64,000 nucleotides of DNA from positions 4,402,001-4,466,000 of the forward strand of contig NZ_CP029255.1 of assembly GCF_003122385.1 (NCBI RefSeq), written 5' to 3'. The position numbers and the translations under genes are program-made. The stretch comes from Flavobacterium crocinum (GTDB lineage Bacteria > Bacteroidota > Bacteroidia > Flavobacteriales > Flavobacteriaceae). Shown here piece by piece: positions 1 through 64,000 of the stretch. The notes below the pieces were generated by a model. It saw nothing but the letters and a program-made list of their open reading frames with translations. It was not told the origin of the DNA and did not search any database. The first letter of the stretch is position 1, and each line of letters begins with the position of its first letter.

Positions 1-541
1 GCGGAATCTGAATAATTCTTTTTTGTTTGGCTCCACAATAAAGCAGTCCTTTACCAGCGGTGCCGATATACATAACCGATTTAAAATCCATGATCTTATT
101 AACTACAAAATCTATTGGCTCTGTCTTAGAGTTTTTTGCATTTAGATAATATCTTCTGCTAAAGTGATTGTTGAGATAATTGTAAACACTTATACCACCT
201 TTTGTACCAATCCAAATCTCATCTTTGGTTCCGCAAATACTTACAACTCTATTATTATTTAGTGAATTAGAATCGTTTGGTTCATTTCTGAAATTTAAAA
301 AATTATAGCCGTCATATCTGCTTATTCCATCATAAGTACCAAACCACATCAGGCCTCTTTTGTCTTTGTAAACCGAAGTAACAGCGTTATTGGCAAGTCC
401 GTTTTTTATCCCGATGTAGCCGATAGTATATTTTTCCTGTCCAAATTTAGAAGCAGATAATTCCCCATCCGACTGTGGTTGAGCCGGAAAGCAAACTAAA
501 AGCATTAAAAATAATAGAATTCTGTTTTTCAAAATGTGCAC
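1..541 (-). CDS. Hybrid two-component system sensor, N-terminal part (cut by window edge)
   Basis: The reading frame is open from position 541 to the window edge and gives about 180 residues. It starts with a hydrophobic signal peptide (ILLFLMLLVCFPAQPQS), followed by beta-propeller repeats with the signatures VYKDKRGLMWFGTYDGISRYDGY and EIWIGTKGGISVYNY typical of reg_prop sensors. This is how the periplasmic sensor half of Bacteroidetes HTCS regulators begins; kinase, receiver and AraC parts would lie beyond the edge. No ATG is available at the right place. The start is either GTG at 541 or TTG at 532, both in frame just before the signal peptide; I used the GTG. It lies downstream of the GH2 gene on the same strand, behind a terminator, so it is a separate unit and may govern genes further left. 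Family assignment is firm. That it is a full-length HTCS is inferred, because a stand-alone propeller regulator would look the same here. Confidence -1.
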   Translation of the reverse strand, partial: MHILKNRILLFLMLLVCFPAQPQSDGELSASKFGQEKYTIGYIGIKNGLANNAVTSVYKDKRGLMWFGTYDGISRYDGYNFLNFRNEPNDSNSLNNNRVVSICGTKDEIWIGTKGGISVYNYLNNHFSRRYYLNAKNSKTEPIDFVVNKIMDFKSVMYIGTAGKGLLYCGAKQKRIIQIP

Positions 542-659
542 TGGTTAGGTTAGGTTAAGTTTTTGATGAATCTATAAATAGATGTATTATTTTAAAAAAG
601 CATATGTTGTAAAATTTTATTCCTTAAAAGGCAATTATTCAAAAATATTTAAAAATCAG

Positions 660-690
660 AAAAACCTATGATGTTTACTCATAGGTTTTT
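660..690 (-). terminator. Intrinsic terminator after the GH2 gene
   Basis: An 11-bp perfect stem (AAAACCTATGA / TCATAGGTTTT) with a 7-nt loop starts 25 nt beyond the GH2 stop codon. It is flanked by T-runs in both directions, so it could also act on the plus strand. It separates GH2 from the HTCS fragment. Confidence -1.
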
Positions 691-714
691 CCTTCCAAAA
701 AGACGAACTACTAA

Positions 715-3828
<3,114 letters not shown>

Positions 3829-3918
3829 TTAACTACACAAAGGTTTTTAAAATTTAATACTCCAAAATTTATTTCGACCAAGGCCTATCGCTCAACATCG
3901 AAATAAAAATCAACATCA

Positions 3919-3946
3919 CAAATTTAGATAACGACCTATAAGACAA
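3919..3946 (-). promoter_or_regulatory. Possible promoter of the GH2 gene
   Basis: On the minus strand, TAAATTTG (3919-3926) fits the Bacteroidetes -7 consensus TAnnTTTG, and a TTG lies 17 nt upstream (3944-3946), slightly shorter than the usual 19-20. It would give a leader of about 85 nt. AT-rich sequence makes chance matches likely. Confidence -1.
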
Positions 3947-4104
3947 GAGGGGCGCTACAATAAATTAGAAGGGGTATATCAGCATAAACAACCAAAAAGC
4001 GAGCTAATTAGACGATAATTTACATTATTCATAATTATTAATTCAAAAAATGTTAAACAAAAAAAATATACTTATGCTAAAAAAACATTCTTTTTAATCC
4101 AATA

Positions 4105-5436
4105 TTAATTTTTTAAAACGGGCAGATTTTTTACTTCCAAAACTTGTACAGGTTCCGGATTTACTTTTACTAATCTTTCTCCATCTGCCTGACTTACATT
4201 TTGAGAAAAAATATGAAGCTGTTTTTTCTCTTTCCAAAGTTCTTTATCCAAATTCGGTTCCCATTGTCCGACTGTAAAACGGCTTAAATCTGTTAACTGC
4301 CATTTTTTATTTTCTAAACTGGTATAAGCCAATGTGATTTTATTATCACGTTCTTCATCTCTCAAAAGCAAATAGAGCATCGATTTATCAACCAAAATCT
4401 CAGGACGTGAAATCGGAATTCTCTTGGTTCCGCCTCCGCCTAAACTAAATGGCTTCTTATGAAAATCGGTATTGATTAAATTCCATTTTCCATCAGCCAA
4501 ATACACTACTTTATATTGCGGAATACCATTATTGTCCCAATACGTAGTAATGTATGGATTTCCATTTTCATCCACAGTCATTGCTGTTTGGTTAATTAAA
4601 CTGCTGTTTTGCGGTACTTCCCAAGCATGTTCAGCTGTGTTTTTTGTAATTGGTAAATTGTATTTTTCTCCTGTAGATTTTCGCCATGTTTTTCCTCCAT
4701 CAGCTGAAAAGGCATAACAAATATCATGGTTTGTTGATACATCCCAGCTTTCTCTCCAAACCCATGAAATGTAAATTTCTTTCTCACCTATACACATTTG
4801 CCAATACGCACTGCGCTGGTTTTCGCCATCAATTAAATTATTTTGTAAGGATGTCCATAGCTTCGTTTTTACATCATAAGATTTCATAACCAGATTTCCT
4901 CTTCCCGAAGCTCCGGAACGATAGCAGAACAATAAATTTCCATTAGGAAGATTATGGAATTCAGGATAAGTAACTTTACTTTCATCAACTCCTGTCATTG
5001 CTTTTTCTTCGCCTAATTCTAAAGTAAACGGTTTTTTACTTCTGGCATAACGCAAACGCGTATCATGATGATCCCAGCTCACATGAAGATAACCGTCGCT
5101 GTCTATTGCAATGCTGATATCGTTGTGAGCATCTTTTACATTGCCGCTGTAAGGCGTAATTACTTTATCCCATTTGTTTGAATTTAGTTTTCGTTTTGCC
5201 AAAACCATTCTGCCTTCCGGATCGTAGTAAGCTGTATATTGATTTCCTTTAAACGAGGTCAGTGCACTATTTCTAAAAATAACCGTATTAACAGAATTGT
5301 TACTCCAGCCTAAGCCTACTTCACTTTCTGTAGTTTTTAACTGAGCATTTACATGAAATGAAAAAAACACCAGTATTAAAAACTTTATTTTACTGATTAC
5401 CTTTCTATTTAATTGTTTATCTAAAGCTATTTCCAT
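4105..5436 (-). CDS. BNR_4-family secreted beta-propeller protein, possible polysaccharide lyase
   Basis: This 443-aa protein has an N-terminal hydrophobic signal (FLILVFFSFHVNAQ) after a charged leader. The body is made of propeller-like repeats with BNR/Asp-box-like features (DPEGRMVLAKR, DSDGYLHVSWDHHD near residue 120, DENGNPYITTYW), matching the BNR_4 (BNR repeat-containing family) type. Members of this fold include ulvan lyases PL24/PL25, where His and Tyr residues act in catalysis; the HH in SWDHHDTRLRYA is a possible counterpart, but I cannot assign catalytic residues with confidence. No sulfatases are nearby, so ulvan is unlikely. It is flanked by a heparinase-like lyase and GH2, which fits a role in cleaving an acidic polysaccharide. 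The start is the only Met before the signal and fits the promoter at 5471. Function beyond the fold is inference. Confidence -1.
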   Translation of the reverse strand: MEIALDKQLNRKVISKIKFLILVFFSFHVNAQLKTTESEVGLGWSNNSVNTVIFRNSALTSFKGNQYTAYYDPEGRMVLAKRKLNSNKWDKVITPYSGNVKDAHNDISIAIDSDGYLHVSWDHHDTRLRYARSKKPFTLELGEEKAMTGVDESKVTYPEFHNLPNGNLLFCYRSGASGRGNLVMKSYDVKTKLWTSLQNNLIDGENQRSAYWQMCIGEKEIYISWVWRESWDVSTNHDICYAFSADGGKTWRKSTGEKYNLPITKNTAEHAWEVPQNSSLINQTAMTVDENGNPYITTYWDNNGIPQYKVVYLADGKWNLINTDFHKKPFSLGGGGTKRIPISRPEILVDKSMLYLLLRDEERDNKITLAYTSLENKKWQLTDLSRFTVGQWEPNLDKELWKEKKQLHIFSQNVSQADGERLVKVNPEPVQVLEVKNLPVLKN

Positions 5437-5451
5437 TCTCTGTTTTTTTAC

Positions 5452-5470
5452 AAGTGTTAAGATAACACTT
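5452..5470. promoter_or_regulatory. Perfect 8-bp palindrome at the putative start of transcription of the BNR_4 gene
   Basis: AAGTGTTA and TAACACTT are separated by 3 nt. The palindrome lies directly downstream of a TACATTTG -7 element and overlaps the expected start site, the position of a repressor operator. It would also form a short 5' hairpin in the mRNA. Confidence -1.
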
Positions 5471-5478
5471 CAAATGTA
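5471..5478 (-). promoter_or_regulatory. -7 element (TACATTTG) of the BNR_4 gene
   Basis: This is a full match to the Bacteroidetes -7 consensus TAnnTTTG, 35 nt upstream of the ATG. No clear -33 TTG lies 19-20 nt upstream, which would suit an activated promoter. Confidence -1.
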
Positions 5479-5704
5479 GTAAACTTTTTAAATTTTACAT
5501 ATTTCTAATAAAAAACATAAAAAAATATACTTTCTTAAAAATTACAATAAATACGCCGAGATAAAGCTATTCAATAAACAAAAGAGTTAAAAAATATTGA
5601 AATACAAAATTGCTTATAAACAAGATTCCTTAAATAATTGTATTCAATCCTTAGAAGATATTAAACTAATTGAAGTTTTAATACTACCATAATTATCCTG
5701 TTCT

Positions 5705-7987
5705 TTAGTCTTTAATACGATTATCTAATTTAACACTCAAATATTCACCATCTAAATCAAATGTTGATTTTACTCCATTTACAAGCAAAGTATCAAGCTG
5801 TTTTGGTGCATAAAATGAAGCATTGATCAATGGTTGTCCATCGATGTTAACTGACATTGTTTTTCCCTCTAATTTTTGAATCATATTTAATTTTGATAAT
5901 GAACCAAAATAAGCTTTGTTGTCACGTCGCAATGCGCTACCGTAAATTATACAAATTTCCTTAGCATCATTTGGTTTACTATTTTCATCATAAGTTACTG
6001 CAAACATATAAGCATCGGTTTCCCAGCCATCGGCCCATATCCAGGAATTGGAATGCATTAAAGTACCATCTGCTAATTGATTGATCATAATATCCGTAAT
6101 CTTACCATTATTATGCACACGTATTCCTAGCCAGTCTTTGCCTTCAATTTTCTCTATTTTAGGCATTTTATCTGTTTCTTTTTCTTTTAGAACAATAGCA
6201 GTTAATCCCTTAATCTTTCTCGCCGCTACTGGAGATTTAACAGCATAATAGGTCGTTTCTCCTTTTAAATCTTCAGAAGGAGCTTTACGTTCTTCAAAAC
6301 GTGAAAAGGTTGGATAGTCATGTACAAAATTGGAAGGAGTAATATATTCAGGATATATGGGACGAATAGTTAGCGCTGCTTCGTTGTTTTTTACATTAAT
6401 ATCTACTCCACTCTTTTTTACTTCACCTTCTAAATGCCATAGCCATTCGAAATTACCTTCTTTGTAGGTTTTTAAATCATCAACAATATAAATGATATTA
6501 TCCATCCATAAAAAGTGTCTAAAATTGCGAGTGAAATTATTAGAGGTAGGACCAGTTGCATTGGCTAAAATATATTTTATGGTACCAGCATCCAACAAAT
6601 TAGTAAGTTTACCATCCAGCATAGATCCTTCGTATTGCTGATTAACAGGCTGACCTTCTCCATTGAACAAGACTACATTATGTGCCTGACTTTGAAAAAA
6701 ATAGTCGCGGTAAGCAGGATTTGGATACCAGCAATGACCACCATCTGCAATAAGATTTTCACCTTTATAGTACACTAAAAATGAATTAGCATCAGCATGC
6801 GAGTGATTCCAGGTATGTCCACTTTTTACAGCTAACATTGTTGCATCATGTTTCCAGTTATTTCGCAAAGTAGCCCAGCCAAAATCAGCAAATAACTGCG
6901 AGTTTTTTAGGTTTGGTTCTTTGGGAGCTTTATTAGTATCCGGATAATACAAAAATCCTAAAGGTGTATTTCTATAAAGTCCTTCTCTGTTGTTACCTGT
7001 TTCTGTTTGCTTTAAGTACCATAACATATTATCCTCTTTTTGACCTAAAGTATAGAGAAGCAGCATTACATTTTCTGCTGTAATTTCTGCCCTGCTATCA
7101 CCAAAATTGAGGCTTTGTATTTTATTATCTCCCTGATAGCCGCAATACATAAAAAAATCTGGCGTATTTTTTAATTCCGGTATTTCTAATGGTTTAGTAT
7201 TGGGATAGGCATTTTTCCAAGCCAACATATACACTAAAGCTTCAGATATACCAAAATTGGCGTAATTAATACTTTCGTACATTCCTCCATTTTTATCGAA
7301 ACTTTTGGGTTTATTTTGAAGTTCATCACCAGCAAAAGCAAACCATTCGGGTAACTGTTCATAAAACTTTGCTGCTGCAGTAGCTGCCTGAGGTACTTCG
7401 TTTGAAATACTCAATGCTAACAATCCAGACATACTGGCACAAGATGTCCACCAATTGTGTCCCATAGAATTAAGCGAATGAATTCGGGTTGGTTCTAAAA
7501 ACCAATCACCTAAACCAGGTAGGACTCCATAATTGAATAAGCCCTCAGCAATTTCTTTTCTTTCTGTTTCTGAAAGCATATTGTAAATTCCATCATAGGC
7601 AATAGCACTAATACGGCATTTATGAGAAAATCCTAAATCTGCTCGCCAAGCTGGTTTCCGCAACATCATTTCATCGGTACTACTCCATTGTTTACCTCTT
7701 ATTGAATTCAATAATATTTCTTTTGTTTTTTCGGCATATTTTTTATCATTAGACATTAAATAAGCCAAAGCCAAATAATCGGTCTTCAGTAAATCATTTT
7801 TAGAAAGCGCATCATCTGCTTGTTTTTTAATGATTTTCCAAGCTTCCTTTAATCTTGGATCACTATCCGTCATTTTTTTTGCGTAGTTGACTCTTTCCGA
7901 AGTTAACAATAATGCAGGGTGCTGCATTTTTTGCGACCATAATAGATTAGAAACTATTATAAAAGCCGCTAAAAGTATTTTTTTCAT
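5705..7987 (-). CDS. Heparinase II/III-family secreted polysaccharide lyase
   Basis: This 760-aa protein has a signal peptide (LLAAFIIVSNLLWSQ). The N-terminal half (about 20-330) is helical like the (alpha/alpha) toroid of PL15/17/21-type lyases, with NSMGHNWWTSC near residue 177. It is followed by the heparinase II/III-like beta-sandwich with HTWNHSHADANSFLVYY (about 390) and IADGGHCWY, which hold the conserved His residues. Such enzymes cut uronic-acid polysaccharides by beta-elimination and leave a 4,5-unsaturated uronyl end. That end is the substrate of the GH88 enzyme encoded nearby, which supports a shared pathway. The family is well supported. The substrate (rhamnogalacturonan, glucuronan, Rha-GlcA caps of arabinogalactan or other) is not. 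It is separated from the upstream SDR gene by a hairpin terminator and so may be a separate unit. Confidence -1.
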   Translation of the reverse strand: MKKILLAAFIIVSNLLWSQKMQHPALLLTSERVNYAKKMTDSDPRLKEAWKIIKKQADDALSKNDLLKTDYLALAYLMSNDKKYAEKTKEILLNSIRGKQWSSTDEMMLRKPAWRADLGFSHKCRISAIAYDGIYNMLSETERKEIAEGLFNYGVLPGLGDWFLEPTRIHSLNSMGHNWWTSCASMSGLLALSISNEVPQAATAAAKFYEQLPEWFAFAGDELQNKPKSFDKNGGMYESINYANFGISEALVYMLAWKNAYPNTKPLEIPELKNTPDFFMYCGYQGDNKIQSLNFGDSRAEITAENVMLLLYTLGQKEDNMLWYLKQTETGNNREGLYRNTPLGFLYYPDTNKAPKEPNLKNSQLFADFGWATLRNNWKHDATMLAVKSGHTWNHSHADANSFLVYYKGENLIADGGHCWYPNPAYRDYFFQSQAHNVVLFNGEGQPVNQQYEGSMLDGKLTNLLDAGTIKYILANATGPTSNNFTRNFRHFLWMDNIIYIVDDLKTYKEGNFEWLWHLEGEVKKSGVDINVKNNEAALTIRPIYPEYITPSNFVHDYPTFSRFEERKAPSEDLKGETTYYAVKSPVAARKIKGLTAIVLKEKETDKMPKIEKIEGKDWLGIRVHNNGKITDIMINQLADGTLMHSNSWIWADGWETDAYMFAVTYDENSKPNDAKEICIIYGSALRRDNKAYFGSLSKLNMIQKLEGKTMSVNIDGQPLINASFYAPKQLDTLLVNGVKSTFDLDGEYLSVKLDNRIKD

Positions 7988-8040
7988 ATTCCAATTTTAA
8001 AAAATTGTTTGCCAATCTATATTGACGTGGTAATATTTGC

Positions 8041-8072
8041 AAAAATAGGCTGCTATACAAGATAACAGCCTA
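8041..8072 (-). terminator. Terminator-like hairpin after the SDR gene
   Basis: TAGGCTG and CAGCCTA form a 7-bp stem around a 13-nt loop, followed on the minus strand by TTTTTG. The tail also reads TATTTTTG, a -7-like sequence that could start the heparinase-family transcript. Confidence -1.
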
Positions 8073-8143
8073 CTAAATAACTCAGCTAACAATTAACCAA
8101 ACTTTTTATCCGAGTCTTAAATGAATATTTAGTGGTAAGAAAT

Positions 8144-8932
8144 CTATTCGTTTGAAGGTTTACCAATTGTAGCCAGTATACCTCCATCTACATAAATTAC
8201 TTGTCCATTAATAAAATTGCTTGCTTCTGAGGCTAGAAATACGGCGGTACCAGCAAGATCTTCAGGCTCTCCCCAACGTCCAGCGGGTGTACGACTGATG
8301 ATAAAATCATTAAATGGATGTCCATCTACGCGAATTGGAGCTGTTTGTGAAGTGGCAAAATATCCAGGGCCAATAGCATTAACCTGTACATTATACTTAG
8401 CCCATTCTGTTGCTAAACTACGAGTTAACATTTTAAGCCCTCCTTTAGCTGAGGCATAAGCACTCACGTTATCACGCCCTAGTTCGCTCATCATTGAGCA
8501 GATGTTAATAATTTTACCCGAGCGGCGCTCAACCATATTTTTAGCCACTAATTTGGACATGATAAAAGGACCAATAAGGTCTACATCAACCACTTTTCTA
8601 AAATCGGAGACAGGCATATCTAAAGCTAATACTCTTAGAATAATTCCGGCATTGTTTACCAGAATATCAATTTTACCATGATTTTTTTCAATAAGGGTCA
8701 CTTGTTTCTCTGCTTCTACTTCATCGGTGACATCAAACACATAACCTGAAGCTTTAAATCCTAAATCCTTATACTGCTCGATAGCCGCATCTAAAGGTTC
8801 TTTTAGGTTATTTGTTATAATTAATTCGGCACCTGCCTGAGCCAATCCAATCGCCATAGCCATTCCTAAACCATGTGTCGCTCCTGTAATTAAAGCTGTT
8901 TTTCCTTGTAAACTAAATGAATTCATTTTCAA
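8144..8932 (-). CDS. SDR-family dehydrogenase, gluconate 5-dehydrogenase / KduD-like
   Basis: This is a 262-aa classical short-chain dehydrogenase. The NAD(P)-binding motif is TGATHGLG (about 17-24), NNAG is present, and the catalytic set is Ser in ICSMMSELGR with Tyr/Lys in YASAK. The SELGR and PAGRWGEPEDL segments resemble gluconate 5-dehydrogenase, and the C-terminus also resembles KduD. In a locus with lyases and GH88, the likely role is reduction of the keto-deoxy-uronate released from unsaturated uronic acid towards 2-keto-3-deoxygluconate. This is inferred from context, because no KduI, KdgK or KdgA is encoded here. It is cytoplasmic. Its start overlaps the transporter gene by 20 nt, which shows cotranscription. 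An alternative start two codons later would change nothing. Confidence -1.
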   Translation of the reverse strand: MKMNSFSLQGKTALITGATHGLGMAMAIGLAQAGAELIITNNLKEPLDAAIEQYKDLGFKASGYVFDVTDEVEAEKQVTLIEKNHGKIDILVNNAGIILRVLALDMPVSDFRKVVDVDLIGPFIMSKLVAKNMVERRSGKIINICSMMSELGRDNVSAYASAKGGLKMLTRSLATEWAKYNVQVNAIGPGYFATSQTAPIRVDGHPFNDFIISRTPAGRWGEPEDLAGTAVFLASEASNFINGQVIYVDGGILATIGKPSNE

Positions 8933-10286
8933 CTTTTTTATTAGAATTTTGTATAATAGATGATTTTGCGGCTAAACTTTCTGAAAGTTCTTCGAGCGTT
9001 CTACCTTTGGTTTCAGGCATTTGAAAGAATACCCATAATAACTGCCAAACCATCATTAGACAGAAAATAGAGAACACTGTAGTTGCGCCAATTTCATTAA
9101 ACAAAAAAGGGATAAAAGATGGGATCAACGCCGCCAATACCCAATGTACCGAAGTTCCAAAAGCTGTACCTGCCGCACGTAATTTATTTGGGAACAATTC
9201 TGAAATAAATACCCAAATTACTGAACCTTGTCCTACTGCGTGAGAAGCAATGAATAAAAAGAAAAACAAAGGAACTGCCATACCTTTCCACTCAAAATAG
9301 AATGCCATAGTCACTAGAGCTAAGGAAACAATATATCCAACAGACCCTAAATACATCAAAGTTTTACGACCATATTTGTCTATTAATGAAATTCCTACCA
9401 GTGTAAATACTAAGTTTACCATTCCGATTCCGATGCTGCTAAAGAAAGAAGCCGATTTTTCAAGACCTGCCAATTCAAAAATCCTCGGTGCATAATATAA
9501 AAATGCATTGATTCCGGAAAATTGATTGAATAAGGCAATAAAGAAAGCCAGCATTAACGGTTTTCTATATTTTTTCATAAAGATAGATTCGTCTACTTTT
9601 TCTTTTACTTTTTCATTAGACATAGCTTCTAATTCCAACTCTGCTTCTTCGGGAGTGTTCACTAGTAAAAGAATTTCTTTTGCTTTAGCTGTATCTTTTT
9701 TATAATCAAAAATGTAACGAGGACTTTCTGGGATGCCCAAAACCAAAAGTGTGTAAATTAATGCTGGAGCTGCTTGTACTCCCAACATCCAACGCCATGA
9801 ATTTTCTCCTATATCCTGTAATAAATAATTGGAAAGAAAAGCAATCAGAATACCGAATACGATGTTAAATTGATATAGTGCCACTAACTTACCACGGTCT
9901 TTGGCCGGAGCAATTTCGGATACATAGGTTGGAGCAGCAATAGTTGAGGCGCCAATACCTAAGCCTCCAAGGAATCGGAAAACCGTAAAAACAATCGGGG
10001 AATTCGCAAAAGCCGTTCCAACTGCCGACAAAAAGAACAACACTCCAATTAAAATCAAAGTGTTTTTGCGACCTAATTTGTTGGTAGGCAATGCTCCAAA
10101 AACAGCTCCTAATACAGTCCCCCAAAGTGCAGAAGACATGACTACCAAACCATGAAACAAATCCGAAGAATTCCATAATGTCTGTAATTGTTTATCGGCT
10201 CCCGAAATGACAACGGTATCAAAGCCGAAAAGAAAACCAGCCAACGCCACAACGACCGACCAGTAAATGATTTTTTTATTTTTCAT
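8913..10286 (-). CDS. MFS sugar porter (inner-membrane monosaccharide or uronate transporter)
   Basis: This 457-aa protein with about 12 membrane segments carries the sugar porter signatures GRKNT after TM2, PESPRY before the central loop, DKYGRKTLMYLG after the loop, and PETKGRTLEEL at the C-terminus. It would bring monosaccharides, or the unsaturated uronate released by GH88, into the cytoplasm. The overlap with the dehydrogenase gene suggests that the imported sugar is that enzyme's substrate. It follows the GH88 gene with a 34-nt gap in the same operon. Family assignment is firm; substrate is inferred. Confidence -1.
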   Translation of the reverse strand: MKNKKIIYWSVVVALAGFLFGFDTVVISGADKQLQTLWNSSDLFHGLVVMSSALWGTVLGAVFGALPTNKLGRKNTLILIGVLFFLSAVGTAFANSPIVFTVFRFLGGLGIGASTIAAPTYVSEIAPAKDRGKLVALYQFNIVFGILIAFLSNYLLQDIGENSWRWMLGVQAAPALIYTLLVLGIPESPRYIFDYKKDTAKAKEILLLVNTPEEAELELEAMSNEKVKEKVDESIFMKKYRKPLMLAFFIALFNQFSGINAFLYYAPRIFELAGLEKSASFFSSIGIGMVNLVFTLVGISLIDKYGRKTLMYLGSVGYIVSLALVTMAFYFEWKGMAVPLFFFLFIASHAVGQGSVIWVFISELFPNKLRAAGTAFGTSVHWVLAALIPSFIPFLFNEIGATTVFSIFCLMMVWQLLWVFFQMPETKGRTLEELSESLAAKSSIIQNSNKKVENEFI

Positions 10287-10320
10287 TTTAAAAAAGGCAA
10301 TTAAAATTTTGGTTTTATAA

Positions 10321-11583
10321 TTAGTTGAGTTTATAAGTAATTAATGGCTTTTGACCCTGTGCAATTTTTTTGTAGCGCAATAATGCTTCTACATAATAAT
10401 AATCGGCGTAGATAATGGAATAATCAATCTCAGAACCAGCGGGTTTATGTCCTGTAGAATGTAATAAAAGTGCTGAATTATGATTTTTACTCTGATATTT
10501 TGCTGATAACTCTTTTAACATCCCCAAGGCTTTTTCATTGTATTCATTAGCCAGATTATTATCAGTTGTATAAACACCCAATTCTAATAATGCAGAGGCA
10601 ACGACAGCTGCCGCTGATGCATCACGGGGTGCCTTTGGAATTGCAGGATCATCAAAGTCCCAATACGGAATTAAATCTTTTGGTAACCGATCTAAATAAA
10701 CACGGGTTACTTTGTGCGCAAAATCAAGGAATTTAGGATCTTTCGTTTCGCGATATACCATCGTATAACCGTAAATTGCCCACGCCTGTCCGCGTGCCCA
10801 CATACTGCTGTCACTATACCCCTGATGCGTAACTCCTTTTATTTTTTTACCTGTTTCTTTATCATAAACTACTGCGTGATAGGAAGTGTAATCGGGTCTA
10901 AAATGGTTATTCATGGTTACTGTTGCGTGGCTAACTGCCATATCGTATAATTGTTTTGATCCACCATTTTTGGAAGCCCAGAATAACAATTCCAAATTAA
11001 TCATGTTATCCATAATGGTATTATGCTGAGGCCATTCCATGTTTGCTACATCGCGAGGCCACGATAAAATAGTCCCCACTTTTGGGTTAAATAAAGTTGC
11101 CAATGTATCAGCAGTTTTCAGTAATACTGATTTATACTCCGGATCTTTGGTTAAACGATACCCATTACCGTAACTACAAAATACCTGAAAACCTAAATCG
11201 TGATCTGTAGCTGGAGAAACCGAAAGCGGTTTTAAATACTCCGTATATTTATCTGCAATTTTTTTCCACTTACTGTCTGCAGTAGCCTCAAAAAGGTACC
11301 ATAACTCTCCTGGCCAAAAACCACTGGTCCAATCGGTGTAATCTACCATCCGCCATTGAGTGGCATTAGGTGCTATATTTCTAGGTATTAAACCATTATC
11401 TGGAATTTGAGCTAAAGCTTTTGAAGTTTGCTTTACACAATAATTTAATTCAGCATCTACATTGAAATCATTTTCTGCTGAAGATTGAACCAACTGCCTA
11501 CCACAGCTGATAAACAGCATAAATACCCCCAGTATAACTGTTACTTGTTTGTTTAGAATCATAATCTTATTACTGTAATTCAT
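10321..11583 (-). CDS. GH88 unsaturated uronyl hydrolase, lipoprotein
   Basis: This 420-aa protein has a lipobox ending in Cys27 (MLFISC) and no acidic residues after the Cys, so it probably faces the periplasm. The (alpha/alpha)6 GH88 core shows DYTDWTSGFWPGELWYLFEAT, the Asp-containing DHDLGFQVF (about 126) and TIMDNMINLELLFWA (about 190), the two regions that carry the catalytic Asp residues, then HQGYSDSSMWARGQAWAIYGY. These enzymes hydrate the 4,5 double bond left by polysaccharide lyases and release 5-keto-4-deoxyuronate. This is the strongest evidence that the PUL degrades a uronic-acid polymer by lyase chemistry. Its ATG overlaps the stop codon of the GH127 gene by 1 nt, so the two are translationally coupled. 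Confidence -1.
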   Translation of the reverse strand: MNYSNKIMILNKQVTVILGVFMLFISCGRQLVQSSAENDFNVDAELNYCVKQTSKALAQIPDNGLIPRNIAPNATQWRMVDYTDWTSGFWPGELWYLFEATADSKWKKIADKYTEYLKPLSVSPATDHDLGFQVFCSYGNGYRLTKDPEYKSVLLKTADTLATLFNPKVGTILSWPRDVANMEWPQHNTIMDNMINLELLFWASKNGGSKQLYDMAVSHATVTMNNHFRPDYTSYHAVVYDKETGKKIKGVTHQGYSDSSMWARGQAWAIYGYTMVYRETKDPKFLDFAHKVTRVYLDRLPKDLIPYWDFDDPAIPKAPRDASAAAVVASALLELGVYTTDNNLANEYNEKALGMLKELSAKYQSKNHNSALLLHSTGHKPAGSEIDYSIIYADYYYVEALLRYKKIAQGQKPLITYKLN

Positions 11584-13520
11584 TATTTATTTAGTTCCCA
11601 ATAAATAGTATATCGCTGTCTGTGTATATCAGAAATTGGTTTTAATACGTCGTTATTTCCCTTAATCTTAAACAATAAATCATTATTGTTTACTTTGGAA
11701 ATATTCTTTAGTAATTCCTTAGATGAATAGTTCAGCTTGTTTGTAATCGAAACCGGAACATGATAATCGTAGGTATAATAATCATTGTATAATTTAGGAT
11801 TACTAAAGGGCGCCGGCTCTATCATATCGGCAGTACCTAATTCGGCCGCCAGGACAATTGGTCCATAAGTTACTGCTACTACTTTTGGATTATCCGGAGT
11901 AGGTGTAATCTTTAATGGTAAATCAAATGCCACATCGATAGTATCTCCATTTTTCCACTTGCGATTGAGTACGATATAATTACCCGGTTTTACTGTAACT
12001 TTTTGCTGTTCACCATTTATTGAAACTTTAACGCCTTCTGTTGCCCAATTCGGATATCTAATATTTATCGGAACAGCTTCTGAACCCGCTGTATTAATGG
12101 TTAATTTGATATTATTTTGATTTGGGAAAGCCGTTTCTTGTTTAATCGTTAATCCTTTCTCTTTCCAAACTAATTGAGATGGAATGAAAAGATTGACAAA
12201 CAAATCCTTCTTACCATGATAATAAATAAATTCTCCATATTTGGCCTGATTTTCAAAACCACTTCCTACACAACACCAAAAGGAATCTTCCGGTGTGCTG
12301 TATACTTTATGGGCACCTGGTTTCATAGGCAGGAAATATGCAACCATTCCTGATTGTGGATCCTGCTGTCCCAAAATGTGGTTATACAAAGCCTTTTCGT
12401 AAAAATCAACGTATTTAATTTTAGGATCATAGGCAAATAAGTGACGTGTTAGTTTCAGCATGTTATATACATTACAAGATTCGCCAGTGTATCCACTCAA
12501 ATGTTCTGATTGATGATCAGGTTCAAAAAATTTTTCTTTATCACTATTACTGCCAGTAATAAAGGAATGATGATCTACTACGGTATTCCAAAAGAACTCA
12601 GATATTTCTCGATATTTATTTGTACCTTCTAATTCATAAGCCCGAGAAATACCAATCAATTTAGGAATATAGGTATTGGCATGCTTTTTATTCAGATTGT
12701 CTTCCTTATCAATCAATGGATTTAAAGCATCGTCATGATAAAAGAACTCTGCAAGGAACTTATAATTTGGATTTGCTGTAATTTGATATAAAGCATAAAA
12801 GGAGTCGTTCATACCTCCAAATTCATTACGCAGCATCGTTTTGCGTTCTTCCTGAGTAAGAGGTTTTAATTTTTGATAAGCCCAATCGGCCATTCCTTTA
12901 ACCACTTCAAAAGCTTCATTACTATTGCAATACAAATACTGATCAATAAGACCTGAGAATAACTTATGTTGTGTGTACCAAGGCGCCCAAACTTTTTGTC
13001 CTTTTATAGCTCTATCAATTAAATTTTCGGGAAAAGCGCTGAGATAACTTTTTTGGTCTAGTGCTTTTTGTATTTCAGCTAAACCGGATACAATACTATC
13101 AGATTTCACTTTATATTTACTGTCGCCAGTAGAAGCATACAGTAAAGCTAAACCAGAAAGAATATGTCCTGTACTGTGGCCTCGCAACTCACAATCTAAG
13201 GATTCCCAACCACCTAATTTCTTCATGGTAAAATAACCTCCTTCATTACCACTGTATATCCCGGCATTATTACGGAAACTGTGCAACAAACGACTCGCAC
13301 TAATATCCATAATCCATTTGCTCTCCCGGATCATATTATCCTTAAAAGGACTTTCTAATAATTTCACATTCTGAAGATCAAAAGCTGTTAATTGGACATT
13401 TTTAGTATCTCCAACTTTTATTTTTGATTGATGCTGGCCGGGATAATGGGACTGCGCAGATGCCGTTATAGTGGTTATCAAAGAAAATACGATATACTTT
13501 GAATGGTTTAAATACTTCAT
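11583..13520 (-). CDS. GH127-type (DUF1680) beta-L-arabinofuranosidase
   Basis: This 645-aa protein with a signal peptide (through SAQ) is close to the length of characterised GH127 enzymes. It carries LRGHSTGHILSGLALLYA, NEFGGMNDSFYALY, GESCNVYNMLKL (about 345-355) and FWCCVGSGFENQAKYG (about 413). In the Bifidobacterium enzyme HypBA1, a Glu, a Cys two residues later and a Cys-Cys pair bind zinc, and one Cys is the nucleophile; that ExC plus CC pattern is intact here. Activity on beta-L-arabinofuranosides is likely. Related DUF1680 families (GH146 and others) have different linkage preferences and cannot be separated by eye. It is first in a five-gene set with GH88, transporter and dehydrogenase, and a putative HTCS operator lies about 170 nt upstream. 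Confidence -1.
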   Translation of the reverse strand: MKYLNHSKYIVFSLITTITASAQSHYPGQHQSKIKVGDTKNVQLTAFDLQNVKLLESPFKDNMIRESKWIMDISASRLLHSFRNNAGIYSGNEGGYFTMKKLGGWESLDCELRGHSTGHILSGLALLYASTGDSKYKVKSDSIVSGLAEIQKALDQKSYLSAFPENLIDRAIKGQKVWAPWYTQHKLFSGLIDQYLYCNSNEAFEVVKGMADWAYQKLKPLTQEERKTMLRNEFGGMNDSFYALYQITANPNYKFLAEFFYHDDALNPLIDKEDNLNKKHANTYIPKLIGISRAYELEGTNKYREISEFFWNTVVDHHSFITGSNSDKEKFFEPDHQSEHLSGYTGESCNVYNMLKLTRHLFAYDPKIKYVDFYEKALYNHILGQQDPQSGMVAYFLPMKPGAHKVYSTPEDSFWCCVGSGFENQAKYGEFIYYHGKKDLFVNLFIPSQLVWKEKGLTIKQETAFPNQNNIKLTINTAGSEAVPINIRYPNWATEGVKVSINGEQQKVTVKPGNYIVLNRKWKNGDTIDVAFDLPLKITPTPDNPKVVAVTYGPIVLAAELGTADMIEPAPFSNPKLYNDYYTYDYHVPVSITNKLNYSSKELLKNISKVNNNDLLFKIKGNNDVLKPISDIHRQRYTIYWELNK

Positions 13521-13686
13521 TTTATTTTAAATGTTACTTTTTATTTCTTTTAAAAGATGAAATGCTTTTATAGACTAATTTGTAAATTATAAAAATTGAT
13601 TAATGTTTAAATTAATAGCTGTGTCCGCTTAGCTAAATTTGATTTAAAAACACAATCCCAATATTAGTTCGTTTTAATTTTTAGGA

Positions 13687-13726
13687 AGATAAATTATGGT
13701 TCAAAGAGTATAAATTATAGTTTTAT
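13687..13726 (-). promoter_or_regulatory. Putative HTCS operator upstream of GH127 (direct repeat, 21-bp period)
   Basis: On the plus strand, AGATAAATTATGGTTCAAA and GTATAAATTATAGTTTTAT start 21 bp apart and share ATAAATTAT and GTT. A nearly identical block lies upstream of SusC (32552-32591), including a shared TTCAAAGAGTATAAATTATA. Direct repeats two helical turns apart suit the AraC-type DNA-binding domain of the HTCS. Confidence -1.
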
Positions 13727-13808
13727 TAATCTACACAAGCTATAAATGAAGGCATTAGCAGAAAGTAATTTATAAAATTAAATACAACGTGTTGAGTTTT
13801 AAATTTAA

Positions 13809-13845
13809 AAAAGAGGTTGTCCTAAAAATTTGGACAATCTCTTTT
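13809..13845 (-). terminator. Terminator-like inverted repeat downstream of GH97
   Basis: AAAAGAGGTTGTCC and GGACAATCTCTTTT form a 14-bp stem (one G-T pair) with a 9-nt loop and end in a T-run on the minus strand. A third copy of the arm (GGACAGCCTCTTT) is at 14055-14067. The hairpin lies about 250 nt past the GH97 stop. Confidence -1.
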
Positions 13846-14067
13846 AATTTTTATCTCATTTTGTTTTAATAGCTCCAGCGGAGCTTAATATTAATAGAAA
13901 AGAAAAGACGTTAAAACATGAAGCTCCGGCGGAGCGACATACATGAAACTTTATAAAAATATGTCGCTCCGCTGGAGCTTTATTCTAGGTGGTAAATAAA
14001 ATTGCTATAAATATTTCGCTTCTCTGAAGCGTATTTTTTTGTCTAATACTTTTTGGACAGCCTCTTT
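13809..14067. repeat. Composite palindromic repeat (REP/MITE-like), about 260 bp
   Basis: Outer arms AAAGAGGTTGTCC (from 13810) and GGACAGCCTCTTT (14055-14067) are inverted repeats with one mismatch. Inside are AGCTCCAGCGGAGCT (13871-13885), a 21-bp inverted repeat with one mismatch at 13921-13941 and 13960-13980 built on GCTCCGGCGGAGC, and CGCTTC/GAAGCG (14017-14031). No coding sequence is present. GCTCCNGCGGAGC palindromes recur in Flavobacterium genomes (my recollection, not searched). Confidence -1.
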
Positions 14068-14092
14068 CTAGTTTACCTAGTTAATGGATAAT

Positions 14093-16048
14093 TTATTTTT
14101 TAAGCAATTCACTAATTATAATCGCGACTCCTCCACTCGCTTTTAAATTAAAAGAAAGTGTTTCTCCTCCTTTTATGATTTGTTCTTTAACCGCTACTTT
14201 CGTTCGCGTTTGAATTGTATCATCATCCTGAAACGTTTTGATAGTGTATTTTTTTCCTTTAGTTAAAAAAGCGGTCGGAATTGTAATTTGACGTGATTGA
14301 TTGTTTGTAATTGCTCCAATAAACCAATCATTTCCTTTTTTACGAGCTACTGTAATAAACTCTCCTACTTCACCATTAATGACCTTTGTTTCATCCCATA
14401 CTGTATGGACTTTATCAAAGAATTCTATTTCTGGTTCGCCTTGGTAAAATGCAGGCTGATCGTACCAATAAAAGAATTGGATTGGACTATAATACACCAC
14501 GGACAAAGCCAACTGATGGGCATGAGTATTTTTAATACGATTGTTGTAATAAGCAATCGTATAATCAGCTGGGCCTGCTAAAAAACGAGTAAAAGGTAAA
14601 ATAGTATTGTGATTAGCATCCGGCATTTCTTCGTTACCACCAATCCCTTCTTGTGTCATTAAATTAGGATAAGTACGACTGAATCCTGTAGGACGATATT
14701 CATCATGTATGTCTACCATCATTTCATACTCGGCACATTTTTTAATTGCTTCATGAAGCCAGGTCGACCAACGCTGATTTCCAACTTGTACAAATCCGAA
14801 TTTAATACCTTTAATTCCCCATTTTTTATATAATGGTAAAATACTATCGAGCTGTTGCACTAAAGCTCTTTGATTCACATATACCCAAACTCCTATCCCT
14901 TTTGACGAAGCATAAGCCGTTAACTCTGGCATATTGAAATCTTTAGTTTCTGAAACCGTAGTAGCATCAGAACTCATTTTCATTTCCGGACCATACCAAC
15001 CCGCGTCTAAATGAATGTACTGTAAACCTCTCTCTACTGCAAAATCAACACATTTTTTAGCATCGGTCTGAGTTAGTTTTGCAACACGAATTACTTTACC
15101 TGGTTTGATAAAAGCTGTATTTTTTATTTGATTTTCCGGGTTTAGATTCAGTATGATGTCATTATTTGTAATTAAATCTATTGCTTTGTCAGCGACCATG
15201 ATGACACGCCAAGGCGTTGCATAAGCCGGAATTACATCAACACTTCCATACAAAGCGGCCTGAATTGCATTGGGTTTCGTTGAATTTAAAATCAATTTCA
15301 TTCGAGAATAATCCACCATCTGCGCTTCTGTAATAGCAACGGTGAGTTTGTTGGATAATTTCATGGTTAAAGGACGTTCACTTTGCCCATTCCAGTTTTT
15401 AAGAGGCAGTAAATCATAAGGTCCTTGTGCCCAAGGTTCGTAATAAGCCAAAGTACCTTCGGGCATTGTAAACTGCGTTTGCTCTCCAACAATATGCAGA
15501 AAAAGACCGTTGGTAGGTTCAGGAAAATAATAACGAAATGCTACACCTTGATTGTAAGCACGAATTACAACATTCATAAAATAACTTTTATTCTTATCGT
15601 AACCGTCTGTCAAATTTTTGGAAGTTTCTTGTCCTTTACGAAATGTAAGCGTCAATTCATTATAATGGTCTGTAATCAAAGTCTTCTCTCCATAAAGCGG
15701 TTTCCAGGTTTGGTTTACGGTATTTTTAAATACTCCCTTAAAATTAAGATTCTCTCCCCATACTTTACAAGTATCATTCGGTATCCCTAAAGCCGATTCG
15801 AAAGTTTGATTTTCAATCAATACCCCTAATTCTGATTCTAAGACTACAGGTTTTCCTTTATAAGAAAGAGAATAATACATTTGTTTCTTACTTGCTGTAA
15901 GTTCTTTTTGGTAAAAAGTAAACTCATAATTACCATCAGGCGAATTTAACTTTTGCAGTGTTTCATTTATAATTGTTTGTGCAAAGACTCCTATCTGTAT
16001 AAAGAATGTTAAGAGCATTAAACTATATTTTTGATGTATGATTTTCAT
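14093..16048 (-). CDS. GH97 alpha-glycosidase (retaining, alpha-galactosidase-like subgroup)
   Basis: This 651-aa protein has a signal peptide (TFFIQIGVFAQ). The domains are an N-terminal beta-super-sandwich (about 30-280), a TIM barrel (about 290-560, YIHLDAGWYGPEM) and a C-terminal beta-sandwich. GH97 contains inverting alpha-glucosidases (SusB) with Glu bases and retaining alpha-galactosidases with an Asp nucleophile. The segment MVDIHDEYRPTGFSRTYPN (about 447) places Asp residues where the retaining subgroup has its nucleophile, and QEGIGGNEE (about 469) offers the acid/base Glu. I therefore favour a retaining alpha-galactosidase-type enzyme, as an inference from motif position. It acts in the periplasm on side chains. 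It starts 2 nt after the preceding esterase-like gene and is the last gene of the SusC-led unit, followed by a terminator-like hairpin. Confidence -1.
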   Translation of the reverse strand: MKIIHQKYSLMLLTFFIQIGVFAQTIINETLQKLNSPDGNYEFTFYQKELTASKKQMYYSLSYKGKPVVLESELGVLIENQTFESALGIPNDTCKVWGENLNFKGVFKNTVNQTWKPLYGEKTLITDHYNELTLTFRKGQETSKNLTDGYDKNKSYFMNVVIRAYNQGVAFRYYFPEPTNGLFLHIVGEQTQFTMPEGTLAYYEPWAQGPYDLLPLKNWNGQSERPLTMKLSNKLTVAITEAQMVDYSRMKLILNSTKPNAIQAALYGSVDVIPAYATPWRVIMVADKAIDLITNNDIILNLNPENQIKNTAFIKPGKVIRVAKLTQTDAKKCVDFAVERGLQYIHLDAGWYGPEMKMSSDATTVSETKDFNMPELTAYASSKGIGVWVYVNQRALVQQLDSILPLYKKWGIKGIKFGFVQVGNQRWSTWLHEAIKKCAEYEMMVDIHDEYRPTGFSRTYPNLMTQEGIGGNEEMPDANHNTILPFTRFLAGPADYTIAYYNNRIKNTHAHQLALSVVYYSPIQFFYWYDQPAFYQGEPEIEFFDKVHTVWDETKVINGEVGEFITVARKKGNDWFIGAITNNQSRQITIPTAFLTKGKKYTIKTFQDDDTIQTRTKVAVKEQIIKGGETLSFNLKASGGVAIIISELLKK

Positions 16049-16050
16049 AA

Positions 16051-17655
16051 TTATTCTTTTTTAATAAAAAAATGATTTTCTACTGGTGTCGCTGATTGTA
16101 AGTCTATTTGATTTCCATATTGCCAAGCCACTACTGTAACTTTTATTGGAAACTTCGATTTAGGTGGTATTTTCGAAAAATACAAAGTGTTTTCCCTGAT
16201 GAAAGCCGGGCCTTCTTTAACATAAAATTGCACCGTTGTATTTTGGTCGGAAACAGCTTTTAATGGCACTTTTTTTACTTTTGCAGTAACATCTTTCAGC
16301 GCATCAAACTGAATCGTTTGTTGTCTGCCGGATTTGTTAAAAAGTGGAAATTTTATGTTTACTTGCTGTACTGCACTTTTGTACTTCTTATCACCTTCAT
16401 TATGTCCTAACAACCAAATATCACAACTTCGCTTTGTATTATTAAAACCCAGCTTATCAAAACTAATTTGAAAGGTTGAATCGTTTACCTTTTTAACTGG
16501 TCCGCAAATTCTATCCAATTGGAGTTTTGTAACGGCATGCAATGGAGCAAGTTTAGTATGAGTAGAATCGGAAAAAAAAGCACTTAAATTAAAAGTTATT
16601 CCATCTGCTTTAGGTACAAATTTGGGCTGAAAATTAGCATGATTCTTTACTGATTCTACAATTTTACCGTTTTGCTTAAACCCAATAAATTGTTGCTTTT
16701 TCCCTCTCGCTCTGGTATAAAATGATTCAGTAGCCATTGCCATTTTTTTATCAAAAACCCAGGAACTAGTTGCGCGGTTACCATTGAATTTATCAAAAGA
16801 AGCAGGAACAGTCTGGGGAATCGAATCTTTTCGCCATTTATCCATCAACCAGCCCGAACTTGGCTCTACTTCTTTTAATGTAGTAAAGCCACTAATTTTT
16901 GATTTTGAAGGGAGTCTATGAATAGCTGCCGCTTTTATATAGTCTGCCATATATTTTACCAACTCATCCGAATAATCAAAATGACCATGTCCTGCATCAG
17001 CAAATAGTGTAATCACACTCTTGGGATGCTTAGCTATGTATTTATATGCGGGCTGAATTCTGGCTTCCCACCATTCGTATTCTCCCATAATAAATAAAGC
17101 TGGAATACCATCTATATTTCGATTGCCCCAATCCGGATTAGGCTTACTGCTCCCTGTTAAAGTACTTTGGGGCGCATCGCCATGAATTGAAACTAAAGCT
17201 AAGGTACGCTGCGGATTAAATGCGGCATAATTCCATGGAAAACTTGCCATCGCAGAATGTCCAATTGGCACAATTGGTGCATGAGCCAACTCCTTATAAC
17301 CTGAAATCTCTGCTAATGATTCGAAAATACTTTCGACTATTTTATCTTCATTTTTAGCAGTATCATAAGTCCAACTTACAACAGGAGTTACCCAAACCTC
17401 CGCAAAACCCAATTCGGCTAATACTTTTCTGAAATATGTGTGTTCGAGGATTCCTTCTTCAACCATATTATGCTGCCCAAAAACAATCCCTTTTACCTGT
17501 TTGCAATTTTCGGGAATCCATAAAAAAGCCTGCGGATGGTCATTTGTTTCTGCTGAAATAGTGGTATTTACTTTTACACTCCATTGCCATACCTGACTAT
17601 AACCACTTAAATTTAAAAAGCTTATAAAAATTAGTAATCTGAATTTAGTGCTCAT
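16051..17655 (-). CDS. Secreted alpha/beta hydrolase, putative carbohydrate esterase
   Basis: This 534-aa protein has a signal peptide (LLIFISFLNLSGYSQ). The alpha/beta-hydrolase core (about 45-245) has a GHSAM nucleophile elbow with Ser134, an oxyanion-side GQHN segment (about 60), and a catalytic His candidate in DAGHGHFDYSD (about 218). The remaining 290 residues look like beta-rich accessory domains without a family I can name. In glycan loci such enzymes remove acetyl, methyl or feruloyl esters so that lyases and glycosidases can act; the specificity is not visible. It overlaps closely with GH97 (2-nt gap) and follows the beta-helix gene by about 40 nt, so it is cotranscribed. It could also be a peptidase-like hydrolase, which is less likely in this setting. 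Confidence -1.
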   Translation of the reverse strand: MSTKFRLLIFISFLNLSGYSQVWQWSVKVNTTISAETNDHPQAFLWIPENCKQVKGIVFGQHNMVEEGILEHTYFRKVLAELGFAEVWVTPVVSWTYDTAKNEDKIVESIFESLAEISGYKELAHAPIVPIGHSAMASFPWNYAAFNPQRTLALVSIHGDAPQSTLTGSSKPNPDWGNRNIDGIPALFIMGEYEWWEARIQPAYKYIAKHPKSVITLFADAGHGHFDYSDELVKYMADYIKAAAIHRLPSKSKISGFTTLKEVEPSSGWLMDKWRKDSIPQTVPASFDKFNGNRATSSWVFDKKMAMATESFYTRARGKKQQFIGFKQNGKIVESVKNHANFQPKFVPKADGITFNLSAFFSDSTHTKLAPLHAVTKLQLDRICGPVKKVNDSTFQISFDKLGFNNTKRSCDIWLLGHNEGDKKYKSAVQQVNIKFPLFNKSGRQQTIQFDALKDVTAKVKKVPLKAVSDQNTTVQFYVKEGPAFIRENTLYFSKIPPKSKFPIKVTVVAWQYGNQIDLQSATPVENHFFIKKE

Positions 17656-17697
17656 TCTTCTTTAATTTTCAATTTTATCAGCATCATCACTTCACTT

Positions 17698-19119
17698 TTA
17701 CCATTTACCTTTACCATTCATGGTTTGAGTTTCGGTATTCGTTAACTGCGGTAGGGTCGATTTAATTTCAAGATTTTTAGCATCATCATTTTTTATGATG
17801 AAACTGTGCTGTAAATCATTAATTAATACAATATTTTCTGTTGGCATTGGTAAAATAGGAGAACTCATTTCTGCGTGAGCCGGCATCCCAAATCCTAACA
17901 TTATAGGTAAACTTGGCATTGCTGTTTGAGTATCATTTGCATACAGTTTTACCCGATGGTTTTTCCCTGCAATAGTCGCGATAGTGTGTACCAATGATTT
18001 TGGCATGCCTGGAACTAATTCTAATTCTACATCAGCACCTACCGTATTTTCTCTAAGATATAACAATGGTCCAAATTGCATGTCTGCCCTGCAATCACGA
18101 ACTACTACGTTAGATCCTATTAAAAAACCTCTTTCAGTTCCAAAAGCCTGACAGCCTTGCAATAGCGTTTGATTTTTAGCATCATCTGTCCCACCAATTT
18201 CAAAACCGGAACGGGTATTTTTGGAAGTGCAATTACGAAGTGTTACTTTGCCTACTCCGCCATACGTACGAAACCCGTCTTCACAAAGTGCTTTTGTATA
18301 TCCCGGACTAATCATATAACGACCGTCGCGATTTTGATATACACTTTGGTATTTTAATTTTTCGGCTAAACCACCCGACTCTGCCAATATATCGTTGGTT
18401 GTACGCATTTCTCCTTCAGCATAACAATCTTCCAAAACCACATTGTCGGTAACATGTCCTTGTGTTTGGATATAAAAACAGTGTCCAAACGCACGGCTAA
18501 AAACTTTGCATCGTTTAATTGTATTGTTTTTACCTGCAATCATAATCCCACTTTGTTTCTGCAGACTGGTCAAATTTGGACCTCCTTTTCCAAACAAATC
18601 TCCATATCCATAAGTTGAACCGCTTACATACAATTTGACATCTTCCAATAAGGTATTGTCTCCAAAAATTGAAAGTATATTGCCATTACTTCCTATGTTT
18701 TTAGGTCCTGTATTTTTAATGGTTAATCCTTTTATGGCATTACCATTTCCATCAATAAAAATACAGCGAGTATAGCCGTAAGGTAAAATTTTATATAATT
18801 CGGTATTGATTTCGAAGGTAACTCCCGTAAAATCAAAGGTGTTGTTATTGCCTTTAAAGCGTAAAAACCAACGAGGAGGACGCTTTTGCTGTCCTGTTGC
18901 TTCCGGAAATTCTGATAACAATTTAGTTATCCTGTCTTTCGTTAAATAATCTGCAAGTGAATAGACTCCCGGTTTCATCTGAATATTTTGACCGTTCTCT
19001 TTGGCAGACTGTTCTAAGGCTTCGAGTGTTTCAACTTGTTTTACCTTATTTTCGGCTTCTGCCGTAACAGCAGTAAATACTAATATTATTGTCGTTAAAA
19101 GTGATTTGAAATTCCTCAT
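17698..19119 (-). CDS. Secreted right-handed beta-helix protein, function unassigned
   Basis: I chose the ATG at 19119 because MRNFKSLLTTIILVFTAVTAEAE is a good signal peptide; an upstream in-frame ATG at 19149 would add 10 residues before it. The protein has 473 residues from this start. It shows repeated short beta-strand coils with Asn and Gly turns (NNNTFDFTGVTF, GNAIKGLTIKNTG, NTLLEDVKLYVSGS, KNNTIKRCKVF, DNVVLEDCYAEGEM, KVTLRNCTSKNTRSGFEIGG) typical of pectate-lyase-superfamily parallel beta-helices. I see no GH28 Asp pair or clear PL1/PL9 signature, so activity cannot be assigned. Position between GH43 and the esterase-like gene suggests a lyase, hydrolase or epimerase acting on the same polymer. 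A good candidate for a new enzyme family. Confidence -1.
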   Translation of the reverse strand: MRNFKSLLTTIILVFTAVTAEAENKVKQVETLEALEQSAKENGQNIQMKPGVYSLADYLTKDRITKLLSEFPEATGQQKRPPRWFLRFKGNNNTFDFTGVTFEINTELYKILPYGYTRCIFIDGNGNAIKGLTIKNTGPKNIGSNGNILSIFGDNTLLEDVKLYVSGSTYGYGDLFGKGGPNLTSLQKQSGIMIAGKNNTIKRCKVFSRAFGHCFYIQTQGHVTDNVVLEDCYAEGEMRTTNDILAESGGLAEKLKYQSVYQNRDGRYMISPGYTKALCEDGFRTYGGVGKVTLRNCTSKNTRSGFEIGGTDDAKNQTLLQGCQAFGTERGFLIGSNVVVRDCRADMQFGPLLYLRENTVGADVELELVPGMPKSLVHTIATIAGKNHRVKLYANDTQTAMPSLPIMLGFGMPAHAEMSSPILPMPTENIVLINDLQHSFIIKNDDAKNLEIKSTLPQLTNTETQTMNGKGKW

Positions 19120-19179
19120 TGTATTTCTATCTTTTTTGAATTTTAGCAAGTATAATAACCCGCTATATCCTTTTGTTAT

Positions 19180-20829
19180 TTATTTTGTCATTCTGAACCA
19201 ATCAAAATCGGCATAACCGCCCATACGAACATTATTTAAACTTGTCGCAAAGATTCCAATTTTAGCCGCTATCCATAAGTCTTTATGCGCTTTTGCCGGT
19301 TTGCCAATTTCAATAAAATCAATTCCATTTTCACTATAGCTAAATTGACAATTAGCTTCAGGTGCTGTTACTTTCATTCGCAGTTGCACTTCATTCGAAA
19401 GTAACGTTTTTTCTTCTATAACTTTCTCTTGTTCACCATTTATCGCATTCTCTGCAATAACCTGCTGCACCCAATATTTATCATCGTGGAAAGCAATAGC
19501 CACATAAGAATAAGACTGTCCCATAAGTAACAATCCTGCTTTTTTACCCGCCGCATTCCATTCTGTGGTCAACTTTACTTTGGTTGTTGCTGTAAAATTT
19601 GGCGCTGGCAATTTTTGTAAAAGTAAGTTAGGTACATTCCATAAATTGGGCTCATTCTTCAAGCTCATTGCAAACATTCGCAAGTAATTGGTTTCTGGAA
19701 TCTGTGCATTCCATTTGACAGAACCGTTCGCATACCATTGCCATTGCAAACCTGGCTTACCATCATTGAACTCATCACTTTCTGCCGGATTCATTATAGT
19801 TGATTGTAATTTAGAAAAAGGCTTACTATAACTTGCTACAGGTTCACCAATACCATTACCATCAAAGTCTTTCCCCATTACAGGCCAATTGTCTTTCCAG
19901 CTCATAGGCTGTAAATGTAAAACCCTGCCATAAACTCCTTGATCTTGAAAATGTAAAAACCATGAATTGCCATCAGGACTCGTAACCCAGGCTCCTTGAT
20001 GAGGGCCATTTATTTTTGTACTTCCCTGCTCCAGAACCACCTTATCTTCATAAGGCCCATAAATGTTTTTGGAACGCATTGCAACCTGCCAACCGTTTTC
20101 AACACCTCCTGCCGGTGCCAAAATATAATAGTATCCTTCTTTTTTATACAATTTGGGGCCTTCCATCGTATGGTGTTTATCGTGACCATCGAACACATTT
20201 TTACCCTCATCAATAACCTTAGTTCCTTCTGAATTCATTTTATTAATAGTCAACAGACTATTGATACCTGCGCGACTACCTGCCCAGGCATGTATTAAAT
20301 AAGCATTGTCATTTTCCCATAATGGACAAGGGTCAATAATTCCTTTGCCCTCCATAACCAAAATAGGTTCGCCCCATTTTCCGTAAATATCTTTGGTTTT
20401 GACCATATAAACACCATAATCAGGATCTCCCCAATAAATGTAAAATTCATTTTTATGAAAACGAATTGCCGGAGCCCAAACCCCTTTACTGTGTTGCGGT
20501 ATATTAAATACTTCTTCAGGCACTTGTTTTTGCAATGCAAAATTGATGATCTCCCAATTGACTAAATCAGTAGAATGCAAAATAGGCAGACCAGGCGTAC
20601 AATTAAAACTACTGGCCGTCATATAATAATGGTTTCCTACCCGAATCACATCCGGATCGGAATAATCGGCGTATAAAATGGGATTGGTATAAGTACCATC
20701 TCCTTTATCAGATTGCCAAACCTGAGAAACATACGTTTTTTGATTTTGTATTGCATTCTCCTTTTGAGCATCCGCTTTTACGACGAAAAGAAACATCAAT
20801 AAAAAAGTACTGTATTTTAAATTTTGCAT
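19180..20829 (-). CDS. GH43 glycoside hydrolase with C-terminal beta-sandwich
   Basis: This 549-aa protein has a signal peptide (FLLMFLFVVKADAQ). The five-bladed propeller holds the GH43 triad: the base Asp in YSDPDVIRV (about 58), the pKa-modulating Asp in GIIDPCPLW, and the acid Glu in MEGPKLYKK. A C-terminal sandwich (about 350-549, ESDEFNDGKPGLQWQW) is of the GH43 beta-xylosidase C-terminal / DUF1349-like type. Known GH43 activities include beta-xylosidase, alpha-L-arabinofuranosidase and exo-beta-1,3-galactanase, so only exo-acting side-chain or backbone trimming can be stated. It is about 25 nt from the DUF4861 gene, in the same operon, and is likely periplasmic. Confidence -1.
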   Translation of the reverse strand: MQNLKYSTFLLMFLFVVKADAQKENAIQNQKTYVSQVWQSDKGDGTYTNPILYADYSDPDVIRVGNHYYMTASSFNCTPGLPILHSTDLVNWEIINFALQKQVPEEVFNIPQHSKGVWAPAIRFHKNEFYIYWGDPDYGVYMVKTKDIYGKWGEPILVMEGKGIIDPCPLWENDNAYLIHAWAGSRAGINSLLTINKMNSEGTKVIDEGKNVFDGHDKHHTMEGPKLYKKEGYYYILAPAGGVENGWQVAMRSKNIYGPYEDKVVLEQGSTKINGPHQGAWVTSPDGNSWFLHFQDQGVYGRVLHLQPMSWKDNWPVMGKDFDGNGIGEPVASYSKPFSKLQSTIMNPAESDEFNDGKPGLQWQWYANGSVKWNAQIPETNYLRMFAMSLKNEPNLWNVPNLLLQKLPAPNFTATTKVKLTTEWNAAGKKAGLLLMGQSYSYVAIAFHDDKYWVQQVIAENAINGEQEKVIEEKTLLSNEVQLRMKVTAPEANCQFSYSENGIDFIEIGKPAKAHKDLWIAAKIGIFATSLNNVRMGGYADFDWFRMTK

Positions 20830-20853
20830 TGTAATGATCTAAGGTATTTGTAA

Positions 20854-22050
20854 TTAATTCGCCGTTACCTGCAAAGGATTTTGAATTATTTCAGCTTGTT
20901 TGTTAAGCATCTCATCCCATTGCGTAACCTCACTTACCTGTTTACTTCCTGTCCAGACAAAACCGGCATAAAAAGTGATTTTTTGCGATGGATTGGTGAC
21001 AATTAACAAATTACTTTGGTCAGGGGTTGTTGAGTTATTAGCAAAGGCCTGAGTAACTAATTCCGGATTCAGTACAATTCCTTCGCCTAAAAAAGTTTTA
21101 TCAATAGGTTCCCAATGACGGAACCATCCCTTTGTTTTGTTGATATTAATTTCACCTTTTTTATCATGCAGTGTAATTCCAATTGTATAATTTGGGAACT
21201 GCTCTTTAGCTTTTAAAATAATATCAAATTTTGAAAAATTACTCCCCAAATCCAATGAGATACGTTTGGTTTCCTTAATTTGATATTGACTCCAAGGAGC
21301 ATAATCTAATTCGAAAATAGTGCGCAGCGGTCCTTTGGCTATTGTTTTATAGCCAATATAATTTTTACCTACTTGTAAACTATCGTTAACCCAAACTCCT
21401 GCTCCACCTGTACCACGACTAGCGCCTACGTGGTAAGGGTCATATCCTTCTCCATGATCGATGTGATAATAACCTGCTTCTTTCACATTTTTAGCATACC
21501 AATCATCAATGATAGAATAATCTACTTTTTTAAGCCAAAGATCGATTCCACTTGAAAGCGTACCTCCTTCTTTGCCTTCTTCAACTAACTGCTGTGCTAC
21601 AGGCCCATAAGCTCTGAAAGCTACTCTATTATTTTCCCAGGCATAATCGTCAATACGTTCCGGGACGAACCGGGAATAGGCTACCGCCTTTGATTGTGAT
21701 TCTTTTACGGTATCAATCATTAACACAAAATCTGCCACGCTTTTTGCTTGTACCTTAGCCTGAAAAAGCAATTCATCTCCTTTACCATCTTTATCGTAAT
21801 CAATCCACTGGGTAGTTAGAAACTTATCTGTTCCTTTTAATTTGACACGAACATTTTTTTCTGAATTGTTCTTTAATATTTTTTCAATCTGACTACGCTT
21901 TACTGTAACAATTTCTTTTCTGTCAAAATTCAAACTGTTACTGACTTTTATTTCCATTTCATCCGATTTATTTGTGGAAATACAAGCTGTGAAGAAGATA
22001 ACTGTAAAGCAACAGTTCAATATTAGTTTTAATTGATTACGTATTTTCAT
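20854..22050 (-). CDS. DUF4861 lipoprotein
   Basis: This 398-aa protein has a lipobox ending at Cys23 (VIFFTAC), so it is a lipoprotein. The rest matches the DUF4861 type as I recall it: KGTDKFLTTQWIDYDKDGKGDELLFQA near the N-terminus, then a beta-rich body with YHIDHGEGYDPYHVGASRGTGG and GWFRHWEPID. The family is frequent in uronic-acid PULs next to GH88 and lyases and has no activity that I know of. The His, Asp and Glu cluster in YYHIDHGEGYDPY could be an active or metal site (inference). It lies between GH28 and GH43, with gaps of 11 and 24 nt. Non-catalytic glycan binding is an alternative. Confidence -1.
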   Translation of the reverse strand: MKIRNQLKLILNCCFTVIFFTACISTNKSDEMEIKVSNSLNFDRKEIVTVKRSQIEKILKNNSEKNVRVKLKGTDKFLTTQWIDYDKDGKGDELLFQAKVQAKSVADFVLMIDTVKESQSKAVAYSRFVPERIDDYAWENNRVAFRAYGPVAQQLVEEGKEGGTLSSGIDLWLKKVDYSIIDDWYAKNVKEAGYYHIDHGEGYDPYHVGASRGTGGAGVWVNDSLQVGKNYIGYKTIAKGPLRTIFELDYAPWSQYQIKETKRISLDLGSNFSKFDIILKAKEQFPNYTIGITLHDKKGEININKTKGWFRHWEPIDKTFLGEGIVLNPELVTQAFANNSTTPDQSNLLIVTNPSQKITFYAGFVWTGSKQVSEVTQWDEMLNKQAEIIQNPLQVTAN

Positions 22051-22061
22051 ATTTTAAATGA

Positions 22062-23507
22062 TTACTTTTTTAATTTAAATGAAAGTTCTTCAACATGTTC
22101 GCCTACAAAAAAGCCAGCCATATCTGCTGTTTTATACCATTTAGGTTTTTCCTGCATATCATCATATATTAAAACACCATTTATTTTAAGATTTTCAAAT
22201 ACTATATTTTTTATTTTGCGCTCTTCATTATAACCTGCAATAATTGAAGTGCCGGCATTTTTTCCTACGTAATCAATATTTCGAAAAACGACATTTTCGA
22301 TACCCCTACCAGGAGCTGTACAATATTTCGTATTATAAAAAACCCGAAGATTTAATAACTGTCCTTCTCTAAAATCTTCAACTCTGATATTTTCAAAAAG
22401 AACATTTTTAGCCGTATTATTATCCCCAACATTGATGGTTAAACAGCCCTGATAATCTTGCTGTTTTTCTTTGTGATCCAGAATATCAATATTGCTATAA
22501 GTTAGATTTTCAAGTAGTTCCGGATTGTTACTGTTTCCATGTGTTCCAATCAAAATAGGATGACCTACATCTGCCCACAGCGTGCTGTTTTTCATGGTAA
22601 TATTTTTACAGCCTCCTTTGAAATCTTTTCGGGTGCCATATACAGTTGTACAATCGTCCGATGAACGAATGAAAACCTTATCAAATTGTACATTATTGCT
22701 AGCCATAACATTCATTCCATCACCCCAGCCAAAAAAACTGATTGTTTTTACATTTTCAATATTCACCTGATCAGATCCTCCTGTTAAACATTGTGAAGCA
22801 AAAATACCTTCTACTTTAATATTCTTAGAGTTTGCAATATGGATACCCAGCTTTATTTCCTGATCTACCATACCACGGCCACAAATAGTAACATTGGACA
22901 CACTATCTAAACGTATTTCTCCTTTAAGGATAGCTCCTCCAGCCAGATAGATTATTTTATTGGACTGAACATTTAATTTTTGATTTGGAATTTCGTGAAC
23001 TCCTGGACCAAAGTAAATTACATTGGAATCATTCGGTTTGGGAGGGTTTACCTCTAGTGGATTGGCAAAAAGATGCAAATTGTGGAAAATATCATTATTG
23101 ATTTCAATAGATAAATTAGCTGGATTATTCAGAACAAAATTCATCACATTTCCTTTTACTTTTGAGGGTATAGTAAGGGCTAAGGGCCTAATTCTAGATT
23201 GATTCATTTTAGCTTTTACAGCTGTTACCTGAACTTCAACAGTTCCAGAAAAATCAAAAGAAGCCAATGCCGCAGTTTGCACCGAATGTCCCGTACCAAC
23301 CACTTGATCTACTTTTATATTGTATACAAAAACATCCTGCCATTTTCCTCCCGACTTTCTAACTTTTACAATGAAATCTGAATTTTTGTTTATTTTATCA
23401 GGCGCAGGATACACCACTAAGCTGTCTTTAGTGATAGCAAATAATTTTACTGCAACCAAAAAGAAAAAAAGTGTTAATCTTATTTTATGTCTTAAAATGT
23501 GGCTCAT
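22062..23507 (-). CDS. GH28-like (clan GH-N) secreted beta-helix glycoside hydrolase
   Basis: This 481-aa protein has a signal peptide (LFFFLVAVKLFA). An N-terminal beta-sandwich (about 25-130) comes before a right-handed beta-helix (about 135-460, VIYFGPGVHEI, IIYLAGGAILKG, VTICGRGMVDQ). The helix carries a paired-Asp motif, RSSDDCTTVYG (about 282), and DVGHPILIGTHG downstream, the place of the GH28 catalytic Asp pair and the conserved His. The N-terminal domain plus helix layout resembles GH49 as well as GH28. Hydrolysis of galacturonide or another uronide or glycoside bond is plausible; polygalacturonase itself is not proven. It is cotranscribed with DUF4861 (11-nt gap). Confidence -1.
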   Translation of the reverse strand: MSHILRHKIRLTLFFFLVAVKLFAITKDSLVVYPAPDKINKNSDFIVKVRKSGGKWQDVFVYNIKVDQVVGTGHSVQTAALASFDFSGTVEVQVTAVKAKMNQSRIRPLALTIPSKVKGNVMNFVLNNPANLSIEINNDIFHNLHLFANPLEVNPPKPNDSNVIYFGPGVHEIPNQKLNVQSNKIIYLAGGAILKGEIRLDSVSNVTICGRGMVDQEIKLGIHIANSKNIKVEGIFASQCLTGGSDQVNIENVKTISFFGWGDGMNVMASNNVQFDKVFIRSSDDCTTVYGTRKDFKGGCKNITMKNSTLWADVGHPILIGTHGNSNNPELLENLTYSNIDILDHKEKQQDYQGCLTINVGDNNTAKNVLFENIRVEDFREGQLLNLRVFYNTKYCTAPGRGIENVVFRNIDYVGKNAGTSIIAGYNEERKIKNIVFENLKINGVLIYDDMQEKPKWYKTADMAGFFVGEHVEELSFKLKK

Positions 23508-23532
23508 TTAATTATATTTGAAATTTTTGGGA

Positions 23533-24657
23533 TTAATGTAATGATGTCTTTTTGTATACTTCGCGCACCATAATAGGCAAAACAGGACTACTGTAAAAAG
23601 CCGAAAAGCCAGCTTTATTTGCTTCAACCACATTAACATGGGTTATAAAGAAACCGTAGGTATTTGTTCTCTTATCAATCCAAGGATAAGCACCAGCCCA
23701 ACTGGGACTGCTAATTAAAATTACGTTGCCTTTCTCATCAAGCTCTTCCCGCCACTCTCCTAATCCGTAAATGCTTTTATGTTTTTTAGACCTAACACGC
23801 TCTACATATTCTTTATGACCAATTAAAGCGCCTTTGACTTGATCTGCCTGCATTTCTGTTATGGATAACTTACTTAGTATTTGTCTGTCTTGAAATTTAC
23901 CCTCATGAGCAATCATATCTAAAAAGTGCATATAATCTGCAAGTGTACTTCGAGCACCTCCACCCAGCATAGGACTATGACCTCCTTCATCGTTTACCGG
24001 AACAAAATGGGTGTTTTTCATTCCCAGTGGAACAGCAATATTTTCTAGAAAAAGACTTTCAAAATCTTTACCTGTTGCTAACTCTGCCATTCTGCCCGCT
24101 ACCTGCATCGCCAGTCCACCGTAACTAAACTGCTCACCCGGCTTGGCTTTCGCTGATAAATTGACAATATGTTTAACCGATTCCTTCAAAGTTTGGTAAT
24201 TATCTATAACAGAATCTTTAGGTTGATAATCAGGAAAACCCGATGTATGAGAAAAAAGCTGTCTTAAAGTAGCTTCGCCTTTACTATCTTTAAATTCAGG
24301 CAGCCATTTATTGACTTTATCCTCCCATGAAAGATTTGTTTTTTCGACAACTGAGGCAATGGTAGCTGCTGCTAGCCATTTACCCGCCGAGGCGATAAAA
24401 ACCTTAGTTTCTTCTGTGTAATTTCCATAGCATTTTTTAAATACAATATTGTCGTTTTTCACAATCATAATTGCAGCGCCTGAATAATAACTACTAGCAA
24501 TCCACGCTTGAATTTTTCTATCTAAAAGAGAAAAATCATATCTGTACGTAGTTTTTCTCTCAAGGTTGTTTTGAGCTATTGCATTCAAATTACTTACTGC
24601 TATAAGAAAGCTTACTCCAACTATATATCTTTTTTTTAAACCTACAAGAACTGGCAT
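23533..24657 (-). CDS. Class-C beta-lactamase-fold serine hydrolase, putative esterase
   Basis: This 374-aa protein has a signal sequence (VGVSFLIAVSNLNAIAQ). It carries the SxxK motif SAGK (Ser90, Lys93) and the Tyr of the second motif in FSYGG. HTSGFPDYQP and LFLENIAVPLGMKNTHF are typical of class-C beta-lactamase and family VIII esterase folds. In a glycan locus, a deacylating esterase is more likely than a beta-lactamase or DD-peptidase, but the sequence does not decide. It follows a hairpin terminator (24691-24729) behind the PL38-like gene, so it begins the lower-expressed enzyme part of the operon. Confidence -1.
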   Translation of the reverse strand: MPVLVGLKKRYIVGVSFLIAVSNLNAIAQNNLERKTTYRYDFSLLDRKIQAWIASSYYSGAAIMIVKNDNIVFKKCYGNYTEETKVFIASAGKWLAAATIASVVEKTNLSWEDKVNKWLPEFKDSKGEATLRQLFSHTSGFPDYQPKDSVIDNYQTLKESVKHIVNLSAKAKPGEQFSYGGLAMQVAGRMAELATGKDFESLFLENIAVPLGMKNTHFVPVNDEGGHSPMLGGGARSTLADYMHFLDMIAHEGKFQDRQILSKLSITEMQADQVKGALIGHKEYVERVRSKKHKSIYGLGEWREELDEKGNVILISSPSWAGAYPWIDKRTNTYGFFITHVNVVEANKAGFSAFYSSPVLPIMVREVYKKTSLH

Positions 24658-24690
24658 CTATAATATTCGATTTATACTTAATACTATTTA

Positions 24691-24729
24691 AAATACCCGT
24701 AAAACAAATTATGCCGCTTACGGGTATTT
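24691..24729 (-). terminator. Operon-internal terminator between surface and periplasmic genes
   Basis: AAATACCCGTAA and TTACGGGTATTT form a perfect 12-bp stem around a 15-nt loop, followed by a short T-run on the minus strand. Partial read-through here would give more SusCD, binding-protein and lyase transcript than downstream enzyme transcript. Confidence -1.
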
Positions 24730-24747
24730 CTTCAGTTTCATATAATA

Positions 24748-26034
24748 TTATCTTGAATATAGCAATGTCCCAAAACCTAAATCATCATAACCTCCACTAT
24801 TAGGATCATACTCGCCACTACCTCCTTCAGGATATGCTAAATCTTTTGCCATTTTTACGTATCTGGCTTTAATCCCTTTCTTTACAGTATAATAGTTGTA
24901 AATTCTTTCCCAAGCCGGTCTTATTTGACCACGAGCGGCATCATCAGCTGCAGTTGTATGCGTAATATTATCGCAGTTGGTGTATTTATTAAATGGCACC
25001 GCTAATCTTGCATAATTAAACTTAGCTTCATATTCTGCGCCTTTAAGGATTAAATTATCCTTGTAACCGTAAATATCCAATCCCTGAGTATCTGCCATTT
25101 GAGCAATTGTACCCAATAATCCCACTACCATAAGAGCATGTCCCTGATCACGTCCGGCTTCCTGAATTTGTCCTAAATCAATATCATCATTAGCACCTTT
25201 TGGATGTACGTAATTAATTGCCTTGATTAATTGACCATTACCAGCGCCCTTCATTAAATAATTAATTACATAGGTATATTTTGCAACATCATCATTTAAT
25301 ACAGCAATTGACATAATAGAAGCCAGATTGCATAAATCCCAATTAGCCCAATAATGTGAAGAGCAGGTATTGTAATGAGTTTGCAGGAAATCATAATTTA
25401 CCGGATAAAAGACATCTAACATCCATTTTTTAAATTTTGCCAGATCAGCGACATTCCAGCCCGAATAATCACGCATAATTTCAGCAGCATTGGCAAATTG
25501 GTATCCATAAATACCTGCTCCTAAAGCTTTATTAGAGTCACCGCTGATTCTAGTACAAGTAGCAGCCCAGGCATTTAATATTTGAATAGATTTATTGGCA
25601 TAAGCTACATCTCCTGTTATTTTCCAACGAATAGCTGTAAGATAAGCCGCATGTGCATCATTCATAGCTGTAGAATAGTTGTCTGATGCTGGTTCTTCTT
25701 TAGATCCACCACCTCTAATTAAGGTAGCAACCGGGCCTTTCATTACATAAGTAGCAGAAGCATGACTATTACTGATCATTTTATTATAACCAGCTAGCCA
25801 AGGATCTACATTATTAGCTACATTGGTTTTCATACGGTCGAAATCTTCCTTCGAGTGTAATAATCCAGGATGCACAAACTTCATGTTAGCAGGAACAACA
25901 ATATCCTCTGAAGCATTTGCTTGATCATCGTTTTTATCCTGAGGTAAGCCATAATCATAGGAACATGCTACAAAGGCAATAGAACCAAGTAAAGCCCAAA
26001 CAAATTTGGTTTTTGTTAATTTTATGTTTTTCAT
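24748..26034 (-). CDS. PL38-like / alginate-lyase-family lipoprotein
   Basis: This 428-aa protein has a lipobox ending at Cys24 (GSIAFVAC) followed by an acidic-rich stretch (DYGLPQDKNDD), which suggests export to the cell surface. The helical (alpha/alpha) barrel is of the Alginate_lyase (PF05426) type: NDAHAAYLTAIRWKITGD, LNAWAATCTRISGD, GIYGYQFANAAEIMR, HYWANWDLCNLASIM, QEAGRDQGHALM. The Asn, His, Arg and Tyr residues in these segments match the general catalytic set of this fold. PL38 includes glucuronan lyases; the substrate here is inferred only as a uronic-acid backbone. It directly follows SusC, SusD and the surface binding protein, so it is the best candidate for the cell-surface endo-acting enzyme of this PUL. 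Confidence -1.
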   Translation of the reverse strand: MKNIKLTKTKFVWALLGSIAFVACSYDYGLPQDKNDDQANASEDIVVPANMKFVHPGLLHSKEDFDRMKTNVANNVDPWLAGYNKMISNSHASATYVMKGPVATLIRGGGSKEEPASDNYSTAMNDAHAAYLTAIRWKITGDVAYANKSIQILNAWAATCTRISGDSNKALGAGIYGYQFANAAEIMRDYSGWNVADLAKFKKWMLDVFYPVNYDFLQTHYNTCSSHYWANWDLCNLASIMSIAVLNDDVAKYTYVINYLMKGAGNGQLIKAINYVHPKGANDDIDLGQIQEAGRDQGHALMVVGLLGTIAQMADTQGLDIYGYKDNLILKGAEYEAKFNYARLAVPFNKYTNCDNITHTTAADDAARGQIRPAWERIYNYYTVKKGIKARYVKMAKDLAYPEGGSGEYDPNSGGYDDLGFGTLLYSR

Positions 26035-26052
26035 ATACTTATTTTTTAATAG

Positions 26053-26111
26053 GTATTACTGTTCAGCCTGAGTTACTTTGATTCACTTAGCATAAAACTT
26101 GACAGTAATAC
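26053..26111. other. Long-range inverted repeat between the binding-protein and PL38 genes
   Basis: GTATTACTGT (26053-26062) and ACAGTAATAC (26102-26111) are perfect 10-bp inverted arms around 39 nt, in a 149-bp spacer that is much longer than the other spacers near it. It may be an mRNA stem that sets stability or translation of the PL38 gene. No terminator T-run follows. Confidence -1.
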
Positions 26112-26183
26112 GAAATAATTGATTTAATGATGGTAAACCAGCCAAGTAACACAAAATGCTACTTAGCTTGATTAACTCAAATT

Positions 26184-27353
26184 TTATAAACCTAAAAAAG
26201 CTTTTAGTTCTGCCTGATTCTTAAAGGTGCGGATCCAATCTATTTCATAGCCTGTTTCAGCACCTACAATATCAGCTATTTTTAGCTGTCTGGTTGTAAG
26301 TTCTGTTAAAGTTGTATAATCTGCAGACAAGTCATAATAAATTACATTTTGAGCCATTAAATCTGTTTTGTATTTATTGTTTCCAAGATTAGTACTTCCT
26401 GTAGGAAGAGGGTCTAAAATGATATTTCCCGTGCCTGGCTTAGCTGCCCCCGTACCTTTAAAAGCGATTTTCATTGCAAAAATTGGGTATTCCGGAGCTT
26501 GTATATATTTAGCTTTGGCAGTCCCCCCCGGAGAAGGAAATATTCCATTCATAATAGTATATAAATCGGCACGACGTTTACTTGCTGATGTTCCTAATTG
26601 AGTCGGATCAAAAGTTACTTTTAATTTGCCATCTTCTATTTTATAGGATGCATTTTGGGCTGGCAGCCATTGCGGATCCGCCGGATCATCAAACTCAAAA
26701 ATATATTTCCCTTTAGGAGGTGCGATTACAGTTATCGAAGGCCCTGTTATAATTTGATTTTCCAGCCAAACCCTTACTTTGCCAGTAGCTGCACCTTTTG
26801 GAACTATCACACTTATTTGAGTATCAGTTACAGAAACTGGTTTAGCAGATACAGCATCTATGGCTAAATCATTTGAAAATTTAACTGTTACTTTTGAAAG
26901 ATCAGTTCCAAATCCTTTACCGGTAATCACAACTAAATCTCCCACATTTACAGAGGTTGGAGCAATACCGCTTATTGTTCCTCCTGTTACATATTGAAAA
27001 TCAGATGTAATAGCAGAATTTGTCCAGACTTTCACTGTAATTGGGCCTGTACCTGCATCTTGCGGCACACGTACCTGAACAGAAGTATCTGTATAACTGA
27101 TAATTTCAGTAGCGGCTATACCGTTAAAATAAATTTTTGCAGCTTTAACATATTGACCAAAATTGGCTCCCATTAAAGTAACAATACTTCCTGAAGCTCC
27201 TGAAGTGGGAGATACCGAACTTATTGTTACCGCAGGATAAGTAACCAATGGATCGCCTACGAATTCTCTTTCCTGATCACTGCAAGAAGTAATAAATAGT
27301 ATACTTACGAATGCTGTGATTGCTTTTATATTGTTTTTTATAATTTGCTTCAT
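26184..27353 (-). CDS. Surface glycan-binding lipoprotein with two IPT/TIG domains
   Basis: This 389-aa protein has a lipobox ending at Cys24 (ILFITSC), followed by SDQE, which fits the acidic surface-export signal described for Flavobacterium lipoproteins. Two IPT/TIG Ig-like domains (about 40-120, ISSVSPTSGASGSIVTLMGANFG; about 125-210, ISGIAPTSVNVGDLVVITGKGFG) form a stalk. A C-terminal domain of about 180 residues (YIFEFDDPADPQWLPAQNASY) probably binds glycan. The position directly after SusD is that of a surface glycan-binding protein (SGBP/SusE-like). It would capture the polymer at the cell surface for the PL38-like lyase and SusCD. The role is inferred from architecture and position. 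Confidence -1.
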   Translation of the reverse strand: MKQIIKNNIKAITAFVSILFITSCSDQEREFVGDPLVTYPAVTISSVSPTSGASGSIVTLMGANFGQYVKAAKIYFNGIAATEIISYTDTSVQVRVPQDAGTGPITVKVWTNSAITSDFQYVTGGTISGIAPTSVNVGDLVVITGKGFGTDLSKVTVKFSNDLAIDAVSAKPVSVTDTQISVIVPKGAATGKVRVWLENQIITGPSITVIAPPKGKYIFEFDDPADPQWLPAQNASYKIEDGKLKVTFDPTQLGTSASKRRADLYTIMNGIFPSPGGTAKAKYIQAPEYPIFAMKIAFKGTGAAKPGTGNIILDPLPTGSTNLGNNKYKTDLMAQNVIYYDLSADYTTLTELTTRQLKIADIVGAETGYEIDWIRTFKNQAELKAFLGL

Positions 27354-27378
27354 TTTGAATACATTTAGAAGTTCCTAA

Positions 27379-29166
27379 TTAATAACCTGGATTCTGTACC
27401 AATTTCCCATTCAATTGTATTTGTGTTAATGGAATAGGAAATAAATAGTGCTTACGCTGAAAATTTCTATTGGATGCAGGATCTAACAGCAAGGCTCTAA
27501 GATTTCCTTTTCCTGTAGTTACACTAATTTCGCCATAAGGATATGAAGCTGGTTTATAGATATTTGCGTTCCCTTCGTAATCAGTTCCCTGAATAACAGA
27601 ACCTACAATTGGCTGATTTAATTCTTGTTCTGCAATACCCCAACGTTTTAGGTCGTCATAACGTGAATTTTCGCCAAATAATTCGATGGCTCTTTCGCGT
27701 CTTAGTTCTTCCTGCATATTTAAACCATTTGCTGTAACAAAAGCATTAGTTAAAGCAGGCAATCCAGCTCTTTGACGAATTAAATTGATTGATTCGTTTA
27801 GTTCAGCATCACTAATTGCACCGTTTAATTCGAATAAAGCTTCGGCATAAATAAGATACACTTCTGCCAATCGAATTTGAGCAAAATCCTGAGACTCTGT
27901 ATTTGCTGCTCTGTACGTACCGTATTTATAAGAACGGAATTTTCTGTTAGCATAACCTGATCCACTATCTCCACCAGGCCCAAATAATTTAATGGCTCCC
28001 TGTGCTGGTGGTGCATCTGTAGCGACATCTACGAAATAAGAAGTCAATCTATAATCTCTGTTTTTGTATTCATCTTGCACATGTTGATAGCCTTGAAACA
28101 AAGGCGATTTGTTCACAGGAAGACCATCAGAACATAAAAACATATCCATAAATTTGCGTGAAGGTGCTAATCTCGAAGAAACCGTATGGCTCAAATTTAT
28201 ACCGCCCTGCAGCAAACCAAAATCGTACTTATTATATAAAATATATTCTTTGTTTGTTCCTTTATCCAGACCTGCAGGATTTGAACCAGCATCTTCTAAA
28301 TTGAATAAATAACACATACTAAAATTGTTTAGCTGTGTATTGTAATTCCAAAGTTGGTAACCTCCGCTAGTCATCACTTCTTTTGCTAATACAATTGCCT
28401 CCTGTAGATAAGCATTTACATTCGAAGAAGCTTCTGCTGTACCTGCTCCAGTAGAAGTTCCATCGCCATCTGTAGTGTTACCAACATATTTTTCCCAAGT
28501 TGCTTCGTACAATAAAACACGTGCCTTAAAAGCTTTTGCTGCCCAATTACTTAAATGTCCTTTATCAGCACTCGATATATTTTGTTCTGTAGGCAAATTT
28601 GGAATCGCTTCATCTAAATCCTTAATAATCTGTTTCATTACTTCGTAACGACTGTTGCGTTTTCCATACAATACCGCATCATTAATATCAACTACTGTAG
28701 TTACAATAGGTACTCCTCCAAAACGTTTTAGCAAGAAAAAGTGATGCCACGCTCTAAAGAATTTTGCTGCCGCCACATATTGCGCAATTGCAGTTTTATC
28801 ACCTGTATACTGCTCTGCCGCTTTTAGTAATATGTTGTTGGCTCTAATATATTTATATGGATTTGTCCAGTAGATATCTGAATTGGTTGCTATTGTATTA
28901 CCACGACCTTCTTCTTGTGCTAATGAAGTAAGATCTGTACCAAAGTCCATAAAAGAAAATACACTACTGCTATTTATAGCTTTCCAACTGATCATTTTAT
29001 TATAAAAATCATTGGATGCGGCTTTAAAATCTGCTGTTGATCTAAAATAAGAAGCTTCAGTTTGTGCATCCAAAGGATCTAATTCCAGGTAATCATTTTG
29101 ACAACTCGAAAACAATAATACTGAAGACAGCATTAAGGTTAATACTTTATTTTTCATATTCTTCAT
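27379..29166 (-). CDS. SusD/RagB-family outer-membrane nutrient-binding lipoprotein
   Basis: This 595-aa protein has a lipobox ending at Cys22 (SVLLFSSC). It has the SusD layout: an N-terminal segment DYLELDPLDAQTEASYFRS, TPR-like helices (AAKFFRAWHHFFLLKRFGGVPIV, the hallmark SusD segment, about residue 140) and the C-terminal RagB/SusD block (IRLAEVYLIYAEALFE, LRRERAIELFGENSRYDDLKRWG, FPIPLTQIQLN..QNPGY). It forms the lid of the SusC transporter and binds the glycan fragment. It starts 8 nt after SusC, in the same operon. Confidence -1.
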   Translation of the reverse strand: MKNMKNKVLTLMLSSVLLFSSCQNDYLELDPLDAQTEASYFRSTADFKAASNDFYNKMISWKAINSSSVFSFMDFGTDLTSLAQEEGRGNTIATNSDIYWTNPYKYIRANNILLKAAEQYTGDKTAIAQYVAAAKFFRAWHHFFLLKRFGGVPIVTTVVDINDAVLYGKRNSRYEVMKQIIKDLDEAIPNLPTEQNISSADKGHLSNWAAKAFKARVLLYEATWEKYVGNTTDGDGTSTGAGTAEASSNVNAYLQEAIVLAKEVMTSGGYQLWNYNTQLNNFSMCYLFNLEDAGSNPAGLDKGTNKEYILYNKYDFGLLQGGINLSHTVSSRLAPSRKFMDMFLCSDGLPVNKSPLFQGYQHVQDEYKNRDYRLTSYFVDVATDAPPAQGAIKLFGPGGDSGSGYANRKFRSYKYGTYRAANTESQDFAQIRLAEVYLIYAEALFELNGAISDAELNESINLIRQRAGLPALTNAFVTANGLNMQEELRRERAIELFGENSRYDDLKRWGIAEQELNQPIVGSVIQGTDYEGNANIYKPASYPYGEISVTTGKGNLRALLLDPASNRNFQRKHYLFPIPLTQIQLNGKLVQNPGY

Positions 29167-29174
29167 TTTAATAA

Positions 29175-32100
29175 TTAAAAGGAAACATTAAGTCCTATAG
29201 CCAATGTTCTGGTAAAAGGATAAATCGTATTTGAACTATCTCCATATTCGGGATCATAACCGTCTTTTACTTTAGAAAATTCAAACAAATCATTTCCTGA
29301 AAAATAAATTCTGAATTTATCAATTGGGAAATTTCCAATTTTCAAGTCGTCCAAAGTATAACCAACGATTAAAGATTTCAGCCTAATGTATTGGTTGTTT
29401 TGTAAAGCAAAATCATTGCTTGACCAGTTCCACGCTGCTCTGGTTGTATTAGCAGTCATTCTTGGATATTCAGCATCAGTATTTGTTTCTGTCCAGGTCT
29501 TACCTATAAAAGCAGTAGTCTGGCTGCCATATAATGTATTAAATGGATATGAAAGAAAACCTGTTCTAAGAACATTCTGTTGTAACATTCCCTGGAAGAA
29601 AATAGAGGTATCAAACTTGCCGTAAGTTCCATTTAAATTAAGCCCATAGACATAATGTGCCTGTGTATCTCCCATAAATTTCACATCCTTCACATCAATT
29701 TGTCCATCTTTATTTAAGTCTACTCTTTGAGTATCTCCAGGACGCAATACATTAACTCCTGTTGGTAATGCTCCATTATTATTATTTGCAGCATAATAAG
29801 CATCTACTTCTGCCTGATCTTTAAATAAATTGGTTGTTTCATATAAGAAAATTGGGTTTAAAGGATAGCCTAAAACACCATTTGTATTAACACCATTTGT
29901 AATAGCTGTCGCATTTTCTTTCTTGAGTAAAATGTTCTGACTGTCTCCCATATTGGCAGCAATACTGTATTTGAGTTTACCAATTTGGCCTCTATACCCC
30001 AGAGTAGCTTCCCAACCTTTTGTTTCTAACTCACCTGCGTTAGTTTTTGGAGCAGTTCCTCCCAGAACATCAGGATAGATTACATTGGTTAACATCCCAT
30101 TATTTCTTTTTTTGTATCCGTCAAATGAACCGAAGAGTTTTTTATTAAAGAAGCTAAAATCAACTCCAAATGTATTCATAGCCACACGTTCCCACGAAAT
30201 ATCATTAGAAGTAATGCCGGCAACGGAGCTGGCTGTTTGTAAGGCTGCAGTAGAACCAAAAAGAGCACTTCCGTTGTTGATATTAGATACATAACTGTAA
30301 TTACTAATCCCTGATTGAGATCCCATTTCGCCGTAAGAGTATCTTAATTTTAGGTAGCTTAAAGGTTTTAGATTTTTCATAAACCCTTCTTCTGTTACTA
30401 CCCAGCCTGCCTGAACTCCACCGAAATTGTCCCATTTATTTCCAGTACCAAACTTAGAAGAACCATCACGTCTCCAGCTTCCTTCAAGTAAGTATTTATT
30501 TTTATATCCATAATTAACTCTTGCCAAATAAGAATATAAACCGTTATGACCACGACCGCCAGCAGCTTCTACTTTTTCTTCAATAGATCCCATGTTAAGA
30601 TCGTACACCCCATTATCAACAAATCCCTTTCTGTAACCATACAATCTAGTGTCTTCCGTTTTTTCGGCAGTTATTCCTAATAATCCGGAAAAATTATGAT
30701 CTCCAATTTGTTTTTCATAATTTAAAAAACCACCATAATTTTGATAGGTTATTTGTTTATCTTCTTGTCTGATCGAAGAAGCTGAATTAACCGATTCTGG
30801 TGCTAAATCACCGTACCAGCTATATTGTGGTACTGTGATTTCATATCTTAAGTTTGTGTAAAAATCTTTACTGTATGCAACTTTAGTCTGAAACGATAAA
30901 CCTTTATACAATTTAAAAGTAGCCGATAGATTCATCATAATCTGATCTCTGATTGTTTCATCTCGACCTCCGTCAACTGTAGCGGCCACACTGTTACGAT
31001 TACCCGCTATATTAAAGTTTGCATACCACTGTCCATACGGATTTCTGGATGGAAAAAAAGGAGGATCTTGTGCTAATGAGCTGTCTAATCCGGTAGAAGG
31101 AGAAGATAAATTATATTTTAAATACGACATATTAGTCTCTAAATTCAACCAATTATTAACCTTATAATCGTAATTTAAGCGAACATTATACTGTTTTTTG
31201 CCATCATAGGCTGTTTGTAAGGCTCCCATATCTTCTGAATATCCATAAGACACTCGGTAATTGGTATTTTCGGTTCCTCCTGAAATACTTCCGTTATTGA
31301 ATGTAGAAACAGAGCTGCCAAACATTTCATCATAACGTGGTGCATTTCCTATGTAAATGTCTCCCCAATACAATGTTGAATATATCCCTGCGTAGCCTGA
31401 CTGCATCAATTGCAGATTTTCTTTAGACTGCCATCCCCAATAATTGGCCTGCGCTCCATCTTCCTTTGCTGCATCTAGCCAAATTGTCGCATATTGCTGC
31501 ATAGTCGGCGATTGTGGTCGAATGCCTAAAGTGTTTACTCTAGTAGTCGTAGACAAATCAATTTTCATTTTACCGGACTTTCCTTTTTTGGTTGTAACCA
31601 TAATTACACCATTAGAAGATCGGGAACCGTATAAGGCAGCAGAAGCATCCTTTAATACTGTTACCGACTGGATATCGTCCGGGTTCATATTATAAAAAGC
31701 CTCATTATTTATAGCCGGAGTTCCATCGATTACGATTAATGGAGAACCGCCATTAATTGAAGTCGCTCCACGAATCTGCATATTTATAGCTTCTCTACCC
31801 GGTCTTGAAGAACTTCTGGTAATCACTAATCCCGGAGTTTCTCCTTGCAAAGCTAAAACAGGATTGGTTACAGCTCTATCCTGAAAGGTTTTAGCTGTAA
31901 CAGTTTCTATAGAACCTGTGGAAGTTACTTTCTTCTGGGTACCATAGGCCACTACAATTACCTCGTCCAATTTCTTTTGGTCAGCTACTAATGCTACATT
32001 AATTACTGATTTACCGGCAACTGAAATTTCCTGGTCCTGATATCCAATAAAGCTAAAAACTAAAACAGCATCAGAAGAAGGCACACTAATCGTAAAGTTT

Positions 32101-32366
32101 CCATCAAAGTCTGTGGTTGTACCTTGATTGGTTCCTTTAATCATAATGTTAGCACCCGGGCAACCTAAATTATCTTCGGCAGTTACTACTTTTCCTTTTA
32201 TTATTATCTGCTGCGTTGCACTATTCAATTCAACCGTTTCCATCATTCCAATCTTTCTCTTTTCTAAAGCGAATGCATGAGAAGAAATGCAAACTAACAT
32301 CGAACAAAGCAGTGCAGGCTTTAGTCGATTAATTGAATTTGTTTTATTTAAAACAAGTTTATTCAT
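29175..32366 (-). CDS. SusC/RagA-family TonB-dependent outer-membrane transporter
   Basis: This 1063-aa protein has an N-terminal signal region (LLCSMLVCISSHAFA), a carboxypeptidase-D-like regulatory domain (about 50-130, VVTAEDNLGCPGANIMIKGTNQGTTTDFDGNFTI), the TonB box DEVIVVAYGTQKK (about 133), then the plug (ITRSSSRPGREAINMQIRGATS, VLKDASAALYGSRSSNGVIMVTTKKG) and a 22-strand barrel ending in an aromatic (LNVSF). It imports oligosaccharides into the periplasm with SusD. It is the first gene of the main PUL operon; 410 bp upstream separate it from the HTCS and hold the putative operator. The N-terminal extension before the CarD-like domain is somewhat long, though still normal for the family. 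Confidence -1.
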   Translation of the reverse strand: MNKLVLNKTNSINRLKPALLCSMLVCISSHAFALEKRKIGMMETVELNSATQQIIIKGKVVTAEDNLGCPGANIMIKGTNQGTTTDFDGNFTISVPSSDAVLVFSFIGYQDQEISVAGKSVINVALVADQKKLDEVIVVAYGTQKKVTSTGSIETVTAKTFQDRAVTNPVLALQGETPGLVITRSSSRPGREAINMQIRGATSINGGSPLIVIDGTPAINNEAFYNMNPDDIQSVTVLKDASAALYGSRSSNGVIMVTTKKGKSGKMKIDLSTTTRVNTLGIRPQSPTMQQYATIWLDAAKEDGAQANYWGWQSKENLQLMQSGYAGIYSTLYWGDIYIGNAPRYDEMFGSSVSTFNNGSISGGTENTNYRVSYGYSEDMGALQTAYDGKKQYNVRLNYDYKVNNWLNLETNMSYLKYNLSSPSTGLDSSLAQDPPFFPSRNPYGQWYANFNIAGNRNSVAATVDGGRDETIRDQIMMNLSATFKLYKGLSFQTKVAYSKDFYTNLRYEITVPQYSWYGDLAPESVNSASSIRQEDKQITYQNYGGFLNYEKQIGDHNFSGLLGITAEKTEDTRLYGYRKGFVDNGVYDLNMGSIEEKVEAAGGRGHNGLYSYLARVNYGYKNKYLLEGSWRRDGSSKFGTGNKWDNFGGVQAGWVVTEEGFMKNLKPLSYLKLRYSYGEMGSQSGISNYSYVSNINNGSALFGSTAALQTASSVAGITSNDISWERVAMNTFGVDFSFFNKKLFGSFDGYKKRNNGMLTNVIYPDVLGGTAPKTNAGELETKGWEATLGYRGQIGKLKYSIAANMGDSQNILLKKENATAITNGVNTNGVLGYPLNPIFLYETTNLFKDQAEVDAYYAANNNNGALPTGVNVLRPGDTQRVDLNKDGQIDVKDVKFMGDTQAHYVYGLNLNGTYGKFDTSIFFQGMLQQNVLRTGFLSYPFNTLYGSQTTAFIGKTWTETNTDAEYPRMTANTTRAAWNWSSNDFALQNNQYIRLKSLIVGYTLDDLKIGNFPIDKFRIYFSGNDLFEFSKVKDGYDPEYGDSSNTIYPFTRTLAIGLNVSF

Positions 32367-32551
32367 TTTGATTTTTTTTGGTCGTTGATAATTAGTTTAA
32401 GTTTGTTACTACTATAATCTTTAAGCAGGTTTAGATTTCATAAATACATTTTTTACGGTTAATAATTTTAATACTCGTAATTTTAAATCGAATTAATTAT
32501 TAAATCGACAAAATCGAACAATGCAATATTAAAAAATTGGCATTCCAGAGC

Positions 32552-32591
32552 GTATAAACCATGATTCAAAGAGTATAAATTATATTTCAAT
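32552..32591 (-). promoter_or_regulatory. Putative HTCS operator upstream of SusC (direct repeat, 21-bp period)
   Basis: On the plus strand, GTATAAACCATGATTCAAA (from 32552) and GTATAAATTATATTTCAAT (from 32573) match at 14 of 19 positions and start exactly 21 bp apart. Nearly the same block stands upstream of GH127. Direct repeats of this spacing are expected for AraC-type DNA binding by the adjacent HTCS. Confidence -1.
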
Positions 32592-32723
32592 ATCGCGTAA
32601 TTGCCTATATATTTGCGAGTTTAAGTACTTTTTGTAGTGTTATCTTTATGGTTAATAATAAAGTTTATTAAGTCACTCCTATTTAAAATAATTAAGGTTA
32701 CTAATCTCGATTTTTAAGACAAT

Positions 32724-32755
32724 AAAAAATCCGATTTGAATACTAAATCGGATTT
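32724..32755 (-). terminator. Intrinsic terminator of the HTCS gene
   Basis: AAATCCGATTT and AAATCGGATTT form a perfect 11-bp stem with a 7-nt loop, with a T-run following on the minus strand, 21 nt past the HTCS stop. It isolates regulator transcription from SusC. Confidence -1.
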
Positions 32756-32776
32756 AAACAAAGTTCTCTGCTGTTT

Positions 32777-35700
32777 TTAGTCAATAGACTTATCTTCATT
32801 TTTTCTTGTTTTATTTTCTTCTATATATTGTGAAGGCGTTACATTAAAAACTTCCTTAAAAGTCTTCGTAAAATATGCCGTTGAATTGAATCCACAATTA
32901 TGAGCTACTTCTTTAATCGAAAACGAATCGCTAATCAGCAATTCTGCTGCATATTTTAATTTTATGGTTCGAATAAAATTACTTGGATTTTGCCCCGTCA
33001 AGGAACTAATTTTTCGATAAAACTGAGAACGTCCCATATTTAAGGCATTCAGCAAATCGTCTAAAGAAAAATCGACGTTAGTTACATTATCTACAACTGC
33101 TTTTGTGGCTTTATCCAAAAATTTTTCATCGAGTGAATTAATCGTTATATCAGATGCCGGAATAATTCCACCTACAGCCGCAAAACGTTCGCGGGAACGT
33201 TTACGTGCTTCCAGCAAATTATTAACTCGTGCCTTAAGCACATTAATGCTGAATGGTTTTGACAAATAGGCGTCAGCACCTTTTTCATAACCCATTGCTA
33301 AGTCTTCATCTAAACTGCGGGCTGTCAGCAGTAAAATAGGTATATGACTAATTTCAAAGTCACTTTTAAGCTGTTGGCATAATTCGAAACCATCCATTTT
33401 TGGCATCATAACATCACTAATTATGATGTCTGGAAAATACTTTCTTATTTTTTCTAAACCAGCAACCCCATTGACTGCTTCTTTAACTCTAAATTGTTCG
33501 CTGAGTTCTGCTTTAAGATGACTTCGAAGCACTTTATTATCTTCAATCAAAAGTACTAATGGTCTTTTTTTATCTGCATCTGAAGCGATTGCATCCGAAT
33601 TTATATTTTCATCAGCTATCGAAATTTCATAATCTGCAGATGAAAGCGCATTCATATTTTTACCTTGGGATGTTATGGTTCCTGCTTCTATAATCTTTTT
33701 ACCGTCTTCTTTTAAATCTGCCGGAAGTCGCACGCTAAAAGTTGTACCTTGTTTATATTTACTTTCAACTAAAATCATTCCCTTGTGCAGTTCAACAAGA
33801 CTCTTTGTAAAATTCAATCCAATGCCTGTTCCCGCTTTAGATGCATCGGCATGGAAAAAACGTTGAAAGACTTCTTTAAGCTGTTTCTTTTTAAAACCTA
33901 TTCCAGTATCAGAAATATTCATCTGAATCATTTTTCGATTGATCGAAGGCCTCAAATAATTCCATTTATACCCTATACTGTCTACAAAAATTTCAGATAA
34001 TGTCAACGTAACAATTCCTCCATTATCTGTAAACTTAATTGCATTAGACAAGAGATTTGCCAGTATTTTTTCAATTTTATCGGCATCAAAATTTCCATAA
34101 TATTGATCAAATTCTGATTCAAAAACAAAACGGATATTTTTCGATTTGGCTAAATCTTCAAACAAGAAAAAAGTTTCCCTGCTAAATTTTACAATATCCA
34201 GATTAGCAATTTCTAAATGAGATTTACCCAAATCCATTTTTCTAAGATCCAATAATTGATCTACCAAATAAAGTAAACGCTTACTGCTTTTTTGGATTAT
34301 AGCTGCAGATTTTTTTACTTCGTCAGGATCATTAAAGTGAGTCAATATTTTTTCAACTGGATTTAAAATCAGGGTCAAAGGTGTTCTAAACTCATGGGAA
34401 ACATTGATAAAGAATTTTAGTTTTAATTGATCCAATTCTTGTTCTTTCTCCTCATTTAATCTTCGGGTATAAAACTTTAATCCAAACCAAATCATGGCTG
34501 CTCCTGCAATCATATAGAAAACATATGCCCACCATGATTTCCAAAAAGGAGGAGAAACATGAATCTCAATACTTGTTTTACCAGCATTTTCCCATTGACC
34601 ATCAATAGCAGCCATTACTTCGAAAGTATAGGAACCAGGAGGCAGATTTGCATAATTTGCAATACGATTATTATCTGCATTGATAAATTCTTTATCCAGA
34701 CCAGACATTTTATATGCATATTTGACACGCTCCGGATTCTGATAATTTAAGGCTACAAAACTTATTGATATATGACCTTCATTATAAGCCAGTTTTAATT
34801 TGTCTAAACTATTAAGATCATTTTCAAATAATACTCTATTATTAATCGTATCACCGGCATTAACTTTTTGATTGAACAATTTTATACCAGAAAGAATAGG
34901 TTTTACTTTGTCTGAATTCAATACAATATCGTTGGGATTAAACAAATTAAATCCATTTATCCCCCCGGCTATTATTCGTCCATCAAAAGTTTTGGCTATT
35001 GATTTACTTTGAAATTCGAGACCTTGCAAGCCATCATGAACATTAAAATTAATAATCTTACCAGACTTAGGACTTAATAGAGACAAACCACTCTTTGTAC
35101 TAATCCATATATTTTTATTATTATCTTCCTGTAATCCAACCACCAAATTATTTGGAAGACCACTTGAGGAAGAATAGGATTTTCTCAATTGTAAATGCTT
35201 ATCTAATTGAAACAAGCCCATATCTGTACCAATCCAAATATTTCCTTTATAATCTTCGATTACCTGGTTCACACGATTGCCCTGGACATTTTTAATTTTA
35301 ATTTCTTCAAACTGGATTTTCTTGGGTATTCTCGCATCCAATTTATCAAGATTGACATAACAAAGACCTATAGATGTTCCTACCCAAAGTCTGTTTTTAG
35401 AATCTACAAAAAGCGAAAAGACAAAATTGCTAATTATACTTTTCGGTGAATTCGGACTATTCTTAAACTGATAAAAACGTTCTGTTCGGGTATCGAATAA
35501 ATTTAGTCCTGCCAAAGATGTACCCAGCCAAAGTCTTTCTTGTTTGTCTTTGGCAGCACACCAGACTGTATTTTGGCCTATTGAAAAAACATTATTCGGA
35601 TCATTTAAAAACCGTTTTACCTGACCAGTCTCTGTATTAAACTTATTAAGACCTCTGTCCCAAGTACAAACCCATAACTCATCACTATTGCCTTCAATTA

Positions 35701-36973
35701 CATATAGAATTTTATTGGAACTCAATGAATTTGAATTACCTGGAATATTTTTATAATGTTTATACGTTTCTTTTGTATCATCATACATATCAAGACCTCC
35801 TCCATCTGTCCCAATCCAGATACGCTGACGACTATCCTGAAATACTGACTGCGCAATTTTTGTACTTAAACTATTTGAAGTTTGTGTTTTGTAGAAATGA
35901 TGTCCAAACGATGATTTAAACAAAGCTAATTTGCTTACTCCTTTATTGTATGTGGCTATCCAATACGTTCCTTCTTTATCTTGCAGTACTTTTGACGGTT
36001 GATTGTTGGGTAAGGAAAATGGATCATCTGGATTTTGAACGAGATGTTTTATCAATCCTTTTTGTTTGTCTAATAAATACAAACCCTCTCCATCTGTAGC
36101 AACCCAAATTACACCTTTAATATCCTGATACAGATGAAAAATGGGTACTGAAAAACTGTCCTGACTAACTTTTTTATGCTGTTTTGTAGTCGAATTATAA
36201 ACATACAAATGCCCTAAATCATTCCCAATCCAAAATTCGTTTTTATTATCAAGTATAATTTGTTTAGGCAAATGATCTAAAAACTGATTGGCTTCAAAAT
36301 TTATATTTTGACGTTCGAATACATTTGTTTTGGAATTATACTTATGCAAATTATTTCCCGCTGTTCCAATCCAAAGTTGTCCTTTTTTATCTAATATTAA
36401 ATTTGAAATATTATTATTATCTAATGCATTACTGTTTTTATAATTTGCTTTATAACGAATTGATTTAAAACTTTGAAAGTCATCTGGAAAAATTGACAAA
36501 TCAATTTTAATCAAACCATTTTTAGTACCAATCCATAGGAGTTTTTTTTGAGCATCAAATTTTAAACAATTGATTTCCTCTCTCGGATTAGCCTTATCGA
36601 TAAAATTTTTATCCAGATTGATTTTGTAAAATCTCTGCGCTTTTTTGTCAAAGACATTTAAACCATTACTTGTTCCTACCCAGAGATGTCCTAAATAATC
36701 TTCAGTAATTGCATTTATACGATTGTTACTAATGGAATACTTATCATTAACAATTGGCCTGAAAACTTCAAATTCATAACCATTATACTTATTTAAGCCA
36801 TCAATAGTTCCAAACCACAAAAAACCCTCTTTGTCTTGAAATATTTCAACACAAGTACTACTGGACAGCCCTTTACTGGTATCAAAGTTTTCAAATTTTA
36901 AATTAGAAAACTGTGCATTAATATTAAAACTGAGTAGTAGAAATATACCTTTAATTAAATCTTTTATTCTCAC
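32777..36973 (-). CDS. Hybrid two-component system regulator (HTCS) of the PUL
   Basis: This 1398-aa single-chain sensor-regulator has a signal peptide (GIFLLLSFNINAQ). The periplasmic part has about a dozen reg_prop propeller blades (DKEGFLWFGTIDGLNKYNGYEF, DYLGHLWVGTSNGLNVFD and others, to about 690) and a Y_Y_Y domain (LPPGSYTFEVMA, about 778). One membrane helix follows (about 813-834). The cytoplasmic part has HisKA with the phosphoacceptor His in SHEFRTPLTL (about 859), HATPase with NLLSNAIKFTDNGG, DTGIGF and GTGIGLNFTKSL, a receiver with Asp in ISDVMMPKMDG (about 1186), and an AraC-type HTH at the end (CGFNSTAYFTKTF, about 1361). All catalytic residues are present. Such proteins bind an oligosaccharide in the periplasm and activate their PUL. 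It lies directly upstream of SusC on the same strand. Confidence -1.
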   Translation of the reverse strand: MRIKDLIKGIFLLLSFNINAQFSNLKFENFDTSKGLSSSTCVEIFQDKEGFLWFGTIDGLNKYNGYEFEVFRPIVNDKYSISNNRINAITEDYLGHLWVGTSNGLNVFDKKAQRFYKINLDKNFIDKANPREEINCLKFDAQKKLLWIGTKNGLIKIDLSIFPDDFQSFKSIRYKANYKNSNALDNNNISNLILDKKGQLWIGTAGNNLHKYNSKTNVFERQNINFEANQFLDHLPKQIILDNKNEFWIGNDLGHLYVYNSTTKQHKKVSQDSFSVPIFHLYQDIKGVIWVATDGEGLYLLDKQKGLIKHLVQNPDDPFSLPNNQPSKVLQDKEGTYWIATYNKGVSKLALFKSSFGHHFYKTQTSNSLSTKIAQSVFQDSRQRIWIGTDGGGLDMYDDTKETYKHYKNIPGNSNSLSSNKILYVIEGNSDELWVCTWDRGLNKFNTETGQVKRFLNDPNNVFSIGQNTVWCAAKDKQERLWLGTSLAGLNLFDTRTERFYQFKNSPNSPKSIISNFVFSLFVDSKNRLWVGTSIGLCYVNLDKLDARIPKKIQFEEIKIKNVQGNRVNQVIEDYKGNIWIGTDMGLFQLDKHLQLRKSYSSSSGLPNNLVVGLQEDNNKNIWISTKSGLSLLSPKSGKIINFNVHDGLQGLEFQSKSIAKTFDGRIIAGGINGFNLFNPNDIVLNSDKVKPILSGIKLFNQKVNAGDTINNRVLFENDLNSLDKLKLAYNEGHISISFVALNYQNPERVKYAYKMSGLDKEFINADNNRIANYANLPPGSYTFEVMAAIDGQWENAGKTSIEIHVSPPFWKSWWAYVFYMIAGAAMIWFGLKFYTRRLNEEKEQELDQLKLKFFINVSHEFRTPLTLILNPVEKILTHFNDPDEVKKSAAIIQKSSKRLLYLVDQLLDLRKMDLGKSHLEIANLDIVKFSRETFFLFEDLAKSKNIRFVFESEFDQYYGNFDADKIEKILANLLSNAIKFTDNGGIVTLTLSEIFVDSIGYKWNYLRPSINRKMIQMNISDTGIGFKKKQLKEVFQRFFHADASKAGTGIGLNFTKSLVELHKGMILVESKYKQGTTFSVRLPADLKEDGKKIIEAGTITSQGKNMNALSSADYEISIADENINSDAIASDADKKRPLVLLIEDNKVLRSHLKAELSEQFRVKEAVNGVAGLEKIRKYFPDIIISDVMMPKMDGFELCQQLKSDFEISHIPILLLTARSLDEDLAMGYEKGADAYLSKPFSINVLKARVNNLLEARKRSRERFAAVGGIIPASDITINSLDEKFLDKATKAVVDNVTNVDFSLDDLLNALNMGRSQFYRKISSLTGQNPSNFIRTIKLKYAAELLISDSFSIKEVAHNCGFNSTAYFTKTFKEVFNVTPSQYIEENKTRKNEDKSID

Positions 36974-37513
36974 GTTTATTATAATTTACCTATAGAGACT
37001 ATTTTCTTTAGGATTTAGATTATATTGTTTTAGCTTTAATTATACTATTTTTTAAAACTAACTTTTTTTATTATATCAAGTATACAAAGCAAAAGACATA
37101 AATTTTATTTAAGAAAGCAAACATCTCAACAAAAAAACGGAATGCTATCCACAAAGACAATTTTAAATAAAAGCATTTTAAATATCTTTAAATTATCAAT
37201 CATTTACTATAAAATAAAAGTCATTTCGCAATAAAAACAAGTCTAAAATGATGCAATCAATCTACTTTTAGCTTAATTCATCTTTTTTTGGAGTAGCAAA
37301 ATTTGTACTTCGTGATTTGAAGTGTAATAAGATATTCATTTGAACCAAATAACAGTAAATAAATCAAAAAGGTCCATGTAAAAAAAAGAGCTAAAGTGTT
37401 GATCTTAACACTGTAGCCCTATCACTATTTACTATAACACTATTTTTCTTTGCATTTCATTATGCTCTCCACTTATTGATAAAATCATAACACTTTGTAT
37501 TACAAATGTTTAA

Positions 37514-37555
<42 letters not shown>

Positions 37556-37888
37556 AAAACAAAGTATAACAAAAGTCTATGTATTGAAAGTATTTCTTTA
37601 AGAAAATATCATTTAGCGTAAAAAGAACTTTTGTACTTCCTAGTCACATCAAATTTAGAAGAATCTAGTTTAATTCTTTCTAAAGTTTGCTAAAGATTGG
37701 ATAGTCATTTGAAAACTCCAATTGCTTCTGAGAAAATTCATGTACTATAGCTTTTACATCCGAGGATTTTCTTGCTAACATTTTAACCCTTTAGTATCAA
37801 AAATTTCATCGTGATTGAAAAATAAAGAAAAGAATTATTCTGTATTAATTTTGCTCGAGTTTTGTATTTTCTATTTCGTAATAATTAA

Positions 37889-37950
37889 TGGCGTTTCCCT
37901 CCGGGCCGGGCTGTCCGCTGTATCTTTTGCTTTTTAAAGAAAAAAGCAAA
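37889..37950 (-). repeat. REP-like half element beyond the rRNA terminator
   Basis: On the minus strand, AGCAAAAGATACAGCGGACAG is followed by a C/G-rich arm. It shares AAAAGAT..CAGCGGA.AGC with the element at 43858-43937 on the other side of the rRNA operon. A TTTTGCTTTTTT/AAAAAGCAAAA stem lies at its edge. A 60-codon frame across it (37845-38027) is not a credible gene. Confidence -1.
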
Positions 37951-37963
37951 AGTGCTGCAAAAC

Positions 37964-37996
37964 AAAAAATCCTCATCAAAAACATGATGAGGATTC
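37964..37996 (-). terminator. Intrinsic terminator of the rRNA operon
   Basis: AATCCTCATCA and TGATGAGGATT form a perfect 11-bp stem with a short T-rich loop, followed by a run of T on the minus strand, immediately downstream of 5S rRNA. Confidence -1.
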
Positions 37997-38006
37997 TTAA
38001 AAGAAA

Positions 38007-38114
38007 GGCGACGACATACTCTCCCACAAAACTGCAGTACCATCTGCGCAGGCGGGCTTAACTTCTCTGTTCGGGATGGGAAGAGGTGAGCCCCGCCGCA
38101 ATAACCACCTTAAG
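38007..38114 (-). rRNA. rrf: 5S ribosomal RNA
   Basis: The minus strand reads GGTGGTTATTGCGGCGGGGC, then CCTCTTCCCATCCCGAACAG and AAGTTAAGCCC, the conserved 5S blocks, and closes with GTCGTCGCC. Its length of about 108 nt is normal for the phylum. The ends are approximate. Confidence -1.
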
Positions 38115-38210
38115 GTTGTTGGTTATTGGTTTGTTGTTTATAGTTTCTCGTTTTAAACGCTTGACTGATAACATATAACCTTTAACCTTCCGCGGTGCGG
38201 ACAATATTTT

Positions 38211-38231
38211 AACATACTGAGATAAAGAAAC
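38211..38231 (-). other. Pre-23S processing stem, 3' arm
   Basis: The plus-strand sequence AACATACTGAGATAAAGAAA is the inverted counterpart of the segment at 41261-41280, on the other side of 23S. In the transcript the two pair as the long stem cut by RNase III-type processing. Confidence -1.
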
Positions 38232-38300
38232 AAATAAGTTTTATTAAGTTTAAGAAAGTTTCCTCCCTCCCTGGTCTGGGACCAGAGAGGGAAAAGTTCG

Positions 38301-41181
<2,881 letters not shown>

Positions 41182-41260
41182 ACCAATCTTGTTACTTAAA
41201 ACAAGACCGTTTTTTTTGTTTTTGTTACTTATAACAAAAACGCTTTCTACTTTCTTATTA

Positions 41261-41280
41261 TTTTCTTATCTCAATATGTC
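41261..41280 (-). other. Pre-23S processing stem, 5' arm
   Basis: The minus strand reads GACATATTGAGATAAGAAAA, which is complementary to the transcript of 38211-38231 with few mismatches. It lies about 80 nt before the 23S 5' end. Confidence -1.
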
Positions 41281-41314
41281 AATGAACTTTTATCTACTCC
41301 TTGGAGCAAATCAG

Positions 41315-41388
41315 TGGAGAATAACGGAGTCGAACCGTTGACCTCCTGCGTGCAAGGCAGGCGCTCTAGCCAGCTGAGCTAATCCCCC
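41315..41388 (-). tRNA. tRNA-Ala (TGC anticodon)
   Basis: The 74-nt cloverleaf has acceptor GGGGGAT/ATTCTCC, D-arm TAGCTCAGCTGG, anticodon stem CCTGC/GCAGG with loop containing TGC, and T-arm GGTTCGACTCC. The CCA end is not encoded. It sits in the 16S-23S spacer, the standard place. Confidence -1.
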
Positions 41389-41480
41389 ATTTCTTTAGTG
41401 ATGAGTTATTAGTTATGAGTTATGAATTATTGCTCATAAGGTCTCAACCCCTAAAATTTCCTTTTAATTAAGTCAAATAG

Positions 41481-41554
41481 TAGTCCCGGGCAGACTCGAA
41501 CTGCCGACCCCTACATTATCAGTGTAGTACTCTAACCAGCTGAGCTACGAGACT
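41481..41554 (-). tRNA. tRNA-Ile (GAT anticodon)
   Basis: The 74-nt cloverleaf has acceptor AGTCTCG/CGGGACT, D-arm TAGCTCAGCTGG, anticodon loop CTGATAA with GAT, and T-arm AGTTCGAGTCT. CCA is not encoded. It is the first tRNA of the 16S-23S spacer. Confidence -1.
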
Positions 41555-41591
41555 CTGTTTTACTTAATTGTTTATCATTTTTTAAATCAAC

Positions 41592-41608
41592 AGCAAGAGT
41601 AATACAAT
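41592..41608 (-). other. Pre-16S processing stem, 3' arm
   Basis: The plus strand AGCAAGAGTAATACAAT pairs, with one mismatch over 14 nt, with the leader segment at 43253-43270 when transcribed. It lies about 75 nt past the 16S 3' end. Confidence -1.
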
Positions 41609-41680
41609 CTAAAATTCCAAACCTGTAGAGTGGCATCTTGTTTCCCATTCGTGCCCTGAGGCTAACAAAATGGGCTCTAG

Positions 41681-43196
<1,516 letters not shown>

Positions 43197-43252
43197 ATTT
43201 TAATATTATATAGTCGATGCCTTATTCCAGTCGGTTTGTCTCGAATCTCTCG

Positions 43253-43270
43253 ATTCTATTACTCTTATTC
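43253..43270 (-). other. Pre-16S processing stem, 5' arm
   Basis: The minus strand GAATAAGAGTAATAGAAT pairs with the segment downstream of 16S (41592-41608). It lies about 57 nt before the 16S 5' end. Confidence -1.
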
Positions 43271-43361
43271 TATTTTGTCTCGTCTTGTGACGAGACGGCT
43301 GTCAATTCAATATGTCTACGAACGTAATTTTGTTTCCTTCGCTTGTTTCTCAAAGCGGGTG

Positions 43362-43392
43362 CAAAACTAGAAATTCTTTTTGTTTCCTGCAA
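43362..43392 (-). promoter_or_regulatory. rRNA promoter, proximal
   Basis: The -7 element TAGTTTTG (43362-43369) and TTG (43390-43392) are 20 nt apart, followed by GCACCCGC as in the two other copies. This is a full match to the Bacteroidetes -33/-7 promoter type. Confidence -1.
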
Positions 43393-43485
43393 GAAAAATT
43401 TAAAAAAAATTGAAACTTTTTTTTCGTCTCAGTTTTTCAACCTTTCCTCCCAATCCCTCAATGAACTTCCCGTATTTGCGGGGTG

Positions 43486-43516
43486 CAAATGTAAAAGCAT
43501 TTTTCAAATCTCACAA
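43486..43516 (-). promoter_or_regulatory. rRNA promoter, middle
   Basis: The -7 element TACATTTG (43486-43493) and TTG (43514-43516) are 20 nt apart, followed by GCACCCCGC. Confidence -1.
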
Positions 43517-43607
43517 GCTTTTCCGAATCTTTTTTTTTGAAAATCTCTTCCCATTTGATCCTTCTTTCCTGTCAGTATTTCTGTGAACGTTTTCGCTGTT
43601 GCGGGTG

Positions 43608-43637
43608 CAAAAGTAGCACCTTTTTCCGCTTTCGCAA
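43608..43637 (-). promoter_or_regulatory. rRNA promoter, distal
   Basis: The -7 element TACTTTTG (43608-43615) and TTG (43635-43637) are 19 nt apart, followed by GCACCCGC. With the other two it makes a tandem array spaced about 120 bp. Confidence -1.
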
Positions 43638-43857
43638 GCTTTTTTTCTATGTTTTTTTGTCTTTTTTTTGATCTTTTCCCTAACTTACTGGTAACGGCTT
43701 GTTTACAGATTGAATTTTTTTAACAACAAGTAAGATTTTTCTCCATTAATCTATTAATTTGATATTTATTGCTCTTTTCGGATTTCTGTTTTTATGGAAT
43801 TTTCAAACTTTGAAGCCGCTTTTTAAAGATAAACCTTCTTATGAAAACAGCTCCACT

Positions 43858-43937
43858 AGCCCCGATAGAAGCGGAAATCCTTTTTGTGGCGGGGTTCGCC
43901 ACAAAAAGATTGCAGCGGATAGCGGGAAATTGCTCCT
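43858..43937. repeat. REP-like element (GATAGAAGCGG / CAGCGGATAGCGGGA)
   Basis: On the plus strand, CCCCGATAGAAGCGGAAATCC is followed by a TTTTTGTGGC/GCCACAAAAA hairpin, then GATTGCAGCGGATAGCGGGA. I recall this type as widespread in Flavobacterium intergenic DNA; it may also stop transcription. Confidence -1.
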
Positions 43938-44025
43938 CAAAATTTAAATCCCAATTTTTGAAATTCAAAATCCCATTTTACAATCTCTTAAATACCATCT
44001 TTCTTTCACGTCCTTTATACGCATT

Positions 44026-44045
44026 AGACGCACTGCGGTGCGTCT
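44026..44045. repeat. Short palindromic repeat (AGACGCAC-TGCG-GTGCGTCT)
   Basis: A perfect 8-bp stem with a 4-nt loop, of a dispersed palindrome type seen in many Bacteroidetes genomes. No gene is near enough to link it to a function. Confidence -1.
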
Positions 44046-44083
44046 CTACGGAAAAATTGAATTACACTATTATATATATGTAT

Positions 44084-44119
44084 AAAAAACAAACCCGACA
44101 GATTTTGCAAACTGTCGGG
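44084..44119 (-). terminator. Intrinsic terminator of the MBL-fold gene
   Basis: CCCGACAG and CTGTCGGG form a perfect 8-bp stem with a 10-nt loop, followed by TTTGTTTTTT on the minus strand, about 90 nt past the stop codon. Confidence -1.
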
Positions 44120-44208
44120 ATGTTTATCATTATACATATAATACAAATGGATTTTATTTTCTGATTCTAAACATTCTTTTATTTACAACCGAACATCAAA
44201 GTTTCTGG

Positions 44209-44847
44209 TCAACAGTCATTGTTGTTCTTAATAATTGTTGTTACTGCTCCAGAACTGTATTCCGGTGTACTTACCAAAACAACTGATTTATCTCCAAATA
44301 AATCGTAAGACAGACCTTGTGGACCAATACCCGTTTTTGAAAAATTAAATTTTTGAAGATTTAAATCGTTCCAGTTGTCAGATAATAGTTCCATTGATTT
44401 TTTTTGAATCTCAGTATTCCATTGCAAATCACTTATCATAACTTTTTTTGCACTTTTCAGATAATTTAATTTTCTGGAATAATTTGATGGAATATCACTT
44501 GGAATTAAATAATCTATATCATTTGACTTATACCCAACTTTTGCCAACTTTTCATTAATAATATCTTCCAGCTCTATAAAAGGTTTATTGATTAGGTTTT
44601 GAAAAAAACTGAGTTCTTTTTTATCACGCTTAATTTGGTACATATCAGCATGGCACATTTGATCAATTAAAACTAATCCTTTAGGATGCTCTATTAAGTA
44701 ACTTGACACAGGAAGCCAAACTTTGCATTTTACCTGTTTTGTAATTCCGGTATAAGAAAATGTATAAAAATTATTGTTTTCATTAGAAGGCAAAAAACCT
44801 TCTACTCTTACCTGACCATTCTGTAAATTGTGGACTTTAATTTCCAT
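44209..44847 (-). CDS. Metallo-beta-lactamase-fold protein with lost metal site (lactonase-like pseudoenzyme)
   Basis: The start at 44847 (MEIKVHNLQNGQVRVEG) is favoured over 44877 because family homology should begin there. The protein has 212 aa. It follows the layout of N-acyl-homoserine-lactonase-like MBL-fold proteins: LPVSSYLIEHPKGLVLID, then KSNDIDYLIPSDI, then GDKSVVLVSTPEYSSGAVTTII. In active members these read DTG, HxHxDH and STPGHTPG. Here they are DQM, SDIPSNYS and STPEYSSG, so the main zinc ligands are missing. The frame is intact and has its own terminator, which suggests a retained protein with another role rather than decay. Binding of a ligand or regulation is possible but unsupported. 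No neighbour explains it; it stands alone between the rRNA operon and the SusCD pair. Confidence -1.
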   Translation of the reverse strand: MEIKVHNLQNGQVRVEGFLPSNENNNFYTFSYTGITKQVKCKVWLPVSSYLIEHPKGLVLIDQMCHADMYQIKRDKKELSFFQNLINKPFIELEDIINEKLAKVGYKSNDIDYLIPSDIPSNYSRKLNYLKSAKKVMISDLQWNTEIQKKSMELLSDNWNDLNLQKFNFSKTGIGPQGLSYDLFGDKSVVLVSTPEYSSGAVTTIIKNNNDC

Positions 44848-44992
44848 AATCAAATCATTTTTTATTATTTTAACCAAAAACTTTTTAAAAGTTTACAAAC
44901 TAAACATTAACATGTTTTTAAATAGTGTTTATTTGGATAATCACATAAATCTAAAGATAAAAAAAAATCTCTATGTATACATTTACAGTATT

Positions 44993-45028
44993 AAAAAGAC
45001 AGGAAGCAAAAATTAATCTGCTCCCTAT
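44993..45028 (-). terminator. Intrinsic terminator after SusD2
   Basis: ATAGGGAGCA and TGCTTCCTGT form a 10-bp stem with two G-T pairs and a 10-nt loop, followed by CTTTTT on the minus strand, 24 nt past the SusD2 stop. Confidence -1.
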
Positions 45029-45051
45029 CGAAATTATTATTATAGAACTCT

Positions 45052-46650
45052 TTAATTATAACCTGGATTTTGTTGCAGATTACTATTGGTATCTCTTACA
45101 GACTGTGGTATTGGCAAAATACTTCTGAAATCACCATTTGGCGTATGAGTAAACCAAGATTTTTTAGTAAATACTCCAAATCGTATCAAATCTTGTTTTC
45201 TATGTGCTTCTCCAATAAATTCCCAAGCAAGTTCATCTAAGAAACCTCCATACTGAATATCAGCGCCTCCTTCTAATTTGGTAATAACACCAGAATCATA
45301 AGTTCCATATTTATAAACACTACCTCCATTCAGTTTAGCTCCTGAAACTGTTGCCTTAGCCGGATTGGTATTTTTAAAATCTCTTTGTCTGATTTGTGAA
45401 ACAATTACTGCTGCTCCTTCAGCATCTCCAGCTCTTAATAGACATTCCGCTTTAATCATCAGTGCATCTGTGTATCTGTAAAAAGGCACATCATTACTTG
45501 TTTGCCCAATATCTCCTGTTCCTATTTCATATTTAACCAATCTGTAACCTTCATTAGGCTCACAGCCATTTACGTTTGTCATGAAATTAATATATTCAAA
45601 TTGTTTACCATCAACCATTATTGGTTCTCCTTTGCTTGTGTATTGCTTACCTCCCAACCAGCAGTCTTTTAATCTTTGATCATCTGGATCGTAAGTATCA
45701 ATAAATTGAGGAATTCCTCCAGTTCCGTTCCAAGGCCCACCGCTCATTTCAAATGTTGCCTGACTAGGAGCTGCTAAAGATTTAAATGGCCAATAACTTC
45801 CTCCGGTTTTAACCTGATCAAAAGGAATAGATAATATTTCTTCCGGAGATCCCTCGTTTTTAATTTTGAAGTTGTCTGCGTAATTACTTGCCAAACTAAA
45901 TTTTCCACTGTTTATAATATCATTAACCTCAGCCAAAGCTTCATTATATTTAGGAGTACCAATATATACTTGTGCATTTAAATACAATTTTGCCAAAGTC
46001 ATTTTAACCGCCCATTTTGTAACTTTTCCATAAGTTTCCGTGTTGTTTTCTTCACTTAAAAATGGTAGTGCTGTTTTTAATTCGCTTTCAACAAAATCAT
46101 ACACCTCTTTTCCTGTATTCTGAACTGGAAGATAACCTGGAGGATTGATAAAAGAAGTTACTATAGGAACGTTTCTAAAATTATCTAACAGTAAATAGTA
46201 ATAAATCGCTCTTAATGCTTTTAGTTCCTGAATTACTTTATCTTTATTTGGGATACCTTCAATTTGTTCTATTTGATATATTGCTCTATTCACACTATTT
46301 ACTCCTGTATACATATAACTCCAGTTACCCTCTGCATGAGGAAGCGTAGATCCCCAAGTATGCAGATGCATTGTGATGTAATAATCTCCCCAGCCAATAC
46401 CGTTTCGTTGCGGTGTTACCAAACAGTCTGATGATTCTTCATACAAATCATGTAAACCATCCCAGTTCCAAAAAATTCCTCTAAACGAAGTATAAGCTGG
46501 CGCAATAATACTCGTCAAATCTTCTTCAGTAAGCGTTGTGCCTTCAGCAGTTATTTTATCATAAACTGTCTCATCCAAATTTGTGCACCCAGTTCCTAAA
46601 AGAAGTAAACCGGAAATAAGGATCTTATATACTATATTTTGATTTTTCAT
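45052..46650 (-). CDS. SusD/RagB-family lipoprotein (second pair)
   Basis: This 532-aa protein has a lipobox ending at Cys22 (GLLLLGTGC) followed by TNLDE. SusD features are the ALRAIYYYLLLDNFRNVPIV segment (about 170) and the C-terminal block RYTDALMIKAECLLRAGDAEGA, LAWEFIGEAHRKQDLIRFG and PIPQSVRDTN..QNPGYN. It forms the binding lid over the SusC-like transporter upstream (12-nt gap). No CAZyme is in this unit. The neighbouring genes are peptidases and hydroxyproline enzymes, so peptides are a possible ligand, as for RagB of Porphyromonas gingivalis (inference). Confidence -1.
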   Translation of the reverse strand: MKNQNIVYKILISGLLLLGTGCTNLDETVYDKITAEGTTLTEEDLTSIIAPAYTSFRGIFWNWDGLHDLYEESSDCLVTPQRNGIGWGDYYITMHLHTWGSTLPHAEGNWSYMYTGVNSVNRAIYQIEQIEGIPNKDKVIQELKALRAIYYYLLLDNFRNVPIVTSFINPPGYLPVQNTGKEVYDFVESELKTALPFLSEENNTETYGKVTKWAVKMTLAKLYLNAQVYIGTPKYNEALAEVNDIINSGKFSLASNYADNFKIKNEGSPEEILSIPFDQVKTGGSYWPFKSLAAPSQATFEMSGGPWNGTGGIPQFIDTYDPDDQRLKDCWLGGKQYTSKGEPIMVDGKQFEYINFMTNVNGCEPNEGYRLVKYEIGTGDIGQTSNDVPFYRYTDALMIKAECLLRAGDAEGAAVIVSQIRQRDFKNTNPAKATVSGAKLNGGSVYKYGTYDSGVITKLEGGADIQYGGFLDELAWEFIGEAHRKQDLIRFGVFTKKSWFTHTPNGDFRSILPIPQSVRDTNSNLQQNPGYN

Positions 46651-46662
46651 CTTTATTTTTTT

Positions 46663-49650
46663 TTAAAAAGTTACATTTAAACCTAAAGTAAAACCTCTTG
46701 TAGTTGGATATTTATCTCTGTTATCCAATCCTTGCGCCAATACATTGTCTCTAGCAATCTCTGGATCCAAACCTTTGTATTTTGTAATCACTGCCAAATT
46801 ATTTGCCGAAGCATATACACGCATTGCACTGATAAACTTATAAGGCTTAACGTCGAAATTATAAGTTAGTGTAACATTATCAAGCTTTGCATAATCTCCT
46901 TGTTCTAAATAATAACTAACATATGTTTGATTATAATTTAAAACTGCTTTATCATATACTTTATCAAAAGCTGAAGACAACATATTATAATTGATTGTAG
47001 GATTTTCGTAGAACATACGCTGAGAGTTCAATATCTGAAAATCGAAAGCTCCAGTCATTACGATACTTAAATCAAATTTTTTATAGGTAAATGTATTCGT
47101 CCAACCAGCAACGTAATTTGGTATTCCGTTACCTAAATACTGTTTGTTAGCATCGTTATATAAATCCGGTGTCAATGTTTTTCTGGTTCCATCAGCAGTT
47201 TCAATAATCCATTTTCCGTCTGTAGTAATGTCAACCGATTTTAATCCCCAATAATTACCTATGGACTGCCCAACTTCTAATCTATGTGTTGTAAAAGAGA
47301 TTGGGTCACCAGTATCCCCAGTATTAATAAAGTTTCTATCAATACTATATAAATCATTTGAAAGACTTGTCAACTTATTCTTATTATGTGAAAAAGTCAT
47401 AGAAGAATTCCAAATAAAATTTTCTGTTTTAACCGGAATTGTATTTAGCAGAATCTCAAAACCTTTGTTTTCCATTTTTCCAACATTTGCAGTAATGCTA
47501 GAATATAAATATGGAGGTGTTGGAACAGCATAATCCCACAACATATCACTTGTTTTTTTGTTGTAAACATCAAAACTTCCACTAATTCTGTTATTAAAAA
47601 ATCCGAAATCAACACCAACATTCACCTCTGCTGTTTTTTCCCAGCGTAAATCCGGATTAGGATTACTTGCGGGTACTAATCCTTTTACCCATTTTCCGTC
47701 ATTAAAAAAATAACCATCATAATTATATAAAGTCTGAGACAGATACGATTCTCCAGGAATTACCCCTGTAACACCATAACCTCCTCTTAATTTTAAATTG
47801 TTTATAGCAGCCACATCTCTAAGAAAAGACTCTTTATTGATACTCCAACCAGCAGAAACAGCCGGGAAATTACCCCATTTATGATTTTGTCCAAACTTAG
47901 AAGAACCTTCTCTTCTAATACTAAGCAAAAGATCATATTTATTATTAAAGTTGTAATTAGCTCTTCCAAAGAAACCAATCAATTTATCATCATTTTTATA
48001 ACTTGCCATAGATGCTTTTCCATCAGAAAGTGCATTACCTGCTCCTAAATTATTATAAGAAAAAGCGTCTGTTGGGAAATCAAAATTAGATGCTGAGAAA
48101 CCTTCATTGACAGTATATTGATAGCTGTAACCTCCCAGTAAAGTAAATTCGTGTTTATCTAATTTCTTATTATACTTAGAAGTAAGCTCAACGAAGTCTC
48201 TGTCTGTCTGGCCAGTACTTCTTGAAGCAACTCCATTTCGACCGTTTATTGTATTTGAATAGTGTTTTTTCGTTTCAGAATATCCATCCAAACCTGAATT
48301 TTTATTTTTGGCAAGTAAAGCACTTACATCCCATCCCGGTAATAAATCTAAAGTAATATTAGCCGTAAACCTCTGCCAGGTACTTTGTCTGTCTTGTTTT
48401 GTTTCATTTAAGATTGCAACCGGATTGTAATACTGAAATCTATTGGTTTCTGCATATGTGCCATCAGCATTATAAACTGGAGCAGTAGGGTTTCTAATCA
48501 TTGCCTGTCTGTAAGCATAACCAGCTGTACCAGGTGAAATTCCCATTTTTTGCGTTCCATTCAATAAGTTTAAATTAATTTTTAATTTATCATTAAACAT
48601 CGTATGATTAACATCAAATGAGAATCTATATTCTTTGTTAAACGTACCATTAAAAACTCCTGTTTGATCTACATAATTTAAGTTCACTACATAGTTTGTT
48701 TTAGCAGTTCCACCTTTAAGGTCTAAATTATGATTTTGAGCAAAACTGCTTCTTGAAATTTCATCCAGCCAATTTGTAGTTGCTCCTTCATCTGTAAAAG
48801 GCATTTTAGTACCCTGAGCCAATAAACTTCTTAACGCACCTGCATCCAAAAAGTCTGCTTTTTTAGCAAAATTAGATACAGTCGTAAAAGCAGAATATGT
48901 TAGGGTTGGCTGTATCTCTTTACTAACTGTTTTTGTTGTAATTAAAATTACTCCATTTGCTCCCCTTGTTCCATAAATCGCTGCAGCAGACGCATCTTTT
49001 AATACCTCGATAGAAGCAATTTCATTTGGAGAAACCGTATCGATTCCACCAGGTACACCGTTGATCAAGACCAAAGGAGCCGATCCTCCTTTTAAAGAAG
49101 ATACCCCACGCAATGAAATATTGGGTGCAGCAGAAGGATCTCCGGAACCATTGCTAATGGTTAGACCTGCAACTTTTCCTTTAATAAGGTCCGAAGCATC
49201 TCTAATTGCTCCTCGCGTAAAATCTTTTTCTTTGATACTCGCAATAGCACTTGTAACTCTCGATTTCTTTTGAGTACCGTATCCGACTACCACAACATCG
49301 GCTAATTGCTCCGCATTTTCGATTAGCACTACATCTACTTTATTACCTGAAACTGTAACTTCCTGGGATGCAAATCCGACATAAGAAACAACCAATTTAG
49401 AATTTGGTTTTTGAAGTGTCATCTGGAAATTACCGTCAAAATCTGACAATACACCATTATTAGATGTATTTTTTTCCATAATTGAGACTCCTGAAATCGG
49501 AACTCCATGAATATCTTTTATGGAACCTTGAATCTTTGTTTGTGCAACGGAAGTTAAAAATGTCAAAAGAAAAAAGATGGTAAATCCCAGTTTTTTCTTT
49601 AACAGTTTATTTCCAAAATTTTGCAATACTGAATGGTTAGTAAAATTCAT
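46663..49650 (-). CDS. SusC/RagA-family TonB-dependent transporter (second pair)
   Basis: This 995-aa protein has a signal peptide (FTIFFLLTFLTSVAQ), a carboxypeptidase-D-like domain (IKDIHGVPISGVSIMEKNTSNNGVLSDFDGNF), the TonB box ADVVVVGYGTQKK (about 120), plug motifs (ISLRGVSSLKGGSAPLVLINGVPGG, VLKDASAAAIYGTRGANGVILITTK) and a barrel ending LNVTF. It begins its own unit: a terminator (49978-50021) lies between it and the M61 gene, and about 330 bp of upstream DNA is available for a promoter. No HTCS, anti-sigma/sigma pair or CAZyme accompanies it. RagA-type importers of oligopeptides are the closest functional precedent, given the neighbours; a glycan ligand cannot be excluded. Confidence -1.
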   Translation of the reverse strand: MNFTNHSVLQNFGNKLLKKKLGFTIFFLLTFLTSVAQTKIQGSIKDIHGVPISGVSIMEKNTSNNGVLSDFDGNFQMTLQKPNSKLVVSYVGFASQEVTVSGNKVDVVLIENAEQLADVVVVGYGTQKKSRVTSAIASIKEKDFTRGAIRDASDLIKGKVAGLTISNGSGDPSAAPNISLRGVSSLKGGSAPLVLINGVPGGIDTVSPNEIASIEVLKDASAAAIYGTRGANGVILITTKTVSKEIQPTLTYSAFTTVSNFAKKADFLDAGALRSLLAQGTKMPFTDEGATTNWLDEISRSSFAQNHNLDLKGGTAKTNYVVNLNYVDQTGVFNGTFNKEYRFSFDVNHTMFNDKLKINLNLLNGTQKMGISPGTAGYAYRQAMIRNPTAPVYNADGTYAETNRFQYYNPVAILNETKQDRQSTWQRFTANITLDLLPGWDVSALLAKNKNSGLDGYSETKKHYSNTINGRNGVASRSTGQTDRDFVELTSKYNKKLDKHEFTLLGGYSYQYTVNEGFSASNFDFPTDAFSYNNLGAGNALSDGKASMASYKNDDKLIGFFGRANYNFNNKYDLLLSIRREGSSKFGQNHKWGNFPAVSAGWSINKESFLRDVAAINNLKLRGGYGVTGVIPGESYLSQTLYNYDGYFFNDGKWVKGLVPASNPNPDLRWEKTAEVNVGVDFGFFNNRISGSFDVYNKKTSDMLWDYAVPTPPYLYSSITANVGKMENKGFEILLNTIPVKTENFIWNSSMTFSHNKNKLTSLSNDLYSIDRNFINTGDTGDPISFTTHRLEVGQSIGNYWGLKSVDITTDGKWIIETADGTRKTLTPDLYNDANKQYLGNGIPNYVAGWTNTFTYKKFDLSIVMTGAFDFQILNSQRMFYENPTINYNMLSSAFDKVYDKAVLNYNQTYVSYYLEQGDYAKLDNVTLTYNFDVKPYKFISAMRVYASANNLAVITKYKGLDPEIARDNVLAQGLDNRDKYPTTRGFTLGLNVTF

Positions 49651-50040
49651 AGCTTTTTGGTTTTTGGTTTTTGTTTAGTTAAAAAATGCTTCTTTAATAC
49701 ACTTAATATTAATTGTGTATTTTAAACACTTGTAAAGTTAAATGATAACCAATCTCACGAAAGCCAACAATTTATCCGAAAGCTATATTATATTATCCTC
49801 TTATTATCTTTTTTAAGTCAAAACTGATTAAAAAAAATGGTATTCAAAAAAAATATGTTAATTCCATACAACAAAAAGCATGTAATTTCAAAATACATTA
49901 AAAAAACATCAATATTAAATACTCAAAATAATCATTTAATAAGATTCATTCAAAAAATCGAGATATTGACAAAAACTAAAAGCCCATCACAATTAATTAA
50001 ACTAATTTATGATGGGCTTTTAAATATTCTAATTCTAGCT
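49651..50040. other. 390-bp intergenic region upstream of the second SusC
   Basis: Very AT-rich, with the M61 terminator at its far end. A TAACTTTA sequence, one mismatch from the -7 consensus, lies about 85 bp upstream of SusC. I see no gene and no convincing operator. Confidence -1.
49978..50021 (-). terminator. Intrinsic terminator after the M61 peptidase gene
   Basis: AAAAGCCCATCA and TGATGGGCTTTT form a perfect 12-bp stem with a 20-nt loop, followed by a T-rich tail on the minus strand. It marks the end of the hydroxyproline/peptidase operon. Confidence -1.
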
Positions 50041-51621
50041 TTACTGTTCTAACCAGCTGCGCAATATTTTCCTTTGGTTATCATTAGCTGATTCTAAAAT
50101 CTGAAAAGAAAATTTTCTACTATTTGAAACGGTATCTAATTTTTCATTCAGCTGTAAACCTGCATATTTTAAATAATTATTGTAATCAATTGGTTTTGTG
50201 GTATAAACATATTCAAAAATGCTATTTAATGAACATCCTGAGATCTTTTCGCAGGATTCCTGAAATTCAGCATCTGTAAAACCGCGCTGTAATTTTTTAT
50301 AATATTTCCAATATAAAAGACGCATTACATCATCTAAGGATTTTTGATTCTGTGTTGCTTTACGAATAGCAAAATCCAAAACAAGACCAACAGCAGGTCC
50401 TTTTTCATAGTAAGAAATAGATTTAGCTGCATTTTCTCCCTGTTTACCAAAAGGGCCGTCACTCCAGGTTTCAAAACTTGCCTGAGTCAAAGATTGATAT
50501 GATCTGCCTGGAGAATTCTCAAAAGCATTGATGGCACTTTCTAAATTTTGAAATAAAGTCTGCTCACTTATCAAACTAGCTCTCTTTACAATTAGATATT
50601 CATAATAAACCGATAAGCCTTCGCTTACCCATAAAAGATTTGTTTTGCTTCCTTTGTCATAATCAAATGGCCCCAATTCAAAAGGTCTGATTCTTTTTAC
50701 ATTATAATGATGAAAATATTCATGAGCCAAAAAACTCATCATTCTGTTCATTGCCTCCGGTTTATGCAAATCTGAACCATCAAAACTAACCGTTGTATTA
50801 TTGAGGTGTTCGATACCACCCTGCCCCGAGCCAATTCCTATAAATGTATATTGTTTATAAGGTATATCTCCAATTATGGCTACTGCCGATTCAACAACCT
50901 TTTTTAGATTGTCCATAAATTTTACTTTATCAAAATCGCCTATTTTATAGCCTATAAAACGGTGTTGGATTCCGTTAACTTTAAAAGAAGGCAATTCTTC
51001 TAAATCTCCAATTAATAGTGGACAATCGTATAAAATATCAAAATCCGGAGCTGTAAATTCATTTGTTTTTCCAGCAATTGGTTCTAAGCCTGTTGCGATT
51101 TTAAAGTCTTTTTTTATTCCTTCGATTTTTACAGAAACAGAGGTATTAATGTGTCCATCGATATAGACAAACAAACTATTCGGAATTATATAAGCATGTG
51201 AAGCATCCAGATAACTATTGGCTACAAACTGTTTATCGGCTTTTACATCATAACTTAAAGTGAATGGTTTATTCTTTGGCGTCTTAATCTGCCAGCTGTT
51301 TTCGTTCAGCTTTTTTACAGCTATATTTTTATTATTAACCTTTGCAGTAAAATTTTCTACCATTTTACTGTAATGCATCAATTGATAATAACCCGGCATC
51401 CAGTTTGGCATTTTAAAATCAATTGTTTCCTCCTGCCAGCTACTGCAATATAATTCCACATGAAAATAATGATTTTCAGGATCAGGCATCGAAACTACAT
51501 ATTGCAAAACTGGAGATTTCGTTTGTGAAACCACAGATTGAGCAGTTCCCAAAAAAACGAAAGATAAAAGTAAAAAAGCAAATGACTTTCCTTTTTTGCT
51601 TTGTGCTAATGAATGTTTCAT
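50041..51621 (-). CDS. M61-family metallopeptidase (glycyl aminopeptidase-like)
   Basis: This 526-aa protein has a signal peptide (FAFLLLSFVFLGTAQSVVSQ). An N-terminal beta-domain (about 35-200) comes before the M61 catalytic domain, with the zinc motif HEYFHHYNVKRIRPFELGPFDY (HExxH, about residue 300) and LLWVSEGLSVYYEYL carrying the third ligand Glu. Many M61 members have a C-terminal PDZ domain near 500-600; here the chain ends soon after the catalytic region (KPIDYNNYLKYAGLQL), so the PDZ domain is absent or very short. M61 enzymes cleave small N-terminal residues such as Gly and Ala. In this operon it would help break down Gly- and Pro/Hyp-rich peptides (inference). It is the last gene before a terminator. 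Confidence -1.
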   Translation of the reverse strand: MKHSLAQSKKGKSFAFLLLSFVFLGTAQSVVSQTKSPVLQYVVSMPDPENHYFHVELYCSSWQEETIDFKMPNWMPGYYQLMHYSKMVENFTAKVNNKNIAVKKLNENSWQIKTPKNKPFTLSYDVKADKQFVANSYLDASHAYIIPNSLFVYIDGHINTSVSVKIEGIKKDFKIATGLEPIAGKTNEFTAPDFDILYDCPLLIGDLEELPSFKVNGIQHRFIGYKIGDFDKVKFMDNLKKVVESAVAIIGDIPYKQYTFIGIGSGQGGIEHLNNTTVSFDGSDLHKPEAMNRMMSFLAHEYFHHYNVKRIRPFELGPFDYDKGSKTNLLWVSEGLSVYYEYLIVKRASLISEQTLFQNLESAINAFENSPGRSYQSLTQASFETWSDGPFGKQGENAAKSISYYEKGPAVGLVLDFAIRKATQNQKSLDDVMRLLYWKYYKKLQRGFTDAEFQESCEKISGCSLNSIFEYVYTTKPIDYNNYLKYAGLQLNEKLDTVSNSRKFSFQILESANDNQRKILRSWLEQ

Positions 51622-51658
51622 ACAATTAATAAAGTTTAGAGATGTTCATTAAGTGGTA

Positions 51659-51749
51659 TTTTTTCGCCACGAATTACACGGATTTACACGAATTATATTT
51701 TTTAAAACACAACGATTTGTGCTAATTTGTGTAATTTGTGGCAAAAAAA
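51659..51749. repeat. Long palindromic repeat (GCCACGAATTACACG type)
   Basis: TTTTTTCGCCACGAATTACAC and its imperfect complement GTGTAATTTGTGGCAAAAAA flank about 50 bp, with further internal pairing (GATTTACACGAATT / GATTTGTGCTAATT). I recall this type of repeat as dispersed in Flavobacterium genomes. It fills the gap between the permease and M61 genes and could act as a terminator or RNA stabiliser. Confidence -1.
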
Positions 51750-51769
51750 CTTTTAAACAATAGTTAGAT

Positions 51770-53182
51770 CTAAGATTTGTCTTTACTCACGAAATAATAA
51801 TAAATCGGAATTCCTAAAAGCACAATTGCCAATCCCGGTATCGAGGAATTGTATTTGTAAATCAAAAGCATAATACAAATAGTCACAGCTGCAATGATAT
51901 AAATAAAAGGTAAAAACGGATAACCAATAGCTTTATAAGGACGCTCTAAATCTGGTTTTGTTTTACGAAGTCTAAAAATTCCAGCAATGGTTAAAATGTA
52001 AAATATTAAAACGACAAATATTACATACTCTAAAAGTTCATTGTATTTGCCGCTTAAACAAAGTGCCGATGCCCAAATACATTGAATCCATAGTGCTTTT
52101 TCCGGCACTCCATTTTTATTTAAATGCCCTAATTGTTTAAAAAACAATCCATCTTTAGCCATCGTATGATAAACGCGGGCTCCGGAAAGTATTAATCCGT
52201 TATTACATCCGAAAGTCGAAATCATCAATAATATGGCGATGATATAAGTTCCTGAATTTCCAAAAATATGCTGCGATGCTACCACACCTACACGATCGTT
52301 TTCAGCATAGGCAATTTCATTTATAGAAAGAACCGACAAATACATCATATTGGTGGCAATATAAATGATGGTTACAATTAAAGTTCCCAAGAAAAGACTT
52401 CTTCCGATATTTTTAGAAGGATTTTTTATTTCGCCAGCAATAAAAGTGACATTATTCCAGGAATCACTGCTGAACAAACTTCCGACAAGACTTGCTGCTA
52501 AAGCTCCCATAACCGCAAATCCTGAATAAGGAACCAACGTATTTCCATCTAATTTATTAATAGAAAAACCTGTGCTCCAATTTGCTTTCCAAATATCAGC
52601 TTTTGCAGCAAGACTAAAACCAAAAATGATAAGTCCAAATAATGCAATTAATTTTACGAGCGTAAAAATAGTCTGAATCATTTTTCCTTCTTTTACGCCT
52701 CTTGTATTCACATAGGTAAGAAAAACAACCAGAATTATTGATGTTAATTGTGCTGCTGATATTTGTAAAAAACTGAAATCTATGATAATATTTTTTTCGC
52801 TTAACGAAGGAAAAACATAAGCCGCAAATTTGCTAAAAGCAACCCCAACCGCAGCGATAGAACCAGTTTGTATCACTGCAAAAAAACTCCAGCCGTACAA
52901 AAAACCGGTAAGTGAATTGAAAGCTTCTTTTAAATAAACATATTGTCCTCCAGCCTTCGGAAACATACTGCTCAACTCTCCATAACTAAGTGCTGCGGCA
53001 ATGGTTAAAAAGCCCGTAAATAACCAAATCAGTAATAAAGCACATGCCGATCCAACATTACGAACGATATCTGCACTAACAATGAAAATTCCTGATCCAA
53101 TCATAGAACCCGCAACAATCATGGTAGCATCTAATAATCCTAATGATCTTTTGAAATTATTTTTTTCTGTTGTTGATTCCAT
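51770..53182 (-). CDS. APC-family amino-acid permease
   Basis: This 470-aa protein with about 12 membrane segments carries the APC signatures MIVAGSMIGSGIFIVSADI (TM1), GGQYVYLKEAF, the conserved GEIKNPSKNIGRSLF loop, and RLRKTKPDLERPYKAIGYPF near TM11. It resembles LAT-type amino-acid exchangers or symporters. It would carry proline, hydroxyproline or other amino acids across the inner membrane after periplasmic peptide cleavage. It sits between the D-amino-acid oxidase-like gene (59-nt gap) and M61. Family assignment is firm; the substrate follows only from context. Confidence -1.
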   Translation of the reverse strand: MESTTEKNNFKRSLGLLDATMIVAGSMIGSGIFIVSADIVRNVGSACALLLIWLFTGFLTIAAALSYGELSSMFPKAGGQYVYLKEAFNSLTGFLYGWSFFAVIQTGSIAAVGVAFSKFAAYVFPSLSEKNIIIDFSFLQISAAQLTSIILVVFLTYVNTRGVKEGKMIQTIFTLVKLIALFGLIIFGFSLAAKADIWKANWSTGFSINKLDGNTLVPYSGFAVMGALAASLVGSLFSSDSWNNVTFIAGEIKNPSKNIGRSLFLGTLIVTIIYIATNMMYLSVLSINEIAYAENDRVGVVASQHIFGNSGTYIIAILLMISTFGCNNGLILSGARVYHTMAKDGLFFKQLGHLNKNGVPEKALWIQCIWASALCLSGKYNELLEYVIFVVLIFYILTIAGIFRLRKTKPDLERPYKAIGYPFLPFIYIIAAVTICIMLLIYKYNSSIPGLAIVLLGIPIYYYFVSKDKS

Positions 53183-53241
53183 ATTTCCTTGTTGTTTTGT
53201 TTTTTTGTTTTTGAATGAAAATCTGTTTTTAGAAGCTGTAT

Positions 53242-54492
53242 CTACCCAAACCTTTCTACTTCAAAAGCATCAATATTCATACTTGTAGCTTCTCTGTTTA
53301 CAATTTCTGAAACCAATTTTCCTGTGCCCGGGCCAAGACTTAATCCCATCATAGAATGTCCGGTTGCAACCACCACATTATTGTATTTTTTTATTCTTCC
53401 AATATAAGGCAGTCCATCTGCAGAACATGGTCGGTAACCATACCAAATATCTTCTTCTGATGGTTTTTGAATATCAAATTCCGGCAGGAAATCTTTAACT
53501 GCATTTAATATTCCGTTGATACGATGATATTGTGGCTTTTCAGTTGTAGGTACTACCTCCATTGTACCTCCAAATCTAATTTTGTTGCCATCCATAGGCG
53601 CTATAGCAACTCTGCCTTCAGCCAGAATAATGGGATGATTTACTTTATAATCAGAATTTTCTAGTGTTATCGAATATCCTCTTCCGGGCATTAGTGATAC
53701 TTTGGCATTTACTAAAGCCGCAATTTCTCTTGTCCACGATCCCGTTGCAATGACAATTTCATCCGCTTCATAAGACTGTTTATCAGTAATTACTTTTTTA
53801 ACAACATTATTCTCTTTTTCAAATGAAACCACAGTTTCTCCCGATTGAAACTGAACACCATTTGCTACTAAATGCTCCTTTAAAACTTTCATTAATTTAT
53901 TTGGATAAACATGTGCATCACAATTGAACTGCACAGCTCCTATTGCATTAATTTTGGTTTGAGGTTCTAATGCCTGCAGCGCTTCATAATCCAGTAAGTT
54001 TACATCTAAACCTAATTCTCTTCCTTTAGAAACAGTATGTTCTGCGTGTTTAGCAACTGCTTCGGTTTGAAAAACTTCCAGCATTCCTTTGTGTTCGTAA
54101 GCAAATTCAAAGCCTGGGATTTTTTTCCACTCTAAAAACTCGTTCTGACTCAATAAGGATATATCTCGAAGCGGAATAGCCGATTTGGCAACATTTGTTT
54201 CGGTAGCACTTTTTACAAAATTTAATCCCCAATCCAATAATGCTTTATTAAAAGAAGGCTTTACATAAAACGGACTTTTAGAATTAAACATCCATTTGAA
54301 TCCCTGCCAGACAATTCCAGGTGCTGCTAATGGTATAAAGTGACTCGGACAGACATATCCTAAATTGCCATAAGAACAATTGTTTTCAAAATTATCTTTG
54401 TCTATCACAGTAACTTTACAACCACTTTGCTGTAAATAAAATGCCGAACTCAATCCTATAATTCCTCCACCTATTACTACTACCTGTTTCAT
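53242..54492 (-). CDS. FAD-dependent D-amino-acid oxidoreductase (D-hydroxyproline dehydrogenase candidate)
   Basis: This 416-aa DAO-family flavoprotein has a Rossmann motif at the very N-terminus (VVVIGGGIIGLSSAFYL, with the acidic residue ID that binds FAD ribose), a second FAD segment (ADEIVIATGSWTREIAAL) and the C-terminal YGYRPCSADGLPYIGRI, VVATGHSMMGLSLGPGTG. It resembles DadA-type dehydrogenases. In this operon its substrate should be cis-4-hydroxy-D-proline, giving 1-pyrroline-4-hydroxy-2-carboxylate: the epimerase that makes the substrate and the DHDPS-family enzyme that uses the product are encoded upstream. That assignment is from pathway context. It is 19 nt after the DUF885 gene. 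Confidence -1.
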   Translation of the reverse strand: MKQVVVIGGGIIGLSSAFYLQQSGCKVTVIDKDNFENNCSYGNLGYVCPSHFIPLAAPGIVWQGFKWMFNSKSPFYVKPSFNKALLDWGLNFVKSATETNVAKSAIPLRDISLLSQNEFLEWKKIPGFEFAYEHKGMLEVFQTEAVAKHAEHTVSKGRELGLDVNLLDYEALQALEPQTKINAIGAVQFNCDAHVYPNKLMKVLKEHLVANGVQFQSGETVVSFEKENNVVKKVITDKQSYEADEIVIATGSWTREIAALVNAKVSLMPGRGYSITLENSDYKVNHPIILAEGRVAIAPMDGNKIRFGGTMEVVPTTEKPQYHRINGILNAVKDFLPEFDIQKPSEEDIWYGYRPCSADGLPYIGRIKKYNNVVVATGHSMMGLSLGPGTGKLVSEIVNREATSMNIDAFEVERFG

Positions 54493-54511
54493 AAATGTGC
54501 TTGTATCTTAA

Positions 54512-56296
54512 TTAAAATTTGTAAAATTTCCAGTTGGTTTTAAAATCTCTTTGCAAGGATTGATTAGTCAATAATGCTCTCAACAATTCAATTGGCATCG
54601 CATTTTCTCTCAAAATAGCATCATGATATTGCTGATACGTCATTTTCCCGCTTGTGACTAATTCTTCTTTTAAGGCAGTAAACTGCAATCCACCCAGCAT
54701 ATAAGCAATTTGGTATAACGGACTGTAACCGCCTACAAATGATCTTCGTACTTCGCCTTCAGCATTGGCACGTTCATGTCCTACGCGATCAACTAAAAAA
54801 TCAATACATTGCTGCGGACTCCATTTTCCTAAATGATAGTTTAACGAAAAAATAATTCTTGCACAGCGATGCATTCTCCAAAACAGCATGCCGATTTTAT
54901 CTTGTGGTGTTTGAGGAAATTTCAAATCCCATAACAGCATTTCCCAGTACAATGAATTTCCTTCCACCCAAAACGGAGTATCAAAATGACGGTATGCTTT
55001 GTATCGATCTCTCATAAATTGTTGTAGATGATGTCCCGCAATTAATTCGTGATGAATAGTCGCTCTGGAAAAATTTGGATTATTACCGCGCATGCTCATC
55101 ATCTTTTCACTATAACTCATAGTACTTGTTGGATAGGAAATAATAAGAGATTCTCCGCCTAGAAAAAAGGGATTAATTTTTTGCGCTTCGGGAGACATCA
55201 TGTACATGCGCCAGCTTTCTTCTGCAATTGGCGGTATGGTCAAAAGATTATTTTGTTTTAAAAAATCTACCGACTGATTGTATAAATCCAACATTGCCTG
55301 CGGTTGATCTCCAGGTGCCACAAAAGAGTTTTTAACTTTTTCTTGCGCTGCTTTCCAATTGTCTCCAAAGCCCATTTCACGAGAGGCTTTTAATAATTCG
55401 GCATCACACCAGGCAAATTCTTTATTCGCAATAGCCACCAATTCTTCAGGAGAATACGGTATAAACTCCGTTTGCAGCTGACGAATTAATTCTTCTCTGC
55501 CAATTGGATTTCCAACAATACCGCTTCCATCTTCTTTTTGAGTACTGGCATCTTTTCTTTTTGACTTTAAAAGCAAAGCATATTCTCCTAAAGCAACATC
55601 AACTTCACTGTAAGTTTTGGGAACCCACCAGGAAAATAAGGGATCGTAACCATTATAAAAGTCAAAATAATTCTTTAAAATTTGCTGTAATCCTTTTGCG
55701 TGAGAAGTAGCAAATTCTGAAGAAACTTTATCCAAACCTTCAATTTTCTCGACTTTTTTGATTTGATCTTTGATGGTTTTGCGTAAATCTTCCAGTTCTT
55801 TCGCAACTAGTTCTCCATTTACTTTAAGTCCTCTTCGGCGTGGTTTTTCTAAGCCATAAATTTTTTCATCAAAAGGAAAATAGATTTTAATCTTATCATA
55901 TACTTTTTGCTGCTGTTGTAATTCGTATTCTTCGTTGTTTAAATTTCTATTAAATAAAATATAATCCACTTTGCCATTAGTACTCATGGCATCAAAATTT
56001 AAACTTTGGAGTTCTTTTTTATAATCTGAAATTAATTGAAGCCGACGAGTTCTTCGTTCTGGAGTATTGTAATTGTTTTCATTATACTGAACACCAAAAG
56101 TATCAGCATTACTGTTGGTGGCATAAAACCGCATAATACTTTCTTTATCGGCTTCATAATGCACCATTGTATTGTTTACTTCGCTCGTTTGCAGATACAA
56201 ATCAGAATCCTGTGCAAAAAGAGATATTGGACTTACAACAATCAAAATCAATAATCTCGGTAAAAAACTGGTTTTATTTTTTATTATTTTAAGCAT
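54512..56296 (-). CDS. DUF885-family secreted metallopeptidase-like protein
   Basis: This 594-aa protein has a signal peptide (LLILIVVSPISLFAQ). It has the DUF885 architecture, an all-helical body with the zinc-type motif ATIHHELIAGHHLQQFM (about 417), containing HExxxxHH, similar to M32/M3-like gluzincins, and WVEGNSLYWEMLLWDL after it, with a third ligand Glu candidate. The family's biochemistry is poorly known; carboxypeptidase-like or dipeptidase activity is plausible. It lies between the DPP-IV-like peptidase (38-nt gap) and the D-amino-acid oxidoreductase, so it probably cleaves peptides that supply proline or hydroxyproline. Confidence -1.
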   Translation of the reverse strand: MLKIIKNKTSFLPRLLILIVVSPISLFAQDSDLYLQTSEVNNTMVHYEADKESIMRFYATNSNADTFGVQYNENNYNTPERRTRRLQLISDYKKELQSLNFDAMSTNGKVDYILFNRNLNNEEYELQQQQKVYDKIKIYFPFDEKIYGLEKPRRRGLKVNGELVAKELEDLRKTIKDQIKKVEKIEGLDKVSSEFATSHAKGLQQILKNYFDFYNGYDPLFSWWVPKTYSEVDVALGEYALLLKSKRKDASTQKEDGSGIVGNPIGREELIRQLQTEFIPYSPEELVAIANKEFAWCDAELLKASREMGFGDNWKAAQEKVKNSFVAPGDQPQAMLDLYNQSVDFLKQNNLLTIPPIAEESWRMYMMSPEAQKINPFFLGGESLIISYPTSTMSYSEKMMSMRGNNPNFSRATIHHELIAGHHLQQFMRDRYKAYRHFDTPFWVEGNSLYWEMLLWDLKFPQTPQDKIGMLFWRMHRCARIIFSLNYHLGKWSPQQCIDFLVDRVGHERANAEGEVRRSFVGGYSPLYQIAYMLGGLQFTALKEELVTSGKMTYQQYHDAILRENAMPIELLRALLTNQSLQRDFKTNWKFYKF

Positions 56297-56334
56297 TTGT
56301 GGTTTTTTGGTTTAATTAAAATAAGTTCCGTTTA

Positions 56335-58632
56335 TTATTGATTTAATTCATTAGTGTTTCGGCTTGGAGGATCAACTCCTAATAAATGTTTTACAAAAAA
56401 ATCTCGTTTTATCTGTCTTCCATAAGGCCCGCCATCACTGTGACCAACGCCTGGCAAAGGCAGAAACTCAAAAGTTTTTCCCGCTTTTATTAAGGCATCG
56501 GCAACACGATAAGTAGATTCTGGCGGTACATTTTCATCGGCTTCTCCAATGACTAACAATAAATCTCCTGTAAGTTTACTGGCATTGGTCACATTAGATT
56601 GTTCTTTATAATGTTCTCCAACCGGATATCCCATCCATTGCTCATTCCACCATTGTTTATCGACCCTATTGTCGTGGCAACCGCAGGCGGCAACTCCTGC
56701 TTTGTAGAATTCCGGATGAAATAATAAACCGCCTAAAGCATTTTGCCCTCCGGCAGAAGTACCATATAATCCCACTCTTGAATCGTCTACATAAGGATAT
56801 TTTTTAGCCAATGCTTTTATCCATAAAATACGATCCTCAAAACCGGCATCTTTTAAATTTTTCCAGCAGACATCATGAAAAGCTTTTGATCTATTGGCAG
56901 TTCCCATTCCATCAATTTGTACGACTATAAATCCTAACTGCGCCAGACTCTGCATCTCAGTTGTGTAGCGATCCATAAAATTTTTAGGCACAAAAGAATC
57001 CTGCGGGCCTGCATAAATACTTTCAATTACAGGATATTTTTTATTAGGATCAAAATCTGCAGGACGGCATATTATTCCCCAAATATCTGTAACTCCGTCT
57101 CTCCCTTTCGCATGAAAAGGTTCCGGTAAAGACATTCCTGTAGCGAGATAAGCTGTGGCATCTGATTTTTCAAGATCCATTATTTTTTTTCCATCAGAAG
57201 TACGATGAAGTTCAATAATCGTAGCCACATTCGGTTCTGAGTAAGAATCGACATAATATTGTTTGTTTTTCGAAAAAGAAACCAGATGATTTCCTTTTGA
57301 AGGAGTAAGATTAATAAGTTTCTTTCCATCAAAACCTATTCGATAATGATGAATATAATATGGATCTTCGTTGGAATTCATTCCGCTTGCCGAAAACCAA
57401 ATTTCTCTTTTCTTTTCGTCAATACTGTCTACACTTCGAACAACCCATTCTCCTTTTGTAATTTGTTTTTTCTCCTTACCTGTTATCGCATCAATTAAAT
57501 ACAAATGTCTCCAACCGTCTTTTTCAGAAGACATTACAATTTCGTTGCTTTCTTTACCATAATGCGTAAACAATCTGGATTCGTAAATAAAAGTATTGGT
57601 CTTTTCATCGATTACAGAACGGGTTTCGGCAGTTTGGGTATTTACTTCGAAAATTCTAAATCTTTGATGGCCTCTTTCTACTTTTTCAAACGTAAAGTAA
57701 TTTGGATTGTCTTTTCTCCAATGCAATTCTGGCGCATCAAAAAAGTCAATTATTGGAGCATTTACTTTTGTTGTTTTTTGATTTTCGATATGAAACAAAT
57801 ACATTTCATAAGTAGTGAAAGGATCTCCCGGCTGTTTATAAGGCTGGGAATGTAATTCGCCTCGAGTAGTATTGGCTACAGAAGTTAAAACATAATGAAC
57901 GGGCAAATCGGTAAATGGCGTAATATGATAACCTACCGCATATTTACTATCTGGTGACCAGGCTAAGGAGCCGTATGGTTTTTCTTTTGTGCCGTCTTTT
58001 GTGAATTGAATTTCATTTCCTCCAGCGATTGGCTTTATAAATACATTATACTCTTTTATAAAAGCCAGCCATTTTTTATTGGGAGAAATACTGTCTGTCT
58101 GAAAAGAATTCCATCTTTGCCATTGCCGATTTAGACTGGGATATTTTGTTTTGTCTTTAGACAGGGAATTTATTTTTTGAATGCTATAATCTGAAAGCTT
58201 TACCTGATAATAGTTTTTATCATATTTTAAAGCTATAGAACTTGTTTTGGCATCATAATTTAAACTATCAATAACCAGACTTTTTTGAGGAGTTTTAATT
58301 AATGTAACTGAACTTAGGGCATTTCTTAATTTTGGTTCGTCAAATAAAATATTTTTAGTTCCTTTTCCGGCATCAACCAAAATGTATTCGATGATGCTGT
58401 CTTTTAGAACATTAGAATACCAAAATGATTTTCCGTCGCTTTGCCACTGTGCTCTTATACTGGTCTTGAAAACGGTATTTTTAACTGCTTTATCCAATAA
58501 CAAAGCTTTTTTATATCGTTCTAAAATCTCGGTTTTAGAAGGCTGATAGGGTATCATTTCTTTAATCTGCGAGTATAGGTTACAGTTCAGAAATGATACA
58601 AAGAAGGCAAAAAGGAGTAAATTCTTTTTCAT
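56335..58632 (-). CDS. S9 family dipeptidyl-peptidase IV-like serine peptidase
   Basis: This 765-aa protein has a signal peptide (LLLFAFFVSFLNCNLYSQ). An N-terminal DPPIV-type propeller (about 60-510) comes before the alpha/beta-hydrolase domain, with Ser in GLYGTSAGGQNALGG (about 626), Asp in IGEADENVPPESTYRV and His in LPGVGHSDGGPYG. All three triad members are present. The S9B/S9C group releases X-Pro dipeptides or cleaves after Pro-like residues. This fits a diet of proline- and hydroxyproline-rich peptides in an operon that catabolises hydroxyproline. It follows the epimerase gene after 166 nt, so a second promoter could lie between them. Confidence -1.
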   Translation of the reverse strand: MKKNLLLFAFFVSFLNCNLYSQIKEMIPYQPSKTEILERYKKALLLDKAVKNTVFKTSIRAQWQSDGKSFWYSNVLKDSIIEYILVDAGKGTKNILFDEPKLRNALSSVTLIKTPQKSLVIDSLNYDAKTSSIALKYDKNYYQVKLSDYSIQKINSLSKDKTKYPSLNRQWQRWNSFQTDSISPNKKWLAFIKEYNVFIKPIAGGNEIQFTKDGTKEKPYGSLAWSPDSKYAVGYHITPFTDLPVHYVLTSVANTTRGELHSQPYKQPGDPFTTYEMYLFHIENQKTTKVNAPIIDFFDAPELHWRKDNPNYFTFEKVERGHQRFRIFEVNTQTAETRSVIDEKTNTFIYESRLFTHYGKESNEIVMSSEKDGWRHLYLIDAITGKEKKQITKGEWVVRSVDSIDEKKREIWFSASGMNSNEDPYYIHHYRIGFDGKKLINLTPSKGNHLVSFSKNKQYYVDSYSEPNVATIIELHRTSDGKKIMDLEKSDATAYLATGMSLPEPFHAKGRDGVTDIWGIICRPADFDPNKKYPVIESIYAGPQDSFVPKNFMDRYTTEMQSLAQLGFIVVQIDGMGTANRSKAFHDVCWKNLKDAGFEDRILWIKALAKKYPYVDDSRVGLYGTSAGGQNALGGLLFHPEFYKAGVAACGCHDNRVDKQWWNEQWMGYPVGEHYKEQSNVTNASKLTGDLLLVIGEADENVPPESTYRVADALIKAGKTFEFLPLPGVGHSDGGPYGRQIKRDFFVKHLLGVDPPSRNTNELNQ

Positions 58633-58798
58633 AGTTATTGGAATACGAGGAAACTTCCCTATTTAATTATAGAAACAAAAATAAGTTTGCCAATAGAACT
58701 TTAAACTGCCAAAATCAGGTTTTAAAGTCCTATTCACGATACTGAAAATAAGCTGTAAAAACTTAAAAATAAAGAACGGTTAATTCAGGAATATTGAA

Positions 58799-59809
58799 TT
58801 ACAAAACCTGAAATCCGTGTGCATAAGGATCGTCTTCCTCATCAATGATTATGGTATTGTAACCATACACTTTTGCCCATCCTTGTATACTGGGAACGAT
58901 GGCTTTAATATCGTCAATTGCAGTTTCTTCTTCTATTCTGCCAACGAACTTACTTCCGATATAACTTTCGTGTATAAATTCGTCTCCTTTTTTAAGCAGT
59001 CCTTTTGCATGTAATTGCGCCATTCTTGCTGATGTTCCTGTACCGCAAGGCGAACGGTCTATCGCTTTGTCTCCATAAAAAACAGCATTTCTACCTGATG
59101 AAGTCGGATCTAAAGGTGTGCCCGTCCATAACATATGACTCACATCTCTAATAGTATCATTTTCAGGATGAATAAATAAGTTTGGGTATTTTTCGTTAAT
59201 TCGTGCTCGCACTACCTGACTGTATTGCACAATTTTACTGGCGGTAAAATCCTGAATTCCGGAAAAGTTTTGCTGCGGATCTACAATGGCATAATAATTT
59301 CCGCCATAGGCAACATCAAAAGTTAATTCGCCTAATTCCGGGCATTCTACAGTTAAATTTTCGGCTGCCAAATATGATTTAACATTCGTCAATTTAACCC
59401 ATTCCACTTTTTTACCAACTTGCTTGTATTCAATTTTTACTAAGCCGGCAGGAGCTTCCATATTTATTTTTCCTGGAATTTTCGGACTAATTAATCCTTC
59501 TTCAATTGCAATGGTAATCGTGCCTATTGTACCGTGCCCACACATTGGCAGACAGCCTGAAGTTTCGATAAACAAAATACCAAAATCGTTATCTGGATTC
59601 GTTGGCGGAAATAAAATACTGCCGCTCATCATATCATGTCCGCGAGGTTCAAACATCAATCCTTTACGAATCCAATCGTATTGGCTTAAAAAATGCTGTC
59701 TTTTCTCGCTCATGTTGGTACCAATTAGATTTGGCCCACCGCCAGCAACTACTCTAACTGGATTACCGCAAGTATGTGCATCTACACAAAAAAAAGTTTT
59801 TCTAGCCAT
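58799..59809 (-). CDS. 4-hydroxyproline 2-epimerase (proline racemase family)
   Basis: This 336-aa proline-racemase-family protein has both catalytic cysteines: Cys90 in MCGHGTIG and Cys255 in DRSPCGTGTSAR. The second Cys separates epimerases from trans-3-hydroxyproline dehydratases, which carry Thr or Ser at one site. GGGPNLIGTNMSEKR near the N-terminus and the hydroxyproline-type loop support 4-hydroxyproline over proline. It converts trans-4-hydroxy-L-proline to cis-4-hydroxy-D-proline, in the cytoplasm. It starts 2 nt after the dehydrogenase gene, so they are coupled. This enzyme is the key evidence that the operon serves hydroxyproline. Confidence -1.
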   Translation of the reverse strand: MARKTFFCVDAHTCGNPVRVVAGGGPNLIGTNMSEKRQHFLSQYDWIRKGLMFEPRGHDMMSGSILFPPTNPDNDFGILFIETSGCLPMCGHGTIGTITIAIEEGLISPKIPGKINMEAPAGLVKIEYKQVGKKVEWVKLTNVKSYLAAENLTVECPELGELTFDVAYGGNYYAIVDPQQNFSGIQDFTASKIVQYSQVVRARINEKYPNLFIHPENDTIRDVSHMLWTGTPLDPTSSGRNAVFYGDKAIDRSPCGTGTSARMAQLHAKGLLKKGDEFIHESYIGSKFVGRIEEETAIDDIKAIVPSIQGWAKVYGYNTIIIDEEDDPYAHGFQVL

Positions 59810-59811
59810 AT

Positions 59812-61395
59812 TTAAATTGAATCTCTTGTTTGAACATTATTAACTAATCTTGAAATTCCAAGCGGATTTTCATTTTGAAGTGCCTCTGGAAGTTTGTTAT
59901 TCGGCCAATTCTGATAACTAAAAGGTCTAACCCATCTTTTAATGGAACCAATTCCAACTGCTGTAAACCTGGAATCTGATGAGGAAGGATAAGGTCCGCC
60001 ATGCACCATCGACGGACATACCTCTACTCCTGTTGGTAATCCGTTAAAGATTATTCTTCCGACACGATTACCCAAAGCATCCACTACTTCTTCATAGTTT
60101 TCAATTTCATTTTCTTCTGCCAAAATACTGCCCGTAAGCTGTCCTTCTAATTTTTCAATAATCGCAACCAGTTCAATTTCGTCTTCACATTGTACTAAAA
60201 TTGAAAAAGGCCCGAAAACCTCTCTATGCAAAACTGGATTTTCTAAAAAGATTTTGCCCGAAACCGTCAGTATTTTTTGTGAAGCGTAATTAGGATTATC
60301 TGTCTTAGCATATTCTGCTACGACTTCAATTCCGTCTTGCGAACTTAACAGTTCATTATTGGATTGATAATTTTTATAAATCGACGGATTTAACATACAA
60401 CTTGGCGAAATCTTTAAAATCTCAACGGCAAGCTGTTCGGTAAACGTTTTTAAAGCATCACTTTTGATTCCGAGCATCAAACCTGGATTAGTGCAGAACT
60501 GTCCTGCACCTAATGTTACAGAACCAGCACATGCCACTGCCCATTTTTCAGCATTTTGTTTTAAGGCTTCTGGTAATAATACAACTGGATTTATACTTCC
60601 CATTTCTGCAAAAACCGGAATTGGTTCTTCACGCTGTCCTGCTAAATCATATAAAGAACGACCGCCTTTTATACTTCCTGTAAATCCAACTGCCTTAACC
60701 AAAGGATGCTTTACCAATGTAACCCCAACTTCAATGCCGCTGCTGTTCAGATTAGAAAAAACACCTTCCGGCATATTCGTTTTTTGAGCTGCTTTAATTA
60801 CTGCCGAAGCTACCATTTCTCCAGTACCAGCATGCATGGGATGACTTTTTACGATAACCGGACATCCAGCGGCCAATGCAGATGCTGTATCGCCACCGGC
60901 AGTAGAATACGCGAATGGAAAATTACTGGATCCAAAAACGACTACAGTACCTAAAGGACGCTTCATTTTACGAAGATCAACCTTTGGCAAGGGAACTCTA
61001 TCTGGAATAGCAGTGTCAATTGCCGCTTCAACCCAAGAACCTTCTTCAACTAAATCAGCAAAAGCATTTAATTGCCCGATAGTTCTTCCTCTTTCGCCTT
61101 CAGCACGGCCTCTTGGCAAACCCGATTCCTGACAATAAACGTCTAAGAGATTATCTCCTAAAGCCAATATTTCATCCGCAATTGTTCTTAGAAATAAGGC
61201 CTTCTCTTTACCCGTAGATTTCTGAAATGTCAAAAATGCTTTGCTTGCAAGAGTTACGGCGGATTCTATTTCTTCATTACTTGCTTCAGTAAACTGCCAA
61301 AGATTCTCTGTATTTTCCTGCGGATTAAACGTTTTGAAGGTTTTATCGCCGCTGGCTGACAACTGACTCCCTATGTAATTTTTTCCAGTAATCAT
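59812..61395 (-). CDS. 2,5-dioxovalerate (2-oxoglutarate semialdehyde) dehydrogenase
   Basis: This 527-aa aldehyde dehydrogenase has Cys301 in LGAGQFCTNPGL, general-base Glu264 in PVFAEMGSINP, and nucleotide-site GFTGSIKGG. The sequence resembles alpha-ketoglutaric-semialdehyde dehydrogenases of hydroxyproline and arabinose pathways (EMGSINPVVLLPEAL, QFCTNPGL and VHGGPYPSSSDSRFTAVG are typical). It oxidises 2-oxoglutarate semialdehyde to 2-oxoglutarate, the last step of 4-hydroxyproline catabolism, which feeds the TCA cycle. It is 66 nt after the DHDPS-family gene and 2 nt before the epimerase gene. Confidence -1.
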   Translation of the reverse strand: MITGKNYIGSQLSASGDKTFKTFNPQENTENLWQFTEASNEEIESAVTLASKAFLTFQKSTGKEKALFLRTIADEILALGDNLLDVYCQESGLPRGRAEGERGRTIGQLNAFADLVEEGSWVEAAIDTAIPDRVPLPKVDLRKMKRPLGTVVVFGSSNFPFAYSTAGGDTASALAAGCPVIVKSHPMHAGTGEMVASAVIKAAQKTNMPEGVFSNLNSSGIEVGVTLVKHPLVKAVGFTGSIKGGRSLYDLAGQREEPIPVFAEMGSINPVVLLPEALKQNAEKWAVACAGSVTLGAGQFCTNPGLMLGIKSDALKTFTEQLAVEILKISPSCMLNPSIYKNYQSNNELLSSQDGIEVVAEYAKTDNPNYASQKILTVSGKIFLENPVLHREVFGPFSILVQCEDEIELVAIIEKLEGQLTGSILAEENEIENYEEVVDALGNRVGRIIFNGLPTGVEVCPSMVHGGPYPSSSDSRFTAVGIGSIKRWVRPFSYQNWPNNKLPEALQNENPLGISRLVNNVQTRDSI

Positions 61396-61461
61396 GTATT
61401 CTATAGTATTTGGTTAAGTAATTCTAAAATTGAAAAAAGTTTTTAAAAAACTTCTTTTCTA

Positions 61462-62376
61462 TTACAGGCTTTTATAGTCTGGCAGCGTTGGTCTATTTTT
61501 TAATGAATCATTAATAATAGCCAAAACTCTTTCTCTTTCAGCTCCCATAAGTGGTAACCTTGGTGCACGTACGTATTCCGTTCCTAATCCTGTTCCCACT
61601 TCCGCTAATTTAATATTTTGAACCAATTGTGCATTGATATCCAATTCTAATAAAGGCAAAAACCAACGGTAAATCGTCAACGCTTCCTGAACTTTACCAG
61701 CTTTCGCTAATTTATAAATAGCAACTGTTTCTTCCGGAAAAGCATCTACAAGACCACCAACCCATCCGTCAGCTCCCATTAGTAAACTTTCTAATCCTAA
61801 AGTATCAACTCCTGTAAGGACTTTTAATCTGCTTCCAAAACGATTAATGATTCTGGTTACATTAGAAATGTCTCTTGTAGATTCTTTAACAGCCTGAATG
61901 TTATCCAGCTTTAAAAGTTCTTCAAACATATCTAAAGTTACCTCGATCTTATAATCAACCGGATTGTTGTAGATCATAATAGGTAAAGAAGTACTTTTTG
62001 CAACTTCTGTAAAATATTCAACGGTTTCGTAATCGGTCGCTTTATAACGCATTGGAGGCAACATCATTAAACCTCTTGCTCCATTAGCTTCAGCCTTGTT
62101 TGCTGCTTCAATAGCACCGCGCGTAGTTTGTTCTGCAATATTCATTATCACAGGAACCTTTCCACCAACTATACGAACTGTTTCAAGAATAAGGTCTTGT
62201 TTTTCTTCTTCTAAAAGTGTACTGGCTTCTCCTAAAGTTCCTCCAAGAATAACACCTTCTATTCCAGCATCTAATTGATAATTAAGGTTTTTTTCAAACA
62301 TTTTAAAATCTAAAGTGTCTTCAGCTGTAAAATTTGTGGTAACAGCTGGCATTACCCCTTTCCATTGAATATTCAT
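61462..62376 (-). CDS. DHDPS/NAL-family lyase, 1-pyrroline-4-hydroxy-2-carboxylate deaminase candidate
   Basis: This 304-aa class I aldolase-fold protein has the Schiff-base Lys164 in QAVKESTRDI, the catalytic Tyr136 in PIMIYNNPVDYK, and GGTLGEAST in place of the more common GTTGE. In hydroxyproline operons a DHDPS homologue hydrolyses and deaminates 1-pyrroline-4-hydroxy-2-carboxylate to 2-oxoglutarate semialdehyde; the neighbours support that role. It would be a second lysine-pathway DHDPS only if the operon context misled. It is the first gene of the operon, transcribed away from the AraC regulator, with a TACCTTTG element 24 nt upstream. Confidence -1.
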   Translation of the reverse strand: MNIQWKGVMPAVTTNFTAEDTLDFKMFEKNLNYQLDAGIEGVILGGTLGEASTLLEEEKQDLILETVRIVGGKVPVIMNIAEQTTRGAIEAANKAEANGARGLMMLPPMRYKATDYETVEYFTEVAKSTSLPIMIYNNPVDYKIEVTLDMFEELLKLDNIQAVKESTRDISNVTRIINRFGSRLKVLTGVDTLGLESLLMGADGWVGGLVDAFPEETVAIYKLAKAGKVQEALTIYRWFLPLLELDINAQLVQNIKLAEVGTGLGTEYVRAPRLPLMGAERERVLAIINDSLKNRPTLPDYKSL

Positions 62377-62399
62377 AATTTATTTGTTTTTATTTATTT

Positions 62400-62407
62400 C
62401 AAAGGTA
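62400..62407 (-). promoter_or_regulatory. -7 element (TACCTTTG) of the hydroxyproline operon
   Basis: This is a full match to TAnnTTTG, 24 nt upstream of the first operon gene. There is no -33 TTG at 19-20 nt; instead a run of seven C (minus strand) stands there. A -7-only promoter fits control by the divergent AraC-type activator. Confidence -1.
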
Positions 62408-62559
62408 TCAAGGGGGGGTAAAAATTTTATCTAGGAATATTATCAAAAACCTATACAATATTATCTCATTTGCAAGATTTTAACAAAAACTAGATTAATT
62501 TCAATTCATCTTTTACTAATTTTCATATCTTTCCGTAAAATATAAAAAATAACCAAGTA

Positions 62560-63414
62560 ATGAAAGTTTTTCCTTTTAAAATCCCAAAGTCAAGCGAAGA
62601 GGCATTTATCTATCAAGAAGACTGCGAAACTATTTTTTATGATAAATACCATCAGCACGAAGAAATTCAAATTAGTTATATAAAGAAAGGAGAAGGCAAA
62701 ATTTTAGTCGGAGATATGATTACCGAATATCAAAAAGGCGACATTATTATATTAGGAAGCAATTTACCGCACGTTTTTAAAAGCGACATTTCTGAAAGCA
62801 GAGGAATGTCGGTCATGCTTACGGTCTTTTTTACCGAAAATGGATTCGGAAAAGATTTTTTTAATTTACCGGAATTAAATGCTGTAGAACCTTTTTTTAC
62901 AGCTATTAAAAACGGAATACAAATTAGAGATGCCAAACCATCTATTATAAGGAAGTTTAAAAAGTTTAAAGAAGCCGATAAATACGATCGTTTTATTCTT
63001 TTAATGTCTATGTTAAAAGCCTTTAGCCAGTCTGATAAAAAACATCTCTCTAATTATGTTTTCAACAAACCTTTTACAGATGCTGAAGGGAAACGGATGC
63101 AGATGGTTTTTGATTTTGTCATGACGCATTATCAAAAAAACATCACTTTAGACGAAATTGCCCAAATTGCCAACATGACCAAAAATGCTTTCTGCAAATA
63201 TTTCAAAACCCGAACTAAAAAGACTTTTTTCCAGTTTTTGATTGAAATAAGAATTGAACATGCCGCAAAACTGCTTATCAAAAACAAGGAATTATCGATT
63301 ATTGAAATTTCGGAACTAAGCGGTTTTAACAACATTTCTAATTTCAACAGAAAATTCAAAGAGATTAAAAAGAAAACCCCTTTTGAGTTTAAAAGTTCCC
63401 TTATTAAGTCTTAG
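62560..63414 (+). CDS. AraC-family transcriptional regulator with N-terminal cupin
   Basis: This 284-aa protein has an N-terminal cupin-like sensor (about 10-110, YHQHEEIQISYIKKGEGKILVGD, GDIIILGSNLPHVF) and a C-terminal double HTH (about 190-280: ITLDEIAQIANMTKNAFCKYFK; ELSIIEISELSGFNNISNFNRKFKEIKKKTPFEF). It is divergent from the hydroxyproline operon with a 183-bp shared region, so it is the likely activator of that operon, responding to hydroxyproline or an intermediate (inference). It is the only complete plus-strand gene of the window. Confidence -1.
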   Translation: MKVFPFKIPKSSEEAFIYQEDCETIFYDKYHQHEEIQISYIKKGEGKILVGDMITEYQKGDIIILGSNLPHVFKSDISESRGMSVMLTVFFTENGFGKDFFNLPELNAVEPFFTAIKNGIQIRDAKPSIIRKFKKFKEADKYDRFILLMSMLKAFSQSDKKHLSNYVFNKPFTDAEGKRMQMVFDFVMTHYQKNITLDEIAQIANMTKNAFCKYFKTRTKKTFFQFLIEIRIEHAAKLLIKNKELSIIEISELSGFNNISNFNRKFKEIKKKTPFEFKSSLIKS

Positions 63415-63491
63415 CCTATTTTACTCCTTTTTAAGTAATATTCTATTATATAAGGATAATAAAAGTCTAGCTTCAATATCCTAAATCTGCA

Positions 63492-63499
63492 TACTTTTG
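63492..63499 (+). promoter_or_regulatory. -7 element (TACTTTTG) of the M1 peptidase gene
   Basis: This is a full match to the Bacteroidetes -7 consensus, 78 nt upstream of the ATG. A clear TTG at -33 is not seen. Confidence -1.
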
Positions 63500-63577
63500 A
63501 AAATGTACACTCTTTTTCTTAATGAAATAAGATTTTGAGTTCAGCTACATTTTCAAACATTTCAAACTTAAAATGCC

Positions 63578-64000
63578 ATGATTAGGAACTATTTAACTCT
63601 TGTTTTTTTGTGTTTTAATTTCATTTCTTTTGCCCAAAAAACAAAACCATACACACTGGCAGACACCTTAAGAGGCAGTTTAACTCCTGAAAGACAGTGG
63701 TGGGACGTACAACGTTATGATATTACTGTGAAACCTGATTATGACACTAAAATAATAGTAGGAAGCAACACTATAACGTATAAAACACTTAAAGAAAAGA
63801 GCAATACCAAAATGCAGATTGATTTGCAGAATCCTCTGGTTATTGATAGTGTTATTCAATCTGGGAAGAAATTAAGTTTTGCAAAGGAAAACGGTGTATG
63901 GTATATTAAAACGCCTAAATCTAAAATAAAATCCACCAGCAAAGTGGTTATTTTCTTTAGCGGAAAAGTTCATGAAGCCATAAAAGCGCCTTGGGATGGA
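63578..64000 (+). CDS. M1-family aminopeptidase, N-terminal part (cut by window edge)
   Basis: The frame is open from ATG 63578 to the window edge, giving 141 residues. It has a signal peptide (LVFLCFNFISFAQ) followed by WWDVQRYDITVKPDYDTK, IVGSNTITYK and LQNPLVIDSVIQSGK, the N-terminal beta-domain of M1 (aminopeptidase N-type) peptidases. The catalytic HExxH region is beyond the edge. It is close to the hydroxyproline/peptidase locus and on the same strand as the AraC gene, with a 163-nt gap. The family call from the N-terminal domain alone is fairly confident. Confidence -1.
   Translation, partial: MIRNYLTLVFLCFNFISFAQKTKPYTLADTLRGSLTPERQWWDVQRYDITVKPDYDTKIIVGSNTITYKTLKEKSNTKMQIDLQNPLVIDSVIQSGKKLSFAKENGVWYIKTPKSKIKSTSKVVIFFSGKVHEAIKAPWDG

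Follow-up and report, generated by a model that had tools for sequence, protein, structure and literature searches.

Closest described systems

Extensins and arabinogalactan proteins (AGPs) occur in the walls of plants and green algae, and the bacterial consumption of their hydroxyproline-rich cores is, to our knowledge, little described. In Colwellia BB5 a collagen-utilisation cluster of about 21 kb unites 4-hydroxyproline (Hyp) epimerase, D-Hyp dehydrogenase, deaminase and KGSA dehydrogenase with peptidases, an M9 collagenase, a secreted PPIase and a TonB-dependent receptor; this organism is a Gammaproteobacterium, and the accessible text mentions no SusC and names no glycosidase (PMC7883544). 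The PUL BT4240-50 of Bacteroides thetaiotaomicron, which acts on mucin O-glycoprotein (mucin/GalNAc), combines SusCD, one M60L endopeptidase and glycosidases with the breakdown of the linkage sugar, and what becomes of the peptide is, its authors write, unclear (PMC11992087, in its accessible part). The HypBA1/HypBA2/HypAA cluster of Bifidobacterium longum provides beta-L-arabinofuranosidases for the Hyp-arabinosides of extensin together with an ABC importer for beta-Ara2, and the accessible parts of both sources describe neither Hyp catabolism nor a peptidase nor SusCD in the cluster (PMC7263609, PMC10850190). RagAB of Porphyromonas gingivalis, a SusCD-family pair, is reported as an oligopeptide importer (accessible parts of PMC10132118 and PMC11992087). 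For Latescibacteria, GH127 and peptidases have been proposed in silico to degrade the Hyp-rich glycoproteins extensin and AGP, without mention of SusC or description of such a locus in the accessible text (PMC4454575).

The locus studied here shares all four steps, by family, with the bacterial trans-4-hydroxyproline degradation pathway, but the pathway is linked to SusCD, in many relatives also to GH146, and its oxidoreductase is single-chain and DadA-like. In contrast to BT4240-50, it links several peptidases and a route for breaking down Hyp, the amino acid that bears the sugar, and its sugar enzyme family is GH146/GH127. In contrast to RagAB, its SusC scores higher with the glycan transporter 8AA4, and glycosidases are among its neighbours in many relatives. 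A preliminary description had regarded the coupling of such a transporter to Hyp catabolism as not well described; this has to be qualified given the Colwellia cluster, where collagenase, TonB receptor and Hyp catabolism are united, but holds for SusCD, of which the accessible text reports none. A literature search, with most subscription papers outside its reach, retrieved no report linking Hyp catabolism to SusCD or GH127/146. On sequence grounds we consider it fairly probable that the locus is a glycoprotein variant of a PUL, serving arabinosylated Hyp-rich glycoproteins of plants or algae (extensins, AGPs) and consuming both sugar and Hyp.

Organisation of the locus

The window, i.e. the whole analysed stretch of 64,000 nucleotides from Flavobacterium crocinum, contains the features below; profile searches recovered every gene named in the preliminary description, each in its place.

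44998..45029, minus strand: terminator-like hairpin 3' of SusD (-19.7 kcal/mol, z -3.7; also in the short-loop terminator scan)
45052..46650, minus strand: SusD/RagB-family lipoprotein (PF07980 and PF14322)
46663..49650, minus strand: SusC/RagA-family TonB-dependent transporter (TIGR04056, 725 bits, cut-off 368)
49971..50023 (approximate limits), minus strand: terminator-like hairpin with T tract in the M61/SusC gap (-23.5 kcal/mol, z -5.2)
50041..51621, minus strand: M61 (glycyl aminopeptidase family) peptidase (PF17899 and PF05299; HEYFH, HExxH at 300; signal sequence by eye)
51770..53182, minus strand: APC amino-acid permease (PF13520, 200 bits)
53242..54492, minus strand: FAD-dependent D-amino-acid dehydrogenase-like protein (DAO), likely cis-4-hydroxy-D-proline dehydrogenase (PF01266, 220 bits)
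54512..56296, minus strand: DUF885 protein, probable metallopeptidase (HELIAGH; signal sequence by eye)
56335..58632, minus strand: S9 serine peptidase with DPP4-like fold and atypical S1 pocket (PF00326 and PF00930; signal sequence by eye)
58799..59809, minus strand: 4-hydroxyproline 2-epimerase, Cys90/Cys255 (PRK13971, 591.6 bits; PF05544)
59812..61395, minus strand: aldehyde dehydrogenase (ALDH), likely 2-oxoglutarate semialdehyde dehydrogenase (PF00171, 171.5 bits)
61462..62376, minus strand: DHDPS-type deaminase, role from context (PF00701, 204 bits)
62560..63414, plus strand: AraC-family regulator, cupin and HTH_18, divergent from the Hyp operon (HTH_18 63 bits, AraC_binding 27.2 bits)
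63578..64000, plus strand: first part of an M1 aminopeptidase, complete beyond the window (L002:2079-3749)

The adjacent SusC and SusD genes that characterise a PUL are present. Earlier, the Hyp genes had been placed in one operon directly upstream of SusCD. Eight same-strand genes, DHDPS through M61, are indeed separated by only 2-166 bp, but a gap of 390 bp containing a strong hairpin plus T tract lies between M61 and SusC. None of 200 shuffles folded as well as this hairpin, which is absent from the output of the short-loop terminator scan. Because of this strong terminator, co-transcription with the Hyp operon is unlikely, and SusCD of the window is probably a separate transcription unit. 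The M1 peptidase, whose proximity had likewise been noted correctly, is the first gene of a run of M1, S9 and M24 aminopeptidase P (L002:2079-3749, 3775-5925, 5956-7344).

Relationships of SusC and its linkage to hydroxyproline genes

The nearest solved relative of SusC is that of the dextran utilisome (8AA4; 393.7 bits in phmmer, against 231.3 bits for RagA), although such a sequence rank does not settle the substrate; it speaks against the bare-peptide importer modelled on RagAB that had first been envisaged. In the SusC tree, which comprised proteins of at least 900 aa from the loci gathered up to then (SusCs found later were left out, and four of the 16 johnsoniae-type SusCs were included), the Hyp-linked SusCs fall into a clade of 34 rows with an SH-aLRT of 100, outside of which all 29 own-genome paralog rows are found. 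These rows derive from 53 matches; loci were available for 30, the query among them, and L105 and L111 represent the two ends of a single gene. The 21 Hyp-linked rows represent at most 20 genomes, since L018 and L158 share one genome.

Members of this clade lie repeatedly near genes of GH127/GH146, arabinofuranosidase or arabinose catabolism, with GH127/GH146-superfamily genes even where the genome gave no epimerase match (two cases, L159 and L160) and arabinose genes at L137, so that the original wording "rather than glycan" is not supported. Three further members (L143, L145, L161) show no clear theme among their neighbours, which counts against a glycoprotein substrate.

Among 299 Flavobacteriaceae genomes, SusC lies on the same strand and within 10 kb of the epimerase at 7 of its 17 places, and likewise in 7 of the 10 SusC-bearing Flavobacterium genomes (150 searched); this proximity is more than chance. 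The link occurs in three arrangements across genera. In G143, G117 and G100, with the order DHDPS-ALDH-Epi-DAO-SusC-SusD-S9-GH146, SusCD is embedded behind the Hyp dehydrogenase. The association of SusCD with Hyp catabolism and peptidases, as first proposed, thus recurs across genera in different gene orders. As for conservation of gene order, the Hyp genes recur together and so does their link with SusCD, but relatives differ in whether they have the permease, M61 and S9 and in how these are ordered. Across 80 loci, tabulated for 10 kb on each side of the epimerase, an AraC homolog stands on the opposite strand in 76, and the four exceptions are short loci (L044, L049, L081, L082); more distant genes are missed in this view, such as GH146 in the window's own sublineage. 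Against the glycoprotein reading stand the other 10 of the 17 places, where SusC is not near the epimerase, and the 138 of 148 epimerase-bearing genomes in which SusC is missing at the threshold used. Co-occurrence of SusC and epimerase per genome is by itself weak (10/13, p 0.05), and the Fisher and binomial figures ignore relatedness among genomes.

The putative arabinofuranosidase and other sugar enzymes

In many relatives the conserved locus carries a LamG-GH127/GH146-superfamily beta-L-arabinofuranosidase gene. Since the cluster thereby holds an arabinose-stripping enzyme family, the target is probably a Hyp-rich plant or algal cell-wall glycoprotein rather than collagen; of the two substrates initially suggested, it is thus the plant hydroxyproline-rich glycoprotein that we favour. 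The gene is present in 14 of the 299 genomes, 13 of which also possess the epimerase, itself present in 148 of all 299, and in 11 of the 13 SusC-bearing ones; in nine of the 14 it lies within 25 kb of the epimerase. Where both share one fetched stretch, the only cases used for counting gaps, 31 of 33 GH-superfamily genes are on the epimerase strand; those cut by the stretch end are one in L009 and those of L132, L135, L138, L157 and L158. The association can be very close: at L035 and L049 (Flagellimonas aequoris, a MAG) the end of the epimerase gene and the start of the GH127/146 gene are 178-179 bp apart, and at L183, in another family, a GH127-superfamily gene stands between epimerase and oxidoreductase (Epi-GH127-DAO).

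The initial observation that no CAZyme accompanies the locus is correct for 45-63 kb of the window, a fact that weighs against a glycoprotein substrate, but fails for the conserved locus in relatives and for the own genome beyond the window. There, GH97, GH43, GH42 and GH127/146 start 10-19 kb past the first gene of the operon, the GH127/146 ortholog, beyond the other three, being 22 kb from the epimerase; the distance is 17-22 kb in all four genomes of this sublineage (G000, G346, G398, G408). The own copy has a PF07944 domain and keeps E746-T-C748 and C816-C817, the E-x-C and Cys-Cys zinc/nucleophile residues whose roles in GH127/GH146 enzymes are given in the accessible part of PMC10850190. 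According to the same source, characterised GH146 enzymes cleave Araf-beta1-Hyp, but are also active on arabinan and on the beta-1,3-Ara of AGPs, which counts against our reading. The nearest solved relatives of the GH43 protein are named xylanase, xylosidase or arabinofuranosidase, by which AGP specificity is not proved. Further points against our reading are that SusC, GH146 and epimerase all lie apart in G144, that GH146 is distant from the epimerase in G154, and that no endo-acting surface enzyme was identified.

Peptidases and the import of bare peptides

It is also conceivable, but in our judgement unlikely, that SusCD imports bare Hyp/Pro-rich peptides of collagen or gelatin type in the manner of RagAB, which the peptidases and Hyp catabolism then finish. 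The operon with its peptidases and permease, and the stretch from SusCD to AraC free of CAZymes, would agree with such a function. Peptide import by SusCD has precedents in RagAB and BT2263-64 (accessible parts of PMC10132118 and PMC11992087), and the Colwellia cluster, as far as its accessible description goes, links a TonB receptor and Hyp catabolism to collagen and thus also counts against a glycoprotein (PMC7883544).

The S9 peptidase has the fold and the Ser-Asp-His triad of dipeptidyl peptidase 4 (S9B): its top Foldseek match is DPP4 (5yp1, E 8e-47), and Ser626, Asp699 and His731 are invariant in 33 aligned rows. In DPP4, aromatic residues form the proline pocket. Compared with two bacterial DPP4 chains, these aromatics and the GWSxGG motif were not found, GTSAGG and CGCHDNR..WWNEQWMGYP occurring instead; CGCHDNR is present in 32 of 32 close homologs. 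A search for M9 collagenase drew a blank in the own genome and equally in the 14 control genomes, so that this result does not show absence.

A second arrangement, seen in 16 of the 80 loci, has the order Epi-DAO-M24 peptidase followed by a different SusC/SusD, in some with S9x or M43, and no GH127-type gene is in view within 10 kb on either side in any of the 16. Bare peptides fit this CAZyme-free arrangement, yet are less likely at the window's locus, given the arabinose-related surroundings of its SusC clade and the dextran utilisome as nearest solved SusC.

Arabinan and other substrates

Somewhat less likely still is that SusCD imports arabinan or another arabinose polysaccharide, the Hyp operon being an uncoupled neighbour shuffled into a plant-cell-wall island. 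Some SusCs of the clade do stand away from Hyp genes, beside AraA and a sugar kinase, an arabinofuranosidase or GH28 genes; in G030 and G075 the Hyp genes are elsewhere than SusC, and in the window SusCD is a separate unit. Against an uncoupled neighbour stand a linkage repeated in different orders and SusCD inside the Hyp operon in three genomes. The same holds for the GH127-superfamily gene that another family has inserted from epimerase to dehydrogenase, and for the S9 type, which all 18 of the SusC-linked named loci retain.

The preliminary description had read a full route from trans-4-Hyp to 2-oxoglutarate. The epimerase, the sole PF05544 match in the whole 5.88-Mb genome, exceeds the cut-off of the NCBIfam 4-hydroxyproline epimerase model (PRK13971; 376 bits) and stays under those for proline racemase (303 vs 556 bits) and trans-3-Hyp dehydratase (274 vs 540); Cys90 and Cys255, as first stated, are in place, the former in the motif MCGHG (starting at 89) and the latter in SPCGTG (starting at 253). 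The other three steps follow from family and context: DAO, DHDPS and ALDH belong to the families expected for D-Hyp dehydrogenase, Pyr4H2C deaminase and KGSA dehydrogenase, on one strand and in close order, but none reaches an NCBIfam equivalog cut-off (DAO 243.5 bits with the D-amino acid dehydrogenase PRK00711, cut-off 383; for ALDH the top models are 2,5-dioxovalerate and KGSA dehydrogenase). These sub-threshold scores leave room for a pathway for another cyclic or D-amino acid, or for a DHDPS/ALDH pair in oxidative L-arabinose breakdown, which also goes via 2-oxoglutarate semialdehyde, but the epimerase scores and the lack of an arabinose dehydrogenase or arabonate dehydratase among the Pfam-scanned genes of the operon make this very improbable.

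Proposed function and implications

The best explanation for the window's stretch, judged from its genes and their relatives, is that it represents one half of a putative glycoprotein-utilisation locus, whose sugar half would lie about 10-20 kb past the operon's first gene. SusCD, as its own unit, may take up Hyp-arabinosylated glycopeptides or oligosaccharides. The GH146-type beta-L-arabinofuranosidase and GH43, GH42 and GH97, whose genes are present, would remove the sugars, and the S9, DUF885, M61 and M1 peptidases may trim the peptide in the periplasm. The permease and the cytoplasmic Xaa-Pro (M24) peptidase would then deliver free Hyp, which the epimerase, FAD dehydrogenase, deaminase and semialdehyde dehydrogenase are predicted to convert to 2-oxoglutarate.

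More tentatively, the locus might be a dedicated system for Hyp-arabinoside glycopeptides, in which SusCD performs uptake, GH146 frees Hyp from Araf-beta-Hyp and one regulon burns arabinose and Hyp. The PUL would then be built around the sugar-bearing residue as a nutrient in its own right and not around the glycan alone, and this design would have arisen more than once in Bacteroidota.

If a glycoprotein is indeed the substrate, the locus would offer a ready test of glycopeptide uptake by SusCD and a gene marker for the turnover of Hyp-rich glycoproteins, and the targets of PULs would come to include, besides glycans, entire glycoproteins down to the amino acid at the linkage.

Gene layout and identity of the hydroxyproline pathway

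The genome of this Flavobacterium is a single contig of 5.88 Mb, and the genes considered here are arranged as follows.

Features of the window (G000:C1:4402001-4466000)
62560-63414, divergent from the minus-strand genes: AraC regulator
62376 to 50041, minus: DHDPS-family protein, aldehyde dehydrogenase (ALDH), 4-hydroxyproline (4-Hyp) epimerase, S9 peptidase, DUF885, FAD oxidoreductase (DAO), APC permease, M61 peptidase, in this order
49650 to 45052, minus, after M61: SusC, then SusD
43854-43933, plus: Flavo-1 RNA (RF01705 in Rfam; 80.4 bits), flanked by the rRNA operon on one side and by the SusCD terminator on the other
38003-43194, minus: rRNA operon (16S, 23S, 5S) with two tRNAs, past the SusD terminator and between two SusCD loci
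715-36973: separate PUL with HTCS (32777-36973), SusCD, GH127 (11583-13520, another PF07944 copy), GH97, GH43, GH88, GH28, GH2, heparinase-like and alginate-lyase-like genes, and two large ORFs (16051-17655 and 17698-19149, both minus) with no Pfam match at E 0.001

The eight genes from DHDPS to M61 are separated by 66, 2, 166, 38, 19, 59 and 148 bp. The M61-SusC gap measures 390 bp and contains a hairpin with a T tract (-23.5 kcal/mol, z -5.2; none of 200 shuffles was equally good); SusC and SusD are 12 bp apart, and a second computed terminator hairpin lies 3' of SusD. The epimerase is 100% identical to the F. phragmitis copy and 99% identical to its F. quisquiliarum counterpart. It scores 591.6 bits with the NCBIfam model for 4-Hyp epimerase, above that model's cut-off, whereas its scores with the proline racemase and trans-3-Hyp dehydratase models stay under theirs. 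The DHDPS-family, ALDH and FAD oxidoreductase proteins belong to the expected families, but none reaches an equivalog cut-off, and their steps are therefore assigned by context. The hydroxyproline genes, peptidases and SusCD pair of the preliminary description are largely borne out, save that the hairpin-bearing gap probably makes SusCD a unit of its own.

Homologs of DHDPS, ALDH, epimerase and DAO cluster near an AraC homolog in most of 80 epimerase loci fetched from named genomes, with no DAO homolog found within view in a few of them (e.g. L035, L064, L077). At L019, L031, L060, L066, L179 and L181 a distant paralog (28-31% identity) takes the place of the DHDPS-family gene, with ALDH and epimerase still similar. 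At L187, from a genome of the same phylum and a different class, an ornithine cyclodeaminase/mu-crystallin family gene (7885-8826, minus), possibly a pyrroline-2-carboxylate reductase, lies between epimerase and ALDH.

Recurrent linkage of SusCD to the hydroxyproline genes

Where other genomes have a full-length SusC adjoining the hydroxyproline genes, it shares 47-92% identity with the window SusC (a partial match at L004 reaches 97%); the next-best paralogs in its own genome are 37-38% identical. With matches required at 1e-190 or better, 299 Flavobacteriaceae genomes held 17 SusC places in 13 genomes, seven of them 1.5-9.2 kb from an epimerase on the same strand and ten not. Ten of 150 Flavobacterium genomes carry a match, seven with an epimerase 5.5-9.7 kb away; no epimerase match at 1e-60 was found in the remaining three (G414, G329, G303). 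Among 296 Bacteroidota genomes there were 16 with a match, 12 outside Flavobacterium; six of these 12 have an epimerase match, which lies within 18 kb on the opposite strand in three (G453, G646, G548).

The arrangement varies: SusCD follows M61 or the permease (window, L003-L007), lies upstream and convergent with AraC (e.g. L021, L036, L080), or stands in the order oxidoreductase, SusCD, S9, GH146 (L132, L139, and L135 with one small ORF intervening). Genome G127 holds the whole set in one run: SusCD, AraC, DHDPS, ALDH, epimerase, DAO, permease, S9, GH146, DUF885, DUF5695, GH42, GH43 and an M24 prolidase. In a SusC tree of 70 rows, a 34-row clade (SH-aLRT 100) unites 21 hydroxyproline-linked and 13 other SusCs, and all 29 rows for paralogs from the own genome fall outside it. 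The hydroxyproline label requires six changes on the tree, against 18.1 in shuffles; the linked rows do not form a single clade, and the link must thus have been gained or lost several times.

A putative arabinofuranosidase gene often accompanies the SusC clade

In relatives, the gene after S9 encodes a protein of ~1016 aa with LamG, Big_4 and PF07944 (GH127) domains; the first 27 loci mapped contain 12 copies. PF07944 covers both GH127 and GH146 (PMC10850190). The own copy, outside the window, retains the E-x-C and Cys-Cys residues. Among solved structures it is closest to 5opj, 8k7y and 8k7x, which we take to be the GH146 enzymes BT0349 and Bll3HypBA1; the entry names of the latter two structures refer to beta1,3-L-arabinofuranoside and beta-L-arabinofuranosidase. 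Near this own GH146 gene lies one (L151:5540-9220, minus) for a glycosyl-hydrolase-like protein of the GHL10 type, which also carries PKD, Golvesin_C and type IX sorting domains.

With clade membership set at 40% identity or more, the SusC clade is present in 18 of the 80 loci, all 18 with the close S9 type; a PF07944-type gene is in view in 13 of these 18 versus 6 of the 62 others. The five clade loci that lack it in the 10-kb view are the window's sublineage (L003-L007), in which GH146 lies past that view, 17-22 kb from the epimerase (G000, G346, G398, G408), adjoining DUF5695, GH43 and GH97; G000 and G398 have GH42 there as well. Of 299 genomes, 14 carry the LamG-GH146 gene, and 13 of these have an epimerase (148 of 299 overall), within 25 kb in nine of the 14; the gene is present in 11 of the 13 SusC-bearing genomes. 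The p values computed for such co-occurrence take no account of relatedness among the genomes.

Related combinations recur. G061 and G228 have GH146, hydroxyproline genes and S9, without the window-type SusC at threshold; at L035 and L049 GH146 starts 178-179 bp past the epimerase; in G685 (L183) the epimerase and oxidoreductase genes are separated by a same-strand GH127-superfamily gene (419.8 bits); in G575 two such genes flank the hydroxyproline genes; and G522 combines these with GH146, DUF5695, a different SusCD and M1.

Away from the hydroxyproline genes, G030 and G075 keep SusCD, AraC and GH146 (G030 also S9), with the hydroxyproline genes elsewhere. L137 has AraA, an AraB-like FGGY kinase, SSF, aldose epimerase and arabinofuranosidase as neighbours, and homologs of five genes of this group adjoin at L140. 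Further neighbours are GH127-superfamily genes (L159, L160, L170, L142), arabinofuranosidase (L141), GH28 (L131) and GH92 (L144); the neighbours of L143, L145 and L161 show no clear theme. Because of the GH146, arabinose, arabinofuranosidase and GH127-superfamily neighbours, the clade looks for the most part like a group of arabinose-glycan transporters. The nearest solved structure to the window SusC is 8AA4, the dextran utilisome (PMC7618045).

Bare peptide or arabinosylated glycoprotein

The preliminary description had proposed a system for hydroxyproline/proline-rich protein, collagen-like or a plant hydroxyproline-rich glycoprotein, rather than for glycan. That interpretation is partly right: its SusCD-hydroxyproline link does recur, but the exclusion of glycan is not supported, since GH146 and arabinose genes repeatedly accompany the SusC clade. 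The bare-peptide idea fits better to a second arrangement, seen at 16 of the 80 loci (L058, L013, L012, L022 and 12 further ones, with F. johnsoniae strain CI04 and F. hydatis among the carriers), in which epimerase and DAO lead to an M24 peptidase and a different SusC/SusD-like_2 pair, in some loci with an S9 of another type or an M43 peptidase, and no GH127-superfamily gene is in view in any of the 16. It represents a second recruitment of SusCD to hydroxyproline catabolism.

A ~21 kb Colwellia cluster for collagen combines an M9 collagenase and other peptidases with a TonB-dependent receptor and hydroxyproline catabolism (PMC7883544), so that import and catabolism in one cluster are not in themselves new. 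The Flavobacterium-type locus differs in its SusCD, in the putative arabinofuranosidase and in the lack of a collagenase gene among the genes scanned here. The nearest SusCD glycoprotein system is the B. thetaiotaomicron mucin PUL BT4240-50 (PMC11992087).

The GH146 enzymes XeHypBA1 and Bll4HypBA1 cleave Araf-beta1-Hyp (PMC10850190), and a GH146-type gene beside a free-hydroxyproline epimerase makes chemical sense. GH146 would strip arabinose from a hydroxyproline glycopeptide, the peptide would then be trimmed, and the freed hydroxyproline would be burned by the epimerase pathway. Gene content, linkage, conservation and catalytic residues of the locus are direct observations; from them we infer its substrates, cellular location, flux and regulation, and we rate it as a probable glycoprotein PUL built on hydroxyproline and arabinose.
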